Shown here one piece after another: positions 1 to 64,000 of a DNA stretch of 64,000 nt. The DNA is taken from positions 1 through 64,000 of the forward strand of contig WHUX01000202.1 in the NCBI GenBank assembly GCA_015179025.1, given 5' to 3'. Source of the DNA: Terfezia claveryi (Eukaryota; Ascomycota; Pezizomycetes; Pezizales; Pezizaceae). The stretch's first letter is position 1. Each line of letters begins with the position of its first letter. The translations under genes were made by a program, and so were the position numbers. The notes under the pieces are model-generated. The model searched no databases and was not told the DNA's origin. It worked only from the letters and a program-made list of their open reading frames with translations.

Positions 1-370
1 GGTAGCCTTGGCCAGGAAGGAAGCCTGTATATATAGATTGCTCTCTCCGCCCTCTCGTTGGATCTCCATCCAACGTCTTGTATATCCAATACAGGGCCTT
101 GCTTCTCTCCACGTTGGTGCATCTCCCTTGTGCACCTCCTTGCCTTGCCTCGCCTTGTCTCTGCAGCCCAGCTGCCTCCCTTGACACACGCGGCAACTGC
201 TTCCATGTGTCTCGTGTCCCTTGCCCTCTGCCTCTCTTCCCTCTTGCCCTTGCCTCCTGTCTCAGCCTCCCCCTGGTCACACATGTAGCGTTCCTATGTA
301 TGTGTTATCCTAGCCTTGCCCTTGCTCCGGCATACCTCTTGGTTGCCTTGCCTCCAGAGCCGTCGTTACA
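1..370 (+). mobile_element. Partial LTR, family A (not RIPed)
   Basis: The same sequence occurs complete in reverse orientation at 22033-22609 and in decayed form at about 1085-1660. It has a TATA-like TGTATATATAG near its start in the window and ends in CGTTACA, matching the LTR terminus of the complete copy. The 5' part lies outside the window. Base composition is normal, unlike the AT-rich copy that follows. No coding capacity is claimed; the open frames across it are incidental. Confidence 0.7.
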
Positions 371-1084
371 CTCTGTATCAGAATACTTTATAACCACTAC
401 TCTACTTCTAGAGGCTAGCTGTCTACCTTTTCTACCTCAAGGCACCAAGTATTTAACTTTTTTACCTCTGAGTACCAAGCATCCACCTTTCCTACTTCTA
501 TTGGCTAGGCTAAATATACTCTATTGGCTAAACCTAGCTCAAAAATACCTGCTATAGTGGGCAGGTTCAATCTTACCTAATGTGAGTTCTCTAGGTCCTT
601 AACTATACTTTAATTATTGTCTATAAAATGAGTTGGCCTTTAACTTCTCTAAAATATAGGCTAGCCTTATACTATTAAGTATATATATAACTAAGGATAC
701 ACTTACAAATAAAGATAATAAATGTCAATTGTATTTGAAAATCTTTATATACATAAATATACATCCTATCCACCTCTCTATGTGACTTATCAACTTCAGT
801 CTATACTACCTACTCTTGATGTAAACTCAAGAAGATAATTTAATGATACTCTAAACATACTTCACTTCTAGCAAATACAGCTAATACTATATATAACCGT
901 ATATCAAAGTGAAAGGATGGTAGAGTTAATATTGGAGGCAAGGTATTAGCGAGTTTATTAGCAACTTCAGAGATAAAGTATTGGTAACTTCAGAGGTAAG
1001 GTATTGGGGATATTAAAGATAAGGTATTAGCAATTTTAGAGGGAAGATATTAGTAAGTTTGTAGGCAAGGCATTAGCAACTTTG
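371..1084. other. AT-rich gene-free stretch with degenerate tandem repeats
   Basis: No gene is visible. From about 935 to 1095 there are five or six imperfect copies of a roughly 25-35 bp unit built on GCAACTTCAGAGGTAAGGTA-like sequence. The rest is AT-rich and full of stops in every frame, consistent with old RIP-mutated repeat DNA. Confidence 0.5.
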
Positions 1085-1660
1085 GAGGCAAGGCATTGAC
1101 TGTCATAATAGCATACTTAGTTGTCTTAGTTATCACCTACAATTGCAGGTAATAGGGTGTTATTTTAGTTCTATTTAATACTTGAACAGACTTGTTCGTA
1201 TATCCTTTTATTTTAATACTTAAGTAGGCTTATTAGGTATAGTGAGTATTATCTCAGCTTCCGAGATAGGAATCTCAGGAAGCTTATTCCTTTTATGGCC
1301 TTGGCCGGGAATCTTGTATATATATCTTTATTTCTCCACCCTCTTGTTGAATCCCTATCTAATGTCTTATATCCTAATATTGACTTTACCTCCTCCTCAT
1401 ACTAGTATATCTCCCTTATACACTTTCTTGCCTTACTTTGTCTCAGTGATTCTACTACTTACTTTATGAACTACTAGCCTCTACTTTCTAAATATTTTGC
1501 CTTTTATAATATTATCTGTAATATCTGTAACAGGTATCTGTAATATGTCTACTTTCCCTAGTCATATATGTAGCACTCCTATATATATCTTACCTTATTT
1601 CTGCCCTTATTCTAAGGTACCCCTTAGTTGCCTTGTCCCTTAAAGCCCTTATTATACTAC
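1085..1660 (+). mobile_element. Decayed LTR, family A
   Basis: This aligns by eye with the LTR at 22033-22609 read on the minus strand: the TACCTACRATNNCAGGTRATAG block, the direct-repeat-like CCGAGATAGGAATCTC, the TGTATATATA promoter and the CCCTATCTAATGTCTT block occur in the same order. Differences are mainly C-to-T and G-to-A, giving an AT-rich copy. The exact ends are blurred by mutation. Confidence 0.6.
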
Positions 1661-2640
1661 TAGTTGCTTGCTCTATTCTATACTTGTCTACTTCTTCGTA
1701 GATCTCTAGAGGGAATTTAGCTGCCTATTTATACTTCTCTTAAATCTAATAACCAAGGAAATAAATATAATAAAGGGTAGTATATTAGAAGGTAGTGCAC
1801 TATACAAAAGAGATTATATGACCATAGTAATGAGTCATACAGCCTAAACAATAGTCATGTGGCCATAGTAATGAGTCATATGGCCTAAATAATAGTTATA
1901 TAGCCATAATGAGAATGTGTTCATATGGCAAGTTTTATGTAATTTTCCATAGCAAATTCTATATGTTATAGATACTTATAAAGTAGTAGGAAGTAGTAGA
2001 AGACTAGTCCTTTGACTGAGAAGCTTAGTTTCATAATATTGTAGTAATATAGGAAATACAAAAGCATATAATCAATTATATAAGTAATAAAATAATATTT
2101 TCTATTATAAAATAATACTATATGAATAATAAACATAAGAACTTAATGGAACTATATAGAAGAGAGTACATATATGAGAATGTATTCAGAGGTCATATAC
2201 TTCCTTAAGCTAATACTTGTTAATCTTAGATACATTACCTGTATTTATATAGTTGATTAGGCTATATCAGTTTAGTAGCTATAACTAGGTATTGAGATAT
2301 CCTATGAAGAGGGTAGGTCTCTTACCTGGGCTATAATATTACTCCCCATTTTGAGACAGCTGTCCTCAGCTGAATATAAGTTCTTCTGATCTTAGATAAA
2401 ACAAGTATTAGTAATAACTCAGATAACTCTAGTAGTTAGATACTGACATTCCAATCAATACTTCTATCCTATTTAAAGGTACTACAAGACTGGTATGCTT
2501 ATACATACATGCCATGGCTATTAAAAACCAAACCTCTTGCCAAAAAACCTACAGGGAAAAAGCGACAAGTAGGAGGGTAAAAGATATCTTGTCTTCATCT
2601 ATAAAATACTAAATGTAGGTCTAAACCTCAGACATCTCTT
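1661..2640. other. AT-rich stretch, no gene seen
   Basis: No coding frame longer than noise. Between about 1811 and 1920 a unit of about 50 bp containing CATAGTAATGAGTCATA and GCCTAAA repeats imperfectly twice to three times. The rest is presumably decayed transposon sequence. Confidence 0.45.
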
Positions 2641-2870
2641 TCATCAGGAAAGAAAATAGTTTGTCTCTAGTGTCTCTAGAGACAGTAATGCCACTGGAGA
2701 CAAGATGTGTCTCCACGATTGGTAGAATGTCTCCTGGTGTCTCCTGGAGACACTAGGAGACACCAGGAGACACATAGGAGACACTCAGGAGACATCCAGG
2801 AGACACAAAAGACACAAAAGACACAAGAGACAACCCTGTCTCCTGGAGACACCACCTGGCGTCCCGATGC
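2640..2870. repeat. GAGACAC-rich simple tandem repeat
   Basis: Dense short direct repeats of AGGAGACAC / GGAGACA spacing, with several inverted TGTCTCC pieces, so the region can also fold on itself. It sits at the 3' edge of the decayed gypsy fragment at 2880-3470. Open frames through it (Cys/Val/Ser rich) are repeat artefacts. Confidence 0.7.
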
Positions 2871-2879
2871 CACTTTTTC

Positions 2880-3470
2880 TTGCTGATGTTCATCATATAG
2901 CTTATTAAAGAACTTCTCTTGATACTCTCTAAGCTTCTCAAGATAGTTATCCAACTTGTCAAAGGTCTTCTAAGTGTCCTCAAACTCAATATATCCTTCC
3001 TAATATACTCATACTTAACTACTCCTCTATTTTGTAGGAGTCTATACTAGATTCAACTTCGAAGATATCTGGTTTATCTTCATCCATATCTTGTAGCTTA
3101 TCTTATCATCTGAATGGCTTAAGAAGGATAACATAGACTGTGTTGTACTATTATGTGCCTTGTGAAACTTCAAGCCTATATATATATGAACTAATAGCTG
3201 TAATGAACTTATAGGGCCCTATCTACTTGCTGGTAAGGGAATGGTTGTTTCTAGCTCATATCTGTAGGTTCTGGTAGTTAACTAATACCCAGTCATTAAT
3301 AGCAAACCTACATACCTTTTCGAAGTGTATAGTACTTCTTTTATAGTTAATTTGCTTGAGGGTATCATGTATTTGGTTGTATACAATTGTCATTCAGTCT
3401 AGCTATTTTACTATAGTAGGAGAGAAGAATACGTAGTCATCTGGAAGGTGGATAGTTGAAGGGTCGAAGA
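2880..3470 (-). pseudogene. Gypsy integrase C-terminus/chromodomain remnant
   Basis: Read on the minus strand this aligns with the end of the intact chromovirus pol at 53550-54040. The blocks for the GPY/F region, the KPFH-like segment and the acidic linker before the chromodomain appear in the same order, heavily AT-shifted and full of stops. It is a different insertion from the gypsy remnant at 4900-7530. Homology is by visual comparison only. Confidence 0.55.
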
Positions 3471-3499
3471 AATATATACTTCAGTAAGGGAGTACTTAT

Positions 3500-4656
3500 G
3501 AGTAAAGTGAGTTGTAGTTGTCATAGGCGGAGGTTGGAAGGTAATTCCCACATTGATATGGTAAAGAATGACTTATTCTGGTTCAGAGTATTACCTACGA
3601 TTGCAGGTGATGGATGCGAGTATCGAGGTATTACACATGTAAGGAGCTCTACATGTATGACCAAGTATCTAGGGACTTTAGGCGAAACTAAAGTCGAGTG
3701 AGGTATCAAGGTCAAGGTCAAGAAGGTGAGGTAGTCTAAGCTATACTCAAGAACAGTGGTATAGATATATTTGTATAACAACTAGGTACAGGAAGGTAGA
3801 CAAGTTGCTGTGTGGGGAAGAAGGGAACAAAACACAGATGGTAAGAACATACTTCTTTTATAGAGATCCTGACTCTATCCTAAACAATACCCTTCTGGCT
3901 AACACAATAGTCTAGACAATTTATATCAACAGCATAACGTAAGAAGGACACATAAGCCAGCTCACGGATATACGGATCCTGTTAGATCATTGAGAACGAG
4001 GCATCTGGCAAATAATAGATAATGCTAGTGTGAACAGAAGATCTGAAGAATTGTACATAAGTAAAGGTGAAATTTCTGATAAGCTAAAGAAAGAGTTTTG
4101 AGCAAGAGTAGGTTGTTCCCAATTTGAGAGTTGTGCCAGTTTTGGCTCGACTCTCAAATAAGGTTTGGGTCAAAATAAGGTTCGAAGTTTTGTAGGGTAT
4201 TTCCTAAATCTAAAGTCGTGCCAGTTTTGGTTCGACTCTCAAAGTTTGGGTCAAAATAAGATTCGAGGTTTTCTGGGGTATTTCCTAAATCTGAGAGTCA
4301 TGCCAGTTTTGGTTCGACTCTCAAAGTTTGGGTCAAAATAAGGTTGATGGTTTTCCAGGGTATTTCCTAAATCTGAAAGTCCTACTAGTTTTAGTTTGAC
4401 TCTCGAATATCAATCCATAAGTGAGTGACTAGGACTTCCAGGATGCGGTCGGATATCACCTAGCCAAGAGAGGCAGGTCGAGAACATAGTCACGTAATAT
4501 TCTTTAGCAAGTGCGTGAGTTGCCGGCGATATCACTAAGGGTTATGACTCTTAGGTTACTGGTCATGGTGCGAGGGCAAGGGCAAAGCCTAGGCTTCCAG
4601 GTGATGGGGATCCGGTAAGTATGCGGGATCAGGATTGTGATTCAGGAGGGTTCATA
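3500..4656 (-). mobile_element. Decayed LTR region of gypsy remnant B
   Basis: The stretch lies just downstream (minus strand) of the pol remnant and ends near 4656 at TTCATAATAGTAGCTCCCTC. That resembles a mutated LTR edge followed by a polypurine tract; compare GTTGTGACACTATCCCCCC at 23223-23241. Part of it (about 3700-3790) also resembles 63590-63670 near the other end of the window. It contains the hairpin-bearing tandem repeats listed separately. Exact LTR ends cannot be fixed. Confidence 0.4.
4119..4420. repeat. Tandem repeat, about 88-bp unit, hairpin-bearing
   Basis: About three and a half copies of a unit containing GAGAGTCNTGCCAGTTTTGG, then CGACTCTCAAA, then GGGTCAAAATAAGRTT and GGGTATTTCCTAAATCT. 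Each unit carries GAGAGTC and GACTCTC as an inverted pair able to form a stem. A similar GAGAGTCGG/CCGACTCTC pair is in the other gypsy LTR at about 23170-23203. Confidence 0.75.
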
Positions 4657-4899
4657 ATAGTAGCTCCCTCTTCCAAGGATGAGCTCCTGTGAATCCAAGG
4701 CACGATACCAAGTTCAAATTCCACTCATTTAGGTAGAGTACGAGAACATAGTTTTGAGAGGTATACAGTGTGGAATTTTTTTACAACACTAGGCGCATTC
4801 AAAAACATATCAGCAGGTTCCTAGGTAAGCTCATCATAGCCTACCCAATAGGCAAGGTATTCTAATGTGTGACTGCGGAAACAAGAGTCGACGATTTTG
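4657..4899. other. Internal 3' non-coding part of gypsy remnant B
   Basis: No gene seen. The position, between the presumed polypurine tract and the pol remnant, suggests the 3' untranslated segment of the decayed element. Confidence 0.3.
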
Positions 4900-7530
4900 T
4901 CCACTTCTCATTCGGGTTCATCCTCAATGATCACAGGTGGTGGGGGAGGTTGGATTTGACCCAGAAGGGGGTCTGTGGAGGCAAGTTCGAGGAGTGAAAC
5001 ATGAAAAACAGAATGAATTTTCATAGATATGGGGAGGTCGAGTTTATAGGCATGGGAAGAGACCTTCTATATTATCCAGAATTTCCCTAACTTCTTGAAG
5101 TCGAGTTTTGTCGATGGGTGAGTTGTTTTAACATGTCAACAAAGTAACTATATTTGATTCTCTATTTCGAATTTAGGGGCCGGAATCCGAGACTTATTAG
5201 CTTGTTTGGAGTAGGTAGCTTATACCCAGATCATTTCTGATTGAAGATGGGTATCCAGCTTAGCAAGATGGTCTACATATTCTTTGATCATATGGGGGGC
5301 AAGTAACTTAGTGGTGGGGTTTATTGTGATCTGGTATTTGAGATTTTCACTATACATAGCCTAAAAAGGCATGATACCTAGAGTTAAGGATAAGGTATTA
5401 TTGTAGGAAAACTCAGTCATGATGAGTAATTCGGACCAGTTGTCTTGTTGATAATTATAATAAGCCCGTAAGTATTGTTCTGCAATAGCATTAATTTATT
5501 CCATTTGTCCATTAGTCTGGAGGTAGAAGGCTATTGAACCCTTCTATTAAATCCAAATAAGGGAGGTCAAGGAGTGAGTGAATTCGGATACGAATTGAGT
5601 GCAACGATCTGAGATGATTGAATCACAAATTCCGTGTAGGCGAAAGACATTATCAAAAAAGAGCTTAGTAATCTGCTTAGAATTAGTATCCATGTTGGTA
5701 GGTATATAGTGTGCTATTCTTAACAATCGGTCTACTACAACCAATAAGGTATCGAATCCATTTGAGATGGGAAGGCCAGTAACAAGGTCCAAGAAGAGAG
5801 ATGACCACTTCCGAAATAGAACTTGAAGTAGTTTTAACAATCCATAGGGGGTATGGCGAGCTAGTTTAATCTGGGCACAGGTATCACAGTTTCAGAGGTA
5901 TCGAGCTAAAGTCTGGTGCATCTTTGACCACTAGTAGTCTCATAATACTAGTTCATAGGTGGCTGCTTGACTGGGGTGTCCCACAGCTAGGTGGTCATGG
6001 TAGGTACGGAGAATGCGGAAGTGTATTTCCAGGGAGTCAGGAATATAAACTAGACCATTAATGAGAATAAGTCCCTCTGAGAGTTGATATTCAGCCAAAG
6101 GGATTATCGGGTGTTTTTTGGTATTATTCTGGAGGGCGTGCATAATCTCGAGGGTGAGCTTGTCAGTCTTGAGGGCAGTAAAAATGTCTTTATTGTTAAT
6201 GATTGAGGATGCAGAAAGCGAAAATTTTTCGGCAGGTATTAGGGCCTATGTTGGGCGAGCACGACCATCCCCTTCCTCAGGGTGGTCTCCAGATCTCCTG
6301 CTGAGTGCATCAGCTTTGGTATTCTGGGTGCTAAGTCTGAAGACGATCTTGAAGTTATATTGGGCTATTTCCTGTGGCCAACGAGCTTGTGGGTGTGAAA
6401 GCAAAGCTTTGGAGGTAAAGCTCTATAGGTTGTGATGGTCGGTGAGGATAGTGAATAGTTGTGGGAGCTGGTATAAGTAGATGTGCCATTTTTCAAGAGC
6501 CAGAATGATTGCTAGCAATTCTTTATCTCCAATGCCATAATTGTATTCGGTGGGTGATATCTTTTCTGAAATAAATGCAACTGGGTGCAGAACAAATTTC
6601 CCATCTGTTGGATGTTTCTGTGACAGGATTCCGAAGGTGACATAATCTGAAGTATCCGTTTCGACCAAGGTCTTAAGTTCAGAGTCAAAATGGTGGAGGA
6701 TGGGTGCGGAGGTGAAGGTTTTCTTGAGAAGTTTAAAAACCTCTTTACATGAAAAATTCCAAAAAAAAGGAACAACTTTTTGAAGCAAGTTAAAAAGAGG
6801 TTGGTAAAAAGCAGAATACTTATTGATAAACCTGCAGTAAAAATTAGCAAATCTAATAAAACACTAGATATCTTTAACAGAACGAGGAGTCTCCCAATTA
6901 AGAACTACATTAACCTTTACAGGGTCCATTTCCAAGCTCTACTCAGAGATGATAAATCCCAAGAATGATGTTTTCTCAATAGAGAATTCGCATTTTTCTG
7001 GTTTTATAAATAACCTAGATTCCTTGAGTTTTTTGAGAACCTTTCGCACCTGTTCCTTATATTCTTTTAGATTCGTTGAGTAAATCAGAATGTCATTGAT
7101 GTAGCATATACAAAAGATATCGAGGTATTCTTGGAGGGTATCATTCATGAATCATTGAGTGGTAGTAGGGGCGTTAGTCAACCTAAAGGACATAACTAGA
7201 AATTCAAAAAGTCTGTACCAAGTGCAGAAAGTAGTTTTTCACTCATCTCCTTCTTTAATTTGGGTTTGGTTGAAGCATGCATATAAATCAAGGCATGTAA
7301 AGTATTTGCACCCTCAAATCTGGTTCAAGGTTTCTTCGATACGAAGTAGTGGGTTTCTATACTTAATTATGGTAGTCGATATATAGACGTAAGGAACTAT
7401 CCTTTTTTTTGACAAATAGGACTGGAGAGGCTGCAGAAGAAGAACTGGCTCATATGAAGGACTTGGATAAATTCTTGTCAATCCATTTGCGTACTTCCTT
7501 AAGTTCTAAGTCAGACATAGAGTACATAGT
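4900..7530 (-). pseudogene. Ty3/gypsy pol remnant B (RT-RNase H-integrase)
   Basis: Broken minus-strand frames cover a gypsy polyprotein in normal order. At 7530-6939 are reverse-transcriptase pieces, including ASPVLFVKK and YINDILIYS, where the usual YVDD/YLDD catalytic box is changed to YIND. At 6850-6423 is RNase H, with ETDTSDY and YNYGIGDKELLAI. At 6143-5940 is the integrase zinc-binding part (HDHLAVGHPSQ). At 5840-5547 is the integrase core, with LDLVTGLP and IISDRCTQF. The rest down to about 4900 matches integrase C-terminal sequence. Stops are mostly TAA/TAG at former CAA, CAG or TGG codons, as expected of RIP. It cannot encode an active enzyme. Confidence 0.85.
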
Positions 7531-7559
7531 GATTTTATGATAATGATTCTATAATAATA

Positions 7560-8870
7560 ATTATATATAAATATATGATCAGTAATACAGAATTGTTGTA
7601 ACCTATAAGTATACTAGAACAAATTGAAAGAAATTATAATATAAATAGAAAAAATAGAGTCTAAAACAAATTGAAAACAATTACTAATATAGAAAAGGAA
7701 GAGGCTTAACAAGTACTTATTAGCTACTTAGAGTGACCTAAGTTTTTTAGAAGAAGGGAAAAGTTAATTTACTAATATAGTAGGAGTTAAAAGAATCAGC
7801 TATTAGTATAAATAAATCTTAATGATATAATGCAAAAAAAAATTAACTCCTTGCATATACTATTTATCATAGATCTTCCTTTTGGAGAACTATATTATAG
7901 AGGATGTAAGAGTTATACTTGATTTTAAAGTTTATTAGCTATTACTTTCTTTACTAGTAGTAGTTTATCTACTATATTAGAAAGGATGATTGGTCTCTAA
8001 CTTTTAACTTGAGATTAGTTTTTTCTGGTTTGAGTATTATTACTATATTAAAGTTTCTCTATAAAGTTAAAAGTATAATTTGGCCTTCTAATATTACTAC
8101 TATATTATTGAAAAGTACTATTTGTAGATATATATCTAGTACATTTCTAATTGATTAAATAAAGGACTCATCTATATAGATATATCTTATTAATAACTCT
8201 ACTATAACTAGGGGTAGAGAAGATAAGCTTTTTATATTTATAAAAAGATAGTATCTCTAAAAAGCCTCCTTTTTTTTCTTATTATTCTATTACTTTATAT
8301 CATCTTAATTTATAAGGTCTCCTATTAGTAGAATATATTTAAATGAGTCCTTTATTATCCTTACAATATTCTATAGTTGTTTATAGCTCTATTCCTCTAG
8401 AAATTTAACCCAACATATATGTTTTTTACTTTAAATTAATTTATGGAACTTTTTTCTCTTTTTATATAGCTGTTATAATCTTTACTTTTACCTGAATCTC
8501 TAACAGTTATTAATTAGTTCTACAGATTCTTGTTCTACTATTTTTTATTATACTTGCTAGCTCATTTATATATTAAGTATTCTTAAACCAGATGTTAGAG
8601 TATTTGGTAGACTTCATTGAAGTAAATTAGAGTGAATGGCTTATTTTTTTCTGTTTAAGTATTCTATTATAACCAGTCTATTATAGAATAAGATCTAGTC
8701 TCTAGTACTATTGTATTAATATATCCTAAAAGTACTGCATGATCTAAGCCAATCTAGGAGAGGTCAAAGGTTAAGTGATTATGAAATGAAATATTCTTGC
8801 CTTTAAAGATGAGGTCTAGGAGGCTTCTAGTATTCCCCCATTAAAAAGTTGTAGCTTGGTAGTCTGTATA
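7560..8870 (-). pseudogene. LINE-2 ORF2, RIP-decayed part (endonuclease end to RT)
   Basis: Conceptual minus-strand translation follows LINE-1 ORF2 with many stops. RSLLDLIFKGKNIS matches RSLLDLVFKGNDIS, the former SDH motif is LDH in IGLDHAV, and RNFNIVIILKPEKTN matches RNLSMVMIPKPGKDH. Further matches fade out below about 7900, so the join with gypsy remnant B near 7540 is approximate. Former Gln codons are TAA/TAG. Composition is far more AT-rich than the same element above 8870. Confidence 0.75.
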
Positions 8871-9413
8871 TTATATAAGCTGGTTATTATCTGCCCACTC
8901 ATGGACTATTACCTCTCTGTTCGATATGATGCCTCCCCATGATAGGTGATATGCATTGAAGTTGCCAATGATAAGGGAGTGGGAGGTGATTGAGATCTTA
9001 TTGAGTTCTGCTCTAAGGTCTGCCGAAGATGAATTGCCTTTGAAGTAGATTCCGAAAACTTTGACTGTCCTGAGGCTAATAAGGCTGATATTGTGACTGA
9101 TGTACCTGCTTGTTACTTTGTTATGTTTGATTGAAATATAGCCTACTACTCTGCTGTGGGTGTAGAGGCTCGTGATACGTCGGAAGCAGGGGTGGTTGGT
9201 TGTGCGGGGGCTGTCTGGTGTATGATATATGACTGGTTTCCCTACAAATACGATATCCGATTCTTTGGTGTGTTCGAGAAAGCTGTCGGTGTTGATCCCG
9301 CTGTTGTTAACATTGCAGTAAGAAACTAAGATTCTCCTCTGTCTACCTCCTCCACTCTCTATTCTCGAGGGTCCCTCCCTCTCGCCAGGTTGGATCGGGG
9401 ACCTAGAATTCAT
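8871..9413 (-). pseudogene. LINE-2 ORF2 start (AP endonuclease N-terminus)
   Basis: Open for about 180 codons from ATG at 9413 (MNSRSPIQPGE). It contains ILVSYCNVNNSGINT and DIVFVGKPVIYHT, close to LINE-1 ORF2 (ILVAYCNVNNSGINTH, DIVFVGEPVIYNT), and the endonuclease block IIGNFNAYHLSWGG, where LINE-1 has LVLGDFNAHHPLWG. The Asp of GDFN is thus changed to Asn, a catalytic-site change. The frame stops at 8871 and continues only as decayed sequence. The start overlaps the ORF1 stop as in LINE-1 (ATGAATTCTAG). Confidence 0.85.
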
Positions 9414-11655
9414 ACTGTGGCTGCTTCCCCTTGCGGGCTTGGTTGTTGATATACCAACTCTTAGAGTTCGTCCTGTTACTCCTGAACTTTTCGTCGTTGA
9501 TGCGGCGGAAGCAGACATTGGCCTCATGGTTATTGAGATTGCAGTAAGTGCAGTGAATCTCATTAGGGATTGGGATCGGGCTATATGTGGGTCGTAGTTC
9601 TGAAACCGTGCGACCTAAAGAGTCTATGTAGAAGGCCTTATCCTTGTAACATTCATAGATGAAAGCTTTGCCCCCCCCTGGGATCGGGATCAGGAGTGGT
9701 GAATCTAGCTTGATAAGGTCCTCCCTGTATACTGAAAATCTGAGGGAGCATGTCTTTCCCTCATAGCTGTCCCCTCTGTGTCTGTTTCTAACTAGCCACT
9801 TAGGTGATTAGACTGCTAGGGGGATATTTAATGCCTGCGTAATCTCATCCGCTCTGTCCCAGGCTCGCTCCCCTTTCTTTCCTGATAGGCCGGGGATGAC
9901 TAATTCAATCGTCTCCCGGTTGATTGACACTACCTTGTCGTCTGGGTGTTGTGTTGCTCTGCGGTACATCTCTCTTCTCAATGTAGCTACCATGTGGATT
10001 AGCTCCTCGTTTGAGGTGTTTGGAGGGTGTGTGATCGTAATCTCCCTCTCGGTGGGGTAGGATTTGAACCCCTCGACTTTAACTGCTTTGATTGCCACCT
10101 AAACTACCCTGTCTGACTTGGTGTTGAAGCACTGGATGAAACTGTTCATCCACCCAGTTCCACTTGGTAATTTCGTGCATTGGCCGATAAGGACTCTGCT
10201 AACTATATCTTGGTAGCCCCAGAGTGTGCCAATGTCTGAACACTTTGTTGGAGCTATCCCTCCTCCTTCATAGGGGTAGATTCTTTTCGTTTGTGCTGGG
10301 GGAGAGCTGGTAATCGGTGCTGGTATCGTCTTAGAGTTTTGGAGGGCCTTATTCGATGCTGTGATTCTGTCTTTGTGGTCCTTTGCTACCGATGGAGATG
10401 GTGGTATGCATTTCTGGATAGGGTTGCTGTGTCGTAGCTTAGGTACCGGTAACCCCTTCTTGATTGCTAGTGAGGTTGTCTTTTCGTTCCTTATCAGTGT
10501 TGTGGATGGGGCTTCGTCCTTTCTGAAACTTGGGTATCGGATATCCTCCCCCATGCAGTCTCGGTATTCTACTTCGCCAGCCGTTGTTTCTGTATCCGAG
10601 TCCTGTTCCTCAATCTCTTTTTTGCCACGTCTCATCCTCGCCAATTGCTTTGAAGATCTCTTCCCTTCCTCTATGATTTCGCTGTACCTTGTGATCAATG
10701 TTTCCTTGGCCACCCTGTCCAACCTTCTTCCCTGTTGTATGTCAAATTCTGCTTCTAAAACCTTGTCTTCCAGATCTGAGTCTTCCCAGTCTGGCTGGAG
10801 AAACGTAATGGGGGGGGAGGTCTTTGTAGGTGTTGTTTGGGATGAGGAAGAGGGAGTTTGTTGTTGGATTCGTGGATGTCTTTGGGGATGGATGAAGGAC
10901 TGTTTATAACTTTCTAAGTAAGCTTCTTCTGCTACCCTTTTTTCCCGATGCGTTTCTATGGTCTGGTCCATGCAATAGGGTGTTCGAGGTGCTGATAGTT
11001 GCACCGCTGTAGCCGGTATGGTTGACCTTTCCCTGCATGATTTGTCGCCATTCTTCATTCCCGTGTCTGTGCCTGGATTTGGTGAGATCTTTCCAGCCTC
11101 TAGGGCCGGAGACAGGGGTTTTTTTTCCCCTTTCCTCGGTGCAGCTGGCTGGCTGGTTTTCGGGATGTCTTTCGAGCTTTTTGGTTTGTTGTGGCTAGTT
11201 TTAGCCGGTTGTACCTTCTGGACGGCCTTTTCCACGTGACGTGTCAATGGCGTGTTGGTGCCTGGTGGTGGGGATATTGACGGAGCCTTAGCCCCTCCAC
11301 ACTCTAACGGGGGACTGTCATGAGCATGCCGGCTGCAATTGAGAGTGGGGTCCTTAGTTTCTTTGTTGCAAGCTGTCGTGCTACCTGACATTGATGAGTC
11401 TTCCTTTGGGCTTGCCGAGATGGTGCCTGCTGGAAATATAGATTGTGAAGCCGGTGTCGATACAGGTGTGTCCGGTATGAGACTGAGATCTATGACCTCC
11501 GTAGGCCTTGGTAGGGCTGGCTCAACATGGATGGTCGGCTGTCTGTGGGGGAGGGGTGCTGTTTTGATTGACGCTGGTTGGACTGGAGGCCTTGGTGTAC
11601 TGGTGTTCCCGATATTATCGATAAACGCACCTAGCTCATTTATGGATACTAACCC
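9404..11655 (-). pseudogene. LINE-2 ORF1, C-terminal two thirds
   Basis: This continues the gag-like ORF1 that starts at 21400. After removal of LINE-1 the frame reads PPGLVSINELGAF across the 12-bp target duplication. The long open part is 10099-11391. In-frame stops occur at 10099 (after KSDRVV) and 9808 (after PLAV), where LINE-1 has an open frame. The C-terminal CCHC knuckle CTYCNLNNHEANVC is near 9500. Compared with LINE-1 it lacks the internal duplication between PKLR and PYEGG. Function known for such ORF1 proteins is RNA binding in the retrotransposition particle. Confidence 0.85.
11644..11655. repeat. Target-site duplication, 3' side of LINE-1
   Basis: GGATACTAACCC lies directly before the poly(T) that is the LINE-1 poly(A) tail in reverse, and recurs at 20136-20147 at the LINE-1 5' end. 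Confidence 0.9.
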
Positions 11656-11672
11656 TTTTTTTTTTTTTTTTT

Positions 11673-11977
11673 AAATACTGAATACTCCTATGCAGCCCCA
11701 ACGAGGAGCTATGAGGAGCCACACGGAAACCCGGTGGATTCAAGGGGGAGGCAAGTTAATCTGCCGACCCCTGCGCAAGAGAACTAAATACATGTAGACG
11801 AGCGAGGCCCCCTGCTGTCATTAACGGACTGGCCGATGACTCGAGAGCCTGACTGAGCCTCGACTCCAATCAAACCGCATAACTAGGAAGACTAAACACG
11901 ATTAAGACAAATGGAACTCATGATATCCTATGGAATCTTAAAAACAAATGGAACTCGTGATGTCCAGTGGCACTTTT
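11673..11977 (-). other. LINE-1 3' UTR
   Basis: Non-coding. It includes the shared tail block with CCACCGGGTTTCCGTGTGG and GCTGCATAGGAGTATTCAGT just before the poly(A). The same block ends the truncated copies at 24207-24473 and 32447-32781. Confidence 0.85.
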
Positions 11978-14900
11978 TCAGACCAGCTCTCCATATAGTA
12001 GCCCGAAAAAGGCCTCGGTAGCTTCGTATCTCTCCTCGCCCTCCTCTCTCCAGACTTGCTCGTCTAGCTCTTCCCAGCTCCCCCTGTCCCCTAGCAGGCC
12101 CCGCGAATTCGGTTGAAGCGAGGGCAACTGAAGACTATGTGCTCTCCAGTTTCGGTGGGGTGGCCACATTGGCACTCCGCTGATTCCGATTTGCCGATAT
12201 GGTGTAGCCAGCTCCGTTGTGGGCCTCTATTGGTGCGTAGCCACGTGTAAGCCGACAGGGCCTGCCTATTCCACTCCACTCTCCTCCGCCCAAAGCCTGT
12301 TCTGGTCCTTGATTCTTTCCGCCTGGCTTTGGAGGTTGCACATAGTCCTCCTTCCGTAATCGTGTGTTTTTTCCCTACGAATTCGCCTAGGTGTGACTGT
12401 AGGCTTGCTGATCGGTCTGCCTTCTCGTTGCCTGGGATGCCTAGGTGGCCTCTGACCCATGATATCTGAAGGTCCCTGTGCTGATTAGACGTGATGAGGG
12501 ATTTGATGCCTTTTTCGATGCCAGATCTGGGTGGGGACCCCGAACTCATATTGCGGACTGCCTGTATTGCTGCCTGGGAGTCGGATAAAATTGCCAGCAT
12601 ATCCGCATTCTCTTGCTGTAGGGCTATTTGCATCGCGAAGAGTTCACCATCTGCTACTGTTGCTTGGTCCCCCAGATAGCCGCCATAAACCTCTATTGTA
12701 CCTCCTCTGCGGTCTTCACTGTAGACTCCACTCGCTACTATTCCTTTCCTTCCAGTGCCATCCGTGTAACATACCCTCCATCCTTCCTCTAGTATTGACC
12801 CTATTCCCGCTGCCCAAGTGCCTAGCTGTTTGGAGGACTCAGACTTCGGATCTATGATCGTTCGGTAGATAATGGGGAAAGGTGTGGTATCCTCTCTATC
12901 ACCCCATGAGAGCTCATAAGGGTCTCCGCCGTTTAGGTAGAACGCCTCCGAAATTGGGGTTCTATTGCCGTGTAGGTTGCTGCTCTGGCGCCATGATGTA
13001 TCTTCTTCGATGAATTTCTTGACTTGTTGGTTGCCTGTCCTAACTGCTCTTGCCGCCCAGCATCGCTTCATGTCCTCTATCTTTTCTTGTAGTGGTTCGA
13101 TATTGGCGATCCATCCTAGGCTTTGGTGACTCGAGCCATGGAAACCTCCGGTGATCTTCCGCAGAGCTTGATATTCTAGGCGTTGCATAGGCTGCAAGAG
13201 TTGATGCTCCTGTGGCTTCTGCAGCTCCGCTCCCCAAGTGAAGATGGTTCTTACGCAGCTTGTGTAGAGGGATCTGAGGGCGATTGGGCTCATGCCCCCA
13301 TTTCGGTTTCCTAGACTGGTAAGTACTTTTAAGACCTTCTGTGCCTTCGAGGTCCTCTGTGTGATATGCACTTTCCATGATAGGTTGCTGGCTAGCGTGA
13401 TCCCTAGGGTTTTGCAGTGCTTGATCTTGCCCTTGCCATGGAAGTCCAGTCTGGACTCCTTGCTTGGATCCCATTGGAGCTCATCCTCATATGCTGCCTC
13501 ATCGAGTACTCTTCCTACGTTCTGAACTAACAAGTTGTGATTTCTGGTGTTGAGGCTGCTTACGATGAGGGGATTAATATCGTCCACATATGAGAACAAT
13601 TGGATGGATGGTAAAGGAGAGTCTGCTGGTGGTTTGTTGGTATTCAGTCGGCTGCTCCTTCTCACTGGTTGAGGAGTTTGGATGCACCTCTCCGTGGCTC
13701 TTTTTAAAGTATGTGCTATATAGATTAGCCATAAGACTGGTGAGAGAGGGCTGCCTTGAGGTGCTCCCTGATCCATCCATCCAAGTCCTCTTGTTAATCC
13801 ATCCCAAGCGATAGGGAAGGAGCGTGGTTGGAGGAATTGGTTGATGAACCTTACTGTTCTCGGAGGTGTGTCCTTTTCCTGGAGGATCTGGATTAGCTTT
13901 TCCCTGCAGACATTGTTGAAAGCCGAGACTATGTCCTTCCCGAGCAGAGTAACTTTCTTTCCCTCTTCCAGTGCTTTTTCTGCCGTTGAGACTGTAATTA
14001 TCATTGCGTCTATAGCTGACCTGTTCTTTCGTGAGCCATATTGTAGTTCGTGGAAGAGGTTGTTTTGCTGCTGAAGTTCATCCGCCATTAGTTTCTCCTG
14101 TAACTTGCCTACTGTATTTGATAATACAATTGGTCTCCACCCTTTCACTTGTGAATGGTCTTTGCCTGGTTTGGGGATCATAACCATAGATAGGTTCCTC
14201 CATGATCTAGGGGGAGAGATGTTTCCTTCTGAAGCTCTCGCTATATCGTTAATAAGGGCCGTGCCGAGTCTTGTGTCCTTGATGAGTTTTATGAGGCGGT
14301 ATGAGATCCTGTCCGGTCCTGGTGCCGAGCTGTTCGAGGTCTTGCCTAGGGCTTTTCTTACCTTTTCAATGCTAGAGTCTTCGGCCGTTTGGTATCTCAC
14401 CGGGGAATCGACGATTATAGCTGGTTGGTATGACTGCTCCCTGGTTACTAGGTGGTGCTTTTGGAATGCTTGGACCTTGCTGTCATCCGTATGTAATGTT
14501 GTGCCGTCCTTGTCGGTAAGATCCCCCATAATCGGTGTGAACTTGAAAGGGTCTCTAGCTATCCTTGCTATATCCCATGGGTGACGCTGACCTTGTTCCT
14601 CTAGAAACTTCTGCCAGCAAACTCTTTTCTTCTTCCTAATCAGCCTTTTGAGTCTTTTCCCCTCTTCCTTGTAATCTGCCTCGCTTTCCTTGCCTGCTCT
14701 CTGTGTCTTTTCCAGTTGTGCCTGCACTTCCTTATCCCACCATTTCTTGCTGCGTTTGGAGGCGGTTTTCTGGATTAGGTGGTTCCCTACTAGAGCGCAG
14801 AGAGACTGATATGCTTCTCCGAAATAGGTAGGTTGGAATATAGACTCCTTGTCTTTCCTTTCCTTGTTCTTTTCTGTGTACTCATTCCACCAGTTCCAGT

Positions 14901-15675
14901 CGATAGTCATATACCTGCGAATCTCCGGGGTATGGGCTTCGATATATCCTGAGATGACTGAATGATCTGAGCCGATCCAAGATAGATGTGATGCTGACTG
15001 TGTCCAGGATATGTCGTTTCCTTTAAATACTAGATCTAGGAGACTCCTCCTGTTTTCCTGTTGGAAAGTGTATGCCTGATAGTGTACTTCTTGGGTAAGT
15101 TGGTTAGTGTTTGCCCATTCCTGTACTACCTCCCCTCTGGTTGTCCTATGGCTACCCCAGAGCGGGTGGTGTGCGTTGAAGTCACCCAGGACAAGGGAGT
15201 GGCTGTTAATGGGAATTCTGTTGAGATCTGCTCTAAGGTCTGAAGGTGTGTCCTTTCCATTGAGGTACACTCCTGTTATTGTTGTAGAGCCTAAGTGTAT
15301 GCGGCTGATGTGATGGCTGATATGGGAACTCGAAGCCTTGTGGTGTCTGATAGATACGTAGCCTGTGATTCTGCTATGTTCGTAGAGTGTGGTGATGCGT
15401 CTGAAACTCGGATGATTTGTTGTTCGGGCTCCCACTGGCGTGTTGTATATGACTGGTTCCCCTACGAATACGATGTCCGCGTTTTTGACGCTTTCTAGAA
15501 ATGAATGGGTGTTAATCCCGCTATTGTTCACATTGCAGTATGCGACTAATATTTGGGCTCTTCCTCCATCTCTTCTGATTTCAAACCTTCCCCTGTCTGC
15601 TCCACCTTTCTTACTTCCTTGCCTTTCTTTATCCTTATCTCCTCTCTTCTGGGCGCATGTAGGCCTAGTATTCAT
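11978..15675 (-). CDS. LINE-1 ORF2: endonuclease-RT-RNase H (C-terminal frameshift)
   Basis: The open frame runs from ATG 15675 (MNTRPTCAQ) to a premature stop at 12091. Domains in order: AP-type endonuclease (VAYCNVNNSGINT, GDFNAHH near residue 155, GSDHSVI near 235); reverse transcriptase (WRPIVLSNTVGK, DIVSAFNNV, GAPQGSPLSPVLW, catalytic YVDD near 686); RNase H (CYTDGTG, ADGELFAM, LSDSQAAI, WVRGHLGIPGNEKADRSA, giving the D-E-D and H positions). A C-terminal Cys/His segment follows (CQCGHPTETGEHIVFSC). Another minus frame then continues plausibly as GSWEELDEQVWREEGEERY down to 11978, so a small indel near 12100 has cut off the last roughly 40 residues. The rest appears intact. The protein would nick target DNA and copy the element RNA. 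Confidence 0.92.
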
Positions 15676-18600
15676 CGAGGCGGCGATTTCCCTTGCGGGC
15701 TGTAGGAAAGTGCCTCCAGTTTCCACGGCTTCGGTTTCTGCGTTCCTTGTTCTTATTTCCGTATTTCATGTCGTTGGCGCGGCGGTAGCAGTCCTCGGCT
15801 CTATGGTTGCTTCCTTCGCAGTAGGTACAGTGTACTTCGTTGGGGATCGGGATGGGGCTGTATGTTGGGCATGGCTCTGAGACTGTGTGGCCTAGCGTGT
15901 TTATGTAGAAGGCCTTATCTTTGTGGCGTTCGTAGATAAAGACCTGTAGCTTGTCCTTCCCTGGGAGTGGGATGGGGATGGGGGAGTCGAGATTCGCCAG
16001 ATCCTTTCTGTACACTGAGAATCTGAGGGAGCATGTCTTTCCTGCATAGCTGTCCCCCCTGTTTCTATCTCTAACTAACCATTTAGGTGACCGAACCGCT
16101 AGTGGAAGACCCAAAGACTGAGCGATCTCCTTTGCCCTGTTATGAGCCTGTTCTCCCTCTTTTCCAGAGAGGCCAGGGATGACCAGCTCGATTGTATCAC
16201 GATTGATAGAAACAACTTCCTCGTCTCTGTATTGTAACGTTGTAGGTGAAGGGAATAGTTCTTTCCTTAGAGCTGCTACCATTCGGATGATCTCAGCGTT
16301 TGATGTGTTAGGTGGGTGCGTGATCGTGACTTCTCTCTCAGTGGGGTAGGACCGAAATCCCTCTACCTTGACTGCCTTGATTCTGCCGTCAAGTAGCCTA
16401 TCTGATTTAACATTGAAACACTGGATAAATCTATCCATCCACTCAGTGCCGCTAGGTAGTTTCGCACAGTTGCCAAGGAGTATACGGCTGAGGTTGTCTT
16501 GGGTGTGTCGGATGGGTACGATGTCTGAGCATTTGGTTGGGGGTGAAGCTCCTCCTTCATATGGGTAGATTCTTTTTGTTGGTCCCTGTGGTGGTGAAAT
16601 GGGGACTACGGGTGCCATCCTGGACCTTTCAATGGCTTCTGAGGACGCTTTTATTCTATCCTCATGTTCCTTAAATGTCCCTTCTTTGAATCTTGCTGCT
16701 GCTGCGTATGACCACTTTGGGAGTGGGTTGACTTTTGTACCTTCCCGAGGATAGACCCTTTCTACCTTCTGTCCGACTGTTACCTTTTGGGTGGTTGGCT
16801 TGGTTGGTGTAGCCTCCGAAGCCTTGGGGGCGATTGGCCTGGTGGATGTGGCCTTCCATGCGTCAAAGCGTGCTGAGTGTTCTGCTATTCTGATTTTGTG
16901 GTCGTGGACATCTGCGGATGATGGTGGTATATGTCTCCGGATGGGGTTACAGCCCCTGAGCTTGGGTAGTGGTGCGCCCTCCTTGCATACCCATCTGACG
17001 ACCTTTTCATTTCTTAGATAGGTTTTGGAGGGGCCCTCGTCTTTTCTGTAGTGGCCCTCTCGGACGTTCGCTTCTACCAGGCATCGGTATTCCTCCTCCT
17101 CTACAGTGGTTTCTGCGTCTGAGTCCTCCTCCTCTAATTCCTTCCTGACTCTTGTTACCTTTGCCAAATGTACTGGGGATCTCTTCCCTTCTTTGATGAT
17201 TTCTCCGAGGTTGGTCAGTAGAGCTTCCTTGGCTGCCCTGTCTGATTGTTTTCTTAGGTGGAGCTCTCGTTCTTCGGCTAAGATCCCTGCTGAACCATCT
17301 TCTGATTCTGAGTTCGAATCCCAGTCTTGTTTCACAACTGTTGTCTGTGGTACGAAGGTCTGGGGAGGGTTGAGTCCTATTAGGCGACGTCTGTTTGGGT
17401 GGACTTTTCCTAGGTCCCTTTCCTTGCCCTGCTCTTCCGCTGCTGTCTTTGCCGTTGCCTTCTGGTATCTTTTCTTGTGCTCGGTTGCTGCCTTAGTCTC
17501 CCTGGCTACCGAGTCGATCGTGTCTTCCATCATTTGTGTTAGGGCCTCCTCACGAGCTTTGTCGCCATACTTCCTGGGTGGGTCTTCTTTCCTTGAGAGG
17601 TCAAATGTGCTTTCCTTGCAAGCCTTATCACCATCCCTCATTGGGGTGTCCGTACCTGGCTCTGGTGAGATCTTTACTGGTGATGGACTGGGGTTAGGTG
17701 ACGCTATTACCGCAGGGGGTGGTGAGTGGATTGGGGTTGGGGCGTGGGCTGGCAGGGCTGGTGGGAGTGATGGGGGGGTTGGGGCTCGGGTGCTTGAAGA
17801 CGGCGCTGGTGGGGTAGCTTTTTGTTTGGGGGCTGACGGGCTTTTCCTTTCTTTTTTCCCCTTCTTAGTTTTCGAGTCGGTTTTGGGAGGGGCGATTTCC
17901 TTCGTGAGTACCGGAACCTTTGCACCGCCACATTCCAACGGGGTGTGGGCATGTGTATGTCTGCTTCCTGAGCTGAGAGTGCAGCCCTTCGCCATCTTGT
18001 TGCATGATTCCTCATTGCCGTCCATTGCAGTGTCCTTGGCGGGGTTTGCCGAGATGCTGCCTGCTGCCAGCGGAGGTGGTGATGACCGAACCGATTCTGT
18101 TGTAGGGTGTGGTGGTGAGGGCGCGGGTGTGTCTGGGATATTACTGAGGTCTATGAAATCTTTATGTGGCGGTGGGGAAGGATTGGGAGTATCTTTGATG
18201 CCACTGGGAACTATGACTTCTCCTGTGGTTGCTGGAGAGGGAATACTGGAGTTAATTATCTCGCCTCGAGGTGGTGGTCTAATATGTGGGTATGGCCACT
18301 GTGCAGCCTCCGGTTGGGGTGTGAGGCCTGGTGGGCGTGCCCAGCCAGGGGACGGAGATTTAGGAGCAACCGGACTCTGACGAGAAGAGCCGCCGGTGTT
18401 GTATGGGTGCCAGTCTGCACGCTCTATCGCTCTCCTGATTGTGTTGGTCTCCTTATGAACTTCACTGATTGCTTCGTAGAGCTTAATTCTGTCTTCAGAG
18501 TCTTTTGCCCTGCTGACCCTGCCTTCTTCCTTGATCGCTGCTACAGCTTCATGAAAGCCTGCCAACAGGTGCTCCTGTAACTTGATTAGTTCCAAGCCCT

Positions 18601-19663
18601 GCGCCCTCATGTGTTCGTTGAAGACCATTCCGAGATTATTGTATAGGTTTGTGATCTCCTTTTGAGCCTCCTCCAGCTTTAGAAGTCCTCTTTTCGTCTC
18701 CTCCCTCTGGGTCTCGAAATGTCCTGAGACGTCGTTTGCAATATTCACTAAGATCCCGCTATGCTCTTCCGTCTTTTCCTTTTCCTTCTTACTTGCTTCA
18801 GCGAGGCTCGAAAAGCCATCTGCTATTGTCTTTGAAACCGCGGAGATCCCGTCCGACACTGTCTTCTGGGTATCTGCAGCCTTGTCTGATACTGTTTTGT
18901 GAACTGTGATCTCTAGCTGGTCAAACCTGTCACCTTCTAACGCTGACCTGCTATCCCAGTCATTGACCGAGTCATCCCGGCTCATTGTCTCATCGCCGTC
19001 CTTGGTCGCGTCATCCTGGCTCATTATGTCGACCAGTGCTTCGTTCCTGAACTCGTGGAAAGGGGGGGAACTGGGGGTGTCCTCTGGTTCCTGGCAGTCC
19101 TGGAAAACTGTCTCCGTATCTATGTCGGTAGAATCCTGGTCCTGGGAGTCGGGTATCTCCTCAAAGCCTAGGCTTCGTGCGTCCTCTGCTGGCGTAGTGG
19201 GGGAGAGATGGCGAGCTGGCGTTGCTGTGTTGTCCGAGCCCATGTCTGAGTCCGAATCGCTGTCTGCGTCTTCTGAATCGGACTTCTGTGAGTCCGGGAC
19301 TTCCATGCTTCTGTTGTAGGACTGGATCGCTAGACCTGGGTGATTTCTAACGGTGATGGAGTATTCGATCTGTTCGCTAATGGGGTCAAGTGCCAGTACT
19401 GCCGTTTCCGGGTCCTTGAAGGCTTCTGAGATCTCGTCTAGTGACCCTTCTCTGCTGAAGTCCGGGATGCTGTCTGGGTTCGATTCTAGCAATTCATGAC
19501 CTTTGGCTATTGCGTCGTCTAGTCGCTCTCTAGTAACTTCGGTCGCCCTGAATGCGTTGTAACTGTTCAGGGTCCTATAGACTGTTCCATTTATGACGAC
19601 GACCAAGCGGCCGCTGTCCTTCCAACCAGGGGTGACTGGGTGGAAGAGGCGACCGGGAGCCAT
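15665..19663 (-). CDS. LINE-1 ORF1: very long gag-like protein (1332 aa)
   Basis: The start is set at MAPGRLFHPVTPGW because LINE-2 ORF1 begins at the equivalent MAPRRMFHPVTPGW; ten extra codons upstream fall in the palindrome region. The N-terminal part is acidic and Ser/Asp rich, then comes a coiled-coil-like Lys/Glu stretch, then long Pro/Ser/Lys linkers. The conserved C-terminal block (IKAVKVEGFRSYPTERE, VSINRDTIELVIPGLSG) is followed by a CCHC zinc knuckle, CTYCEGSNHRAEDC, near residue 1290. It is much longer than typical Tad ORF1 proteins of roughly 500 aa. About 85 residues are duplicated internally relative to LINE-2. The stop TAG overlaps the ORF2 start (ATGAATACTAG). Confidence 0.9.
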   Translation of the reverse strand: MAPGRLFHPVTPGWKDSGRLVVVINGTVYRTLNSYNAFRATEVTRERLDDAIAKGHELLESNPDSIPDFSREGSLDEISEAFKDPETAVLALDPISEQIEYSITVRNHPGLAIQSYNRSMEVPDSQKSDSEDADSDSDSDMGSDNTATPARHLSPTTPAEDARSLGFEEIPDSQDQDSTDIDTETVFQDCQEPEDTPSSPPFHEFRNEALVDIMSQDDATKDGDETMSRDDSVNDWDSRSALEGDRFDQLEITVHKTVSDKAADTQKTVSDGISAVSKTIADGFSSLAEASKKEKEKTEEHSGILVNIANDVSGHFETQREETKRGLLKLEEAQKEITNLYNNLGMVFNEHMRAQGLELIKLQEHLLAGFHEAVAAIKEEGRVSRAKDSEDRIKLYEAISEVHKETNTIRRAIERADWHPYNTGGSSRQSPVAPKSPSPGWARPPGLTPQPEAAQWPYPHIRPPPRGEIINSSIPSPATTGEVIVPSGIKDTPNPSPPPHKDFIDLSNIPDTPAPSPPHPTTESVRSSPPPLAAGSISANPAKDTAMDGNEESCNKMAKGCTLSSGSRHTHAHTPLECGGAKVPVLTKEIAPPKTDSKTKKGKKERKSPSAPKQKATPPAPSSSTRAPTPPSLPPALPAHAPTPIHSPPPAVIASPNPSPSPVKISPEPGTDTPMRDGDKACKESTFDLSRKEDPPRKYGDKAREEALTQMMEDTIDSVARETKAATEHKKRYQKATAKTAAEEQGKERDLGKVHPNRRRLIGLNPPQTFVPQTTVVKQDWDSNSESEDGSAGILAEERELHLRKQSDRAAKEALLTNLGEIIKEGKRSPVHLAKVTRVRKELEEEDSDAETTVEEEEYRCLVEANVREGHYRKDEGPSKTYLRNEKVVRWVCKEGAPLPKLRGCNPIRRHIPPSSADVHDHKIRIAEHSARFDAWKATSTRPIAPKASEATPTKPTTQKVTVGQKVERVYPREGTKVNPLPKWSYAAAARFKEGTFKEHEDRIKASSEAIERSRMAPVVPISPPQGPTKRIYPYEGGASPPTKCSDIVPIRHTQDNLSRILLGNCAKLPSGTEWMDRFIQCFNVKSDRLLDGRIKAVKVEGFRSYPTEREVTITHPPNTSNAEIIRMVAALRKELFPSPTTLQYRDEEVVSINRDTIELVIPGLSGKEGEQAHNRAKEIAQSLGLPLAVRSPKWLVRDRNRGDSYAGKTCSLRFSVYRKDLANLDSPIPIPLPGKDKLQVFIYERHKDKAFYINTLGHTVSEPCPTYSPIPIPNEVHCTYCEGSNHRAEDCYRRANDMKYGNKNKERRNRSRGNWRHFPTARKGNRRLDEY

Positions 19664-20135
19664 GCTTGCCTGGATATCCAAACTATACCCCACTAGTGTG
19701 GTATAGTTTCGAGTCAGGGTGTTATGACGTGACGATGTTTATGACGTTGACAGCGGGGCGCTATGAGTGGCGTGACGTGTGACGGTGGGGCGCTATGACC
19801 GTGGGGTTAAGTTGTGACGACGGTTGTTATTGGCCCGAAGCTGGTGTGGGAATTACAAATTCCCTAATTGGTTGGGTATGACGTGATCCAGGCTGCGTTT
19901 TCCTACGTGGCAAAACACCGAAATACGGTGTGGGCCGGAAGAATTGCACGGTATCGTGGGTTTTCAGAACTTTGAAGCCGGGGGAAGGTGTGAAGACGGG
20001 GACTTGAAGATGTGGAACTGGGGTATGTTGTGCTCTATGTTGAGCTCTCTTGAATGAACTTGTTTTAGTGCCCGGGGGCCTTCTGTGTGCAGAGATGTGG
20101 GCAAATCCGCACTTTTGGGGAGTGTCGATAGTGTA
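19664..20135 (-). promoter_or_regulatory. LINE-1 5' UTR / internal promoter region
   Basis: Homologous to 21401-21890 in LINE-2. On the displayed strand it has at least six TGACG(T) motifs between 19725 and 19885, the half-site of CRE/ATF-type bZIP proteins; LINE-2 has a similar cluster. LINEs of this kind carry internal pol II promoters, so these are candidate sites. A 30-bp near-palindrome (19680-19709) lies 17 bp before the ORF1 ATG. Confidence 0.6.
19680..19709. repeat. 30-bp near-perfect palindrome
   Basis: Arms AAACTATACCCCACT and AGTGTGGTATAGTTT differ from perfect symmetry at one base. The same sequence plus flanks (CC before, CGAG after) is at 53407-53436 inside an unrelated gypsy element, where it is perfect. 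Confidence 0.9.
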
Positions 20136-20147
20136 GGATACTAACCC
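20136..20147. repeat. Target-site duplication, 5' side of LINE-1
   Basis: GGATACTAACCC, identical to 11644-11655; joining the two copies restores LINE-2 ORF1. Confidence 0.9.
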
Positions 20148-21400
20148 TGGTGGGTACGCCCAGCCGGGACCAGGAGAAGAGTAGGAAGAGGCATTGGGGG
20201 AGATGACTTTCGGGGGCTGGCTAGCTTGACTGCTCTGTGTGTATGGCGTCGGGGAGCGACCGGCTTGGTATGGGTGCCACTCGGACATTTCAATTGCTCT
20301 TTTGATGCGTTGACGTCTTTGTGTATCTCGCCTATTACCCTGTACATTTCAAGCCAATCCTCTGAGTCCTTTGCTCTGCTTGCTGCTCCCTCATCCCTTA
20401 CTGCCGCGATCGCCAGGTTGATGCCCGCCATTGAGCGGTCCTGCATGAGGGTTAGTTCTGTGCCCTGGGCCCTCATGTGTTCATTGAAGGTCCTTCCGAG
20501 GTTAGAGTAAAGCTTCGTGATTTCTTCCTGAGCCTCTGCTAGGCTTTGGAGGCCTTTCTTGATCTCTATTCGTTGTGCTTCAAAATGTCCCGTAACGTCG
20601 TTGGCGATGTTGATCAGCACTGAGCTATGTACTTCCGTGCTCTCCTTCTCTACCTTGCTGGCTTGGACAATCTGTTCTATACCTGTAGCGATTGACTTCT
20701 GGATCGAGACCTCTAGTTGGTCGAAGCGGTCGCCTTCGAAGGCGGATCTGCTGTCCCAATCTGCTATAGAATTGTTGCTCTCCGCAGAAGCCATATCGTC
20801 TAGGGCCTCATTAGGGAACTGGTGGAACGCTGGGCTTGGAGCGGGCGTGTCCAATTCCGGTGCATCATGGAATATCGTTACTGCGTCAACTTCCTCCTGT
20901 GAATCCGGGATTACCCTTGTGAGGCCTAACATCTCTGCGTCTTCTTCGGGTGTCGTAGGTAATTGTTGTGGTTGTCTTACCCGGGGTATCGTCGTGCTGT
21001 CTGATGCCATATCTGAGTCTGATTCGTCATCCGTGACCGAGTTTGGGACTACTCGTTGCCTGAAGGAGAGGCCTGGGTGATTATGCACGGTGATTTATTC
21101 TTGAATTTGCTCCTCTACCGGGTCTAGAGCCAGCACTGCGGCTTCTGGGTTGAGAAAAGCCCCGTAAATTTCGTCTTCTGACCCTTCTCTAGCAAATTCT
21201 AGGAGATTCTCTGGACTCGTCTCCAGGATCTGGTGGCCTCTGGCTATTGCGCGGTCTAGGCGGTCTCCGTCAATTGCCGCTGCTCCAAACGTCGTGTAGC
21301 TGTTGAGAGTCCTGTATGCTGTTCCTTTGATTATAACGACAAGGCGTCCGCTGTCTCTCCAACCAGGGGTGACTGGATGGAACATACGCCTTGGGGCCAT
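20136..21400 (-). pseudogene. LINE-2 ORF1, N-terminal third
   Basis: It starts with MAPRRMFHPVTPGWRDSGR at 21400 and follows LINE-1 ORF1: VVIIKGTAYRTLNSY, then the acidic region, the coiled-coil region with IANDVTGHFEAQR, and then WHPY..PGPGWAYPPGL. There is one in-frame stop at 21095 (EEQIQE stop, where LINE-1 reads SEQIEYS). A frameshift near 20285 moves the last part into another minus frame (MSEWHPYQAGRSPTPY...). The coding sequence resumes at 11655 beyond LINE-1. Confidence 0.88.
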
Positions 21401-21894
21401 GTGTGTGTGTCGTTCTCACTATAACAGTGGGCTGTCTGATTATGGGGTTGTGACGTGATGACGCCTGATGTGATGTTGACGTTGTACTGTGGTTGGATGT
21501 GACTGTTATGACGATGTTGTATGTTGCGACGATGTTGACGTTATGGTGTGGGTGTGTCCGCTAGCCGGGCGAGATGGTGTGTTGCTTTGGTATGCTATTG
21601 GCCCGAGGTGGGTGTGGGAGTTATCAACTCTCTGATAGGCCGCTGAAGGTGTGATCAGGCAATGCTGCTCGACGTGGCAAACACCCTGAGATACAGTGTG
21701 GGCCAGAAGAATTGCAGGATATCTCGAGTTTTCAGAACTTCAAAGACGGGGGGAGGTATGAAGATGGGGGCTTGGGGGTGCGAAAAATAGAGTATTCTGT
21801 GCTCGGCCTCGGGCTCTTTCTGATGGACTTGTTTTGGTGCCCGGGGGTCTTCTGTGTACTGAGTTGCGGGCGAAGCCGCACTTTTTTTTTTTTG
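21401..21894 (-). promoter_or_regulatory. LINE-2 5' UTR
   Basis: It aligns with the LINE-1 5' UTR: TTGGCCCGA, GTGTGGGCCNGAAGAATTGCA, TTTTCAGAACTT and the GCCCGGGGGNCTTCTGTGT block occur in the same order. The TGACG-rich part is at 21450-21560. The upstream edge lies in a T-run at 21883-21894. Confidence 0.7.
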
Positions 21895-22032
21895 GACTGG
21901 AATATTCGTGGTTGTTTATGGAAACAGTACCAAATGACCATGTACTTCAATATCTTCTTGTAAAGAACCTCTTTGAGCTTAAAAATCTTGTTTCAAATAT
22001 AAATACTATTGTGTACAATAAGTTTGACTAGT
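21895..22032. other. Unassigned spacer between LINE-2 and LTR A
   Basis: No gene or known element recognised; AT-rich. Confidence 0.4.
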
Positions 22033-22609
22033 TGTAACGTAGGCACAGGGGAGCAAGGTGACTAAGGGGTACACCTGGACAAGGGGTAAGGGATAGGGAG
22101 CAAGGGAGGTCACACATATAGGAATGGCTACGTATGTGATTCACGGCAATAGGAACCTGTCATAGACACCTATCACAGATGTTACAGACGATGTCACAGA
22201 AGGCCAGATATGTGGAAGCTCTTGCCATATGTATTAGAGTTGACGAGGGGGATTCGCAAGACTGAAGACTGAGTTACGGAGGCGAGACAAGGCAGCGAGG
22301 TACACGAGAGAGATGCACCAATTATAAGGAAGAAGCAAGGCCTGTATTGAGCATCCAAGACGTTAGATAGGGATCCAATGACAGTACGAGGGCAAGGACT
22401 ATATATACATGATTCCAGGCCAGAGCAATGGAAGAAATAAGCTTCTCGAGACTCCTATCTCGAGAGCCAAGCAAGATAGCAATAACCTATCACCTGTATC
22501 GTAGGTAATGCCTAAGGCAATAACAAGGAGATAACCATAAGAATGACAACACGACACTCGGGCAAGCTTCGGTACGAGTATCAAACAACTCCTTATCACT
22601 TGCGTAACA
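22033..22609 (-). mobile_element. Complete LTR, family A (577 bp)
   Basis: Displayed strand starts TGTAACG and ends CGTAACA, so the LTR read on the minus strand is TGTTACG...CGTTACA. TATATATAC near 22394 is the promoter in reverse. It is the reference copy for the partial or decayed LTRs at 1-370 and 1085-1660. The 5-bp flanks (CTAGT and AAAGA) do not match, so it is not a simple solo LTR with preserved target duplication; deletion or recombination is likely. Confidence 0.75.
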
Positions 22610-22629
22610 AAAGATATGTGGAGATATCT

Positions 22630-23231
22630 TGTTAGGCAGCGGAAGTGGTTCTAGCGAGGCGGCGGCGGCAACGGCAGTGAGTACGGGTGCACAGCAGATC
22701 TCTAGTAATAAACCTACTGAGCGGATGGTAATACGCAGAGTGGATAATAGAACTAGGAGAAGAACAATGCGAGTGAGAACGAGGCGAATTGAAGACTTGC
22801 TTAATTATCGATAAAATACAGGTCCGGAGCGGTGTCTATATACATGGAATTTCAGGGTAAATGACAAGCGCAGGGATGTGTTAATCGACCAATGAAAATC
22901 AAGGAAATGCGCGACGACCGACAACCGGGTGGCAACCAGAGTTTGACTCAACGCAAATAATTAATAATAATGATTGCGTATGTACGAACGTAAGATGATT
23001 GCGTATGCGATCGTATGACTCTTATGTTCAGCTGAAAAATGGTGGCTTCGGTGATATCGGTGTTTTGGTGGTTGACGGTGTTGGCGGTTGCCGACGTTGG
23101 GTAGCGGGTGTGCCGGATGTGCGTTCCAACATTGCGATCATAGGTAATAATAAAGACAATGAGGTCTATAATGAGAGTCGGACGGAATTCTATCCGACTC
23201 TCAAAATGGGACTAAGCACATGGTTGTGACA
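22630..23231 (-). mobile_element. 3' LTR of truncated gypsy element C
   Basis: Displayed strand TGTTAGGC...GTTGTGACA, i.e. TGTCACAACC...GCCTAACA on the minus strand, about 602 bp. A TATA-like GTATATAG lies near 22833-22840. It is followed at 23232 by a CCCCCCC run that is a polypurine tract on the element strand, as expected next to a 3' LTR. Confidence 0.75.
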
Positions 23232-23327
23232 CTATCCCCCCCTCAGAGTGGAGCTCCAGTGACAAGGAGGCCTGGGCAATCCCCCTCTCAGAGTGGAGCT
23301 CCAGTGACAAGGAGGCCTGGGCATGAC
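23232..23327. repeat. Direct duplication of about 47 bp at the polypurine tract
   Basis: The block CAGAGTGGAGCTCCAGTGAC followed by AAGGAGGCCTGGGCA occurs twice head to tail, each copy preceded by a C-rich (polypurine on the minus strand) run. Confidence 0.85.
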
Positions 23328-23595
23328 AACCGACAAAATCAAAACAACAATAAGAGCAAGAACAAGAACCCCAACTCTAAATAATAACAAGAACGAGAGT
23401 CAGATGGACCCTGCTGTATGACTCTCAAAAGGCATGACATTATTTGACTGGGCGAGGCTTCCTTGGATATCATTAGTAGAACAGGGTGACCAAGTCCTGT
23501 GCATTTTCCAAGTCCTCTGCAGGTTGCCAGGTAGCCTCCTCGTGCCCTAACCATTTGACCTTGTACTAAACTCACCTATAGCGCTTCCTGGAGTC

Positions 23596-23673
23596 TAGGC
23601 CTGGGCACGAGACGAGACGTCTCGAGACTAAGTCTCGAGACTTACGAGACGAGACGTCTCGTGCCCAGGCGTA
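23596..23673. mobile_element. 78-bp hAT-type MITE, almost entirely palindromic
   Basis: Starts TAGGCCTGGGCACGAG, ends CTCGTGCCCAGGCGTA, with GAGACGAGACGTCTCG arms between, so it folds nearly end to end. Flanked by the 8-bp direct repeat CTGGAGTC (23588-23595 and 23674-23681), the duplication size of hAT transposases. Same termini as 46793-47320 and one end at 30461-30492. Inserted in gypsy element C. Confidence 0.88.
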
Positions 23674-24206
23674 CTGGAGTCCAGTATCCCATTCCTCTTC
23701 TCCTGCAATCACCACGGGAGGAGGTGGGGGATGCCTTTGTCCAGGACGGGGATTGTCTGCTGCTGGCTCAATTTCCAATATGTATACAACTGGGTGATAT
23801 TTGATGTCCTTGGGGAATCTCAATCGATAAGTATGAGTACCCACGGCTGCTAATACATCGAATGGGCCCAAGAACTTGTGGTTGAGCTTACATAACAGTC
23901 GTTCCATGTGGAAATGGCGACTAGAAAGCCATACCTTGTCTCCTGGCTGATATCTCGAGGCAGGCAACCTCGATCCATTTGCATATTCCACCTGTCTAGT
24001 TTGGGCATATAATAGTTAGGTCTTCAGGGTGGAGTGGAGGTTGGCAATCTCTATTGCAAAGTCTTTGGCAGGGGCGTCTTCTCTTACTTTTTCCAGCGGG
24101 GCCAGTATGTTGACAAACCGGGGGTGCCACCCATAGTTGAGCAAGAAGGGAGAGGTTTTCAGGGTTTCCGAGAAGTGCTTGTTGGCAGAGAATTCGCAGA
24201 TGGCCA

Positions 24207-24473
24207 ATATCATGAGTTCCATTTGTCTTAATCGTGTTTAGTCTTCCTAGTTATGCGGTTTGATTGGAGTCGAGGCTCAGTCAGGCTCTCGAGTCATCGG
24301 CCAGTCCGTTAATGACAGCAGGGGCCTCGCTCGTCTACATGTATTTAGTTCTCTTGCGCAGGGTCGGCAGATTAACTTGCCTCCCCTTGAATCCACCGGG
24401 TTTCCGTGTGGCTCCTCATAGCTCCTCGTTGGGCTGCATAGGAGTATTCAGTATTTAAAAAAAAAAAAAAAAA
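24207..24473 (+). mobile_element. 5'-truncated LINE-1-family tail
   Basis: 267 bp matching the reverse complement of LINE-1 11656 to about 11925, ending in a poly(A) run of about 17 at 24457-24473. Flanked by the 13-bp direct repeat TCGCAGATGGCCA (24194-24206 and 24474-24486). It lies inside the gypsy C integrase frame in the opposite orientation. Textbook target-primed reverse-transcription product. Confidence 0.93.
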
Positions 24474-24616
24474 TCGCAGATGGCCAGCAACGTTGGTATG
24501 TTGTGAGTTGCGTCCGCCGCAGGGGATCTTGGCATTATTAAGTGCTTAGTCAGCAGCTTGGAGAATGTTACAACAGGTCGGTTACATATTGCCGGCACAA
24601 TAGGCCATCTAGTTTA

Positions 24617-24905
24617 GAGACTAGTGCCCCCCCTCACCCGTTGATAAGCCGCTTACCCCACTTGCCATATAACCGGGCCATGTCTCCTTGGTGCAGCTGG
24701 ATTGATCTCGATCAATTCACAGCTATTGTGGGTATTGGTCGCAGGTTCGACTCCTGGCATAAACACCTCGTTCAAGGAATGGAGGTTGACGACAGGAGCG
24801 CCCAGCCCCAGATGTAGCCGTACTTCCAAGAAGTCGCATTAGCTCTCCGAAAGGACTTGCTCCAGGCGAACTGGTTTTGTGCTTCTCAGACAGACGTAGT
24901 AAGTT
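24617..24905 (+). mobile_element. tRNA-derived, SINE-like sequence (copy A)
   Basis: Contains a perfect A-box pattern TGGTGCAGCTGG (24689-24700) and B-box GGTTCGACTCC (24744-24754), 55 bp apart. The head GTCTCCTTGGTGCAGCTGG and the part GGTCGCAGGTTCGA resemble fungal tRNA-Asn from general knowledge. The acceptor stem pairs at only 3 of 7 positions and the anticodon region is not tRNA-like, so it is not a functional tRNA. A second copy is at 48946-49215, but both lie inside the segmental duplication, so independent mobility is not shown. Confidence 0.55.
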
Positions 24906-24915
24906 GTCTGTATAT

Positions 24916-24945
24916 CTCTACGAGAGGCTTGTGCCAACCAGACTA
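24916..24945 (+). mobile_element. Micro-insertion 1 (30 bp)
   Basis: Ends CTTGTGCCAACCAGACTA; begins with CTCT...AGAG, able to form a small hairpin. Flanked by a perfect 10-bp duplication GTCTGTATAT (24906-24915, 24946-24955). The paralogous copy at about 49225-49245 lacks it. Confidence 0.88.
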
Positions 24946-25049
24946 GTCTGTATATTGTTTCCATGAATCCAGTTGCCAAGCTCGAGGGCGTGTGCCGAGA
25001 CTCATGCATAAAATTCCCGTTATGGCTACTACAGTAAGTACTTATGTAG

Positions 25050-25073
25050 GAGGGTGTTGTGCCAACCAGACTA
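25050..25073 (+). mobile_element. Micro-insertion 2 (24 bp)
   Basis: Ends TTGTGCCAACCAGACTA, flanked by a perfect 10-bp duplication ACTTATGTAG (25040-25049 and 25074-25083). Confidence 0.88.
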
Positions 25074-25470
25074 ACTTATGTAGTACGCCAACACAAAAGA
25101 CTACCAAGATACTCAAATGCTCAATGTCTCCTGCCTCGTCCCAATTGCGGAACCTCAGGAGCCAGTCATCACCAATCCCCGCTTCTTGTCTCATCCTCAC
25201 CCCTAACCCATTCGCGTGTGCTGACTTGGTCTAGGCTGTCCAACTCTTAGAACAACTATGCGCCCACCACTCTGTATTCTGAGGCTGCCTGCCTTGTGCC
25301 CAACGTTGCGACCGCATACCACTTATGCTCCTCATTCCATTCTACGGTCCGTCAGGCCGACCCATTGCCTCTCCCACGGTTGATAAGCAGGGATGCCCAC
25401 CAGCCTACAGCACGTCACCTCCCATACTATGCCATTGCTCCAATCCTTTATCCTCTCATACTACCCATCT

Positions 25471-26100
25471 CAGTCATTATTTCCAATATATCTCTCATAA
25501 TTCTCCTTTTTATTTTAGCCTATTGGCATAATTGTTCAGTTCAATACCCAAAGTTCTGAAGCGCTATATCCCACTGGTGTGTTAAATTCCCTAGAATTCC
25601 CTAGAATTTCACCACTGGATACACCACAGCCGAACAGACCGGCATTTCAAAATACCTAATAAATTGGTCGTTGAACTGGCACTCGGGATTCTTTAGTGGC
25701 ACACAAATGTGAAAGTTCAATAAAGACATAGAGACAGTGAAGGTGCCAATTACTGCATAAAAGAATTGCAAACCACCTCTGTTTCGTTGAATATGAGAAA
25801 TCAAACTCTGCCTCGAATTCAACTATCTAGCCTTTGACGACATATTACATCCCTGGGACTGGCTTGGATATATCATTCTCCCCCTTTGTTTGGGGAGGCA
25901 ATTCAATACTCTTATTCTTAACCGAAGTTATAATGGGGACTGCATCGATCTGGCGTTTTTTCAACAGGGCAGGTCCCTTCCCCCACCCCCCTCTTCTCCA
26001 TCGCGCAAATATATAAACAACGAGACAAAATATAAGAAAAGGCAAAAAAATATAGAATAAAAGACGAAACCTCCTCATCCCAACCCCCACATTGACAGCT
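25471..26100. other. Unassigned, no gene seen
   Basis: Short open frames only. ATTCCCTAGA is tandemly doubled near 25585-25605. Nothing else recognised. Confidence 0.4.
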
Positions 26101-26109
26101 TTCCACAAG

Positions 26110-26560
26110 GCCTTGCACTTACTCTACCTCCAAGTGAGATCTCCCCGTGGATCAGATCACACATCGGCATTACAGACAACGAGATAGCGGATCGAAGGGC
26201 AGTATTTGAATCAGCCCTAGGCCAAATCACGGGCACTCTGAAAGTAGCCACGAAGGGAGGTATCAGGAAACGCTCCAGGAGACACAGGGAAAACGCTCGT
26301 CAACGGAACCAGGATTTTAAAAGAAAAGAGTTGAGTGGAACAGACAAGCACACCTGGGTCCACGGGATTAAGAAAGCAGAGTCCCAAGTGGCTCACAGCA
26401 ACCCCGGAGGGCGGGTACCACATCAAATTCTCCTGTCCAGAATATTCCATATTCAGGGCATATCTAAGATATTTAGGGATTGGAGGACGTGGACGATCCG
26501 ATTGAATCATGGGCTGGAGAAAAGGTCCCACTATACAGAAGTCTGGCCGGTAGAGCCACT
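26110..26560 (+). pseudogene. LINE ORF2 RNase H C-terminal fragment
   Basis: In one plus frame it reads WIRSHIGITDNEIADRRAVF, the RNase H His/Asp segment (compare WVRGHLGIPGNEKADRSA in LINE-1). A basic stretch follows and then ISKIFRDWRTWTIRL. Frame is only partly open, and there is no RT or endonuclease upstream. It represents a LINE family related to but distinct from LINE-1. Confidence 0.7.
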
Positions 26561-26940
26561 CGGATTGACCCGGGTATTTGGGAACTGTTTCTATACTTAT
26601 TTATGTATACTTTTCGTACCACTCGAGTTTCGGTTTTGCATTGAGTTTATTGTTTACGTCATGGTTACGGTTCAGTCTGTTTTCTATCCGAGGAGGGGCT
26701 TGTGCCAACCAGACTAGATCCTGGTCCGTTGTCGTTCGCTTCAATCCCGTTAGGTTCGAGTACAAGGCTAATCGTTTCCCTGAGATTTAGGAGTATTATG
26801 GATAATCTTTCTTATTTATGTGTCGTGTCGTATGCACATTTACCCTTTGCACACGACAGGATGCCTGCAATTAAGGTTAGCGACCTCCCACTGCCTCGTT
26901 ACCGATACTCTAACCCTGCCCTTCACGGACGATATAGCCG
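26561..26940. other. Unassigned segment with micro-insertion core
   Basis: No gene. The micro-insertion core GGGGCTTGTGCCAACCAGACTA ends at 26716. A flanking duplication could not be recognised here, so its 5' limit is open. Confidence 0.4.
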
Positions 26941-27860
26941 CATTAGCAGTTAATCCGGAAGAAAGGGTATTCATCAGCTGAAAGTCCTCGGACACCGGGT
27001 GCTTATTCGCCAAACCGAAGGCCTCTTGCGTCGATGGGCAACTATTAGGCAAGCTCGCTCTAAATGCAAGTCTCAAGGGTCAATATCTTCCCTGGTCACT
27101 TCATTGATTAAATGGCTTAGTGGAATTTGGTCAACGGAACCGGCAACGTGGTGAGGCAAAGCATAGGTGATATTACCATCGCAGGAAAATTCATCAAAGT
27201 CGATGCCGTATATATTCGGAAAATATTTTAAGAGACTGGCTTAGGGAGTTGCATATAAGGATTGGACGGAAGAACAATGGCTTATGGTCAACTGGAGTGT
27301 TGAATGATCTGTTGAAAAATATTCTGGAGTACAGCCTGGTGTTTCTCATACCAGGAAAAAAAAATGGAGGAAGGATTGTATTACTCCCCGGAAAAAGTCG
27401 GGAGCATTTTTCCTGAGCTAGTATGGGCTTGTTTTGCCGGGGCAGAGAAGGGCCCTAGTAGAAATGGTGGAGAGTCAGAGGCTAACCACTAGACAGGTCC
27501 ATCCTAATCCTTTGCGGAATATTTACCAGAGTTCCATCAGGATCACTGGATATTCATGCTAGAAAATGCCCTAATACATACCTGTGAATCAAGGTTAATT
27601 AGTAAGGCTGTCATATCAAGTCATTGAATGGCCACCGTACTCCCCTGACCTTTAATCCGATTGAGCACGCTTGGGTACACCTCAAAGCAGTCTCGTGCCC
27701 TTCAAAGCAAACCTTCACAAGTGCTACCCCAGAATTCATCAGCATGCCTGGTAAGCAACCCAGAAACTATTAAGGCGAAGCTTGCTGATGCTGTCATCCA
27801 TTCCATTGCTGGGAACTGTTGGACCCGGCTAGATCTATGTCTTGTGGACTAGAAGGCGGT
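26941..27860 (+). pseudogene. Tc1/mariner-type transposase remnant
   Basis: Plus-strand pieces in family order: a helix-turn-helix-like start near 26990-27130, then an ASMGLFCRGREGP-like segment near 27420-27470 (normally VWGCFAGNGKGPL), and the hallmark WPPYSPD...NPIEHAWVHLK near 27630-27690, which carries the last catalytic-domain block of Tc1-like enzymes. Stops and frameshifts separate the pieces; no active product. Terminal inverted repeats were not found with confidence. Confidence 0.75.
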
Positions 27861-28216
27861 TAATGAGGCAAAGGAGTGGTATATACCAAATATTAAATTT
27901 ATTGTTTTTTTTTGTACCGCATGTAGACAGTCTGGAGGGGCATAGTGATGAATTTTTATTATATAATTACTTGATAGTTGTGGGAATACAGCGATCGATG
28001 GGACGGACTGGTCAATGGGATACGCTAGAATTATATACAAATTGTATCAGTGCGACTCTTGACCTCAACTGTATTTTGGTTGACTACAACCAGCTTGGGC
28101 TAGGTTCCCATCGACTGGTCAATCTCTGTATTTATCTCAAAAATTGAGGTTATCTCAAGGTCGCGTGGTTGCATAGGACAATCACTTATGGCGTCGAACT
28201 GACTTGCTATACACAG

Positions 28217-28348
28217 TCAGAATTAACTTGCCCTGTCCTGAATCCACCGGGTTTCTGGGTGGCTCATTACGGTCCCCTAACTTTGACCACATGTCATGTA
28301 TTCATTGATTAGGTTATTTCCATTTTTAAAAAAGAAAAAAATTTGAAA
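28217..28348 (+). mobile_element. LINE 3' tail fragment (family 2)
   Basis: AATTAACTTGCCCTGTCCTG...CCACCGGGTTTCTGGGTGG...ATTTTTAAAAAAG. The same ordered blocks end the fragments at 33370-33490 and 44216-44354 and, in reverse, 33990-34100. A-rich 3' end; no clear duplication found. Confidence 0.65.
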
Positions 28349-30460
28349 CACCCCCAAACCAGCAGAAGATGTTCCTCTTCTTTTCAGTACTCGCATTAAA
28401 CTATCTAGGGGAGCGCATCCCTCAGAAGTAACTCGGCTGGATTAAAACTCCTGGGCCGTTCCCTGCTCTGTACCTACTGTACCTACTGTACAAGTCCAGG
28501 TACCCCGAAATAACAAGAACTGCAGCGGATTTCCTTCTCATGCGAAGCTTTGATTGAGATTAATCCCTTCTTTCATGTTGATAACCAGTGACTCTTGACT
28601 CTTCCGACTCTTGTGTTTCTTGTACTGACCAGCGGATTCCCAGGATCTGGGCTTTCCTCTCCTTGTCTTCCTCAATCCTTCATCGGCGTACGTGACCGGC
28701 CTTGTGCTTTGTAGGAGTCGCATGTAGGACTAGGGCCCGTGCTTGCATTTTTTGGTGCTCGGGGGCGCCGGGGGTGATGCTGTTCGTGTGATGTGGAAGG
28801 TCATGCTGGGTGAGCCTCCGATGCCAGTGGTGGTGCCTCTGGCTCCCTCCTCTTGCCTTTGGTCGTCGTCTGTGTGTGGACTGGGGCTCTCCAGGGGGTG
28901 ATAGGGAGACAGAAGAGAGAAGCGGAGGGGCGAAATGGGGGTTGTTAAGTCTTCCTCCTTCCCTTCTTTCTTCCTTTTCCTCCCCTCTTTTTAGACGAGG
29001 GTGCATCTTATATTTGGAAGAAAAATAATTTACAGGGGGGGGTTCCTCAATACTCGCTCCCTATTCCTCTTTTTCCCTCTCTATTTATGGAGAGAGAAAC
29101 GGGAGGGATAGGTTGAGCGGACCAATGGTGCCGGGTTATGGCTTCTCACTTTTTTGTTGTGGTCTGGATTGCCGCCTCCGCGTATGTTCATACTGGGCCT
29201 GGAGTCTGCGTCCCTGTGGATACAGTCGAAGGGGCTTTTGTCCGAGTCTCAGCTTGTGATACTGATGGTAGGGTCGGGAAAATCCGGTCTGAGTGTCTCA
29301 CAGCCGTTCTGAATAAGGCCTCAGGCTCAACCTCGTCGTAGTTGACTTCAACCTCATCTCAAAAGTGATTTCTGTCATGGCATGACGTGGTAGTACCATG
29401 CTCTTAAGCGTCCAGGTCCTTAGAGATGACAGGGTCTCGGTAGCCTGCCCGACGTCTTCTCTTAGTGATTCGGGGTCTGATGGTGGTGGTTGCGAAGGTG
29501 GTGGCGCTGTGGCCTTCTAGGGTCATCCGCATTTCCTATCTCATGATACCAGGCTCTCTGGCGTCCCCAGTCCGAGGATATATACGTCAGGCCCTTGAGG
29601 CTCGGTTATTCCACGTCAGGTGTTTTGGCTTGTAATATAACTTGGATGATTGGCGAATGCCCACCGTGTGGCAATGTGAGGACTAAGCACACGTTTTCCA
29701 ATTTGATTCGCCTTATCATTCCCTCTCAATGACAGTGGTGTATGGTGTTACTCGATACTGTACACCTGAACGGTTTCGATACATATGTGGACAGGTGGGT
29801 TGAGTTGTGTGGAAGAGGTATCATTGATGGCCCCAAGAGAACGGCTTTCAGAGCAACCCTATTAGCAAGTATTCTAAAGGCGATAAGGAAATTGGGAATC
29901 CCACATAGATTCCTCGCCAGGGGTTTTGGCTTTTGATATATCTCAACGTTACCCTCCGGGATCCCTTCTTCAAGAACGTAACTCTTCACCTCCAGTTTCA
30001 TGCGCATACAGCTATAGGTGCCTATCCGTACTCAGGCCGTGTCGGTAGCACAGCGTTGTTACACATACAGGACCTCCAAACTTCGGCCTCCATGAGGCGC
30101 ACCGAGACGAAGCCCTCCTCCGTTCAAGATCTGCCGACCGGAGGCCCACGAGAAGCCTCCCATCCGTGTTGAACAACACGTAGATAGGGCGTCTATCGTA
30201 TGTCTCTGACTGGCTAAATTTCGAAACTGCACAATAGGACTCGGCAATGCTCCTCTTACCGATAACTCAGGGTACTTCGGTATCAACCATACGAGACCGT
30301 CATCCATTGCTGCATACCTCCCCGCCGCATGTGGCTCCGCACGTAGAGGTAGACTCAACCTAACACAGTAGTATCAGCATTTGACGCCCATGAATCGCAG
30401 ACAGTATGCGCAGACAGTATGATGTAATGTCTAACTCATGTCCCTGATACGGGCTCTCTC
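28349..30460. other. No supported gene
   Basis: One minus ORF (28680-29006, 108 aa, Arg/Pro rich, TATA-like CATAAATAG 80 bp upstream) and one plus ORF (29138-29341) exist, but no family is recognised and codon quality is poor. GTACCTACT repeats near 28470-28490. The rest is unassigned. Confidence 0.3.
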
Positions 30461-30492
30461 CACATCCTGTGAGCCGGCTCGTCTCGTGTGCC
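30461..30492. mobile_element. Single terminus of the hAT-type MITE family
   Basis: GAGCCGGCTCGTCTCG followed by TGTGCCCAGGCGTA matches the right end of 46793-47320. The opposite end (TAGGCCTGGGC) was not found upstream, so this is a truncated copy. Confidence 0.6.
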
Positions 30493-31127
30493 CAGGCGTA
30501 ATTACGTGGTACAGAATATTACATGCTGCTTCCAACATGAGGCATCATGATCCCAAAGGCGTTGTGCTGGCCTGTTTCGATATCGGCCGTTTATTTGTTT
30601 GTATAGTGCGGTCAGGGGTTCCTTCGGTGGTGAATTCGGGGAGGTTGGAGGGTTATAAGGGAGACAACGTTAAGTAGCTAGCACTCGCGTTGTAGGTCCT
30701 GGAGAATAGCCATTATCTGGGTAACCACAACCTTCCACAGCCTTAGAGACACACTCCCAGAGCTATACTCAACTTCACATCCATAGAGCCTTTGGGTATA
30801 GGGAGGATAAATATATGGTAGACCCCGCAAAGGCTGAACGTAAACCAATCCTAACTGCACCTGGACGATGCTCCTCTCCTCATGGCCCCCTAACATGGCC
30901 GCATAGGAGTAAGTACTGATTTTTTTTTTTCTAAGAAAAAAATAAAAATAAAAAGCTGCTCCGGCCTTCCTTTGTTGTCTACAGCAGGCTATCGTCAGGA
31001 AAAAACATCTACAGGGGCAGGAGCTGAATCACTTAGACTCTCGACGTTATCTAGATGCTGTGATTGTGATAGAGGCGAGCTTGCTTCAACCTCCGTGGTG
31101 TATTCGTTGGATGCCATATTATCTCTG
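30493..31127. other. Unassigned; contains a LINE-tail-like block
   Basis: CTCATGGCCCCCTAACATGG / CCGCATAGGAGTA at 30877-30913 resembles the end of the LINE 3' UTR in plus orientation, but it is followed by a T-run rather than A, so the insertion boundary is unclear. Nothing else recognised. Confidence 0.4.
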
Positions 31128-31141
31128 TGAAGTCTAGTCAT

Positions 31142-31175
31142 TTTTTTTTTTTACTCAGTATCTATGCAGTGACTA
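31142..31175 (-). mobile_element. Ultra-short LINE 3' tail (34 bp)
   Basis: T-run then ACTCAGTATCTATGCAGTGACTA, the reverse of a LINE tail plus poly(A), between perfect 14-bp duplications TGAAGTCTAGTCAT (31128-31141 and 31176-31189). Confidence 0.85.
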
Positions 31176-31242
31176 TGAAGTCTAGTCATATCATTAGCGG
31201 ATAAATATATCTCGGAGATATGTCCCAGTAGTACACTTACTT

Positions 31243-31252
31243 TAGTCTGGTT
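31243..31252 (-). mobile_element. Micro-insertion 3 (10 bp)
   Basis: TAGTCTGGTT between perfect 9-bp duplications CACTTACTT (31234-31242 and 31253-31261). Confidence 0.8.
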
Positions 31253-31261
31253 CACTTACTT

Positions 31262-31695
31262 ATTGATAATCAGTGCTCGGTGCGGATTTTAAAACAAGAA
31301 TGCAACCCCTCTTTGATATTTTCAGGCCAGGCCCCGGCCGAGCTCTGTCTGGTCCAGGCATGGTTGAGGCCAGCCTGGACCTGCTACAGTTCTAGTGCAG
31401 CACTAGAACCGTAGCATTGAGACTATAGTGATATCTAGATCTATGTAGCTAAGCCGAATACACTCTTGTTCTAACACCCTACCAAGACTCCTCAGTTCAT
31501 AATCTCAATTCCTACTTAATGCATTACAGTTTGGGATCACAGATGTTTCCTCTGAGAGAAACATCAGTTTTTCTTCTCATACTAAATAACCAGCAGGCCG
31601 GAATGGTGTAAACTGTACACATGTATTGCATTTCTGTGCTATGAAATATACTTTGTTGTCTGAACTATCTTTGTGAGCAGCCCTTGTATTTGATC
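31262..31695. other. Unassigned, no gene seen
   Basis: Short CCAGGC/GGCCAG inverted pieces at 31324-31385; nothing else recognised. Downstream flank of the following minus-strand gene. Confidence 0.4.
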
Positions 31696-32106
31696 TTATT
31701 CAGGAACCAATGGCCTCGGCAATGGAACCACTAACACCCCATAATCCTCGTGGCCTAACTTCATTAACATTGCCACAAAGTGGGCCCAGTCCCCCTCATC
31801 CCTCATTTGCACTTCATGCTTCCCTCGAATCATAGTAACCCCATCTCTCATACACAACCACCCATCTCGCGGATCCTCCACCCACGCATTGACCCCCAAT
31901 CTCCCATACGCCTGGATCTTGAACACAAGGAACATTTTGCGGAAGTTGATATCGTGACCGTAGTCAGGGTGCTGGCGCAAGCTCTCGAATATGTACGAGA
32001 GAACCTCGGAAGTTTGAGGTGTGTGTGGACGACACTTGAGCTCGGTGAGTGGACTAGGCTCAGCTTTGGTAGCTAGATGGATGGTAATCGTTGGCTTTGC
32101 AGCCAT
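31696..32106 (-). CDS. Uncharacterised 136-aa protein
   Basis: Uninterrupted frame from ATG at 32106 (MAAKPTITIHLA) to the stop at 31696; context GCAGAATGGCT is good for initiation. A TATA-like CATAAATA lies about 45 bp upstream (32151-32158). The sequence is balanced and globular-looking, with no transposon signature (LSYIFESLRQHPDYGHDINF; WVEDPRDGWLCMRDG). No domain or family is recognised. A tandem repeat (32187-32280) and a LINE tail (32447-32781) lie in its upstream region. Likely a host gene; function unknown. Confidence 0.6.
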   Translation of the reverse strand: MAAKPTITIHLATKAEPSPLTELKCRPHTPQTSEVLSYIFESLRQHPDYGHDINFRKMFLVFKIQAYGRLGVNAWVEDPRDGWLCMRDGVTMIRGKHEVQMRDEGDWAHFVAMLMKLGHEDYGVLVVPLPRPLVPE

Positions 32107-32186
32107 TCTGCACTATAGGGTGTCAGATACAATACTTGGGGGGACCATGGATATTTATGGTTAGGCAAACTGTGGACTGAATTTAC

Positions 32187-32280
32187 CTGGTTTGAGTTTT
32201 CTGGTGATGAGTCTTTGCTTGGTTTCAGTTTTCTGGTGATGAGTCTTTGTTTGGTTTGACTTTTCTGGTGATGAGACTTT
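32187..32280. repeat. Tandem repeat, about 31-bp unit, three copies
   Basis: Copies of TTTCTGGTGATGAGTCTTTG separated by NTTGGTTT-like spacers, upstream of the 136-aa gene. Confidence 0.8.
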
Positions 32281-32446
32281 AGTCTGCGTACGCGAGCAGA
32301 GGTAAAGTTGGGTGGTCGGTGTTGTGGTTGAGGTCTTGTACTGCCTGTTAGAAGGCTGTGGTTGTGACTGGTTTGGGGTTGTGACTCGTTTAGGGCTCGG
32401 GGTTGGATGGTACGAGGGCACCAGGTAGATGGGCCTGGATATAGTC

Positions 32447-32781
32447 TTTTTTTTTTTTTTTTAAATACTTGGTACTCCTATGCGGCCCCGTTAGGGGGGC
32501 CATGAGGAGCCACACGGAACTCCAGGTGCATTCAAAGGTGAGGCAAGTTAATCTGCCCAACCCGTACGCGCTAAGTACAAATAACTAAACAATTGGCGGG
32601 GGGGAGGCCCCATGCTGTCATAAACGGACAAGCCGATGATTCGAGGGCCTGACTGAGCTTCACCAAAAGAACTCGTGAAAAAGGGAGTAACTAATAGCTT
32701 ACGGCGTGAGAATAAAGCGACTAGGTGGGATAGTGATATAACAAAGGGACTCGTGGAATTTAAGTGACTAGGTGATCTGGA
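32447..32781 (-). mobile_element. 5'-truncated LINE-1-family copy (335 bp)
   Basis: T16 then the LINE-1 3' UTR in reverse (TACTCCTATGCGGCCCC, GAGGAGCCACACGGA, GGCAAGTTAATCTGCC). Flanked by 13-bp repeats CCTGGATATAGTC (32434-32446) and CCTGTATATAGTC (32782-32794), one mismatch. Confidence 0.88.
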
Positions 32782-33049
32782 CCTGTATATAGTCGCTGGT
32801 TGGTGGGCCACGAGTGGCTTGGTGGGTGGTTGGTGGCTGGTTTGTCCTGGTTGGTATCCAAGAGGAGGACAAGGATGATTGGGGCGCAGTTGAGGCTTCC
32901 TACACAGAAGGCTTGCTGGGGGAGGGGGCGCATGCCCTACTTCTGGTTCTTCCATATATTCGCCGCCGCATCGGCTCTGGATTTCTTACTTTGTGTTTTG
33001 TGATTTATTGTGGGTTTTTGAGTCTTATTGTTAGTTTTGGTTGGGGCCG

Positions 33050-33236
33050 GTCTCAATCAGGCCTCTCGGGGTCGCGGACCGAAGAGCCGCATTCGAATCC
33101 GTCTTAAGACAGGAGACACAGTACACTCATACATTCTCCTTAATTTTTACACGAGTCTCTTTACAGATCCCCCGTCGGCAGGGCAGGCAGTACCTGATTT
33201 ATTACTGTTCACTTGTGTTCGTTCGGTTGCTGGCTA
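33050..33236 (+). pseudogene. Short LINE RNase H relic
   Basis: A plus frame reads GVADRRAAFESVLRQ, matching ADRRAVFESALGQ at about 26190-26225 just after the RNase H active-site Asp. No other conserved block. Confidence 0.45.
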
Positions 33237-33238
33237 AA

Positions 33239-33343
33239 AAATCATACCCTGCATAAAATGCATGGACTATCATACTGCTGAACCCATACAAAATTCTCCA
33301 ATATGCAACGTTTGGCCCTCTATATGCAGGGAGGGTATGATTT
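33239..33343. mobile_element. Candidate 105-bp MITE
   Basis: AAATCATACCCTGCATA at the left and TATGCAGGGAGGGTATGATTT at the right are inverted copies apart from a 4-nt (CCCT) insertion. No clear target duplication, family not assigned. Confidence 0.5.
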
Positions 33344-33369
33344 ATTTTGCCACCAAGCTTATATATAGC

Positions 33370-33490
33370 CGCCGGAGCTGGCAAATTAACTTGCCTTGTC
33401 CCGAATCCACTCGGGTTTCGGCTGGCTCATCATGTCCACGCGGACCGGATATGAGTAATGAGTATTTAAATTAAATAAATAAAAAATCTT
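33370..33490 (+). mobile_element. LINE 3' tail fragment (family 2)
   Basis: CAAATTAACTTGCCTTGTCC...CGGGTTTCGGCTGGCTCATCA...ATATGAGTAATGAGTATTTA then AAATAAATAAATAAAAAA, parallel to 28217-28348 and 44216-44354. Confidence 0.65.
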
Positions 33491-33989
33491 TTGTAAAATC
33501 TTTTGATTCGTTCATCAAGTCAGTACCTGTGTGCCCTGGCCCGTGATACATATTATTTACTTTCCTAGTGGGTATCCCTCCCCCAGTTCGGACTTGTTTC
33601 ACTCAGTAACTTTCACAAATCTATCAAAACGCACGTAGTTAACCCCCGGCGTCTGGATTTGATTACCGCCAAATTGGTGTAACTTTCACACCAGTTATAC
33701 GGCTGACTGAGTGGAGATTTCGTTGTAATTGGCGTTTCTCTGCAATCTTTAGTCCCCGTAGTCGGGACAATTGTCTCTGGCTCTCAGCTCAGTAACTTTG
33801 TGACGGATAATTCTGCACGTTTGGTAGGTATCGTCAATATCTGATTCTATCATACCGTATAAACCAATCGTCTTAGCATATATTTTGAGCTCCATAAGGT
33901 CGACAAAAGCCACAGGCTGTAGAAATGCTATCGTGTATTTATTGATCTTTTTTTGCTTTGGCTCAACCTTGACTGCTTGTGACTACCGG
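33491..33989. other. Unassigned, no gene seen
   Basis: No open frame or repeat recognised. Confidence 0.4.
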
Positions 33990-35040
33990 AAATTCCTTTT
34001 TTTGTGAAAATAAACTCAGCATTTGCGTACGGTTCCAGCAAGGGTTCCAGAGGAGCCACTCGGAAACCGGGGTGGATTCAGGACAAGACATGCTAATCTG
34101 TCAGGTCCGGCAGATATATACAAGCAGAAGCAAATTGACCCGTGTCTCAAGAATAAAAAGAAATCGACCCAGTGCATAAAGTAGGTAAAGGGTGATCGGA
34201 ACGGAAAGGAAAGAAATGTCAGTGTCGAATGCCTTGCCTGAAATGATGAAATCAGTGTAATAGACGAGGTGAGCAAACAGTGTCAGAGAAGGAAGGAGAG
34301 CCGGAAATGAAAGCAGTAGCGCAAACAAGGCCTCTACTGCTTCCCATGAATCGCCGTCCTCCTGTTCCACCCAAACTGCTTGACCTAGGTCTTTACAATC
34401 CTTGTGATTGGCGAGATGGGCTCTCAGTTCATTGAATTCTGACCAGTAGAAGGTTAATATGACCCCCGCTCTCTATGTAAAAGCCGCAGAAGCGATATGC
34501 GCTGGAGTCTGTTTTCGAGATATGATAGAACCATGCTTTTAAGGGCCCCCCACAGTTGTTGGTGTAAGGAGTGTCTATTCCAATCGGTCCTCTTAACGCC
34601 GCATCCGGTTCTGAGCGCGATTCGTTTCTGATGGCTTGAGACAGCTGTCTAATTCTCATTTCGGTGATTCTTCTGGGTTGAAGAGAGATTTGCCCTAAGG
34701 CCGCAGAGCCACCTTCTTTCTCTTTCCCAGCGATGCCTTTACGGGCGCCAACCCAAACGATACAGGTGTTTTCTTGTTTGTGCTCTCTAGATTGGAGGAG
34801 GTGTGCCAGCTCGCGTTCGATGCCGGAGCGGGGTGGGTTACCTTTGGCGATATTCAGGGCTGTTGCAATAGCTGCGGAGGAATCGGTGAGCAAGGCGACC
34901 ATTTCCGTGGATAGAATCACGGAAAGTCTGTTGAGTACTTCTTCGTCAAGGATAATTTGTGATAGTCCTGGACTCCTACGGCTATGGTAAACCCCAATGA
35001 GAACCTATGGGTCCTCCTCCTGGATATCTCCCGACTGAGC
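33990..35040 (-). pseudogene. 5'-truncated LINE (RNase H, C-terminus, 3' UTR)
   Basis: Minus strand. The main open part (34429-34920) has LLTDSSAAIATALNIAKGNP (RNase H Asp) and a former WVxGHxGIxGNE motif altered to WVGARKGIAGKE, so the His is lost, then HISKTDSSAYRFCG and HINLLLVRIQ. After a stop it continues DSWEAVEALFALLL near 34350, the equivalent of the LINE-1 ORF2 end. The 3' UTR with the GAGCCACTCGGAAACC block ends near 33992 in a T-run. Confidence 0.8.
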
Positions 35041-36715
35041 TGACTAGATAATCAGCGCCTGCACATATCATTGGCATCTTGACACTCACCATAGTATGTC
35101 CTGGAAGTAACAATGCTTCCGCGGTAAATGGGAACACCAACAAATTAATGGTCATTTATAGCTCTTTGGTTCAAAGTCTCTAATCGGGATAATTGAGCAC
35201 TGGGGCAGGTACCGCTCCTCCCCTGGATGTAATTGCTACCTGATATAGTGACATGAGTTGTTTCCCTCTTGCATCTGTTACTGTTATGTATGATGTTTTG
35301 TGCTGAAAATATGGTAAATAGCGATGCCCCTGGAGGTACTATGGCATTAAGAGATCATCAATGTAGGAATAATGCTGAAACAAATATTGCTCGCACACCA
35401 ATGGCATCTCTAAAGGGTTCCGCACAGAAAAGTCGTTTTCTAGAGTTAAATTGAACCATATTGTGGACAGTGCTGTTTCGTACCCTGTCTCAAAGCTCTC
35501 ATGCCATTCATCTTGCCAACGGAAGATTGTCACTATTAGCTGTTCTGGGCTATGGTGTATTGTGCAGGGAGCCCAGTGCCGTCTCACATCGTTCTGACCA
35601 CGGCAATTAGCATTGTCTTAAGTTATTGGGGATTACATACCATATCATAGTCTGGTTGGCACAACGACCTCTGAAAGAGACCATATCGTAACTTCCGGAA
35701 GTATACCACTCCGTGATCAACTTCCCAAGCTCATTGAGGGGGGTACAGTCATAAATGTTGTATCCCAGTATCTGTGGATAATCCACACAGCCAAAACGTT
35801 AGTCTCGAACCCGACCGCTCCTACCAAAACGTGTATTTTGTATGTTTTCATCAAGGCCGCTCGAGGTACGGTTGTTTTCGTGTAGGCACACTTTTCAATG
35901 CTCTTTCGCCAACCGCCTAGTAGTCTCATGCCAAGTAGGGCGTTTTTGTCCCCGCTTTGTGTTGACTCGTCAGCCTGAATAATAGGCAAATGACCGTAGC
36001 TCATGGATTACTATCAATTGAATGCAATTTTAGATCCTACGTACAGTCAAATGTGTTTTCTGGACGATTTCATGAAAATATATCTGGTATAGGTGTCACT
36101 TGCCCCTGATTTCAGCTCTGGTCGTGTATTGATTCACGAAGTTTAACTCCTACCAAAGCAATGCTGACTCCCGTCGGCGTTCATTGGGGGTTTGAATTTC
36201 CATGGAAGTTGGGAGAGGTTCGAGGAAGTCGTAAGGGATCTTCAATCGTGTGTCTTGCTCTACAGATGAGGTGATATCAAAGGGACTTAAAGAAGACTCT
36301 TCGTGGCTCCTACGGTTTTCACAACATTACCTGATGAAGCAGATCCATTTTGTAAAACGCTTTATGTTATATTTTCAAATATGACAACGATATCACAAAG
36401 TAAAGAACCTATTTCGACACTCCAATCCTATATCCACCTCAATCAAGAGAAAACAAACACCGATTACCGGTGAACCCACTTCCGTCCCTTATAGACAGCA
36501 AGATGTGATGAAACGAAACAATAGTTATAGCAAGAGAGCTCTCAAGTAGACACCTTCCACTCAGCGAACGATGTTGCCAGCGTACAGAATGAGAACATAG
36601 CAAAGGAAATCACAAAATATCCCCCGCTTCATACCGCAAGCGAGCATTATTTCTCACTTCACTCACTTTCCGAAATGTTATATATCAAATCATCTCAATT
36701 CATCCTCAACCCTGT
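35041..36715. other. No supported gene; one micro-insertion
   Basis: Minus ORFs at 35339-35587 and 35717-36004 (82 and 95 aa) show no recognisable family and were not accepted as genes. The region after 36000 is the downstream flank of the three-exon gene. Confidence 0.4.
35647..35679 (-). mobile_element. Micro-insertion 4 (33 bp)
   Basis: Reads ATAGTCTGGTTGGCACAA then CGACCTCTGAAAGAG, with the CTCT/AGAG hairpin seen in copy 1. Flanked by 8-bp ACCATATC (35639-35646 and 35680-35687). Confidence 0.85.
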
Positions 36716-37732
36716 CTAGGGTAGCAGCTGAGATGCAAGCTTTCTTCCCTCGGTGATCCAGACATCAAGTTCCATCTCGTCGTCAGTGTCATTAATCTTG
36801 GTATCCTCAACGACGGGAGCATCCTGGGTGAGACAATCAGGAAATACTCTACGAGGGCCACGAACCCTGCGAGCAGGAGCTGGCACAGTGTACATCTGGA
36901 CAGGCCTATAAGAATTGATGCCCATCGCGCTGAGCCCATCAGTCACAGCCTGGACTGGGTTAACTGTAGGAACGTTGGGAATGATTGGTTGAAGAGGAAC
37001 CTGCCTAGGCATGGCGGCCCACTGTATAGCACCAAGCCAATTAGCATTTACTTATTACATTGTGAATGCAAAGTACTCACGAATTGGTGCAACAAGCGAC
37101 GTCCATTCTCTCCACCGAAGGCATTAATAGTCTCCCTCTGGGCTGCCCGCCTCTTCCTTTGCTCTTTGGCAGTTCCACGCTGCTCAGGATTATAGCGTGA
37201 ACGGTTCTCCATAAGATATGGCCTAATTGGCGGTGGCATTTCGTTCCTTCCCGTGCTTTGGTGGGTAGGAGAGTTGGGTGGAGTTGGGAGCTGAGAAGGA
37301 GGATAAGGTGCTCGACGATGAGCAGCAGGATGTGGAGTCCCAGTACGACGATGACGGGTTGCTCTTGCAGAGGTAGCCGTGATATCTGGAAGTATCATAG
37401 TGTCCAAAGCTTGTGCAGGGGTAGCCTGGATACCAGGAAGCATGGTAGGGTCCGAAAAAGGTTCGGAAAGTGCGCTACGAGGAATTCTTCGCAGAGTACT
37501 TTAGCACAGGCAATTCAAATCGCGTTATCGTTGACATGAGAGGGACTTACTGATATTGCAAGAGAAACTCATGTTTCTCTTGCTGAGCCTGCTGCTCCTG
37601 GATCCTAGCAGCCCTCATTTGACTGGCGAGTGCAGTGATATCGGCATCAGACGTAGCGCCCAATTGGTAGCCAGGATAGTAGTAGGTGTTGGCCACTTGG
37701 ACGTGAGGGGGATATTGAATAAAGGCAGACAT
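36716..37732 (-). CDS. Uncharacterised three-exon gene, 293-aa protein
   Basis: Exon 1 is 37551-37732 (ATG in AATACAATGTC), exon 2 37081-37474, exon 3 36716-37021. Intron 1 (37475-37550, 76 nt) has GTAAGT and ends GTAG. Intron 2 (37022-37080, 59 nt) has GTGAGT, branch-like TGCTAAT and ends ACAG. The three frames join without a stop to give 882 nt including TAG. The protein starts MSAFIQYPPHVQVANTYYYP, has a Gln-rich helix-like stretch at the first splice, a Pro/Arg/His-rich middle (PSQLPTPPNSPTHQ), a basic KEQRKRRAAQRE segment that may be nuclear-localising, and an acidic tail (TDDEMELDVW). No family recognised; a host nuclear protein is a guess. A TATATAT motif lies near 37899. Confidence 0.75.
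37022..37080 (-). other. Intron 2 of the 293-aa gene
   Basis: GTGAGT donor at the 37080 side, TGCTAAT branch-like site, ACAG acceptor; 59 nt, phase 0. Confidence 0.75.
37475..37550 (-). other. Intron 1 of the 293-aa gene
   Basis: GTAAGT donor at the 37550 side, TAG acceptor at 37475-37477, 76 nt; joins a phase-2 exon to H-A-L-S-E-P in frame. Confidence 0.75.
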
Positions 37733-37894
37733 TGTATTAGATGAATTTAGGTTCGTGACGAGAAGATGTGGATTGAAGAGCGCGGGGAAGAAGGAGCCTT
37801 GGGCGGTGAAGAATGGCTTGAGAAATGTGAAGGCAATTTGGTGAGAACGATGAAGGATGGGAAGAGAAGAGAAGATGGAGGAAGAGGGGTAAGA

Positions 37895-37906
37895 GGACCC
37901 CAATAT
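37895..37906 (-). promoter_or_regulatory. TATA-like element upstream of the 293-aa gene
   Basis: ACTATATATTGG on the minus strand about 165 bp before the ATG; the spacing allows a 5' UTR of about 130 nt. Confidence 0.4.
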
Positions 37907-38207
37907 ATAGTCCCTAGCGTCCTTTGGTGATTCATGGGGCAATTTGCGGGCTTGGCTCGAGGCCTAAGTATTCCGCAATACGAGCAGAAATTGTCGTTGC
38001 ACCGCGGGTGGTTGAGGGGCGATGCAGATAAGCGGATCCCCTTCCCGCCCCTCCTGCACGTAAAGACCCGACGTTGATGCGTATGTACGTACAATCAGTA
38101 GGAATTCAGGTTTAGGGAATCAAAAGGAACCAGGTTTAGGGTTGGTTATTTGCACGCCGATAGCCCCCACCACTTGCTAAACCTTACATAACCCAATAGG
38201 ACCGCAT

Positions 38208-38239
38208 ATGAGTAATGAGTCTTAAGAAAAAAAGAAAAT
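38208..38239 (+). mobile_element. Ultra-short LINE tail (32 bp)
   Basis: AGGACCGCATATGAGTAATG and an A-rich end, between ATAACCCAAT (38198-38207) and ATAACCCCAT (38240-38249), a 10-bp duplication with one mismatch. Confidence 0.75.
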
Positions 38240-38249
38240 ATAACCCCAT

Positions 38250-38870
38250 ATCGCCCGCCTACTAGAACTCTGTAAGCCTCTAGCCAATCACGATTCTCAA
38301 CTGGAGTTTTCTTGTTTCCATGCACGCATTCATGCAGGATCAAGCCTATAACAATTTCCAAAGTCTCCAGGTGCTCATTGACACTGAAACGGTTCATGAA
38401 AGCTGTGGAGCATGGGGGCAAGTAGGTAGTTTAAGCCTAGCCGTGACAAAACTAAGTGAATTCAATGAATACCCAGTTACAACACGAAGTATTCTTACCC
38501 TCGTAGGTAACCCCAGTTGGCGCATTTGATTGAGGCTTCTGGGTGAAACAAATCAGTACCTGCCTTTTGATCTCGCTTCTCCTCGCACGACTCTCTCCCT
38601 CTTTGTGCTCCCTCAGGTGCCCCACATAAGCGGCAGTCACCTATGGATGGCTCCCCACGGAACTGTCTTCTGGGAGAGCGCAGAAACCGCGATGTTCTAG
38701 GTACCAGAGCCTGTTACTGACATGTGGGAGGGGAAAATAATAACGGTACCTAGTTGGGTTTGTATTCCTTTGGTTACTAAAATTCACGTTAGCTGCTGCT
38801 GCAATCGTCAGTGAAACAATGTAGTTGTTGTTAGAAAGCCCCCCGAGGTAGGTATCCAGAACATCGGGGA
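38250..38870. other. Unassigned, no gene seen
   Basis: Short frames on both strands only. Confidence 0.4.
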
Positions 38871-38883
38871 AGTCACTTATCAA

Positions 38884-38897
38884 TAGTCTGGTTGGCA
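38884..38897 (-). mobile_element. Micro-insertion 5 (14 bp)
   Basis: TAGTCTGGTTGGCA between perfect 10-bp duplications CACTTATCAA (38874-38883 and 38898-38907). Confidence 0.88.
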
Positions 38898-38940
38898 CAC
38901 TTATCAACACACAACATCAGGCCCAAGTAATACTATATAG

Positions 38941-38952
38941 TAGTCTGGCTTG
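38941..38952 (-). mobile_element. Micro-insertion 6 (12 bp)
   Basis: TAGTCTGGCTTG between perfect 9-bp duplications ACTATATAG (38932-38940 and 38953-38961). Confidence 0.85.
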
Positions 38953-39135
38953 ACTATATAGGGCCTCATTATTAAGGTTAACAGAAGCCCCTATTATTTT
39001 AATTACTTAATTCCTCCATCATGGCTTTTTATTCTATAAGGTTTTGAACATGATGTGGCTAGCTTACATGCGTTAGCTTCCTCTATGTCTTTTTGCTGTA
39101 TTTCCTAAATTGGCGTCATGAATAGCAATTCCGGC

Positions 39136-39145
39136 TTAGTCTGGT
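39136..39145 (-). mobile_element. Micro-insertion 7 (10 bp)
   Basis: TTAGTCTGGT between perfect 8-bp duplications ATTCCGGC (39128-39135 and 39146-39153). Confidence 0.78.
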
Positions 39146-39153
39146 ATTCCGGC

Positions 39154-39684
39154 ATGTAATATACCCAGCTCGCCTTCTACCTGTATTTATTGCTCTAATG
39201 AGTGAAGCTTGCACTCCTGCATCTTCCGCTACCCAGTGAAGTCTGCCTTGCACTGCATTACCATCTACAACGTCAAAGATTACTGTATGCGGAGTTTTGC
39301 CATTCGGGGTAAAAGTAAAGTATTTGTAGGAACAAGCTTTCGCGATTCACAAATATCAAACAAATAGTCAAAAACAGCTTATTAAACAATTTGGGTCATG
39401 CATGCGGTTGTCCCATGTAGTTATGCATGTTACTGTAACACAACTTGCCACCGATCGCATAACCCTGGAACAAAGGCGATGAGAGCTAAAAACACTTCTC
39501 CCTTTAAATTCCATAGGAAATTCCTACGTCCCCTGACCATAAACAGAAATTCGAGTTCGAGTACCGCTGGGGATAACAATTGTCTGCATGCTGTTTCTTA
39601 TCAACAAAGAAGGGAGTAAATGTCGTGCTGCGAAATTTAGGCTATGGTATATATAATAAAAGTTTATGATTAGAAAGTATATTA
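39154..39684. other. Upstream flank of tRNA-Leu, no gene seen
   Basis: AT-rich, no supported ORF. Confidence 0.4.
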
Positions 39685-39776
39685 GGAAGGATGGCCGAGT
39701 GGTTATGGCGCTGTGTTCAGGTTGATAGCCAGTATCGCAGTGGGAAACCGCGTGGGTTCGATCCCCACTCCTTTCA
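39685..39776 (+). tRNA. tRNA-Leu(CAG) with 13-nt intron
   Basis: Acceptor GGAAGGA pairs with TCCTTTC (one G-U) with discriminator A. A-box TGGCCGAGTGG, anticodon stem CTGTG/CGCAG, loop TTCAG-G with anticodon CAG at 39718-39720. The intron is 39722-39734, after position 37. A long variable arm (GG-GAAA-CC) is typical of Leu. T-arm is GTGGG-TTCGATC-CCCAC. A T-rich pol III terminator follows. It decodes CUG as Leu. Confidence 0.93.
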
Positions 39777-39781
39777 CTAAA

Positions 39782-39799
39782 CTTTTTGCACTTTTTTTT
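39782..39799 (+). terminator. Pol III terminator of tRNA-Leu
   Basis: T5 at 39782-39786 and a T10 run shortly after, 6-20 nt past the tRNA 3' end. Confidence 0.7.
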
Positions 39800-41599
39800 T
39801 TCCCCCTCTCCAAAAAGTTACCCGAATAGGAAATAGCGTGTAGCCTTGTTTTAAGCTGCCATTCTATCAGTTCATTACTAGAGAAGGGCAAATATAGTCT
39901 CGACCCCGACCGCTCCATGCGGAATTTTGTGTACATCAATAATTATTCAAATAAATTGTAGTTTTCTGAGTGACTAATTTCTCGAGAACGTTGAGAATGT
40001 CAGCGCGTAAGGTGGATCAGCTACCGAACAGTACGTCTTCCTCCGATTATCCCTCCCTTAGTAAATGGATTTTTACCATTGCTGTGGAAGGTTGGTTCCA
40101 AATATATTCAACTATAGTACAAAAAAAGACTATTAACCAAAACGGAAAGACTCTAGAAGAGGAAACTGAAACAAGAAAAGACAAAACCGCAAAGTACCTT
40201 GGCGATAGAAAAACTACGTCACAATTCTGGAGGCCCCCATTTCACACCATGTATTCCTAAAACAGCTTCACCCACACAATCTCGTCTCCCCTTCATTGTC
40301 AGTCACGTCTGGAATATCATCCATCAAAAGCAATTCCCGCGGGCTGGATTGGGGTGACATAGTTCTGCCACTATTGTTGGGTGGAAAGGAAACTCTGCAA
40401 CGGGGTCGGAGGGGACAAGCTTTCTTCGATGATTTGCACGATCTTCAGTTGTTTAAGACACTCTCTTGGGCTTCACATTCTCGGGGATATTTTGTCTTGG
40501 ATCTAACCAGGCCTGTTGTATTCGAGAAACTCTGGGGGTATAGCCTGTAAATTAGTGTAATTAAAGAGATAGCCGAAGTTCCGAAGGCGAGCGATTTAAA
40601 GTTATAAGCGATGTACGCCGGGGGATATGTTGCCCTAAGTAAAGAAGTGGGTCGCGTAAGTGCTCCAGAGGGGGGGGGGGGGGGGGGATACGCATATGTA
40701 TCCCATAGATTATATCACCGAAGCATCTACCCGCTGTAGTCAGTGAGGCGGGTCCAGCCAATAGATCTTTTTCTCCAGGTATTTTTGTCTTGATCAATTA
40801 ATTCTAATCCCAAGTACTGAGCATATACGAAGTTAAAAATGAAGTGTAATCGTGGTCCTTTAATCAAGGGGTAATATGATGCAGAATGGAAGGTTTGAAT
40901 AAACCAGTAAGGCCGAAAATGGGGGGAGCCCACTGGCAGTTATGTTACCTAGTACCTCCTATGAATTTGAAATTGATATGTTTCCTCCGCAGTCGTCAAA
41001 TGCCGCAGGCCTAAGCTGTTGGGTATATCGAAGGGATTCTAATCCCTATAGAGGCAAAACCGAGTAATGCGTCATTAAAAAGAAAAGGCACAACGATCCC
41101 AAAGTACGTTGGGTATAATTTTAATCTTTTGCCTAAGTGTAACAGGTGCAGGTTATTTCTGAGAGGGACTATAACGTTTCCACCCTGCATTAAACCCAGG
41201 ACTTCAACGCATATAGGGAAAATAGCCTTTACAGGCCTACCAATAAGGAAAAAAAAAAAGCATAAACAGAAATATGTGGGAAATATCTGTGGGAGAGTCA
41301 ATCTAAGGATGCTAATGAAAATCTATAAACCCAATAAACAGAATAGATTCTCACAGGACACGTTCGTTGGTCACAAGTTAAACGCAATAATCCAGGGGGA
41401 ACGGGGTTTGTAGAGGGTCCATGCATCTCGGCGAACCTGATCAGTAGTAGGCTTTATCTACTTTGGAATGTGGGTTCGGCATAGGTGGTATACGGCTTTC
41501 TAAAATAGTTGCAAAAGCAAGGAGTAAACGGTATTGGGAGTAGATGAATACTACTTCCAACATCAGAAACAGCTTTAAGGCCTAAAACTCGTTACCAAG
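39800..41599. other. No supported gene; poly(G) tract
   Basis: Several short ORFs, none with a family. A G-run of about 18 at 40669-40687 stands out. No transposon recognised. Confidence 0.4.
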
Positions 41600-42224
41600 C
41601 TAGGTACTTCTCAAAGGACTACTCCGGGTGGGATTATGCATTTCACCTCGAGCGATTGATTCTGTAGTTGGTGGTCGGTAGTTGTAGTCTTTTAATATAT
41701 GCTACACGTTTGTATCAGTCAATCACATCCCAACGTAAAGCGAGAAAACTACATACCGAGACCCCTTTCCCCCGCTCCCTATAAAACTCCAGCAAGAAAG
41801 GCCCCGCAATAGGTGTAAATCGCACATTCGGTGGAATGTGCCAGTTGTTTGCTCCCGTGACACCAAGCCTGGCAAGGTCTTTTGATACCTTACAGCAAAA
41901 CCTGCGCTCTTGCCTTTGGTTTATGTGTAGCGACACAAGCTCGCGTTCTGCAGTGTTATCAACGTCCTCTCTTATCTCACCCTGACTGCCGTCAGCCAAT
42001 TCGGCGTTTGTAGCGGCAAGGGGATTGCCTGCACGGGTATCCGGTTCAGTCAGAAGTTTACTGTAAACCTCGTCCACAGCCTCGTCATCGGCGCAACTTG
42101 GGGTGTCAACAATGGCATTGCTGGGCTTGATCCGGAACGGTAATGGATGACGAGGAGGATCGGTATCGGGTGGTTGTGAGGAGTGTGAATATGGTGGGCC
42201 CTCCATCCTCAGTATAGCGCTCAT
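41600..42224 (-). CDS. Possible two-exon gene, uncharacterised
   Basis: A 277-codon open frame covers 41715-42548, but a likely intron at 41702-41756 (GTATGT donor, CTGATAC branch-like site, GTAG acceptor, 55 nt, phase 0) would splice ...RERGKGVS to HILKDYNYRPPTTES and end at 41600. Of several Met codons I took the one at 42224 (MSAILRMEGPPYSH), since the sequence upstream is Ser/Pro/Leu-rich and looks non-coding, giving 189 aa. The middle is acidic, followed by Cys/His-poor RRFCCKVSKDLARLGVTGAN. No family recognised. The gene could be real or chance. Confidence 0.4.
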
Positions 42225-42587
42225 GATCTCCGAGAAGAGGTTTTTGAAGAGACCAACGAGCAAAAGTAACATCGTTAGTTCCCTACAGCTGGTGAAGGAG
42301 TGGGGGCTCGTGAGAGTGGTTGGTGATGTTAACCAGGGTGAGGAGGGCTGTAGGAGGGCATCATATTTCCTGTCTCCTTTCACTCGTCGAATAGGCAGAA
42401 ATTGCGGGAAGATTGGAGACTGTGGTGGGAGGAGAAGGAGAAAGCTTCTAGGTTGCAGCGGTCGAAACAAGAGGAATCGCAGCTTGTGATGGACTATTAT
42501 TCCTTGTTGATTCTTCACTGTGCTATACCGGACTAGTTGGCATGACAACGAGAAGTTGCCACCTGCCTATGTAATACTGTAGTTACA

Positions 42588-42606
42588 TAGTCTGGTTGCA
42601 CACTAC
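42588..42606 (-). mobile_element. Micro-insertion 8 (degenerate, about 19 bp)
   Basis: TAGTCTGGTTGCACACTAC between TAGTTACA (42580-42587) and TAGTTAGC (42607-42614); two mismatches in the duplication suggest an older copy. Confidence 0.55.
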
Positions 42607-42614
42607 TAGTTAGC

Positions 42615-44147
42615 CTCCTGACGGAACTCTTTGGGCTAAGCATCCACTTCCAACTTCATTTTCACAACCTTCTGAACTACGTCCAACGAACGATATTTCA
42701 ACTGCATCACTGAGACTGATTCAAGCGTGATACCAGTCACCTCGGTACTACCCCAACCTGCTTTTATGAGAAACGAGGATGAGCTAATGGATGGAATTGC
42801 AACCTAGATATCTACTGAGAAAACGCACCTGCCTGCTTGGACTTGGGGAGCTATGTATGTATGTATGTATATATGGTAGGTACTTAGAGCGACCTTACAT
42901 ATGAGTTGCATCCTAACATTCCTGACCTACTCCCTAGACGGGTTTGGAGATGGAGGTCAGAGTTGATTTTGGAATCACGGTGGGTGCTGCAGAGGTACAA
43001 TGTCGGCCCAGATGGAGTCATACGAAAAAGGAATCTGAGACAAGCTAACCATGTGATTGATATAGGCAGGGGCATATGGAGGAATTATAGAAAGGATGCG
43101 GTTTGAGAGGGAGGCGAATGGTATGGGTTGGGTTTATGATGACTATGTCATTGAGGTAAAGGCGTTAAGTGGGGATTGAAGACTGGTATTACAGGCAAAC
43201 AGACATGGACTCATGAGGTCACGGTGACAACAACAGAAGCGGTTGCAAGATAGTATTTCGGTCATTTGGGAAAGGCAAGTACGTTATGTGAAGGGACCCA
43301 TGAGGTGTTTGCATTCGGTGTCCCTCACTAATGTCTCGTATTGTGTGTTACAGGTTAAGTGTGATGACTGGAAATGATTCACAAGGGAAAGCTGAACGAG
43401 AATGAACGTTGATTTTATTTAGATATATGGGAGATGTGAGGGAGGGGACAATGGGGAAGGGGCTGCCTTCATTTTCGTCTGTCCAGCGCCACGCAGGCAA
43501 GAAGTTAAATAGAAGGGGGATTGTGCTGCTTCTATTTTTCTTCTGCCAAACCTGCTACCGGTTGGGCAGAAGAAAAACAACTGCTCCGATGGAAAAATAA
43601 GAGAGATGGAATTTAAAGCAGCACCCCAATCTTCCCCACCCCCACCCTCAACTTGTCCTTCTACTTTTCTATGATTCCCCTCCTTTCTTTCACCACACCT
43701 AACCGTACGGGGGTTGATCATAAAAAAAGAAAAGGAGGGAAAGCGAGGGAGAAGATCAGCGCCAGCGCCATGCGGGAAGTGTGAGGGGTTAGGTAGACCT
43801 TGTTCTTTACTTCTGCGGCTTTGCTCTCTTTCCCCCCAACACCCCCGTCCCCTGCCCCCACCATTTCCTCATTTGCTTTGTTTATATATATATATGTATA
43901 TTTATACATATGTAGAACAAAATCAGGGGGCACCTTCCATTTTCTCCCCCAACTCCCCTTCTTCTACCCCCGTACCTCCCCTATTGTACAATACAATGGG
44001 GCCGGTAAGGGGGGGATGGGGACGGGGGAGAAAAGAGGGGGGCCAAGACCCCAGCACTCTTCCTTTTCTTTCGTAGAGGTAAAGAGGAGGGAAAGAGAAA
44101 GAGACAGAGAGGACGAAGGAAACAGGAAGGCCAAGACCCAGGACACT
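42615..44147. other. No supported gene
   Basis: GTATGTAT microsatellite at about 42850-42870. Purine/pyrimidine-biased stretches (43430-44140) give long low-complexity ORFs on both strands, rejected. A TATATATATATGTATATTTATA run at 43883-43910. Confidence 0.4.
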
Positions 44148-44354
44148 TTTTTTTCATGACGAGCCACCCGGAAGCCCGGACATGACCCTTCTGTTTCCTC
44201 GAACTTCTTTTGCGTTGGTGGATTGTACATTTCCGCCGGACCTGACAGAATAACTTGTCTTACTGAATCCACCCGGGTTTCCGGGTGGCTCATCATGGTT
44301 CCCTAACTGGGACCGCATATGAATACTGGGATATTGAAAAAAAAAAAAAAAAAG
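44148..44354 (+). mobile_element. LINE tail (family 2) with inverted 5' piece
   Basis: 44216-44354 is a plus-strand LINE tail (CTGAATCCACCCGGGTTTCC, GGGTGGCTCATCATGG) ending in A18. Just before it, 44148-44190 carries the same GGGTGGCTCGTCATG block in reverse after a T-run. The inverted pair could be a twin-priming product or two independent insertions. Confidence 0.55.
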
Positions 44355-44454
44355 GTGCTGGGCCACCCTATATTTTTCTCCGCTAGGCCCAGCCCCCTAG
44401 TGACAATTCGGACACCGAATGGGCCGCAGACGCGCCTGATAATTGTGCTGTCAG

Positions 44455-44516
44455 TTTTTTTTTTTTTTTTAAATTCTCATTACACATATGCGATTCCAGG
44501 GGGACCATGATGAGGA
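44455..44516 (-). mobile_element. Short LINE tail (62 bp)
   Basis: T-run, AAATTCTCATTACACATATG, then GGGGGACCATGATGAG, between perfect duplications TGTGCTGTCAG (44444-44454 and 44517-44527). Confidence 0.88.
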
Positions 44517-45074
44517 TGTGCTGTCAGTGGCCCCGTTGGAAATAGTTTTAGTACAGTTTCGGACAGCAGGCATCATAGAGCTCACCTCCGGTGCAGGCGC
44601 AGGGTCATTAAGACGGTCGTCGGCCATCGTCCACGAAAATTAGAGCACTCCCCTTGGAAGTAGCCTTCGGAGACATACGACGTAACCACAAGCAAGACGG
44701 TTACTTGGGCACCAGAATAGCTACGAACGTCCGACAACACAACGAGATAAAGACAAGAGGGCATAATAGGAATATCAACTCGGATTACCTCAATTCGACA
44801 TCAGGACCTAAAATTACCAAAACTCTCTCGAGCTATAAGCCAGCCATTCTAGCGTGTATCCCCTCCTCACAGGGCATTGGCGCACAACACATGCACCCAC
44901 ACCTCGGGGCAGGTCGGAAATACCTAGAGGAACACCGGGATCGACAGCCAATAGGCGAGCAATAAACTCCCACACCCAGTCGACTCTAGAATCTTTAAAA
45001 AAAGACCCAATTAGCGCAAAGAACCAAATAAGCGCGGTAGCCGCCTGGCAACGGAAACAAGATCTCGGTTATCA
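44517..45074 (+). other. Probable 5' UTR of a third LINE
   Basis: Directly upstream of the gag-like ORF at 45075; no other gene. The element's 5' end was not located. Confidence 0.35.
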
Positions 45075-46070
45075 ATGCCCAAACGGAATGGGAAAAAGGC
45101 TGCAGCGGCACCAACAGCACTGTTAGTCACAACTCACCCACCATGCCCTCCGGACTGTAGGGGTTGCGGTCCACAATGCCCACAGAAGGTTACCCGGAGG
45201 GGGGCAATGGCACAGCAAATGTTCGTTGAGGCCACGGAAAAGCTCATGAGGGGATTGGGGATTTGGACTTCGGAAGAGAGAGACATGAATGAGACAGCGG
45301 GAGCAGCAGTAAGGGCAGCGAGACTCTTACTTCGCACACTTGAAGGAGAGGGGATGGTGGGATATAATATCCGCGACTTCGAGAAGGCATTAGGGATCGA
45401 AGGAGAAAAAGGAGAAAAAGAACCAGAAGGCATTGGAATGGAAAAGGGTGGGGGGGAAGTGGCCAAAATACAGACGTCGGAAGTTGGTACGCAAACTGAG
45501 GTAGCAGATACAGACGCAGCCACCTATACCAAACCCGATGACAATGGGGTCAACCAGCAACAAGCACCAACACAAGCAACAGAGAGCTTCTTCAGTTTTT
45601 TCACGTCAGTTAATGTAGGAATATCCGAGAAACCCGAGCCGGATGGGGCTGAGGAAGTAGAGATAGGGGGGGTGAAGAATCCCAGAATGTGGGCGGAGGA
45701 AACAAATACAGCAACGGAGCCATCCACTCAAGCAGCTACTGGAACAAACAAAGAGCGTTCGGGAACAGCGGACCTGCGAGCGATAGTGGGTATGAGAGTG
45801 GAGCAACAGGGTCTACGAGAACGTATGCGGAGGCAACATCTCAATCGGCACCAGCAGGAAAGGGGAAGGCGAAAGAGAAGGAACGGGCTGATCGACCAAA
45901 GGAGGTTGCTGGAGCTATCGGAAACAGAAGGTGGAACGGATGCCAGCACAGGAACGGAGCTCAATAAAGGGAGTGCTAGAATCAGGTCCAACACAGCTGA
46001 GAGCATCGGCGGTATTTATGCATGTAATACCACTCAAGTACAAGCCGGAGACGATGTGGTGATGGATTGA
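45075..46070 (+). pseudogene. Gag-like ORF1 of another LINE (frameshifted)
   Basis: A 331-codon frame begins MPKRNGKKAAAAPTALL and has a Cys/Pro-rich CPPDCRGCGPQC start, then Glu/Gln/Thr-rich sequence with VGTQTEV. Near 45740 the better reading moves to another plus frame: GPASDSGYESGATGS then RTYAEATSQSAPAGKGKAKE, the Ser-Tyr-Ala type segment often seen in fungal LINE ORF1 proteins. I infer a small indel there. No CCHC knuckle and no ORF2 follow, so the copy is truncated. Family assignment is by motif resemblance only. Confidence 0.45.
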
Positions 46071-46639
46071 GCAAGACAACTAGTAGGTCGAGATCATGGG
46101 GATCAGATGGCTATTGAAAGAGCACCGACCAGAGCACTAGCAGAATATAGGCACCTGTAGCGGGCTTTGTAGATGGTCTCTGAGGTTTCTTTTTACACAT
46201 GCGTTGTATGGAGGAGGAGACTTCTATTACCTGCCTATTCTGGGGAGCCTGGGGAATTTCTCACTTGCTTTTTATGTGTTTATTGGGGGGGGGGGGGGGG
46301 CAGGGACCGGTTCCGTGATAGCAGAATTTACGGCCCTTATGATAGCTGAATACGAATTTTTTTTTACCCGATGGTTCGACCTGTGCTTTCGGAGCAAGAA
46401 GGGGTTCCAGCCTCCTGAGCCTAACAAATGAGCAAATGAAAATGCGACCTTAAGTAACACGGGTAATGAATCGTGAATTGTCCGGGCAGTCTTAAGAACG
46501 ATAAATAATCAGTAAAGCCTTTTTTTCCCCTCACAACAAGAAGATAAGATATCCTTAGAATTAAAGTATTAGGTTATAGACGCCGTCAAATCCCCGCGCA
46601 AGATTCTTTGCATTAAGGGCTGTACTATCCGGCCCCCCC
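46071..46639. other. Unassigned; poly(G) tract
   Basis: G17 at about 46284-46300. No gene. Confidence 0.4.
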
Positions 46640-47520
46640 CCTCTATTTTGGGTACATGCTCATGTGATGTGAACTCAGTTCCATGGTTTTGACACTATGC
46701 AAGAGTGCCAGGAAATGTCCTCAGACTCTGCTCAATCGCATTGTTCCAACCTAATACTTAGACATATATCTGCATCATGTATGTCTCCAATTTAGGCCTG
46801 GGCACGAGCCGGCTCGCGAGAATTGCAGGAGTAAATAGATAACTGCGTACGCTACATATCTGTATAGGTCATGGAAAAAATTAAAGACGCAGAAATATGG
46901 AAGATACAGATATAAACAGACGTGGAAATGGACAGAATCAATTTCAACCTTCATCGTCCACCTAAAGTCGGCTGCGAAATCGGACGATACATAGGACTGC
47001 AATATTGTCGTAACCGAGCAAATGGTAGGTTTCAACATAGCGAGATACAGCGGTGATTTCATCAATTTGTGCAGTTTCCTCCTCTTGTGTTGGTAGGCGT
47101 GTTTGGTTATGTCGGAAATGGAGCGATTATAGTTGTAAATTTTGAAGGGAGGAAATGAACTCCAGGACTGCCGGAGGAGGTTGTGTTATTGAGAAAAAAA
47201 AAAAGAGGAAAGGGTGGAACTGCAACGCATTTTGAAGATTTCCACTCACCGGGTACCTTCGGTATTTCGCGGTTACAACGACCTCCGGGCTCGAGCCGGC
47301 TCGGCTCGTGCCCAGGCGTACTCCAATTAGGCACATATCTGGATACCCCCCTTGAATGAATTATCCAGGGCTTCTAGGCACTTCAAAAAGTATTCTCCAA
47401 AGTCGTGCGCTTCTTTTGAGCCCCCTAGTATCCAATTCCAATGATAACTCATTGAGTTATGCGCTACAGCAGTTTTGTTGCATATCCCGGTCGTGTTGCA
47501 TAACCCCGTCACATGCTGTA
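46640..47520. repeat. Dispersed repeat R, copy 1 (interrupted)
   Basis: This is paralogous to 61070-61435 (GGAAATGTNCTCAGACTCTG, GGCACATATCTGGATACC, GTGTTGCATAACCCCGTCAC in the same order) but interrupted by the hAT-type element at 46793-47320. A short minus frame (47327-47620) shares a near-identical peptide with 61205-61450. Nature unknown; could be an LTR. Confidence 0.75.
46793..47320. mobile_element. 528-bp non-autonomous hAT-type element
   Basis: TAGGCCTGGGCACGAGCCGG at the left, CCGGCTCGGCTCGTGCCC plus AGGCGTA at the right. Perfect 8-bp duplication CTCCAATT (46785-46792 and 47321-47328). The related repeat at 61200-61240 shows the uninterrupted site. Internal sequence has no transposase; a 96-aa minus ORF (46775-47065) is unrecognised. 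Confidence 0.88.
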
Positions 47521-48461
47521 GGAGGATGCAGCAGTGGACTCTTAGTGCAGTGAAGCAAGGTGATGCGAGTGTTCGGTCAAGAGTAGACAGTCTATTGAGT
47601 CTATCTCGAGAAGCATACAATGCATGAGTGTCCTGTAAGCTCGTATGTATATATAGAGACGAGATCAGGGTAAAACGTTCAGCAAAAACAGTCTAAGCTA
47701 GCTAACCTAAGAGCAGTAATACCATGAGTGTACGCAAGCCGTTATGCCAGATGCATGAGTGAGTATGCTAGCAGTGCAGAGCATTAACTAGAAGCAATGA
47801 GTATTGGTGGGTAGGCTACCCAGTGAGCGAAGAAAGTGAATACATGTGAACAGCAAGTATGAATACAGGTGAAGAAGAAGAAATAACGCAGAGATCCGTT
47901 AGCAGGGTAACAAGTGCTCGCAATATTTATCAGCAATACATAGCGGAGACTTGACTGTATGCGTAAAGAAATGGTCATTTCAACAGAAGTAGTTACTGAT
48001 CATTCTAGCTTAGGGTTTGGCGTCAAAATCTCGCTATCTTGCCCCTGCGGAGGTTATTAAAGCCCTCTGGATGTCTCTGTTCTCATTTTCCCTCATACTC
48101 GTCTACAGTATCCCAGTCGGTCATATTCCTTACAATATCTCCTTGAACCTCCACAATCCTCTCCCTACCGGTACCATGCAGCGATCCATGCCTGGTACCT
48201 ATGCATCGTATATCCACAGTGGCCTCGGCCCCCCCGCTTGTGAGCACTTCATCGAACCTACACCTGTGCTCTCCTATCTCGTGAGTCCCGTCTCTCGTGC
48301 CATGTCCTGAAGCTCCCACTCCTCATATAACTCTGTTGGGCCTTGCCTTTTATTTGCTGCGTGGCAGCTGAAACACCGAGGCCCCTCTGGTTCTTTGGAT
48401 TATTACAATTGAAGAAGCTGGCCATATCCCAAACATATTTCTAGATACAACCCCGCAGCCA
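47521..48461. other. No supported gene
   Basis: A 97-aa plus ORF (48017-48310) and an antisense ORF over it have no recognised family. Confidence 0.35.
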
Positions 48462-48510
48462 ATTTTTTTTTTTTTAAAAAAAATACTTGTTACTCCTATG
48501 CGGCCCCGTT
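48462..48510 (-). mobile_element. Ultra-short LINE tail (49 bp)
   Basis: T-run, AAAAAAATACTTGTTACTCC, TATGCGGCCCCGTT (LINE-1-type end in reverse), between perfect 13-bp duplications AACCCCGCAGCCA (48449-48461 and 48511-48523). Confidence 0.88.
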
Positions 48511-48945
48511 AACCCCGCAGCCACTATTCGCTCCCTAACATGGAGCTCTTGAGAAGTTCGGTAATTTAGCCCCCTATCGCCCGATTCTGATGACAGAGAT
48601 GCCGAAAAGTAATTTGCTGCATATCTCCAGAGTCGCACTCGGGCACTGTATTGGTTTATTGATGTGCCAATTATGGGTGCACTCGGACTGTATGCAAAAG
48701 CTGACAAGTATGTCAATAATGACGGAGGAGGGCCTTTGGGCGGTCAGCGTCTCAGCACCCCACCTCAGAGCTTCGTGGACATGGTTAGCCTCAATTCGGT
48801 GCTTATCGAAACCATTTATACTCCCCTACATGATGATCAATTCTCTGGGGAATCCGCCTGTGATTTCCTCTCGACGCACTCATGGGGACTATAGATAGGG
48901 CGGAAAAGTTTGTTTTGCGGTGGGTTGCATAGGCCACCTTCTTCC

Positions 48946-49215
48946 GAGACTAGTGCCATCCTCACCCGTTGATAAGCCCCCTTCCCCACTTGTCACATAA
49001 CCGGGCCATGTCTCCTTGGTGCAGCTGGATTGATCTCGATCAATTCACAGCTATTGTGGGTATTGGTCGCAGGTTCGACTCCTGGCATAAACACCTCGTT
49101 CAAGAAATGGAGGTTGACGACAGGAGCGCCCAGCCCCAGATGTAGCCGTACTTCCAAGAAGTCGCATTAGCTCTCCGAAAGGACTTGCTCCAGGCGAACT
49201 GGTTTTTTTGCTTCT
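48946..49215 (+). mobile_element. tRNA-derived, SINE-like sequence (copy B)
   Basis: Same A-box (49017-49028) and B-box (49072-49082) as copy A, with only a few differences. See copy A for the tRNA-Asn-like head and for the caution that both copies sit in a larger duplication. Confidence 0.55.
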
Positions 49216-49930
49216 CAGACAGACATTGTAGGTTGTAAAGTATATTGTTTTTATGATTTCTCTCTCATGTCTTTTATGTATGGCTACTTACTACATACAG
49301 CTTCTCTACTAAACATCTCTTGCGCCTGGTGTGGACGTCCTGTGCTGGCCCAAATCGAAGACACTCCTCCTAGATGGTGCTCGAGGTTACTATACCAGAT
49401 GGACAGAAATACAACCTCAACACCTGTAATGGGCCTTTGTCAAATACGGTAGACTTCTTGTATTTTGAAAGTGTGGTAGGACCTGTATTATATTCTAAAC
49501 CCTGGGTCGGAGAAAGCAACAGTAAAAGGGAGACTAACAGCGAAAACAACAGCCAACCAACACAAACAGACCATTAATAACTCAAGACCCTCAATTGTTC
49601 AATGTCTCTTCCTGCGTCGTCCCAATTGTGATTCGGCAGAACTTCAAGAGCAGGTCATTACCAATCCCCACTTCTCGTCTCATGCCCACCCCCAATACAT
49701 TCGCGTGTGCTGCCCCCGGAGGACTTGGCCTAGGCTGTCCAACTCTTAGGACAACTATGCGCCCCACGCCCTGTGTACTCTGAGGCTGCCTACCTTGTGG
49801 CCAACGTTTCGACCGTTTACCACTTACGCGTCTCATTCCATTGTACGGTCCTTCAGGCCGTACCCATCGCTCACTCGTTGGCCATAGAATTCCCCTGCCT
49901 CTCCCACGGTTGGTAAGCAGGGCGCCAGAT
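48946..49930. repeat. Segmental duplication, copy B
   Basis: Paralogue of 24617-25470: the tRNA-like block is nearly identical, and the 49600-49930 part matches 25110-25410. It has neither micro-insertion 1 nor 2. Confidence 0.8.
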
Positions 49931-50256
49931 TGCCCCTGCGTATGCTCAAAGTCTTGCATAGCCCTAGGGCAGGTAGGTACTTCCCTTGGAGATTGGGTAT
50001 TGCCAGTTGTGACTGAGAAAGGCCCAGGATGGGTGACAACGCTGCTTGTGGTGGCCGCACTGAGTCCCGTGTTGGAAATAAAGTTGATCTGGGTGGGGAC
50101 TGTGCTAGTGGGATTGTCGGCGTTGGTGAAACTGGTGTATGCCTTAGGGGATACCTGCCGTATTGACTGCATGTTCCACTGCCGAACTAGTCGCAATGGG
50201 TCGTCTAGTCGTGGTTCACACATTCTGCAGGACCTCAGTACGTTAGTTGAGAGCAC
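49591..50256 (-). CDS. Uncharacterised 221-aa ORF
   Basis: Open from ATG 50256 (MLSTNVLRSCRMCEPRLDD) to 49591. N-terminal part is Ser/Thr-rich (TSTVPTQINFISNTGLSAAT); the C-terminal part is Arg/Gly-rich (RGRGRGILWPTSERWVRP, MRRVSGKRSKRWPQGRQP). The C-terminal half is matched by a broken copy at 25110-25410, so it predates the duplication. No family recognised; it may be a transposon gag-like fragment rather than a host gene. Confidence 0.4.
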   Translation of the reverse strand: MLSTNVLRSCRMCEPRLDDPLRLVRQWNMQSIRQVSPKAYTSFTNADNPTSTVPTQINFISNTGLSAATTSSVVTHPGPFSVTTGNTQSPREVPTCPRAMQDFEHTQGQSGALLTNRGRGRGILWPTSERWVRPEGPYNGMRRVSGKRSKRWPQGRQPQSTQGVGRIVVLRVGQPRPSPPGAAHANVLGVGMRREVGIGNDLLLKFCRITIGTTQEETLNN

Positions 50257-50326
50257 TGAAATCTGACTCCGGATATTTCAACATACTTGGTCTTGTGTAG
50301 AAATCCAAACGAATGGGCACAGGTGT

Positions 50327-50337
50327 AGCCAGACTAT
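50327..50337 (+). mobile_element. Possible micro-insertion 9
   Basis: AGCCAGACTAT flanked by GGTGT on both sides (50322-50326, 50338-50342). The core is one base short of the consensus and the duplication only 5 bp, so this is weak. Confidence 0.35.
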
Positions 50338-50469
50338 GGTGTGGTTGATGTTGGTTGATGACTACAGATGTGGGGCAGCGCTTACCTCCTTTAGCCGCTT
50401 GGATGCTTGGCGAATCTTAGTCAGCTTGTGTTGTAGAATCTCGTGGTTTGTAGATCTTTCGGAAGAGCT

Positions 50470-50760
50470 TCTTTCTCTAGCCAATTTCTCTGCCAGTTTG
50501 CCGGTGAGTTTCTTATCAAGCATTCCAACGAGATTCTAACGTTATCTCCAGTGAGTTTCTCCGTCAGCTAATTTCGCATCGAGCTTAATACCCAATGTCC
50601 CAGCGAGTCTGCAACGGCATTGCCTGTTAGTTTCCCAGCGAATTTCCCATTGAGTTTACCATCCAATTCCTGCAGGATATTGCTAACGTGGTTGCCAGTT
50701 AGTTTCCCAGCGAGTTTCCCAGCAAGTTTACCAGCGAGATTCGGATTCACTGTTTCTAGC
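50470..50760. repeat. Short tandem repeats, CCAGCGAGTTTC type
   Basis: 12-bp units in clusters, spaced by GCCAGTTAGTTT; on the minus strand they read (AGKL)n. The ORF through them is a repeat artefact. Confidence 0.75.
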
Positions 50761-51460
50761 GCATTCTTGGACTAAACCCAGCGAGTTGGAACGTAAACGG
50801 TCTATAAATTGGGTTTAATAAACCTGCGAGGGTGACAAATAAGGGGAGCCGAGGCATGATATCTTAGGTTGGTTGCTCTAGGAAACTAATTGAGTGACGC
50901 TATATACTAAAACTTTATGCCACCAGAACAATGTTTGCAGTCAAATATAAATAAAGCATGGCGGTTTTCGAACAAGAAGACAATTCGTATAGGAATAGGA
51001 CTAGCAACAGGCGAGCGGAGAGATCCAAGTGTCCACTGAAGGAAGGTACGAACAGAGCGAGTTGGTCACTGGAGAGAGGAATATGAAGAGAAGAAGATGT
51101 TCGTATACACAGTGAGTGCATGTATTGTATTGAGTGAAGTGATGACTTCCTTATCTCAAACAAGTAGGAACATGAACGAGATATATATACATGTATGAGC
51201 GTACATCTAAAGCATGAAGAAGAATGAGAAGGAGAAGCACATGTCCGTTGCAAGCCGTATAGCTAGGCATGAAGCAACGATATGAGTGCGAGCAAGGCGT
51301 GAAGTACGCAATATAATATGCAAACCGCTGCGAGCCGTATAGCTAAGCAGGAAGCACACATTTGATGTGCAAGCCGCTGACGGCTACATATGGTATAGGT
51401 AGCAAGGCATGGGTGGAATGAAGGGAATGTACTACATTCATTCTAACACTAGGGACAGTC
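50761..51460. other. No gene; direct repeats at 51245-51400
   Basis: GCAAGCCGTATAGCTAGGCA and GCGAGCCGTATAGCTAAGCA about 85 bp apart, with further partial copies. Confidence 0.5.
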
Positions 51461-52270
51461 ATGGTCACCACGGCAATGCTCGCAATCCTCAAATTCGCCA
51501 AAACTTCATTTTCTGTTTTTCAAAAAAAAACCCAGTACCCATACGCGATCACAGTTATTGGCGGTAATAGTGGCAGTGCCGGTAACGTTACACTCGAATC
51601 CGCAACTGCAAACAACATTTTCACTCACGTTACAATTATAAGATTCTCTATTGTTGGATAACTTATGGACGCTCGAAGCTTCAATGGTGGGAGTGAAAAA
51701 CTCAATAGTATTCTGGACCTCCGTCGGATAGGAGGCCGATGCGCAAGGAGAGGATGGCCCAATGTCTTGCACCCCACACCTGAGACTCATAATGGAATCT
51801 GGGGTTTCTACACCTATGGCTTGTTGGTTATTACAAGTGCCAGGGCAAGGAACAATGGATATTTGAGGCCTATCTGGAGTCGGATTCCGATTCCGATTCT
51901 GGACACGAACGACAACGTATACATAACGATATAGGTTGAGTTTGATTACCGCTTGAACACAATTACTTCACATGGAGGTTGGCTTGGCCCCATTATCATT
52001 ATATGTGAGGAATGATCGCTACGAAAGTTAATAGGTTAGGGATCCGAGTGGCCCGTGGCTCTGTACCAGTGCCAGCGATTGTAGATACAGAGGGAGACTG
52101 ACTTATACCTAGACAAGATATTGGGAGTCTTGTAGCAATAAGTTACCGAGAGTTTCAAACTCTATAGCTTCCCAACTCTTCATGCTACAAGGAAATATAT
52201 CACGAGATTCTCTGCACTCCTGGACAGACAGCTGATGCAAGAAATAGAGGGCAGAGCATTCCGGGAACCT
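51461..52270. other. Unassigned; possible upstream region of the 234-aa ORF
   Basis: No convincing ORF. Leads into the TATA-containing segment at 52271. Confidence 0.4.
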
Positions 52271-52280
52271 TATAAATATA
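52271..52280 (+). promoter_or_regulatory. Candidate TATA box, now 6.5 kb from its gene
   Basis: TATAAATATA followed by a pyrimidine-rich CCCCGTTCCCCCGG stretch, 46 bp before the chromovirus insertion point. Removing the element puts it about 160 bp upstream of the ATG at 58923. Confidence 0.45.
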
Positions 52281-52320
52281 CCCCGTTCCCCCGGTGCAAT
52301 CACATATTTCTTCATTCCAC

Positions 52321-52325
52321 ATTCC
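52321..52325. repeat. Target-site duplication of chromovirus D (left)
   Basis: ATTCC, repeated at 58816-58820; 5 bp is the usual Ty3/gypsy size. Confidence 0.85.
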
Positions 52326-53029
52326 TGTTAGGGGCGGACAGTCTAGTCCGGGCCAATTATGAGGTAAAGAGCTTAGCGAGCTTCTAGTGGCGTTTAGTGG
52401 AGCTAGCACAACAGGGACGGGTGTGCGAGGGTGACGAAAGTGTAGAGATCAAGGAGATATAGTGCTTAGGCTTTCGAAGAAGTATACAAGACAGTGCTTG
52501 GGTTCTGCCCTTTCTATCTAGGTAGCAGAGGCCCCTTATATAGACATCTCGGGGATCGTCCTACTCCCCCCCCACATGCCTCCGGCATGGCCTTCCTAAG
52601 CCTCGGAGACATGAATGCAAATCAATGACGAAGCAGCTTGGGAATCAATGACGGAGCAGCTTGAAAATCAATGATTGCAAATCATTGATTGGAAATAAGG
52701 GAAACGGAGACATGCTTGCAAATCAACAACGTAGACATCAGCGGCTTGGAAATCAATGATTGGAAATCGAATATGCCTTGAACCGGTCCTCCGTAAGAAG
52801 CAGTTATCCCATAAGCCAATACGACCTAGCCCCAACCCTCTTGGTCATCGCTAGAACGGTGCACACACTTCCTTGTCCCGGCCAGTCTCTCTACTCAACC
52901 CATAGGTATGAGCTAGAGGGCCCATTGCTAGACCTGCTGTGGGTGATCAATCCACGTCGTTGGCCTCAGCGGCTGTCGGCTTCGGTTTTCCGCCTCTGCG
53001 TAGACCACCCTCACGTGAGATTCATAACA
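52326..53029 (-). repeat. 3' LTR of chromovirus D
   Basis: 704 bp, near-identical to 58112-58815. Internal TCAATGATTGCAAATCATTGATTGG-like short direct and inverted repeats, AT-hook-like spacing. ORFs through the LTR are not genes. Confidence 0.93.
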
Positions 53030-53040
53030 TTACCCCCCCG
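53030..53040 (-). promoter_or_regulatory. Polypurine tract of chromovirus D
   Basis: CGGGGGGGTAA on the minus strand, directly before the 3' LTR; primes plus-strand DNA synthesis in this class. Confidence 0.7.
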
Positions 53041-53504
53041 TTGGAAAGCAGGCGTCCCGACTGCTACCTTCAGAGCTCCGGTGAATGTCGTTCTCTATGT
53101 GAGTATGGATGGGCCAAAATCTTTGGTTCCCGCTGCTAATGCCAGGTTCCAACATCCCAATCTAATCGAGTCATCGATTGTGGGGCCCATTCAGTGGCCG
53201 ATGTGCCCTATCATATTGTCCATATGGTTCGGTCACCAGTAAAACCTCCCTTTTTATCAGCAAAACCCAGTGGGAAAAAGCCAATAGAAGGTAGGAAAGG
53301 TATGACCTCATGCCTTGACCTTGCAAGCGTAGGTAGTTGTGACGGCGTAGGCTATGGCGTAGATAATTGGCTATAAACGTGACTCTAAGGAGCGCACGCA
53401 ATGGCCAAACTATACCACACTAGTGTGGTATAGTTTCGAGGGACAATATGTATTGTTGTGAGTTTGGTAGACAATAGTATAGACGTAGACAATGGATGGC
53501 TTTT
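53041..53504 (-). other. 3' untranslated part of chromovirus D
   Basis: No coding frame of note. Contains the palindrome at 53407-53436. Confidence 0.6.
53407..53436. repeat. 30-bp perfect palindrome
   Basis: Arms AAACTATACCACACT and AGTGTGGTATAGTTT; the shared flanks CC and CGAG are the same as at 19678-19713 in LINE-1. Confidence 0.92.
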
Positions 53505-56141
53505 TCAGCAAAATCGCGTATCTCTGGGTTTCCTTGGAAACTTGTCATGAAATGCTCTCACTTCATTCCTGCATGACATAGTATCCAAAGTTTGCCAGGT
53601 ATCGTCTTCAGGGCTGTACCCCTGCCATCGGATTCGGTACAAGACCTTGCCTTTCCTGCGTACCGAATCTACAATTTCCTCGACACCATACTCAATGTCT
53701 TCATCTTCTTCCACATCCATGGCCTGTGGGTCTGCTCGGTCATGGAATGGCTTTAGCAGGGTGGTGTGTATAACCCTATGCAACCTGATACCCTTCGGTA
53801 TGTCGAGTTCATATGCATGCGTTCCAACTCTCCGTACCACCTTATATGGGCCAATCCATTTGGTCATAAGAGATCGGTTGTTGCCCGCTTTGATGGTAAG
53901 GTTGCGTCGGTCTACTAGCACCTGGTTGCCAGGCTCATAAGTTCTAGCCTTTTCCATGGATAGTGAGCTTCTCCTATCGTTGATGTGCTTGAGGGTCTCA
54001 TGGATTTGACTATGCACCGAGGTCATGCGGTCCAGCCATTCTTCAGCTGCAGGTGAACTGAGCTGATATTCCGTATTTAGATGAATAGCTCTAGGGTCAA
54101 ATCCATAGAGAGATCTGAATGGTGAGTATCCATGTGTTGAGGTTGCGGTTGAGTTGTATGCAAACTCAGCTAAGGGTAGCCACCTTAACCAGCGATTTTG
54201 CCGGTCATGGCAGAAAATACGGAGGTATTGCTTTAGAGTCTGAATTGCTCGTTCCGACAAGCCATCCGTTTGGGGGTGGTGGGCTGTGGATAATCGGAGG
54301 TGGATGTCCAGCTTTTGGTTTAGTTGTCTGAACATTTCTGAGGCAAATTGAGGTCCACGGTCAGAGGTGATGTGCCTTGGCAAGCCATGGAGCTTCCAAA
54401 TATCAGTGATATAAGCATTGGCTACATCCTCTGCTGTCCATGTTGTTTTTGCAGCTATATACCGCTGCATCTTGGTGAATCTGTCAGTTATTACCAAAAT
54501 CGCATTAAAGCCCTCAGAATCTGGCAATTCACCCACAAAATCCATCGCAATCTCTTCCCAAGGTCGGTTTCCTGTGGGCATCGGTACTAGCTTTGTTTGC
54601 CTTGAATGTCTATCTGATTTAGCCTTTTGACAAGGCAAACACCCTGCCACATAAGATGCCACATCTTCCTGCCAGTTTTCCCATACGAAATTCCGGCTAA
54701 CAAGCTCTTCTGTGCGTGCTTTCCCCCAGTGCCCTGCAACCTTACTGTCATGACACTGTCTCAAAACCTCCAATTTGTGTTCCGGCGGTACCTCCAATAA
54801 GCCACTGTCTCGCCTAGGCCATCCTGATACGTCGATGTTTTCTAGCGAGGGGTCCTCCACTTGGTGGCCTACCTCTTCTTCTAACAGTAGCTGGCCTTCT
54901 TTTAGCAGACGTTCTTCTGCACCTGACTTCTCTTCTCCTGCTCTTCGGCTAAGCGCATCTGGTTTGCCCATTTTGGGGCCCGGCCGATATGTAATCGTGA
55001 ATCTGAATTCGGCGAGTTTCTGGTACCAGGTGGCTTGTCTAGAGTTGAGCTTTTGCTTGGTGTTGAAGTACTGCAGGCCTTGGTGGTCAGTGTAGATGTT
55101 GACTGGTATACCGACCAGCCAAGCTCGCCATTTGCGAAAACAGTCCACTATAGCAAAGAGTTCTTTATCGTGAATTGGCCAGTTTCTTTGGGTAGAATCC
55201 AGTGTTTTTGAGTGATAATCCACCGGATGTAGGGTTTTAACAGTTGATAGCTTATCGCCAGTATTGCGACCGTGATACTGGGATAGTACTCCAGCAATGG
55301 CCTGATTGCTGGCGTCCGTTTCCATGATGGTGTCAAGTGTGCGGTCGAACTGAGTAAGAATTGGTGCTGCCATGAACTCTGCTCGTAGGTCATCAAAGGC
55401 CTGCTGCTGTCTAGCCCCCCATGAAAATGGTATATCCTTGGTGAGTTCAGTTAAGGGCCTTGCTTTTGCACTGTATTGCGCAATAAAACGACGGTAATAA
55501 TTAGCAAAACCCAAAAATGCTTGAACCTCCTTTTTCTTGGTTGGGGTTGGCCAGCTAGCCATAGTATCTAGCTTAGCTGGGTCCATTTTGACCTCTCGGC
55601 CATTGATGATATGACCTAGGAAGATGGTTTCGGGGACATGGAATTCGGACTTCGGTAGGTTAACAGCTAAGCCATGATCCATACACTTCTGCAGTACTTT
55701 CTCTACAATTCGCTGATGTTCCGCCTCTGTTTGTCCTCCAAATATTAGAATATCATCCAAATACCAAATCACCCCTAAGAACGCAATTTCTTCAAAGATA
55801 GTATCCATCATTTCTTGGAAAGATGCAGGGGCATTGGTTAGGCCAAATGGTATAACGGTATACTCAAACAGCCCTTTTGTTGTTTTGAAGGCTGTCTTCC
55901 ACTCCTCGCCAGCTGCAATGCGGATCAAGTTATAACCATTTTTGAGGTCAAGCTTGGTTAGCCATTTGGCCCCCTTAGTTCTATCCAGCAAGTCGTTGAT
56001 AAGAGGCAATGGGTATCTATTGGGTATCGTAATGCGGTTTATGCCTCTATAATCCACACACAAGCGGAGGGAACCGTCTTTTTTCCGCACGAATAATATT
56101 GGTGCTCCAGCAGCTGATCTCGATTTCCTTACTTTCCCCAC
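53505..56141 (-). CDS. Chromovirus D pol: RT, RNase H, integrase, chromodomain
   Basis: An 878-codon open part of pol. RT: RKKDGSLRLCVDYRGIN, LTKLDLKNGYNLIRI, IPFGLTNAPASFQ, catalytic YLDDILIFG. RNase H: METDASNQAIAGVLSQ, HDKELFAIVDCFRKW, YTDHQGLQYF. Integrase: zinc-binding H-H-C-C (CHDSKVAGHW... CLPCQKAK), core DFVGELPDSEGFN, TSDRGPQF and QTDGLSERA giving the D-D-E set, GPY/F segment WIGPYKVVRRVGTHAYEL. A chromodomain is at the C-terminus (YGVEEIVDSVRRKGKVLYRI, WQGYSPEDDTWQ). It is preceded in frame by one TAG, then protease. All catalytic residues are kept. Confidence 0.93.
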   Translation of the reverse strand: MGKVRKSRSAAGAPILFVRKKDGSLRLCVDYRGINRITIPNRYPLPLINDLLDRTKGAKWLTKLDLKNGYNLIRIAAGEEWKTAFKTTKGLFEYTVIPFGLTNAPASFQEMMDTIFEEIAFLGVIWYLDDILIFGGQTEAEHQRIVEKVLQKCMDHGLAVNLPKSEFHVPETIFLGHIINGREVKMDPAKLDTMASWPTPTKKKEVQAFLGFANYYRRFIAQYSAKARPLTELTKDIPFSWGARQQQAFDDLRAEFMAAPILTQFDRTLDTIMETDASNQAIAGVLSQYHGRNTGDKLSTVKTLHPVDYHSKTLDSTQRNWPIHDKELFAIVDCFRKWRAWLVGIPVNIYTDHQGLQYFNTKQKLNSRQATWYQKLAEFRFTITYRPGPKMGKPDALSRRAGEEKSGAEERLLKEGQLLLEEEVGHQVEDPSLENIDVSGWPRRDSGLLEVPPEHKLEVLRQCHDSKVAGHWGKARTEELVSRNFVWENWQEDVASYVAGCLPCQKAKSDRHSRQTKLVPMPTGNRPWEEIAMDFVGELPDSEGFNAILVITDRFTKMQRYIAAKTTWTAEDVANAYITDIWKLHGLPRHITSDRGPQFASEMFRQLNQKLDIHLRLSTAHHPQTDGLSERAIQTLKQYLRIFCHDRQNRWLRWLPLAEFAYNSTATSTHGYSPFRSLYGFDPRAIHLNTEYQLSSPAAEEWLDRMTSVHSQIHETLKHINDRRSSLSMEKARTYEPGNQVLVDRRNLTIKAGNNRSLMTKWIGPYKVVRRVGTHAYELDIPKGIRLHRVIHTTLLKPFHDRADPQAMDVEEDEDIEYGVEEIVDSVRRKGKVLYRIRWQGYSPEDDTWQTLDTMSCRNEVRAFHDKFPRKPRDTRFC

Positions 56142-56186
56142 TGGGATGTTTTCCTCTAAATACCGTTCTAAAGCAATCTCTTCCTC

Positions 56187-56189
56187 CTA
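56187..56189 (-). other. In-frame TAG in pol
   Basis: A single amber codon between protease and RT (IYKMT-stop-EEEIA). Consistent with one CAG-to-TAG or AAG-to-TAG change; without readthrough it would block RT and integrase synthesis. Confidence 0.85.
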
Positions 56190-56900
56190 GGTCATTTTGT
56201 AGATTGGGCCATTCGGTACTTTAGCCTTTGGGTCATTGAGCGGAATAGAGTGATCCCAGGGTTTATGCTTTGGCAATCTAGAAGCTTGTTCTGCAGAGAA
56301 TACCTGCGCGTATTGGGTATAGTGGCTAGTTGCGTCAATTATAAGCAGAATCTCGCTGTGATCTAGGGGTTCAGCCTCCAAGTCTAACGTCATGATGGTG
56401 GGTATGTTGTATATCTTGCAGGGTATTATATAGCTGGGTGTCGCCGCACTGGGTATTGTAGAGCTGGGTATTGCCGCGGTGGGTATCGTAGAGCTGGGTA
56501 TTGCCGCGGTGGGTATCGTAGTACTTTCTCTTTTATTCCAACATTCTAACCTTGACTCCGGGGTATTAATTACTAAATCATTTTCCTTCAACCAAGACAA
56601 TCCCAAGATAACATCCCTTTTTCCAATATCCAATACTTCTGCGTCCAATGAGAATTTGTGGCTTATACCGGGTATCGAGAAGGTAGTGTTTGCCACAAAT
56701 TTACCACCTTTTAGCTTGGTTCCATCCCCTTGAGACACCAACACGTGGTTCTTTCTTTTCCAGACTCCTAGTCTTTTAGCAACTTTGGAGCCTACTATAG
56801 GCGCAGAAGCCCCGCAATCCACAATGGCTTCTGTTTCTAGCCCAGCAATTAATATCGGTACTGTAAGTAAAGGTTCGTGTCTTGGGGTTCGGCCTATCAT
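56187..56900 (-). CDS. Chromovirus D pol N-terminus: aspartic protease
   Basis: It lies in the same frame as the RT-integrase part. Protease core is TEAIVDCGASAPIVGSKVAK, where the usual Asp-Ser/Thr-Gly triad is Asp-Cys-Gly, and VILGLSWLKENDLVI. A linker contains tandem STIPTAAIPS repeats (30-bp DNA repeats at about 56440-56520). It ends NGPIYKMT then TAG, followed by EEEIALERYLEENIPVGK, the normal start of RT. The stop is therefore a late nonsense change. The frame is open upstream to the frameshift site. Confidence 0.88.
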   Translation of the reverse strand: MIGRTPRHEPLLTVPILIAGLETEAIVDCGASAPIVGSKVAKRLGVWKRKNHVLVSQGDGTKLKGGKFVANTTFSIPGISHKFSLDAEVLDIGKRDVILGLSWLKENDLVINTPESRLECWNKRESTTIPTAAIPSSTIPTAAIPSSTIPSAATPSYIIPCKIYNIPTIMTLDLEAEPLDHSEILLIIDATSHYTQYAQVFSAEQASRLPKHKPWDHSIPLNDPKAKVPNGPIYKMT

Positions 56901-56917
56901 CGTTTTGGTCGAACCCC

Positions 56918-58045
56918 TTAGTCTTTTCCCGAATCTGAATCTCCTTCATCTTGTTGCTGATTTTCTTCGGATTTAAATTCAGGGTCAGAGTCTAGTTGAG
57001 TTATTCGTAGTATACCGGTGTCCGTCCTTGCCTTTTTTGCTGCGGGAGCAGAGACATCTAATGATTTGGGTGGGTTGCCAATGAATGGCTTGGGCGGGTT
57101 CGTTGGGGGTGGGGTTTGTCGGTAACGGATACTCTGGCAATCAGCAATTCTATGTCCAGTCTTACCACATTTGAGGCACTGGTTTTCTTTCTTCCTCTTA
57201 TTGATGGTATCCGTAGTCACCTCTGATTGGTCTGACGAACGTTGAGTTGACCGATCTATGCGGGATCGATCGGAATATGTCCGCTTTGTGGGCTGATTTT
57301 TTGAGTTTTGTTCAGCCTGGGCGATGTCCATTTGGACTAATTTCTTCAACCATTTGGTTGGCTGGTCTCTGAGGTCCTCGTAATGAGTCATCTTCGATCG
57401 GAGCCGAGGCTTAATCCCCATAAGGATTATTCGAATGAGAAGGGTTTGAGGTATCTCCGCATATGCATTCAACCGATCCATGGTGGCGAGATAATCTTGG
57501 ACGGCTCCGGTCTGCTTAAGCTCATAGATCTGTCTGTGCGCATTATCAGCTTGGTAATGATCAGAAAAATGTGCTAAGAGCGCTTCTTTTGCTTCCTCCC
57601 ATGTCTTCCACTTAGCCTCGTTCGGCTTCCACCATGAGAGCGCCGAACCCTTCATCGACATTCCCGCTATTACTATCTTATCCTCTTCTGCTTTTACTCT
57701 TCTCAGCTTGAAGTATCCTTCTAAGTGGAACAGAAAATGTTCAAGTTCTGTCCGGTCTCCGAAGAATTTTTCTGGCGGGCGGATGTTGAAGGACACATTT
57801 TGACTGGATGGGGTGGGACTTTGCCGCCTGGTTGGAGGGTCAGGGGTTGGGTGGGCGGGAGTTCGCCGGTCTGTGGTTGCGCCTCTCTCTGGGATTCTTG
57901 GTGTTGCAGAACCCGATTCCAGAGTACTAACTCTGGCTTCCATTGCTTTGAGCTGAGCAATGAGTACTGAGTTGATCTGTGTGAGGGAGGCGATCGTATT
58001 TTGGGGCTCTGCTGAGCTCTCGTTGGCATGGTCAATACTCGACAT
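56918..58045 (-). CDS. Chromovirus D gag
   Basis: Start chosen at ATG 58045 (MSSIDHANESSAEPQ), just inside the 5' LTR edge; the longer frame upstream runs into the LTR. 375 aa. A coiled-coil-like start (INSVLIAQLKAMEARVSTLE), then the capsid region (PPEKFFGDRTELEHFLFHLE, GSALSWWKP, FSDHYQADNA), and a CCHC knuckle CLKCGKTGHRIADC near residue 315. An acidic tail ends DSDSGKD. The last codons overlap the pol frame, and a slippery heptamer is two codons before the stop. Confidence 0.92.
   Translation of the reverse strand: MSSIDHANESSAEPQNTIASLTQINSVLIAQLKAMEARVSTLESGSATPRIPERGATTDRRTPAHPTPDPPTRRQSPTPSSQNVSFNIRPPEKFFGDRTELEHFLFHLEGYFKLRRVKAEEDKIVIAGMSMKGSALSWWKPNEAKWKTWEEAKEALLAHFSDHYQADNAHRQIYELKQTGAVQDYLATMDRLNAYAEIPQTLLIRIILMGIKPRLRSKMTHYEDLRDQPTKWLKKLVQMDIAQAEQNSKNQPTKRTYSDRSRIDRSTQRSSDQSEVTTDTINKRKKENQCLKCGKTGHRIADCQSIRYRQTPPPTNPPKPFIGNPPKSLDVSAPAAKKARTDTGILRITQLDSDPEFKSEENQQQDEGDSDSGKD
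56924..56930 (-). promoter_or_regulatory. -1 frameshift slippery site, G GGA AAA
   Basis: In gag frame it is TCG GGA AAA GAC TAA. Slipping back one gives GGG AAA AGA CTA, exactly the frame of the protease ORF, which is open through this point. It fits the X XXY YYZ rule. Confidence 0.8.
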
Positions 58046-58100
58046 TTTTTCCGCTATCTTTTTAGGTATCGGTACGTCCAAGATTGAGGATGCCGGAGAA

Positions 58101-58109
58101 AAGCACTGT
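58101..58109 (-). promoter_or_regulatory. Candidate self-priming primer binding site
   Basis: ACAGTGCTT on the minus strand starts 2 nt inside the 5' LTR edge. Its complement AAGCACTGT is within the LTR (58277-58285), about 43 nt after the TATA box, near where the transcript should begin. Tf1-type elements prime from their own RNA 5' end in this way. Confidence 0.45.
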
Positions 58110-58111
58110 AA

Positions 58112-58815
58112 TGTTAGGGGCGGACAGTCTAGTCCGGGCCAATTATGAGGTAAAGAGCTTAGCGAGCTTCTAGTGGCGTTTAGTGGAGCTAGCACAACAG
58201 GGACGGGTGTGCGAGGGTGACGAAAGTGTAGAGATCAAGGAGATATAGTGCTTAGGCTTTCGAAGAAGTATACAAGACAGTGCTTGGGTTCTGCCCTTTC
58301 TATCTAGGTAGCAGAGGCCCCTTATATAGACATCTCGGGGATCGTCCTACTCCCCCCCCACATGCCTCCGGCATGGCCTTCCTAAGCCTCGGAGACATGA
58401 ATGCAAATCAATGACGAAGCAGCTTGGGAATCAATGACGGAGCAGCTTGAAAATCAATGATTGCAAATCATTGATTGGAAATAAGGGAAACGGAGACATG
58501 CTTGCAAATCAACAACGTAGACATCAGCGGCTTGGAAATCAATGATTGGAAATCGAATATGCCTTGAACCGGTCCTCCGTAAGAAGCAGTTATCCCATAA
58601 GCCAATACGACCTAGCCCCAACCCTCTTGGTCATCGCTAGAACGGTGCACACACTTCCTTGTCCCGGCCAGTCTCTCTACTCAACCCATAGGTATGAGCT
58701 AGAGGGCCCATTGCTAGACCTGCTGTGGGTGATCAATCCACGTCGTTGGCCTCAGCGGCTGTCGGCTTCGGTTTTCCGCCTCTGCGTAGACCACCCTCAC
58801 GTGAGATTCATAACA
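58112..58815 (-). repeat. 5' LTR of chromovirus D
   Basis: 704 bp. TATA box CTATATAAGG on the minus strand at about 58321-58330. Followed by target duplication ATTCC. Confidence 0.93.
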
Positions 58816-58922
58816 ATTCCCTCCCAAGTTGAAGGCTATCTAAGACATACGGTAATCCTGCTTCAAAATATCCGACGTAGCGTATTCAAGATTACATATT
58901 TCCGAAAACAATATTCTAAGAA

Positions 58923-59627
58923 ATGGCCATCGCAACCATAATGTTTCCCGAAGGCTGCACCCCCAAAAGCCATGCGAATGGCGGCGGCAATATGGCTAAA
59001 CCTCAGAGTATCCTGCCTTCTGAAATGGAGGTCCATACTCCAAGGTGCTCCAGAGAACGCAGGTTGTTCGGGCAAACCGATACAATTCTTCTCCACCAGC
59101 CTCATAATCTCTCTGATCCCAAAGTTGAAGCCCCCTATGGTGCCAAACCCTCCGGGACCCTGTTTCCCCCCAACACCAAAGACAATTCCCCTTTCGACGG
59201 GCACTCCTTCAACATCGAATACCTCACCTCCATCGAGTCCCGCTTCCTCCGCGACGGGTACTCCGTGTACATCGAGTACGCCAACTTGATTATCAAGTAT
59301 GGGGCCCAAAAGGGCCTCGTATATGAAATCAAGAAGGGAGAAGAGATGAAGAAAGGTTTACTTCAGGCGGCGTGGGAGCACTATCGTGCTTGGGCGGAGA
59401 AGGTTAGGCTTATGAGGGAGAAGGTGAGGGGAGGTGAGATTTGGAAGGAAGGGGGTATGGAGGAGGCCTGGAATGTGGAACGGGAGATGGGTGAGTTATG
59501 CAGGCAGATGGCGCTGATTGATTGGCTCAGGGAGGCGCAGGAGTTGGGACATCCGGCGAGTCGGGTTTTTGGGGCGCCGATGGGAGAATTGTCAGAGGTC
59601 ATGCCATTTGTAAACTGCTATTTGTGA
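58923..59627 (+). CDS. Uncharacterised 234-aa protein, promoter displaced
   Basis: Open from ATG 58923 (AAGAAATGGCC context) to the stop at 59627. The first 90 residues are Pro/His/Cys-containing. The rest is a soluble, probably helical protein: FNIEYLTSIESRFLRDGYSV, IEYANLIIKYGAQKGLVYEI, then a long Lys/Glu/Arg helix (WEHYRAWAEKVRLMREKVRG). An antisense ORF over the first part is judged a shadow. No family recognised. Chromovirus D is inserted 108 bp upstream of the ATG, probably in the 5' UTR. Confidence 0.6.
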   Translation: MAIATIMFPEGCTPKSHANGGGNMAKPQSILPSEMEVHTPRCSRERRLFGQTDTILLHQPHNLSDPKVEAPYGAKPSGTLFPPNTKDNSPFDGHSFNIEYLTSIESRFLRDGYSVYIEYANLIIKYGAQKGLVYEIKKGEEMKKGLLQAAWEHYRAWAEKVRLMREKVRGGEIWKEGGMEEAWNVEREMGELCRQMALIDWLREAQELGHPASRVFGAPMGELSEVMPFVNCYL

Positions 59628-61069
59628 AAGAAATAGAATGTCCTAGGCGAATCATTTGGTTTAAATGTTTTTCTATCCCCCTTTCCCCCCCCCCACTCTT
59701 ATTTTGCACATTATTTTCTAGTTTGGGGTGGTTTCCTGTATTGGGGAGGGGGGGGGGGGGGGAAGGTAAAATATAATTATTGAGGCATTACAACTGAAAA
59801 GATGTTTTCAAACCACTTGATTTATTAGTTCTATTTCTCTTTCCTTAAGCCTAGGAGCGTTATTGCAGACAGTAGATATTTTTTTTTTTTTACACCTACA
59901 AATGAAAGACTCGAGACGTTACGCACATGCCGACAGTTCAGTTACAGTTACGTACTTTGCTGAATAGTTTTTACTAAATTATCTGAATAATATCAAATGT
60001 ACCTATTGTTTCACCCCCCCCAAAAAAAACCCCCACTTTTCCTTCCCCTCGCGTCAATTGTATCTCTGCCTGCCCCTTCCCCTCCCCCAACAACCCACCA
60101 GTAACGTGTCTTGACCAGTGGTCGACCGACCGTCTTCACCCACTATCAGCACGGGGCCTTTAGTGTACAATAAAATATATCTATCCCCAGCATCTCTCTC
60201 TCAGGATTTCCCCAAGGTGGTGGATGTATATAGCAACGTTACCCTGAAATGAATGGTAGGCAGTGCAACATATTGGCTGAACGTCTAAACGCCAGCAGTT
60301 CTTATCAGATTTGGATGGTCCTCTACTCACAACGGTCACACAAGTCCATAGAATTTGTAAACCACCCAGGAGCCCTGGATTATGGAGCTAATGGAGTTAT
60401 CTTGTTATTGGCTATGCCCAATATTTTCATATCTAGGTGGGAGTAAACTCTGAACTATGCAATCAGGCAGGGTCTCAGTATATCCCATTGTCCATCCATA
60501 TAGTGTAAAGTAAATAGATAAGCTTACGGCCTCAATGGAGCATACAGTACTCATGATTTAAACCTGTATAATCTGGAGCAGGGGGGGTCGCAGATTTCTA
60601 GGAACATATCGACCAAAACAGCTCAGGGCAAGCACCTAGGGGCTCAGAAGAGTATATTCATTGAGGACATTCTATTTAGGGTCCCACATATAGCAATCAG
60701 TGAGAACTGGACAAGGTCGCTCCAGGCCCCCCACCCCTTTCAAACCGGCATAAACAATAGTACAGCACAATATAACTAAGCAAATATTAAGATTTCAATA
60801 GATGAGGTAAATTTATGTGAGAAAGGAACTCTGTGAGCCAATCTTCAGCTGGAGGGTTGAGAGAGTAGACACCTGTCGACTCGTAGGTCGTATTACGTAG
60901 AATAGGTAAATCCAGGCCGAAGTATATTAATAATAGCTTATATGAAGTGCCTACTATTTGGATTTCATGCTCTTAGTCTTGTAATTCTGTTAAAATATTA
61001 AACTCTTCACTTAGACTGTTTTGGGTAGACTTGCGCTTCGGACTTACTCAACACCCTCACCCTCCTGCT
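59628..61069. other. No gene; homopolymer and C/G tracts
   Basis: C9 near 59690, a G-run of about 16 near 59746-59762, T12 near 59880, C8/A8/C5 near 60014-60035. A 65-aa plus ORF at 60249-60446 is not supported. Confidence 0.4.
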
Positions 61070-61435
61070 TTGGGTGCATGCTCATATATTACCCATCATA
61101 CCGCGAGGTATAAACTTGTTTCCATGGTTTTCACGCTATAAAAGAGGGCCAGGAAATGTACTCAGACTCTGCTCAATGGCATTGTTCCAACTTAATTATC
61201 CGCATCATGTATGTCCATAATTAGGCACATATCTGGATACCCCCCTTGTAGTCTGGTTGGCCCCCTTGAATGAATTACCCAGGGCTCCTAGGCACTTCAA
61301 AAAGTATTCTCCAAAGTCGTGCGCTTCTTTTGAGCCCCCTAGTATCCAATTCCAATGATAACTTATTGAGTTATGCGCTACAGCCGTTTTGTTGCATATC
61401 CCGGTCGTGTTGCATAACCCCGTCACATGCTGTAT
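61070..61435. repeat. Dispersed repeat R, copy 2
   Basis: Paralogue of 46640-47520. It lacks the hAT-type element and carries micro-insertion 10. CTATAAAAGAGGG at 61136-61148 is TATA-like. Confidence 0.75.
61249..61260 (-). mobile_element. Micro-insertion 10 (12 bp), empty site known
   Basis: TAGTCTGGTTGG between CCCCCTTG (61241-61248) and CCCCCTTG (61261-61268). The paralogue at 47346-47354 reads CCCCCCTTGAATGAA with no insert and a single copy of the site. Confidence 0.9.
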
Positions 61436-61877
61436 ACCCAGCGATACCACTCGCTCAGTAACCTTTCAATAACTTCCGGTCCCGATCTTTCAATCTAAGG
61501 CTGGATTCTAGGATTATCGGTAATGCTACGATGATACAAGGTAACCCTCAGGACTCAACTTTACCTAAGTTCAGCCCGCTTCACGGTATGCATGTCGGAA
61601 GTGGCGCGAAGGGCGGAGACTCCCCGGCGCACTTAATGGAATGCTGGTAGATTGCAGATGGGAAGGGGAGAAATGGGAAGAAGTAGAGGCGGATTAGGAA
61701 TGGGGTGAGAATATATATTTGGAGCTTTTGAGGCCCAGACGCCGGAACTAATGTTTGGTGAGCCTTTTTCGTTTCAATATTTTCTTATTTTTCGAATGGA
61801 AACATGTCGTCTTGGGGCTTGGGGGTATCTACTCTTGTAGATAGATAAGGGGCAGCCAACGACCCGAGGGTTGGGAA
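61436..61877. other. Unassigned, no gene seen
   Basis: No ORF or repeat recognised. Confidence 0.4.
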
Positions 61878-62195
61878 GTAATAGTCATATTGGGAAATCG
61901 TAGTCATGGTATTGGGATATGTGCGAGAAACTCGTGCTTTTGGAGACTTATATATATATGTGCAAGAAGCTCGTGCTTTTAGAGACATATATATATATAT
62001 GCGAGAAATGCCCGCGAATGCATGGATTTCTCGCACATATATATATAAGCCTCGAGCGCATGAGTTTCTCGCATATATATATATAAGTCTCCAAAAGCAC
62101 GAGTTTCTCGCGCATATATATATAAGTCTCCAAAAGCACAAGCTTCTCGCACATATCCCAATACTACGACTACGATTTCCCAATATGACTATTAC
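61878..62195. mobile_element. 318-bp foldback (large inverted repeat)
   Basis: Left arm begins GTAATAGTCATATTGGGAAA, right arm ends with its complement. Both arms contain repeated GTGCGAGAAACTCGTGCTTT and GGAGACTTATATATATA units of about 38 bp. Arms are about 120-150 bp with few mismatches and centre near 62030. No clear duplication at the edges. ORFs across it are artefacts. Confidence 0.85.
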
Positions 62196-62404
62196 CAGAC
62201 CAGGCATTGAATAGTACGGCACCCGCGGGCGAAAGGGAGCTGAGCCCCATTGATCACCGTCATGCCACTTCTCTTGTTATCCCTTATCTCATTGTCTTCG
62301 GAAAGTCTAAATTGTCGGCCTTAGCAGTCGGCCTTGGCAACTATGGTTTTCCTGTATATATACCTCCCTTCTCCGTGCATTTTCCCTTCGCTCTATATCC
62401 CAGC
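62196..62404. other. Unassigned
   Basis: No gene seen. Confidence 0.4.
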
Positions 62405-62510
62405 ATATTACGGCAAGCATTAGAGTGAGTATTGGAGCGAGTAATAGAGCAAGTAATAGAGCGAGTATGAGAGCGAGTATTAGAGCGATTGTTAGAGCAA
62501 TTGAAGCAGC
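62405..62510. repeat. Tandem repeat, about 12-bp GAGCGAGTATTA unit
   Basis: About eight imperfect copies of AGAGCGAGTAWTN. Confidence 0.8.
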
Positions 62511-62639
62511 GAATACATGTTCTATATATATATCAATACCTCTGTATATATAATTATTAGCGAATACCTGTTCTCGTACCCAGACTCTAGCCTGATCTTG
62601 GCATTCGCTTCTGCGATTTAATCAGAAGAGAGTCTGGGA

Positions 62640-62680
62640 CTATACATCTCCGAAATCATCTCCGAAATCATCTCCGGTGC
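62640..62680. repeat. Short tandem CATCTCCGAAAT repeats
   Basis: Three to four 12-bp copies; the CATCTCCG core recurs in the array after 63040. Confidence 0.75.
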
Positions 62681-62864
62681 CAAGATTCCCGGAGATGTTA
62701 GCGTGTGCATAGCCTGTTTCGGAGGTACTATGTAGCGTTGTTATGAGCTGCATTTCATTTTTTTTCTAAAATAATGCGAGCAAATACTGACGCAGAACAA
62801 CAGCACTTTGTTTAGCCCAAACCTTTGCTTTGCTCCGCCCAGCTCCACAATGCCCAGAGCAGAC

Positions 62865-62990
62865 CTTTCAGAGCTATAAAACCTTTCTCTGGCTCATAAA
62901 ATCCTGCTCAAGGTCATATAATCTTGCTCCAGCTCATCTACTCCTGCTCCAGTCCTGCTCCAGGTCATACAATCCTGCTCGGGTATAGAG
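62865..62990. repeat. Tandem repeat, 20-24 bp, AATCCTGCTCCAGGTCAT type
   Basis: Five imperfect copies of a TCATANAATCCTGCTCC unit. Confidence 0.75.
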
Positions 62991-63044
62991 GTATTCCACT
63001 CCTAGCAGAGAGAACATACACTATAGGATTGAATATTGATACCC

Positions 63045-63120
63045 GAGTATTCAGACATCTCCGGCATGCGAATTCACACGTCTCCAGCATGAGTATTCAG
63101 ATATCTCAAACATGAGTATT
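63045..63120. repeat. Tandem array ATTCAGACATCTCCGGCATG, part 1
   Basis: Three to four copies of a 22-23 bp unit, then interrupted at 63121; the array resumes at 63680. Confidence 0.85.
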
Positions 63121-63679
63121 GTTATGAATCGGTGGCGGGGCAAGGCCAGCACTCGCGTAAGTGGGCTTACGCGGGTGTCGGGGGTGAGCTAGGAGGGCTA
63201 CGAGCTAGGGGCGAGACCAGAGCTCCAACAAGGCCAGTGTCGAGCGGGACGACATATCCAAACCACCGATGGGAGGGGAGGCAGGAGCGAGCAGGGCGAG
63301 GCAGGCACGAGCAAGGCAAGCAGGGCAAGCGAGGCGAGCAAGCGAGGCGAGCAAAGCAGGCAAGGCAAGCAAGGCAAGCAAGGCAAGCAAGGCAAGCAAG
63401 GCAAGCAAGGCAAGCAAGGCAAGCAAGGCAAGCAAGGCAAGCAAGGCAAGCAAGGCAAGCAAGGCAAGCGAGGCGAGCAAGGTAAGCGAGGCGAGCAGGC
63501 GACTTGGGCGAGACCAGAGTCTAGATGGGGCTACGGGGACTTGGGCGAAACGAGAGTCTAATGGGAGGCGACATATCCGAATGCAGGTGCGAGGCAGTCT
63601 GAGCTACACTCGAGCAGATATTCGGGAAAGAGGTATTTATTGCCTAGAGCAACTAGATACAGGACATGATGGAGAGAAT
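63121..63679. mobile_element. LTR-like insertion within the tandem array
   Basis: It begins TGTTATGAATC (63120-63130), the same start as the chromovirus D LTR read on the element strand, and splits the array. Its end (CTAGATACAGGACATGAT) resembles 3760-3790. It contains the 9-bp repeat block below. A 3' terminus or target duplication was not recognised. Confidence 0.45.
63300..63500. repeat. 9-bp tandem repeat AAGGCAAGC
   Basis: About 14 near-perfect units at 63355-63470 plus variants with GAGGCGAGC on both sides. Frames through it give (ARQ)n, (ASK)n or (LPC)n and are not taken as genes. Confidence 0.9.
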
Positions 63680-64000
63680 CAGACATCTCCGGCATGAGTA
63701 TTCAGACATCTCGAACATGCGAATTCAGATATCTCCGGCATGAGCATTCAGACATCTCCGGCATGAGAATTCAGACATCTCGAACATGAGAATTCAGACA
63801 TCTCGAACATGCGAATTCAGACATCTCCGGCATGAGCATTCAGATATCTCCAACATGAGAATTCAGACATCTCCGGCATGAGCATTCAGACATCATCTCT
63901 GGCATGAGCATTCAGACATCATCTCTGGCATGAGCATTCAGACATCTCCGGCATGAGCATTCAGACATCTCCGGCATGTGTATTCAGACATCTCGAACAT
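63680..64000. repeat. Tandem array ATTCAGACATCTCCGGCATG, part 2
   Basis: About 14 copies of a 22-23 bp unit in two variants (CTCCGGCATGAG and CTCGAACATGAG), running off the window end. Two units carry a 3-bp insertion (CATCATCTCTGG). No spacers, so not a CRISPR array. Confidence 0.9.

Follow-up and report, generated by a model that had tools for sequence, protein, structure and literature searches.

The short insertions dispersed through the window (the 64-kb stretch of DNA analysed) are, on balance, probably one-sided excision scars, i.e., terminal remnants of short inverted-repeat DNA transposons, as judged from the sequence. This reading is supported by a fixed terminus, a 9-bp target-site duplication (TSD), empty paralogous sites, two-ended copies, and remnants of opposite ends in two paralogs. 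Against it, two-ended units number in the tens and core matches in the thousands.

Core motif and copies in the window

Within the window, TAGTCTGGTT has 8 exact matches (0.14 expected) and TAGTCTGG has 12 copies (2.49 expected). A genome-wide search with the 16-base core TAGTCTGGTTGGCACA, allowing up to one mismatch, gave 3702 matches, and the reversed control gave none, so the core occurs above chance frequency. The sister set, TAGTCTCG, behaves in the same way as the main set. The exact 17-mer had no match in the literature text searched, and a search at the level of titles and the beginnings of abstracts returned no description of such a fragment family. An Rfam scan of the window at the gathering threshold found one tRNA and nothing else.

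Rescoring of the window required a 9-bp duplication with no more than one mismatch and an insert of 8–41 bp. Nine of the 17 TAGTCT[G/C]G cores scored passed. These include all eight sites named earlier (24945, 25073, 31243, 35648, 38884, 38941, 39137 and 61249) and a ninth that had been overlooked, a sister-family TAGTCTCG copy at 35800. Their inserts are 31, 25, 10, 32, 15, 12, 9, 11 and 24 bp long, in that order; the lengths first reported agree to 1–2 bp, the offset reflecting the assignment of ambiguous bases. The putative scars, and two weak members of the family, are:

24906–24954, minus strand: putative scar of 31 bp (24915–24945), TAGTCTGGTTGGCACAAGCCTCTCGTAGAGA on the minus strand, with exact 9-bp TATACAGAC on both sides
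25040–25082, minus strand: putative scar of 25 bp (25049–25073), with exact TACATAAGT on both sides
26704–26716, minus strand: weak member, core TAGTCTGGTTGGC, running on as ACAAGCCCC; no recognisable duplication
31234–31261, plus strand: putative scar of 10 bp (31243–31252), with exact CACTTACTT on both sides
35639–35688, plus strand: putative scar of 32 bp (35648–35679), with a CTCT/AGAG hairpin at its end; TSD ACCATATCA/ACCATATCG
35791–35832, plus strand: putative sister-family scar of 24 bp (35800–35823), TAGTCTCGAACCCGACCGCTCCTA, with exact CCAAAACGT on both sides
38875–38907, plus strand: putative scar of 15 bp (38884–38898), with exact ACTTATCAA on both sides
38932–38961, plus strand: putative scar of 12 bp (38941–38952), TAGTCTGGCTTG, with exact ACTATATAG on both sides
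39128–39154, plus strand: putative scar of 9 bp (39137–39145); TSD ATTCCGGCT/ATTCCGGCA
42588–42605, plus strand: weak member, core TAGTCTGGTTGCAC; no recognisable duplication
61240–61268, plus strand: putative scar of 11 bp (61249–61259); TSD CCCCCCTTG/GCCCCCTTG

Three weaker sites had also been proposed; cores are indeed present at 26716 and 42588, but 26716, 42588 and 50336 all fail the duplication test. The reported absence of the family from 1–24.6 kb holds, with zero passing cores there, and is only mildly significant (about 0.01 by an arithmetic estimate assuming uniform placement of n = 9 copies).

Target-site duplications and fragment anatomy

Flanking repeats were compared with shuffled controls, a check that the initial annotation had suggested. 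A duplication was found at 58 of 112 cores and at 5, 6, 3, 4 and 8 in five shuffles. The flanking duplications are real, and the first description was right in that the copies are dispersed, bring their own duplications, and are constant at one end and variable at the other. The longest exact repeat was 9 bp at 24 cores, 10 bp at 9, 8 bp at 9, 7 bp at 6, 6 bp at 4 and 12 bp at 2, a sharp peak at 9 bp. A tenth base matches in 18 of 68 cases, the chance level, and most 10-bp duplications can be put down to chance extension of 9; some 8-bp duplications are likely to be genuine. Each site does carry its own direct repeat, as first noted, but the broad variability of 8–10 bp was overstated. The remaining 54 cores lack a duplication by the shuffle-controlled test; some of these are long diverged, and others may be chance cores or the products of different events.

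In the copies inspected, the fixed end adjoins the duplication directly, with no tail. Fragment lengths are bimodal (9–15 and 24–38 bp), and none of 68 falls at 16–23 bp, so that the truncation is not graded, as had been thought, but divided into two length classes. The inner ends of the long class fall at a small hairpin that differs by subfamily (CCTCTCGTAGAGAGG, CCTCCTGTTGGAGG and CTCTGAAAGAG). Exact tandem duplications without an insert were found 8 times at 9 bp, twice at 8 bp and three times at 10 bp, an excess suggestive of complete element removal.

Targets show no clear sequence preference and no palindromic symmetry, and these properties were dropped as a means of discriminating between readings. 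Family pieces lie inside 12 of 68 targets, compared with 5.3% of random 33-mers, and core motifs alone inside 9 of 68, compared with 2.2%. Fragments also occur in series at one 9-mer, in L045, L095 and probably L048; L095 reads TSD-15 bp-TSD-24 bp-TSD, and L045 has three inserts, the third with an altered end.

Two-ended copies and a longer element

Copies with two inverted termini, which the initial annotation had named as the mark of an ordinary DNA transposon, are present: a strict pattern matched 34 places, and its control matched none. Among the 33 distinct TAGTCTGG...CCAGACTA units read, 21 carry a duplication (18 of 9 bp and 3 of 8 bp), against 0.68 by shuffling; the 18 include L095, which is two fragments in series, and L062, which lies inside family sequence. 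The duplication-bearing units span 38–54 bp, and several two-ended copies come close to being perfect palindromes about 50 bp long. Inverted termini on both sides are a property of these units, while the fragments themselves retain one end. In L084 and L088, the apparent two-ended unit is one fragment nested in another. An identical 49-bp unit occurs in L061 and L083 with differing flanks, the duplication being exact in L083 and not passing in L061; an identical 40-bp unit in L068 and L086, again with differing flanks, has an exact duplication in both.

A 2.3-kb inverted-repeat element (L048, 1848–4167) has TAGTCTGG at both ends; its inverted repeats are long, and tandem repeats lie inside it. 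Apart from this element, a search of a 264-kb sample for long elements bounded by TAG...CTA and flanked by a 9-bp TSD found nothing convincing.

Paralogous sites

The putative scar at 24915–24945 has a single-copy paralogous site near 49236. That at 61249–61259 has an empty paralog within the window, near 47340, and seven paralogs elsewhere are 20–21 bp shorter across the aligned stretch, as expected of an empty site. No intact element was seen at any scar site among the paralogs examined.

Within one repeat family, the shared 9-bp site AAGGTATTC looks empty in 32 of 40 scored paralogs (75 candidates). At this site, L041 retains TAGTCTGG...GACTA, and L103 retains ...CCAGACTA. The flanks of L041 and L103 show 15 differences, and those of L041 and the empty L107 show 7. 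Since L041 and L103 are not nearest neighbours, room must be left for two independent hotspot hits or for precise excision on more than one occasion, and the opposite-end case could represent a hotspot hit twice. An unrelated A-tailed insertion in L105 at the same AAGGTATTC junction suggests a hotspot. The L108 sequence, AAGGTATGTATTC, could have arisen by plain duplication of GTAT and need not be a pair of trimmed TSDs.

The site at L048 9719 has an empty paralog in L046; the remaining copies are uninformative because they align only up to the insertion point. At L031 5604, a 10-bp fragment is common to L111–L113, TAGTC with a shortened duplication is found in L110 and a stretch of L041, and L109 looks empty. 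The TAGTC class is explained as well by plain deletion as by a second scar.

Origin of the fragments

The narrow 9-bp duplication together with the two-ended copies reads as the signature of a DNA transposase, with a TSD of Mutator-like size. The initial annotation had itself offered, as an alternative, relics of a MULE-type DNA element that keep one end. In the scar reading, a transposase supplied elsewhere would insert an element that is small, in many cases nearly palindromic, and bounded by inverted TAGTCT[G/C]G... termini, producing a TSD of 9 bp and perhaps sometimes 8 bp, and would later remove it. Removal would usually leave the outermost 9–15 or 24–38 bp of one end, with the target duplicate of the opposite side following directly. 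The fragments would originate at excision, with staggered cleavage or single-strand overhangs allowing one end only to survive; ligation of two unequal overhangs might form a heteroduplex whose resolution to either strand gives TSD-end-TSD. Thousands of scars would reflect many past excisions, and the genome would then be a countable record of these, every one marked by a duplication. Their constant anatomy (single end, two length classes, flush joining) constrains both the cutting by the putative transposase and the way in which host end-joining resolves overhangs. The identical two-ended units could have been formed twice through the same join. The void at 16–23 bp is not predicted by the scar reading, and the fragments in series go beyond scars alone.

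The main rival, less probable but a serious candidate, is one-ended transposition, in which a transposase joins a single end of 9–35 bp to a target cut with a 9-nt stagger. The end piece would be broken or hairpin-tipped and its free side filled in and sealed, so that the fragments are the insertions themselves. Such transposition is reportedly known for bacterial Tn3-type elements. It would account for the excess of core matches over two-ended units by about two orders of magnitude (3702 vs. 34 strict), for the serial fragments at the same 9-mer (L095, L045), for targets enriched in the family's own pieces, and for those two-ended units that are nested fragments (L084, L088). However, there are two-ended units that have 9-bp TSDs on the outside and appear mobile, there is no known reservoir of free short ends, and the L041 insert closes with GACTA, which looks like a trace of a second end. 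That a eukaryotic transposase integrates free 9–35 bp ends (the longer ones hairpin-tipped), makes a 9-bp duplication each time and re-uses its own sites is advanced only tentatively. If the fragments were inserted as such, one-ended transposition exists in eukaryotes, and if free single ends integrate as units, they would be among the smallest mobile insertions known.

It is unlikely that one arm of a palindromic mini-element was deleted after insertion, by slippage during replication or by cleavage of a hairpin, with no transposase involved. Near-perfect palindromes of about 50 bp are unstable structures, and several two-ended copies have this form, but the deletion must stop at the border between element and TSD in about half of the cores (58 of 112 with a full second 9-mer, which is not proof, as deletions running into the TSD escape the duplication test). 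The inner join of filler-free short copies overlaps the TSD by 1–2 bases in 8 of 20, and this scarcity of microhomology argues against slippage deletion.

The main reading of the initial annotation, in which a short two-hairpin RNA ending ...CCAACCAGACUA underwent target-primed reverse transcription, was rejected as very improbable: it fits a constant end on one side with a variable other, and inner ends of the long class that coincide with the subfamily-specific hairpin, but variable-length TSDs would be expected where 9 bp was found, two-ended copies carry the same duplication, no tail separates duplication and fixed end in the copies inspected, the 2.3-kb inverted-repeat element has the same ends, and the LINE part of the window (1–24.6 kb) is without any TSD-flanked core. 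TSD-flanked, one-ended micro-insertions of varied length are no evidence for reverse transcription. A Helitron-like reading (hairpin near the fixed 3′ end) was ruled out by the TSDs, Helitron insertion producing no target duplication.

Comparison with known systems

Tc1/mariner footprints consist of a short remnant of either end between two target duplications, the remnant being 2–3 nt and the duplication TA. The fragments are likewise one-end remnants between duplications, but with 9–38 bp and a 9-bp TSD. They share a constant and a variable end with 5′-truncated SINE and LINE copies, and differ from these in their narrow TSD length, absence of a tail and two-ended copies. The usual P-element footprint retains pieces of both ends. 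P transposase is described as making a 17-nt staggered cut inside the end, and P-type TSDs as 8 bp (PMC10983969). A cut of this kind would leave about 15 bp of an end at the donor, a point of likeness; here, one end alone is found, and the TSD is mostly 9 rather than 8 bp, with a minority of 8 possible.

Muta1, a Mutator-like element studied in yeast, is described as having 8–9-bp TSDs without sequence preference, and its excision as mostly precise where TSDs are present, with up to 13 bp of the terminal inverted repeat (TIR) 'occasionally' left (PMC5225508). The fragments resemble MULEs and MITEs such as Muta1 in their 9-bp, sometimes 8-bp, TSD, lack of evident target preference, inverted ends and partial TIR remnant. 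Unlike in MULEs, the scars would be up to 38 bp long and overwhelmingly one-sided, with thousands of core matches, and the duplication-bearing two-ended units are only 38–54 bp.

In its inverted and tandem repeats, L048 1848–4167 resembles Foldback elements (Mutator/Foldback, e.g., Tm1), unlike the fragments, which lack such repeats and are linked to it solely by the shared terminus. Counted by domain alone, the genome has 21 matches to PF10551 (MULE) and at least 150 to PF05699 (hAT).

Abundance and target duplications

The family is real and genome-wide. The window (C116:1-64000) holds eight copies of TAGTCTGGTT, against 0.14 in shuffled sequence, and the genome searched (72.6 Mb, 794 contigs) holds 3702 matches to TAGTCTGGTTGGCACA with at most one mismatch, against none for the pattern read backwards. 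The sequence read amounted to 264 kb, made up of the window and 20 stretches of 10 kb (17 picked because they contained a match), together with thirty additional loci of 3 kb; stretches outside the window carry L numbers. The source is probably a fungus: at least 120 relatives were listed for the window's Ty3/gypsy polymerase, and the organisms named among them are Morchella, a member of the Tremellales, Absidia and a single frog entry, which was disregarded.

At 58 of 112 distinct TAGTCTGG cores the upstream 9-mer recurs downstream (≤1 mismatch, within 200 bp), compared to 5, 6, 3, 4 and 8 in five shuffles of the upstream 9-mers; the remaining 54 show no duplication by this test. In the window, nine of the 17 TAGTCT[G/C]G cores are duplicated within 41 bp, namely all eight sites proposed in the initial annotation and one further site. 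The longest exact repeat beside the fixed end is 9 bp at 24 cores, 10 bp at nine, 8 bp at nine, 7 bp at six, 6 bp at four and 12 bp at two, while each of three shuffles gave 2–4 cores altogether. When both core types were pooled, 68 core positions passed (≤1 mismatch, insert 8–41 bp), two of them being the faces of a single 25-bp two-ended unit (L020). At the tenth base 18 of the 68 agree, which is the chance rate of one quarter, and the duplication is therefore 9 bp, allowing for a minority of 8 bp. No clear base preference was seen at target positions of these 68 cores, nor was any palindromic symmetry of the targets found.

Exact 9-bp tandem duplications lacking an insert occur eight times in the 264 kb, against two of 8 bp and three of 10 bp. 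This surplus is suggestive only, because two of the eight are near neighbours and two are in the vicinity of other small repeats. In two copies (L046 4451 and L037 3286) an additional four bases, TAAG, separate the duplication from TAGTCTGG, suggesting that the fixed end may be extendable.

Fragment lengths and a sister family

The inserts fall into two length classes, 9–15 bp (n = 30) and 24–38 bp (n = 38), with none of the 68 at 16–23 bp; the probability of this void is about 6e-11 if 67 lengths are uniform over 9–35. The long class stops in or just past a small inverted repeat of subfamily-specific sequence, e.g., CCTCTCGTAGAGAGG, CCTCCTGTTGGAGG or CTCTGAAAGAG. Short TAGTCTGG copies match the core consensus up to the join in 20 of 24 cases (eight of the 20 with a 1–2-base overlap with the duplication). 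The other four depart by 2–4 bases at the inner end, and at least one of these (window 38941) fits a variant subfamily rather than filler.

Among TAGTCTNN octamers in the 264-kb sample, a clear association with duplications was found for TAGTCTGG (52/105) and TAGTCTCG (13/29), the third-ranked being TAGTCTAC (3/14). Copies of TAGTCTCG share both length classes (11–13 and 24–32 bp), and their long-class pattern has 534 genome matches versus one when reversed. Two ends of this sister family lie in the window:

35800-35823, sister-family end TAGTCTCGAACCCGACCGCTCC, with an exact 9-bp duplication
39895-39918, sister-family end TAGTCTCGACCCCGACCGCTCC, without a 9-bp duplication

Empty sites

Related sites that are empty show the fragments to be insertions. 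The fragment at 61249 is missing from a related copy in the window near 47340, and seven paralogs elsewhere are 20–21 bp shorter over the aligned stretch, fitting an empty site. The 24945 fragment is missing near 49236, and for the one at L048 9719 the corresponding site in L046 is empty.

Two-ended units and a 2.3-kb element

Inverted family ends, TAGTCTGGTTGGCACA...TGTGCCAACCAGACTA at 0–30 bases apart, occur at 34 places in the genome (control, 0). Forty stretches were read around such places, or around matches to one of them; five lacked a recognisable unit and two were duplicates, leaving 33 distinct units. Taking the best end pair per stretch, the outer ends are flanked by duplications of 9 bp in 18 units and 8 bp in three, against 0.68 expected by shuffling; one of the 18 (L095) consists of two fragments in series, and another unit (L062) sits within family sequence. 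Several of the 12 failing units are one fragment nested in another (L084, L088, L101). An identical 49-bp unit is present in L061 and L083, and an identical 40-bp unit in L068 and L086, in each case with differing flanks, so that small two-ended units may be mobile as such, unless an identical join arose twice. Of these four occurrences, all but the one in L061, which fails the test, are flanked by exact duplications.

A 2.3-kb element (L048 1848-4167) is bounded on either side by TAGTCTGG and combines long inverted repeats with tandem repeats in its interior (CTCGAGCATAAGCTAATACAGACA); it contains no long open frames and is flanked by a duplication matching at 7/9 positions. Tandem repeats resembling its own (TCAGACATCTCCGGCATGAGCAT) fill 63679-64000 of the window. 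Searching with 160 bp from the element's terminus returned 14 matches, including its own two ends. Of the other 12, three retain TAGTCTGGTTGCAC before TACCC(C)TC; three (L074, L075, L076) start exactly at TACCCC with unrelated sequence outside, lacking the 14-bp TAGTCTGGTTGCAC that precedes it in other copies; one starts exactly at TACCCT, again beside unrelated sequence; one has a partial prefix, and four are diverged. The boundary that separates the fragment from the remainder is thus seen again from either side, which looks like the result of a cut at that position.

Origin of the fragments

The fragments are DNA-transposon ends. Their narrow 9-bp duplication and inverted ends point to a transposase and speak against the target-primed reverse transcription favoured by the initial annotation, so a retroposon identity was dropped. 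In domain searches of the genome, MULE domains matched 21 times and hAT domains at least 150 times, none of the matches being linked to the family's ends.

Most likely, the fragments are one-sided excision scars of two-ended elements. Staggered cleavage within the transposon ends would leave a single-stranded piece of the element's own end on each flank, both pieces would be ligated to the opposite recessed strand, and replication or repair of the presumed heteroduplex would retain the end piece of one strand or the other. Such a course would yield short duplication–end–duplication structures whose borders are flush, and would make two-ended scars rare. A 17-nt stagger is described for P transposase (PMC10983969). 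For the Mutator-like Muta1, with 8–9-bp duplications, up to 13 bp of the end are reported to remain occasionally in yeast, where about 90% of excisions are precise if target duplications are present (PMC5225508). Fillers and deletions are described at rice excision sites (PMC5023962).

One site carries either end. The fragment at L041 7585 lies inside a repeat with 75 candidate copies, of which 40 were scored. L041 reads AAGGTATTC-[31 bp, starting TAGTCTGG and ending GACTA]-AAGGTATTC, and L103 reads AAGGTATTC-[28 bp ending CCAGACTA]-AAGGTATTC, i.e., the identical 9-mer with the opposite end, both of the AAGCCCC subfamily. In 30 of the 40 scored copies the left and right match coordinates fit an empty site (27 with a 9–13-base overlap, three otherwise), and two copies read directly (L106, L107) have the 9-mer once; three scored copies have no left match and five are altered. 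The simplest account of these sequences would be a two-ended element once present here and resolved to either end. The flanks, however, differ at 15 positions between L041 and L103 and at seven between L041 and the empty L107. As flanks do not group the two, either precise excisions occurred among the empty copies or insertion took place here twice; this discordance is the main weakness of the excision account. A 32-bp tandem duplication in L104 stops at this site, and L108 reads AAGGTATGTATTC here, which may be a trimmed duplication pair or a simple GTAT duplication. At this junction L105 carries an A-tailed insert of unrelated sequence, about 75 bp in size and flanked by a long repeat, which resembles a short retroposon and suggests that the site may be an insertion hotspot.

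The length void at 16–23 bp is also among the facts that do not fit excision scars. One-ended transposition, in which fragments insert as such, is a serious rival, since fragments lie in series at single 9-mers and targets are rich in family pieces (12 of 68, versus 5.3% of random 33-mers from the same sample). The series, in which different fragments alternate with three or more copies of a single duplication, are duplication-15 bp-duplication-24 bp-duplication in L095, a row of three inserts at L045 8323-8420 of which the last has an altered end, and probably L048 990-1870; both the series and the enrichment could mean direct insertion.

Other elements nearby

L048 ~1027-1838, another inverted-repeat element (GGGGTATTCAAAGTTA...) with TA-like borders, which seems to be inserted within one of the duplications
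Window 61870-62195, a separate element with inverted repeats (AAGTAATAGTCATATTGGGAAATCGTAG...), about 320 bp long and containing repeats of 39 bp
Window 39685-39777, 93-bp tRNA-like gene (Rfam tRNA, 42.6 bits), given no definite anticodon by ARAGORN and with a possible intron
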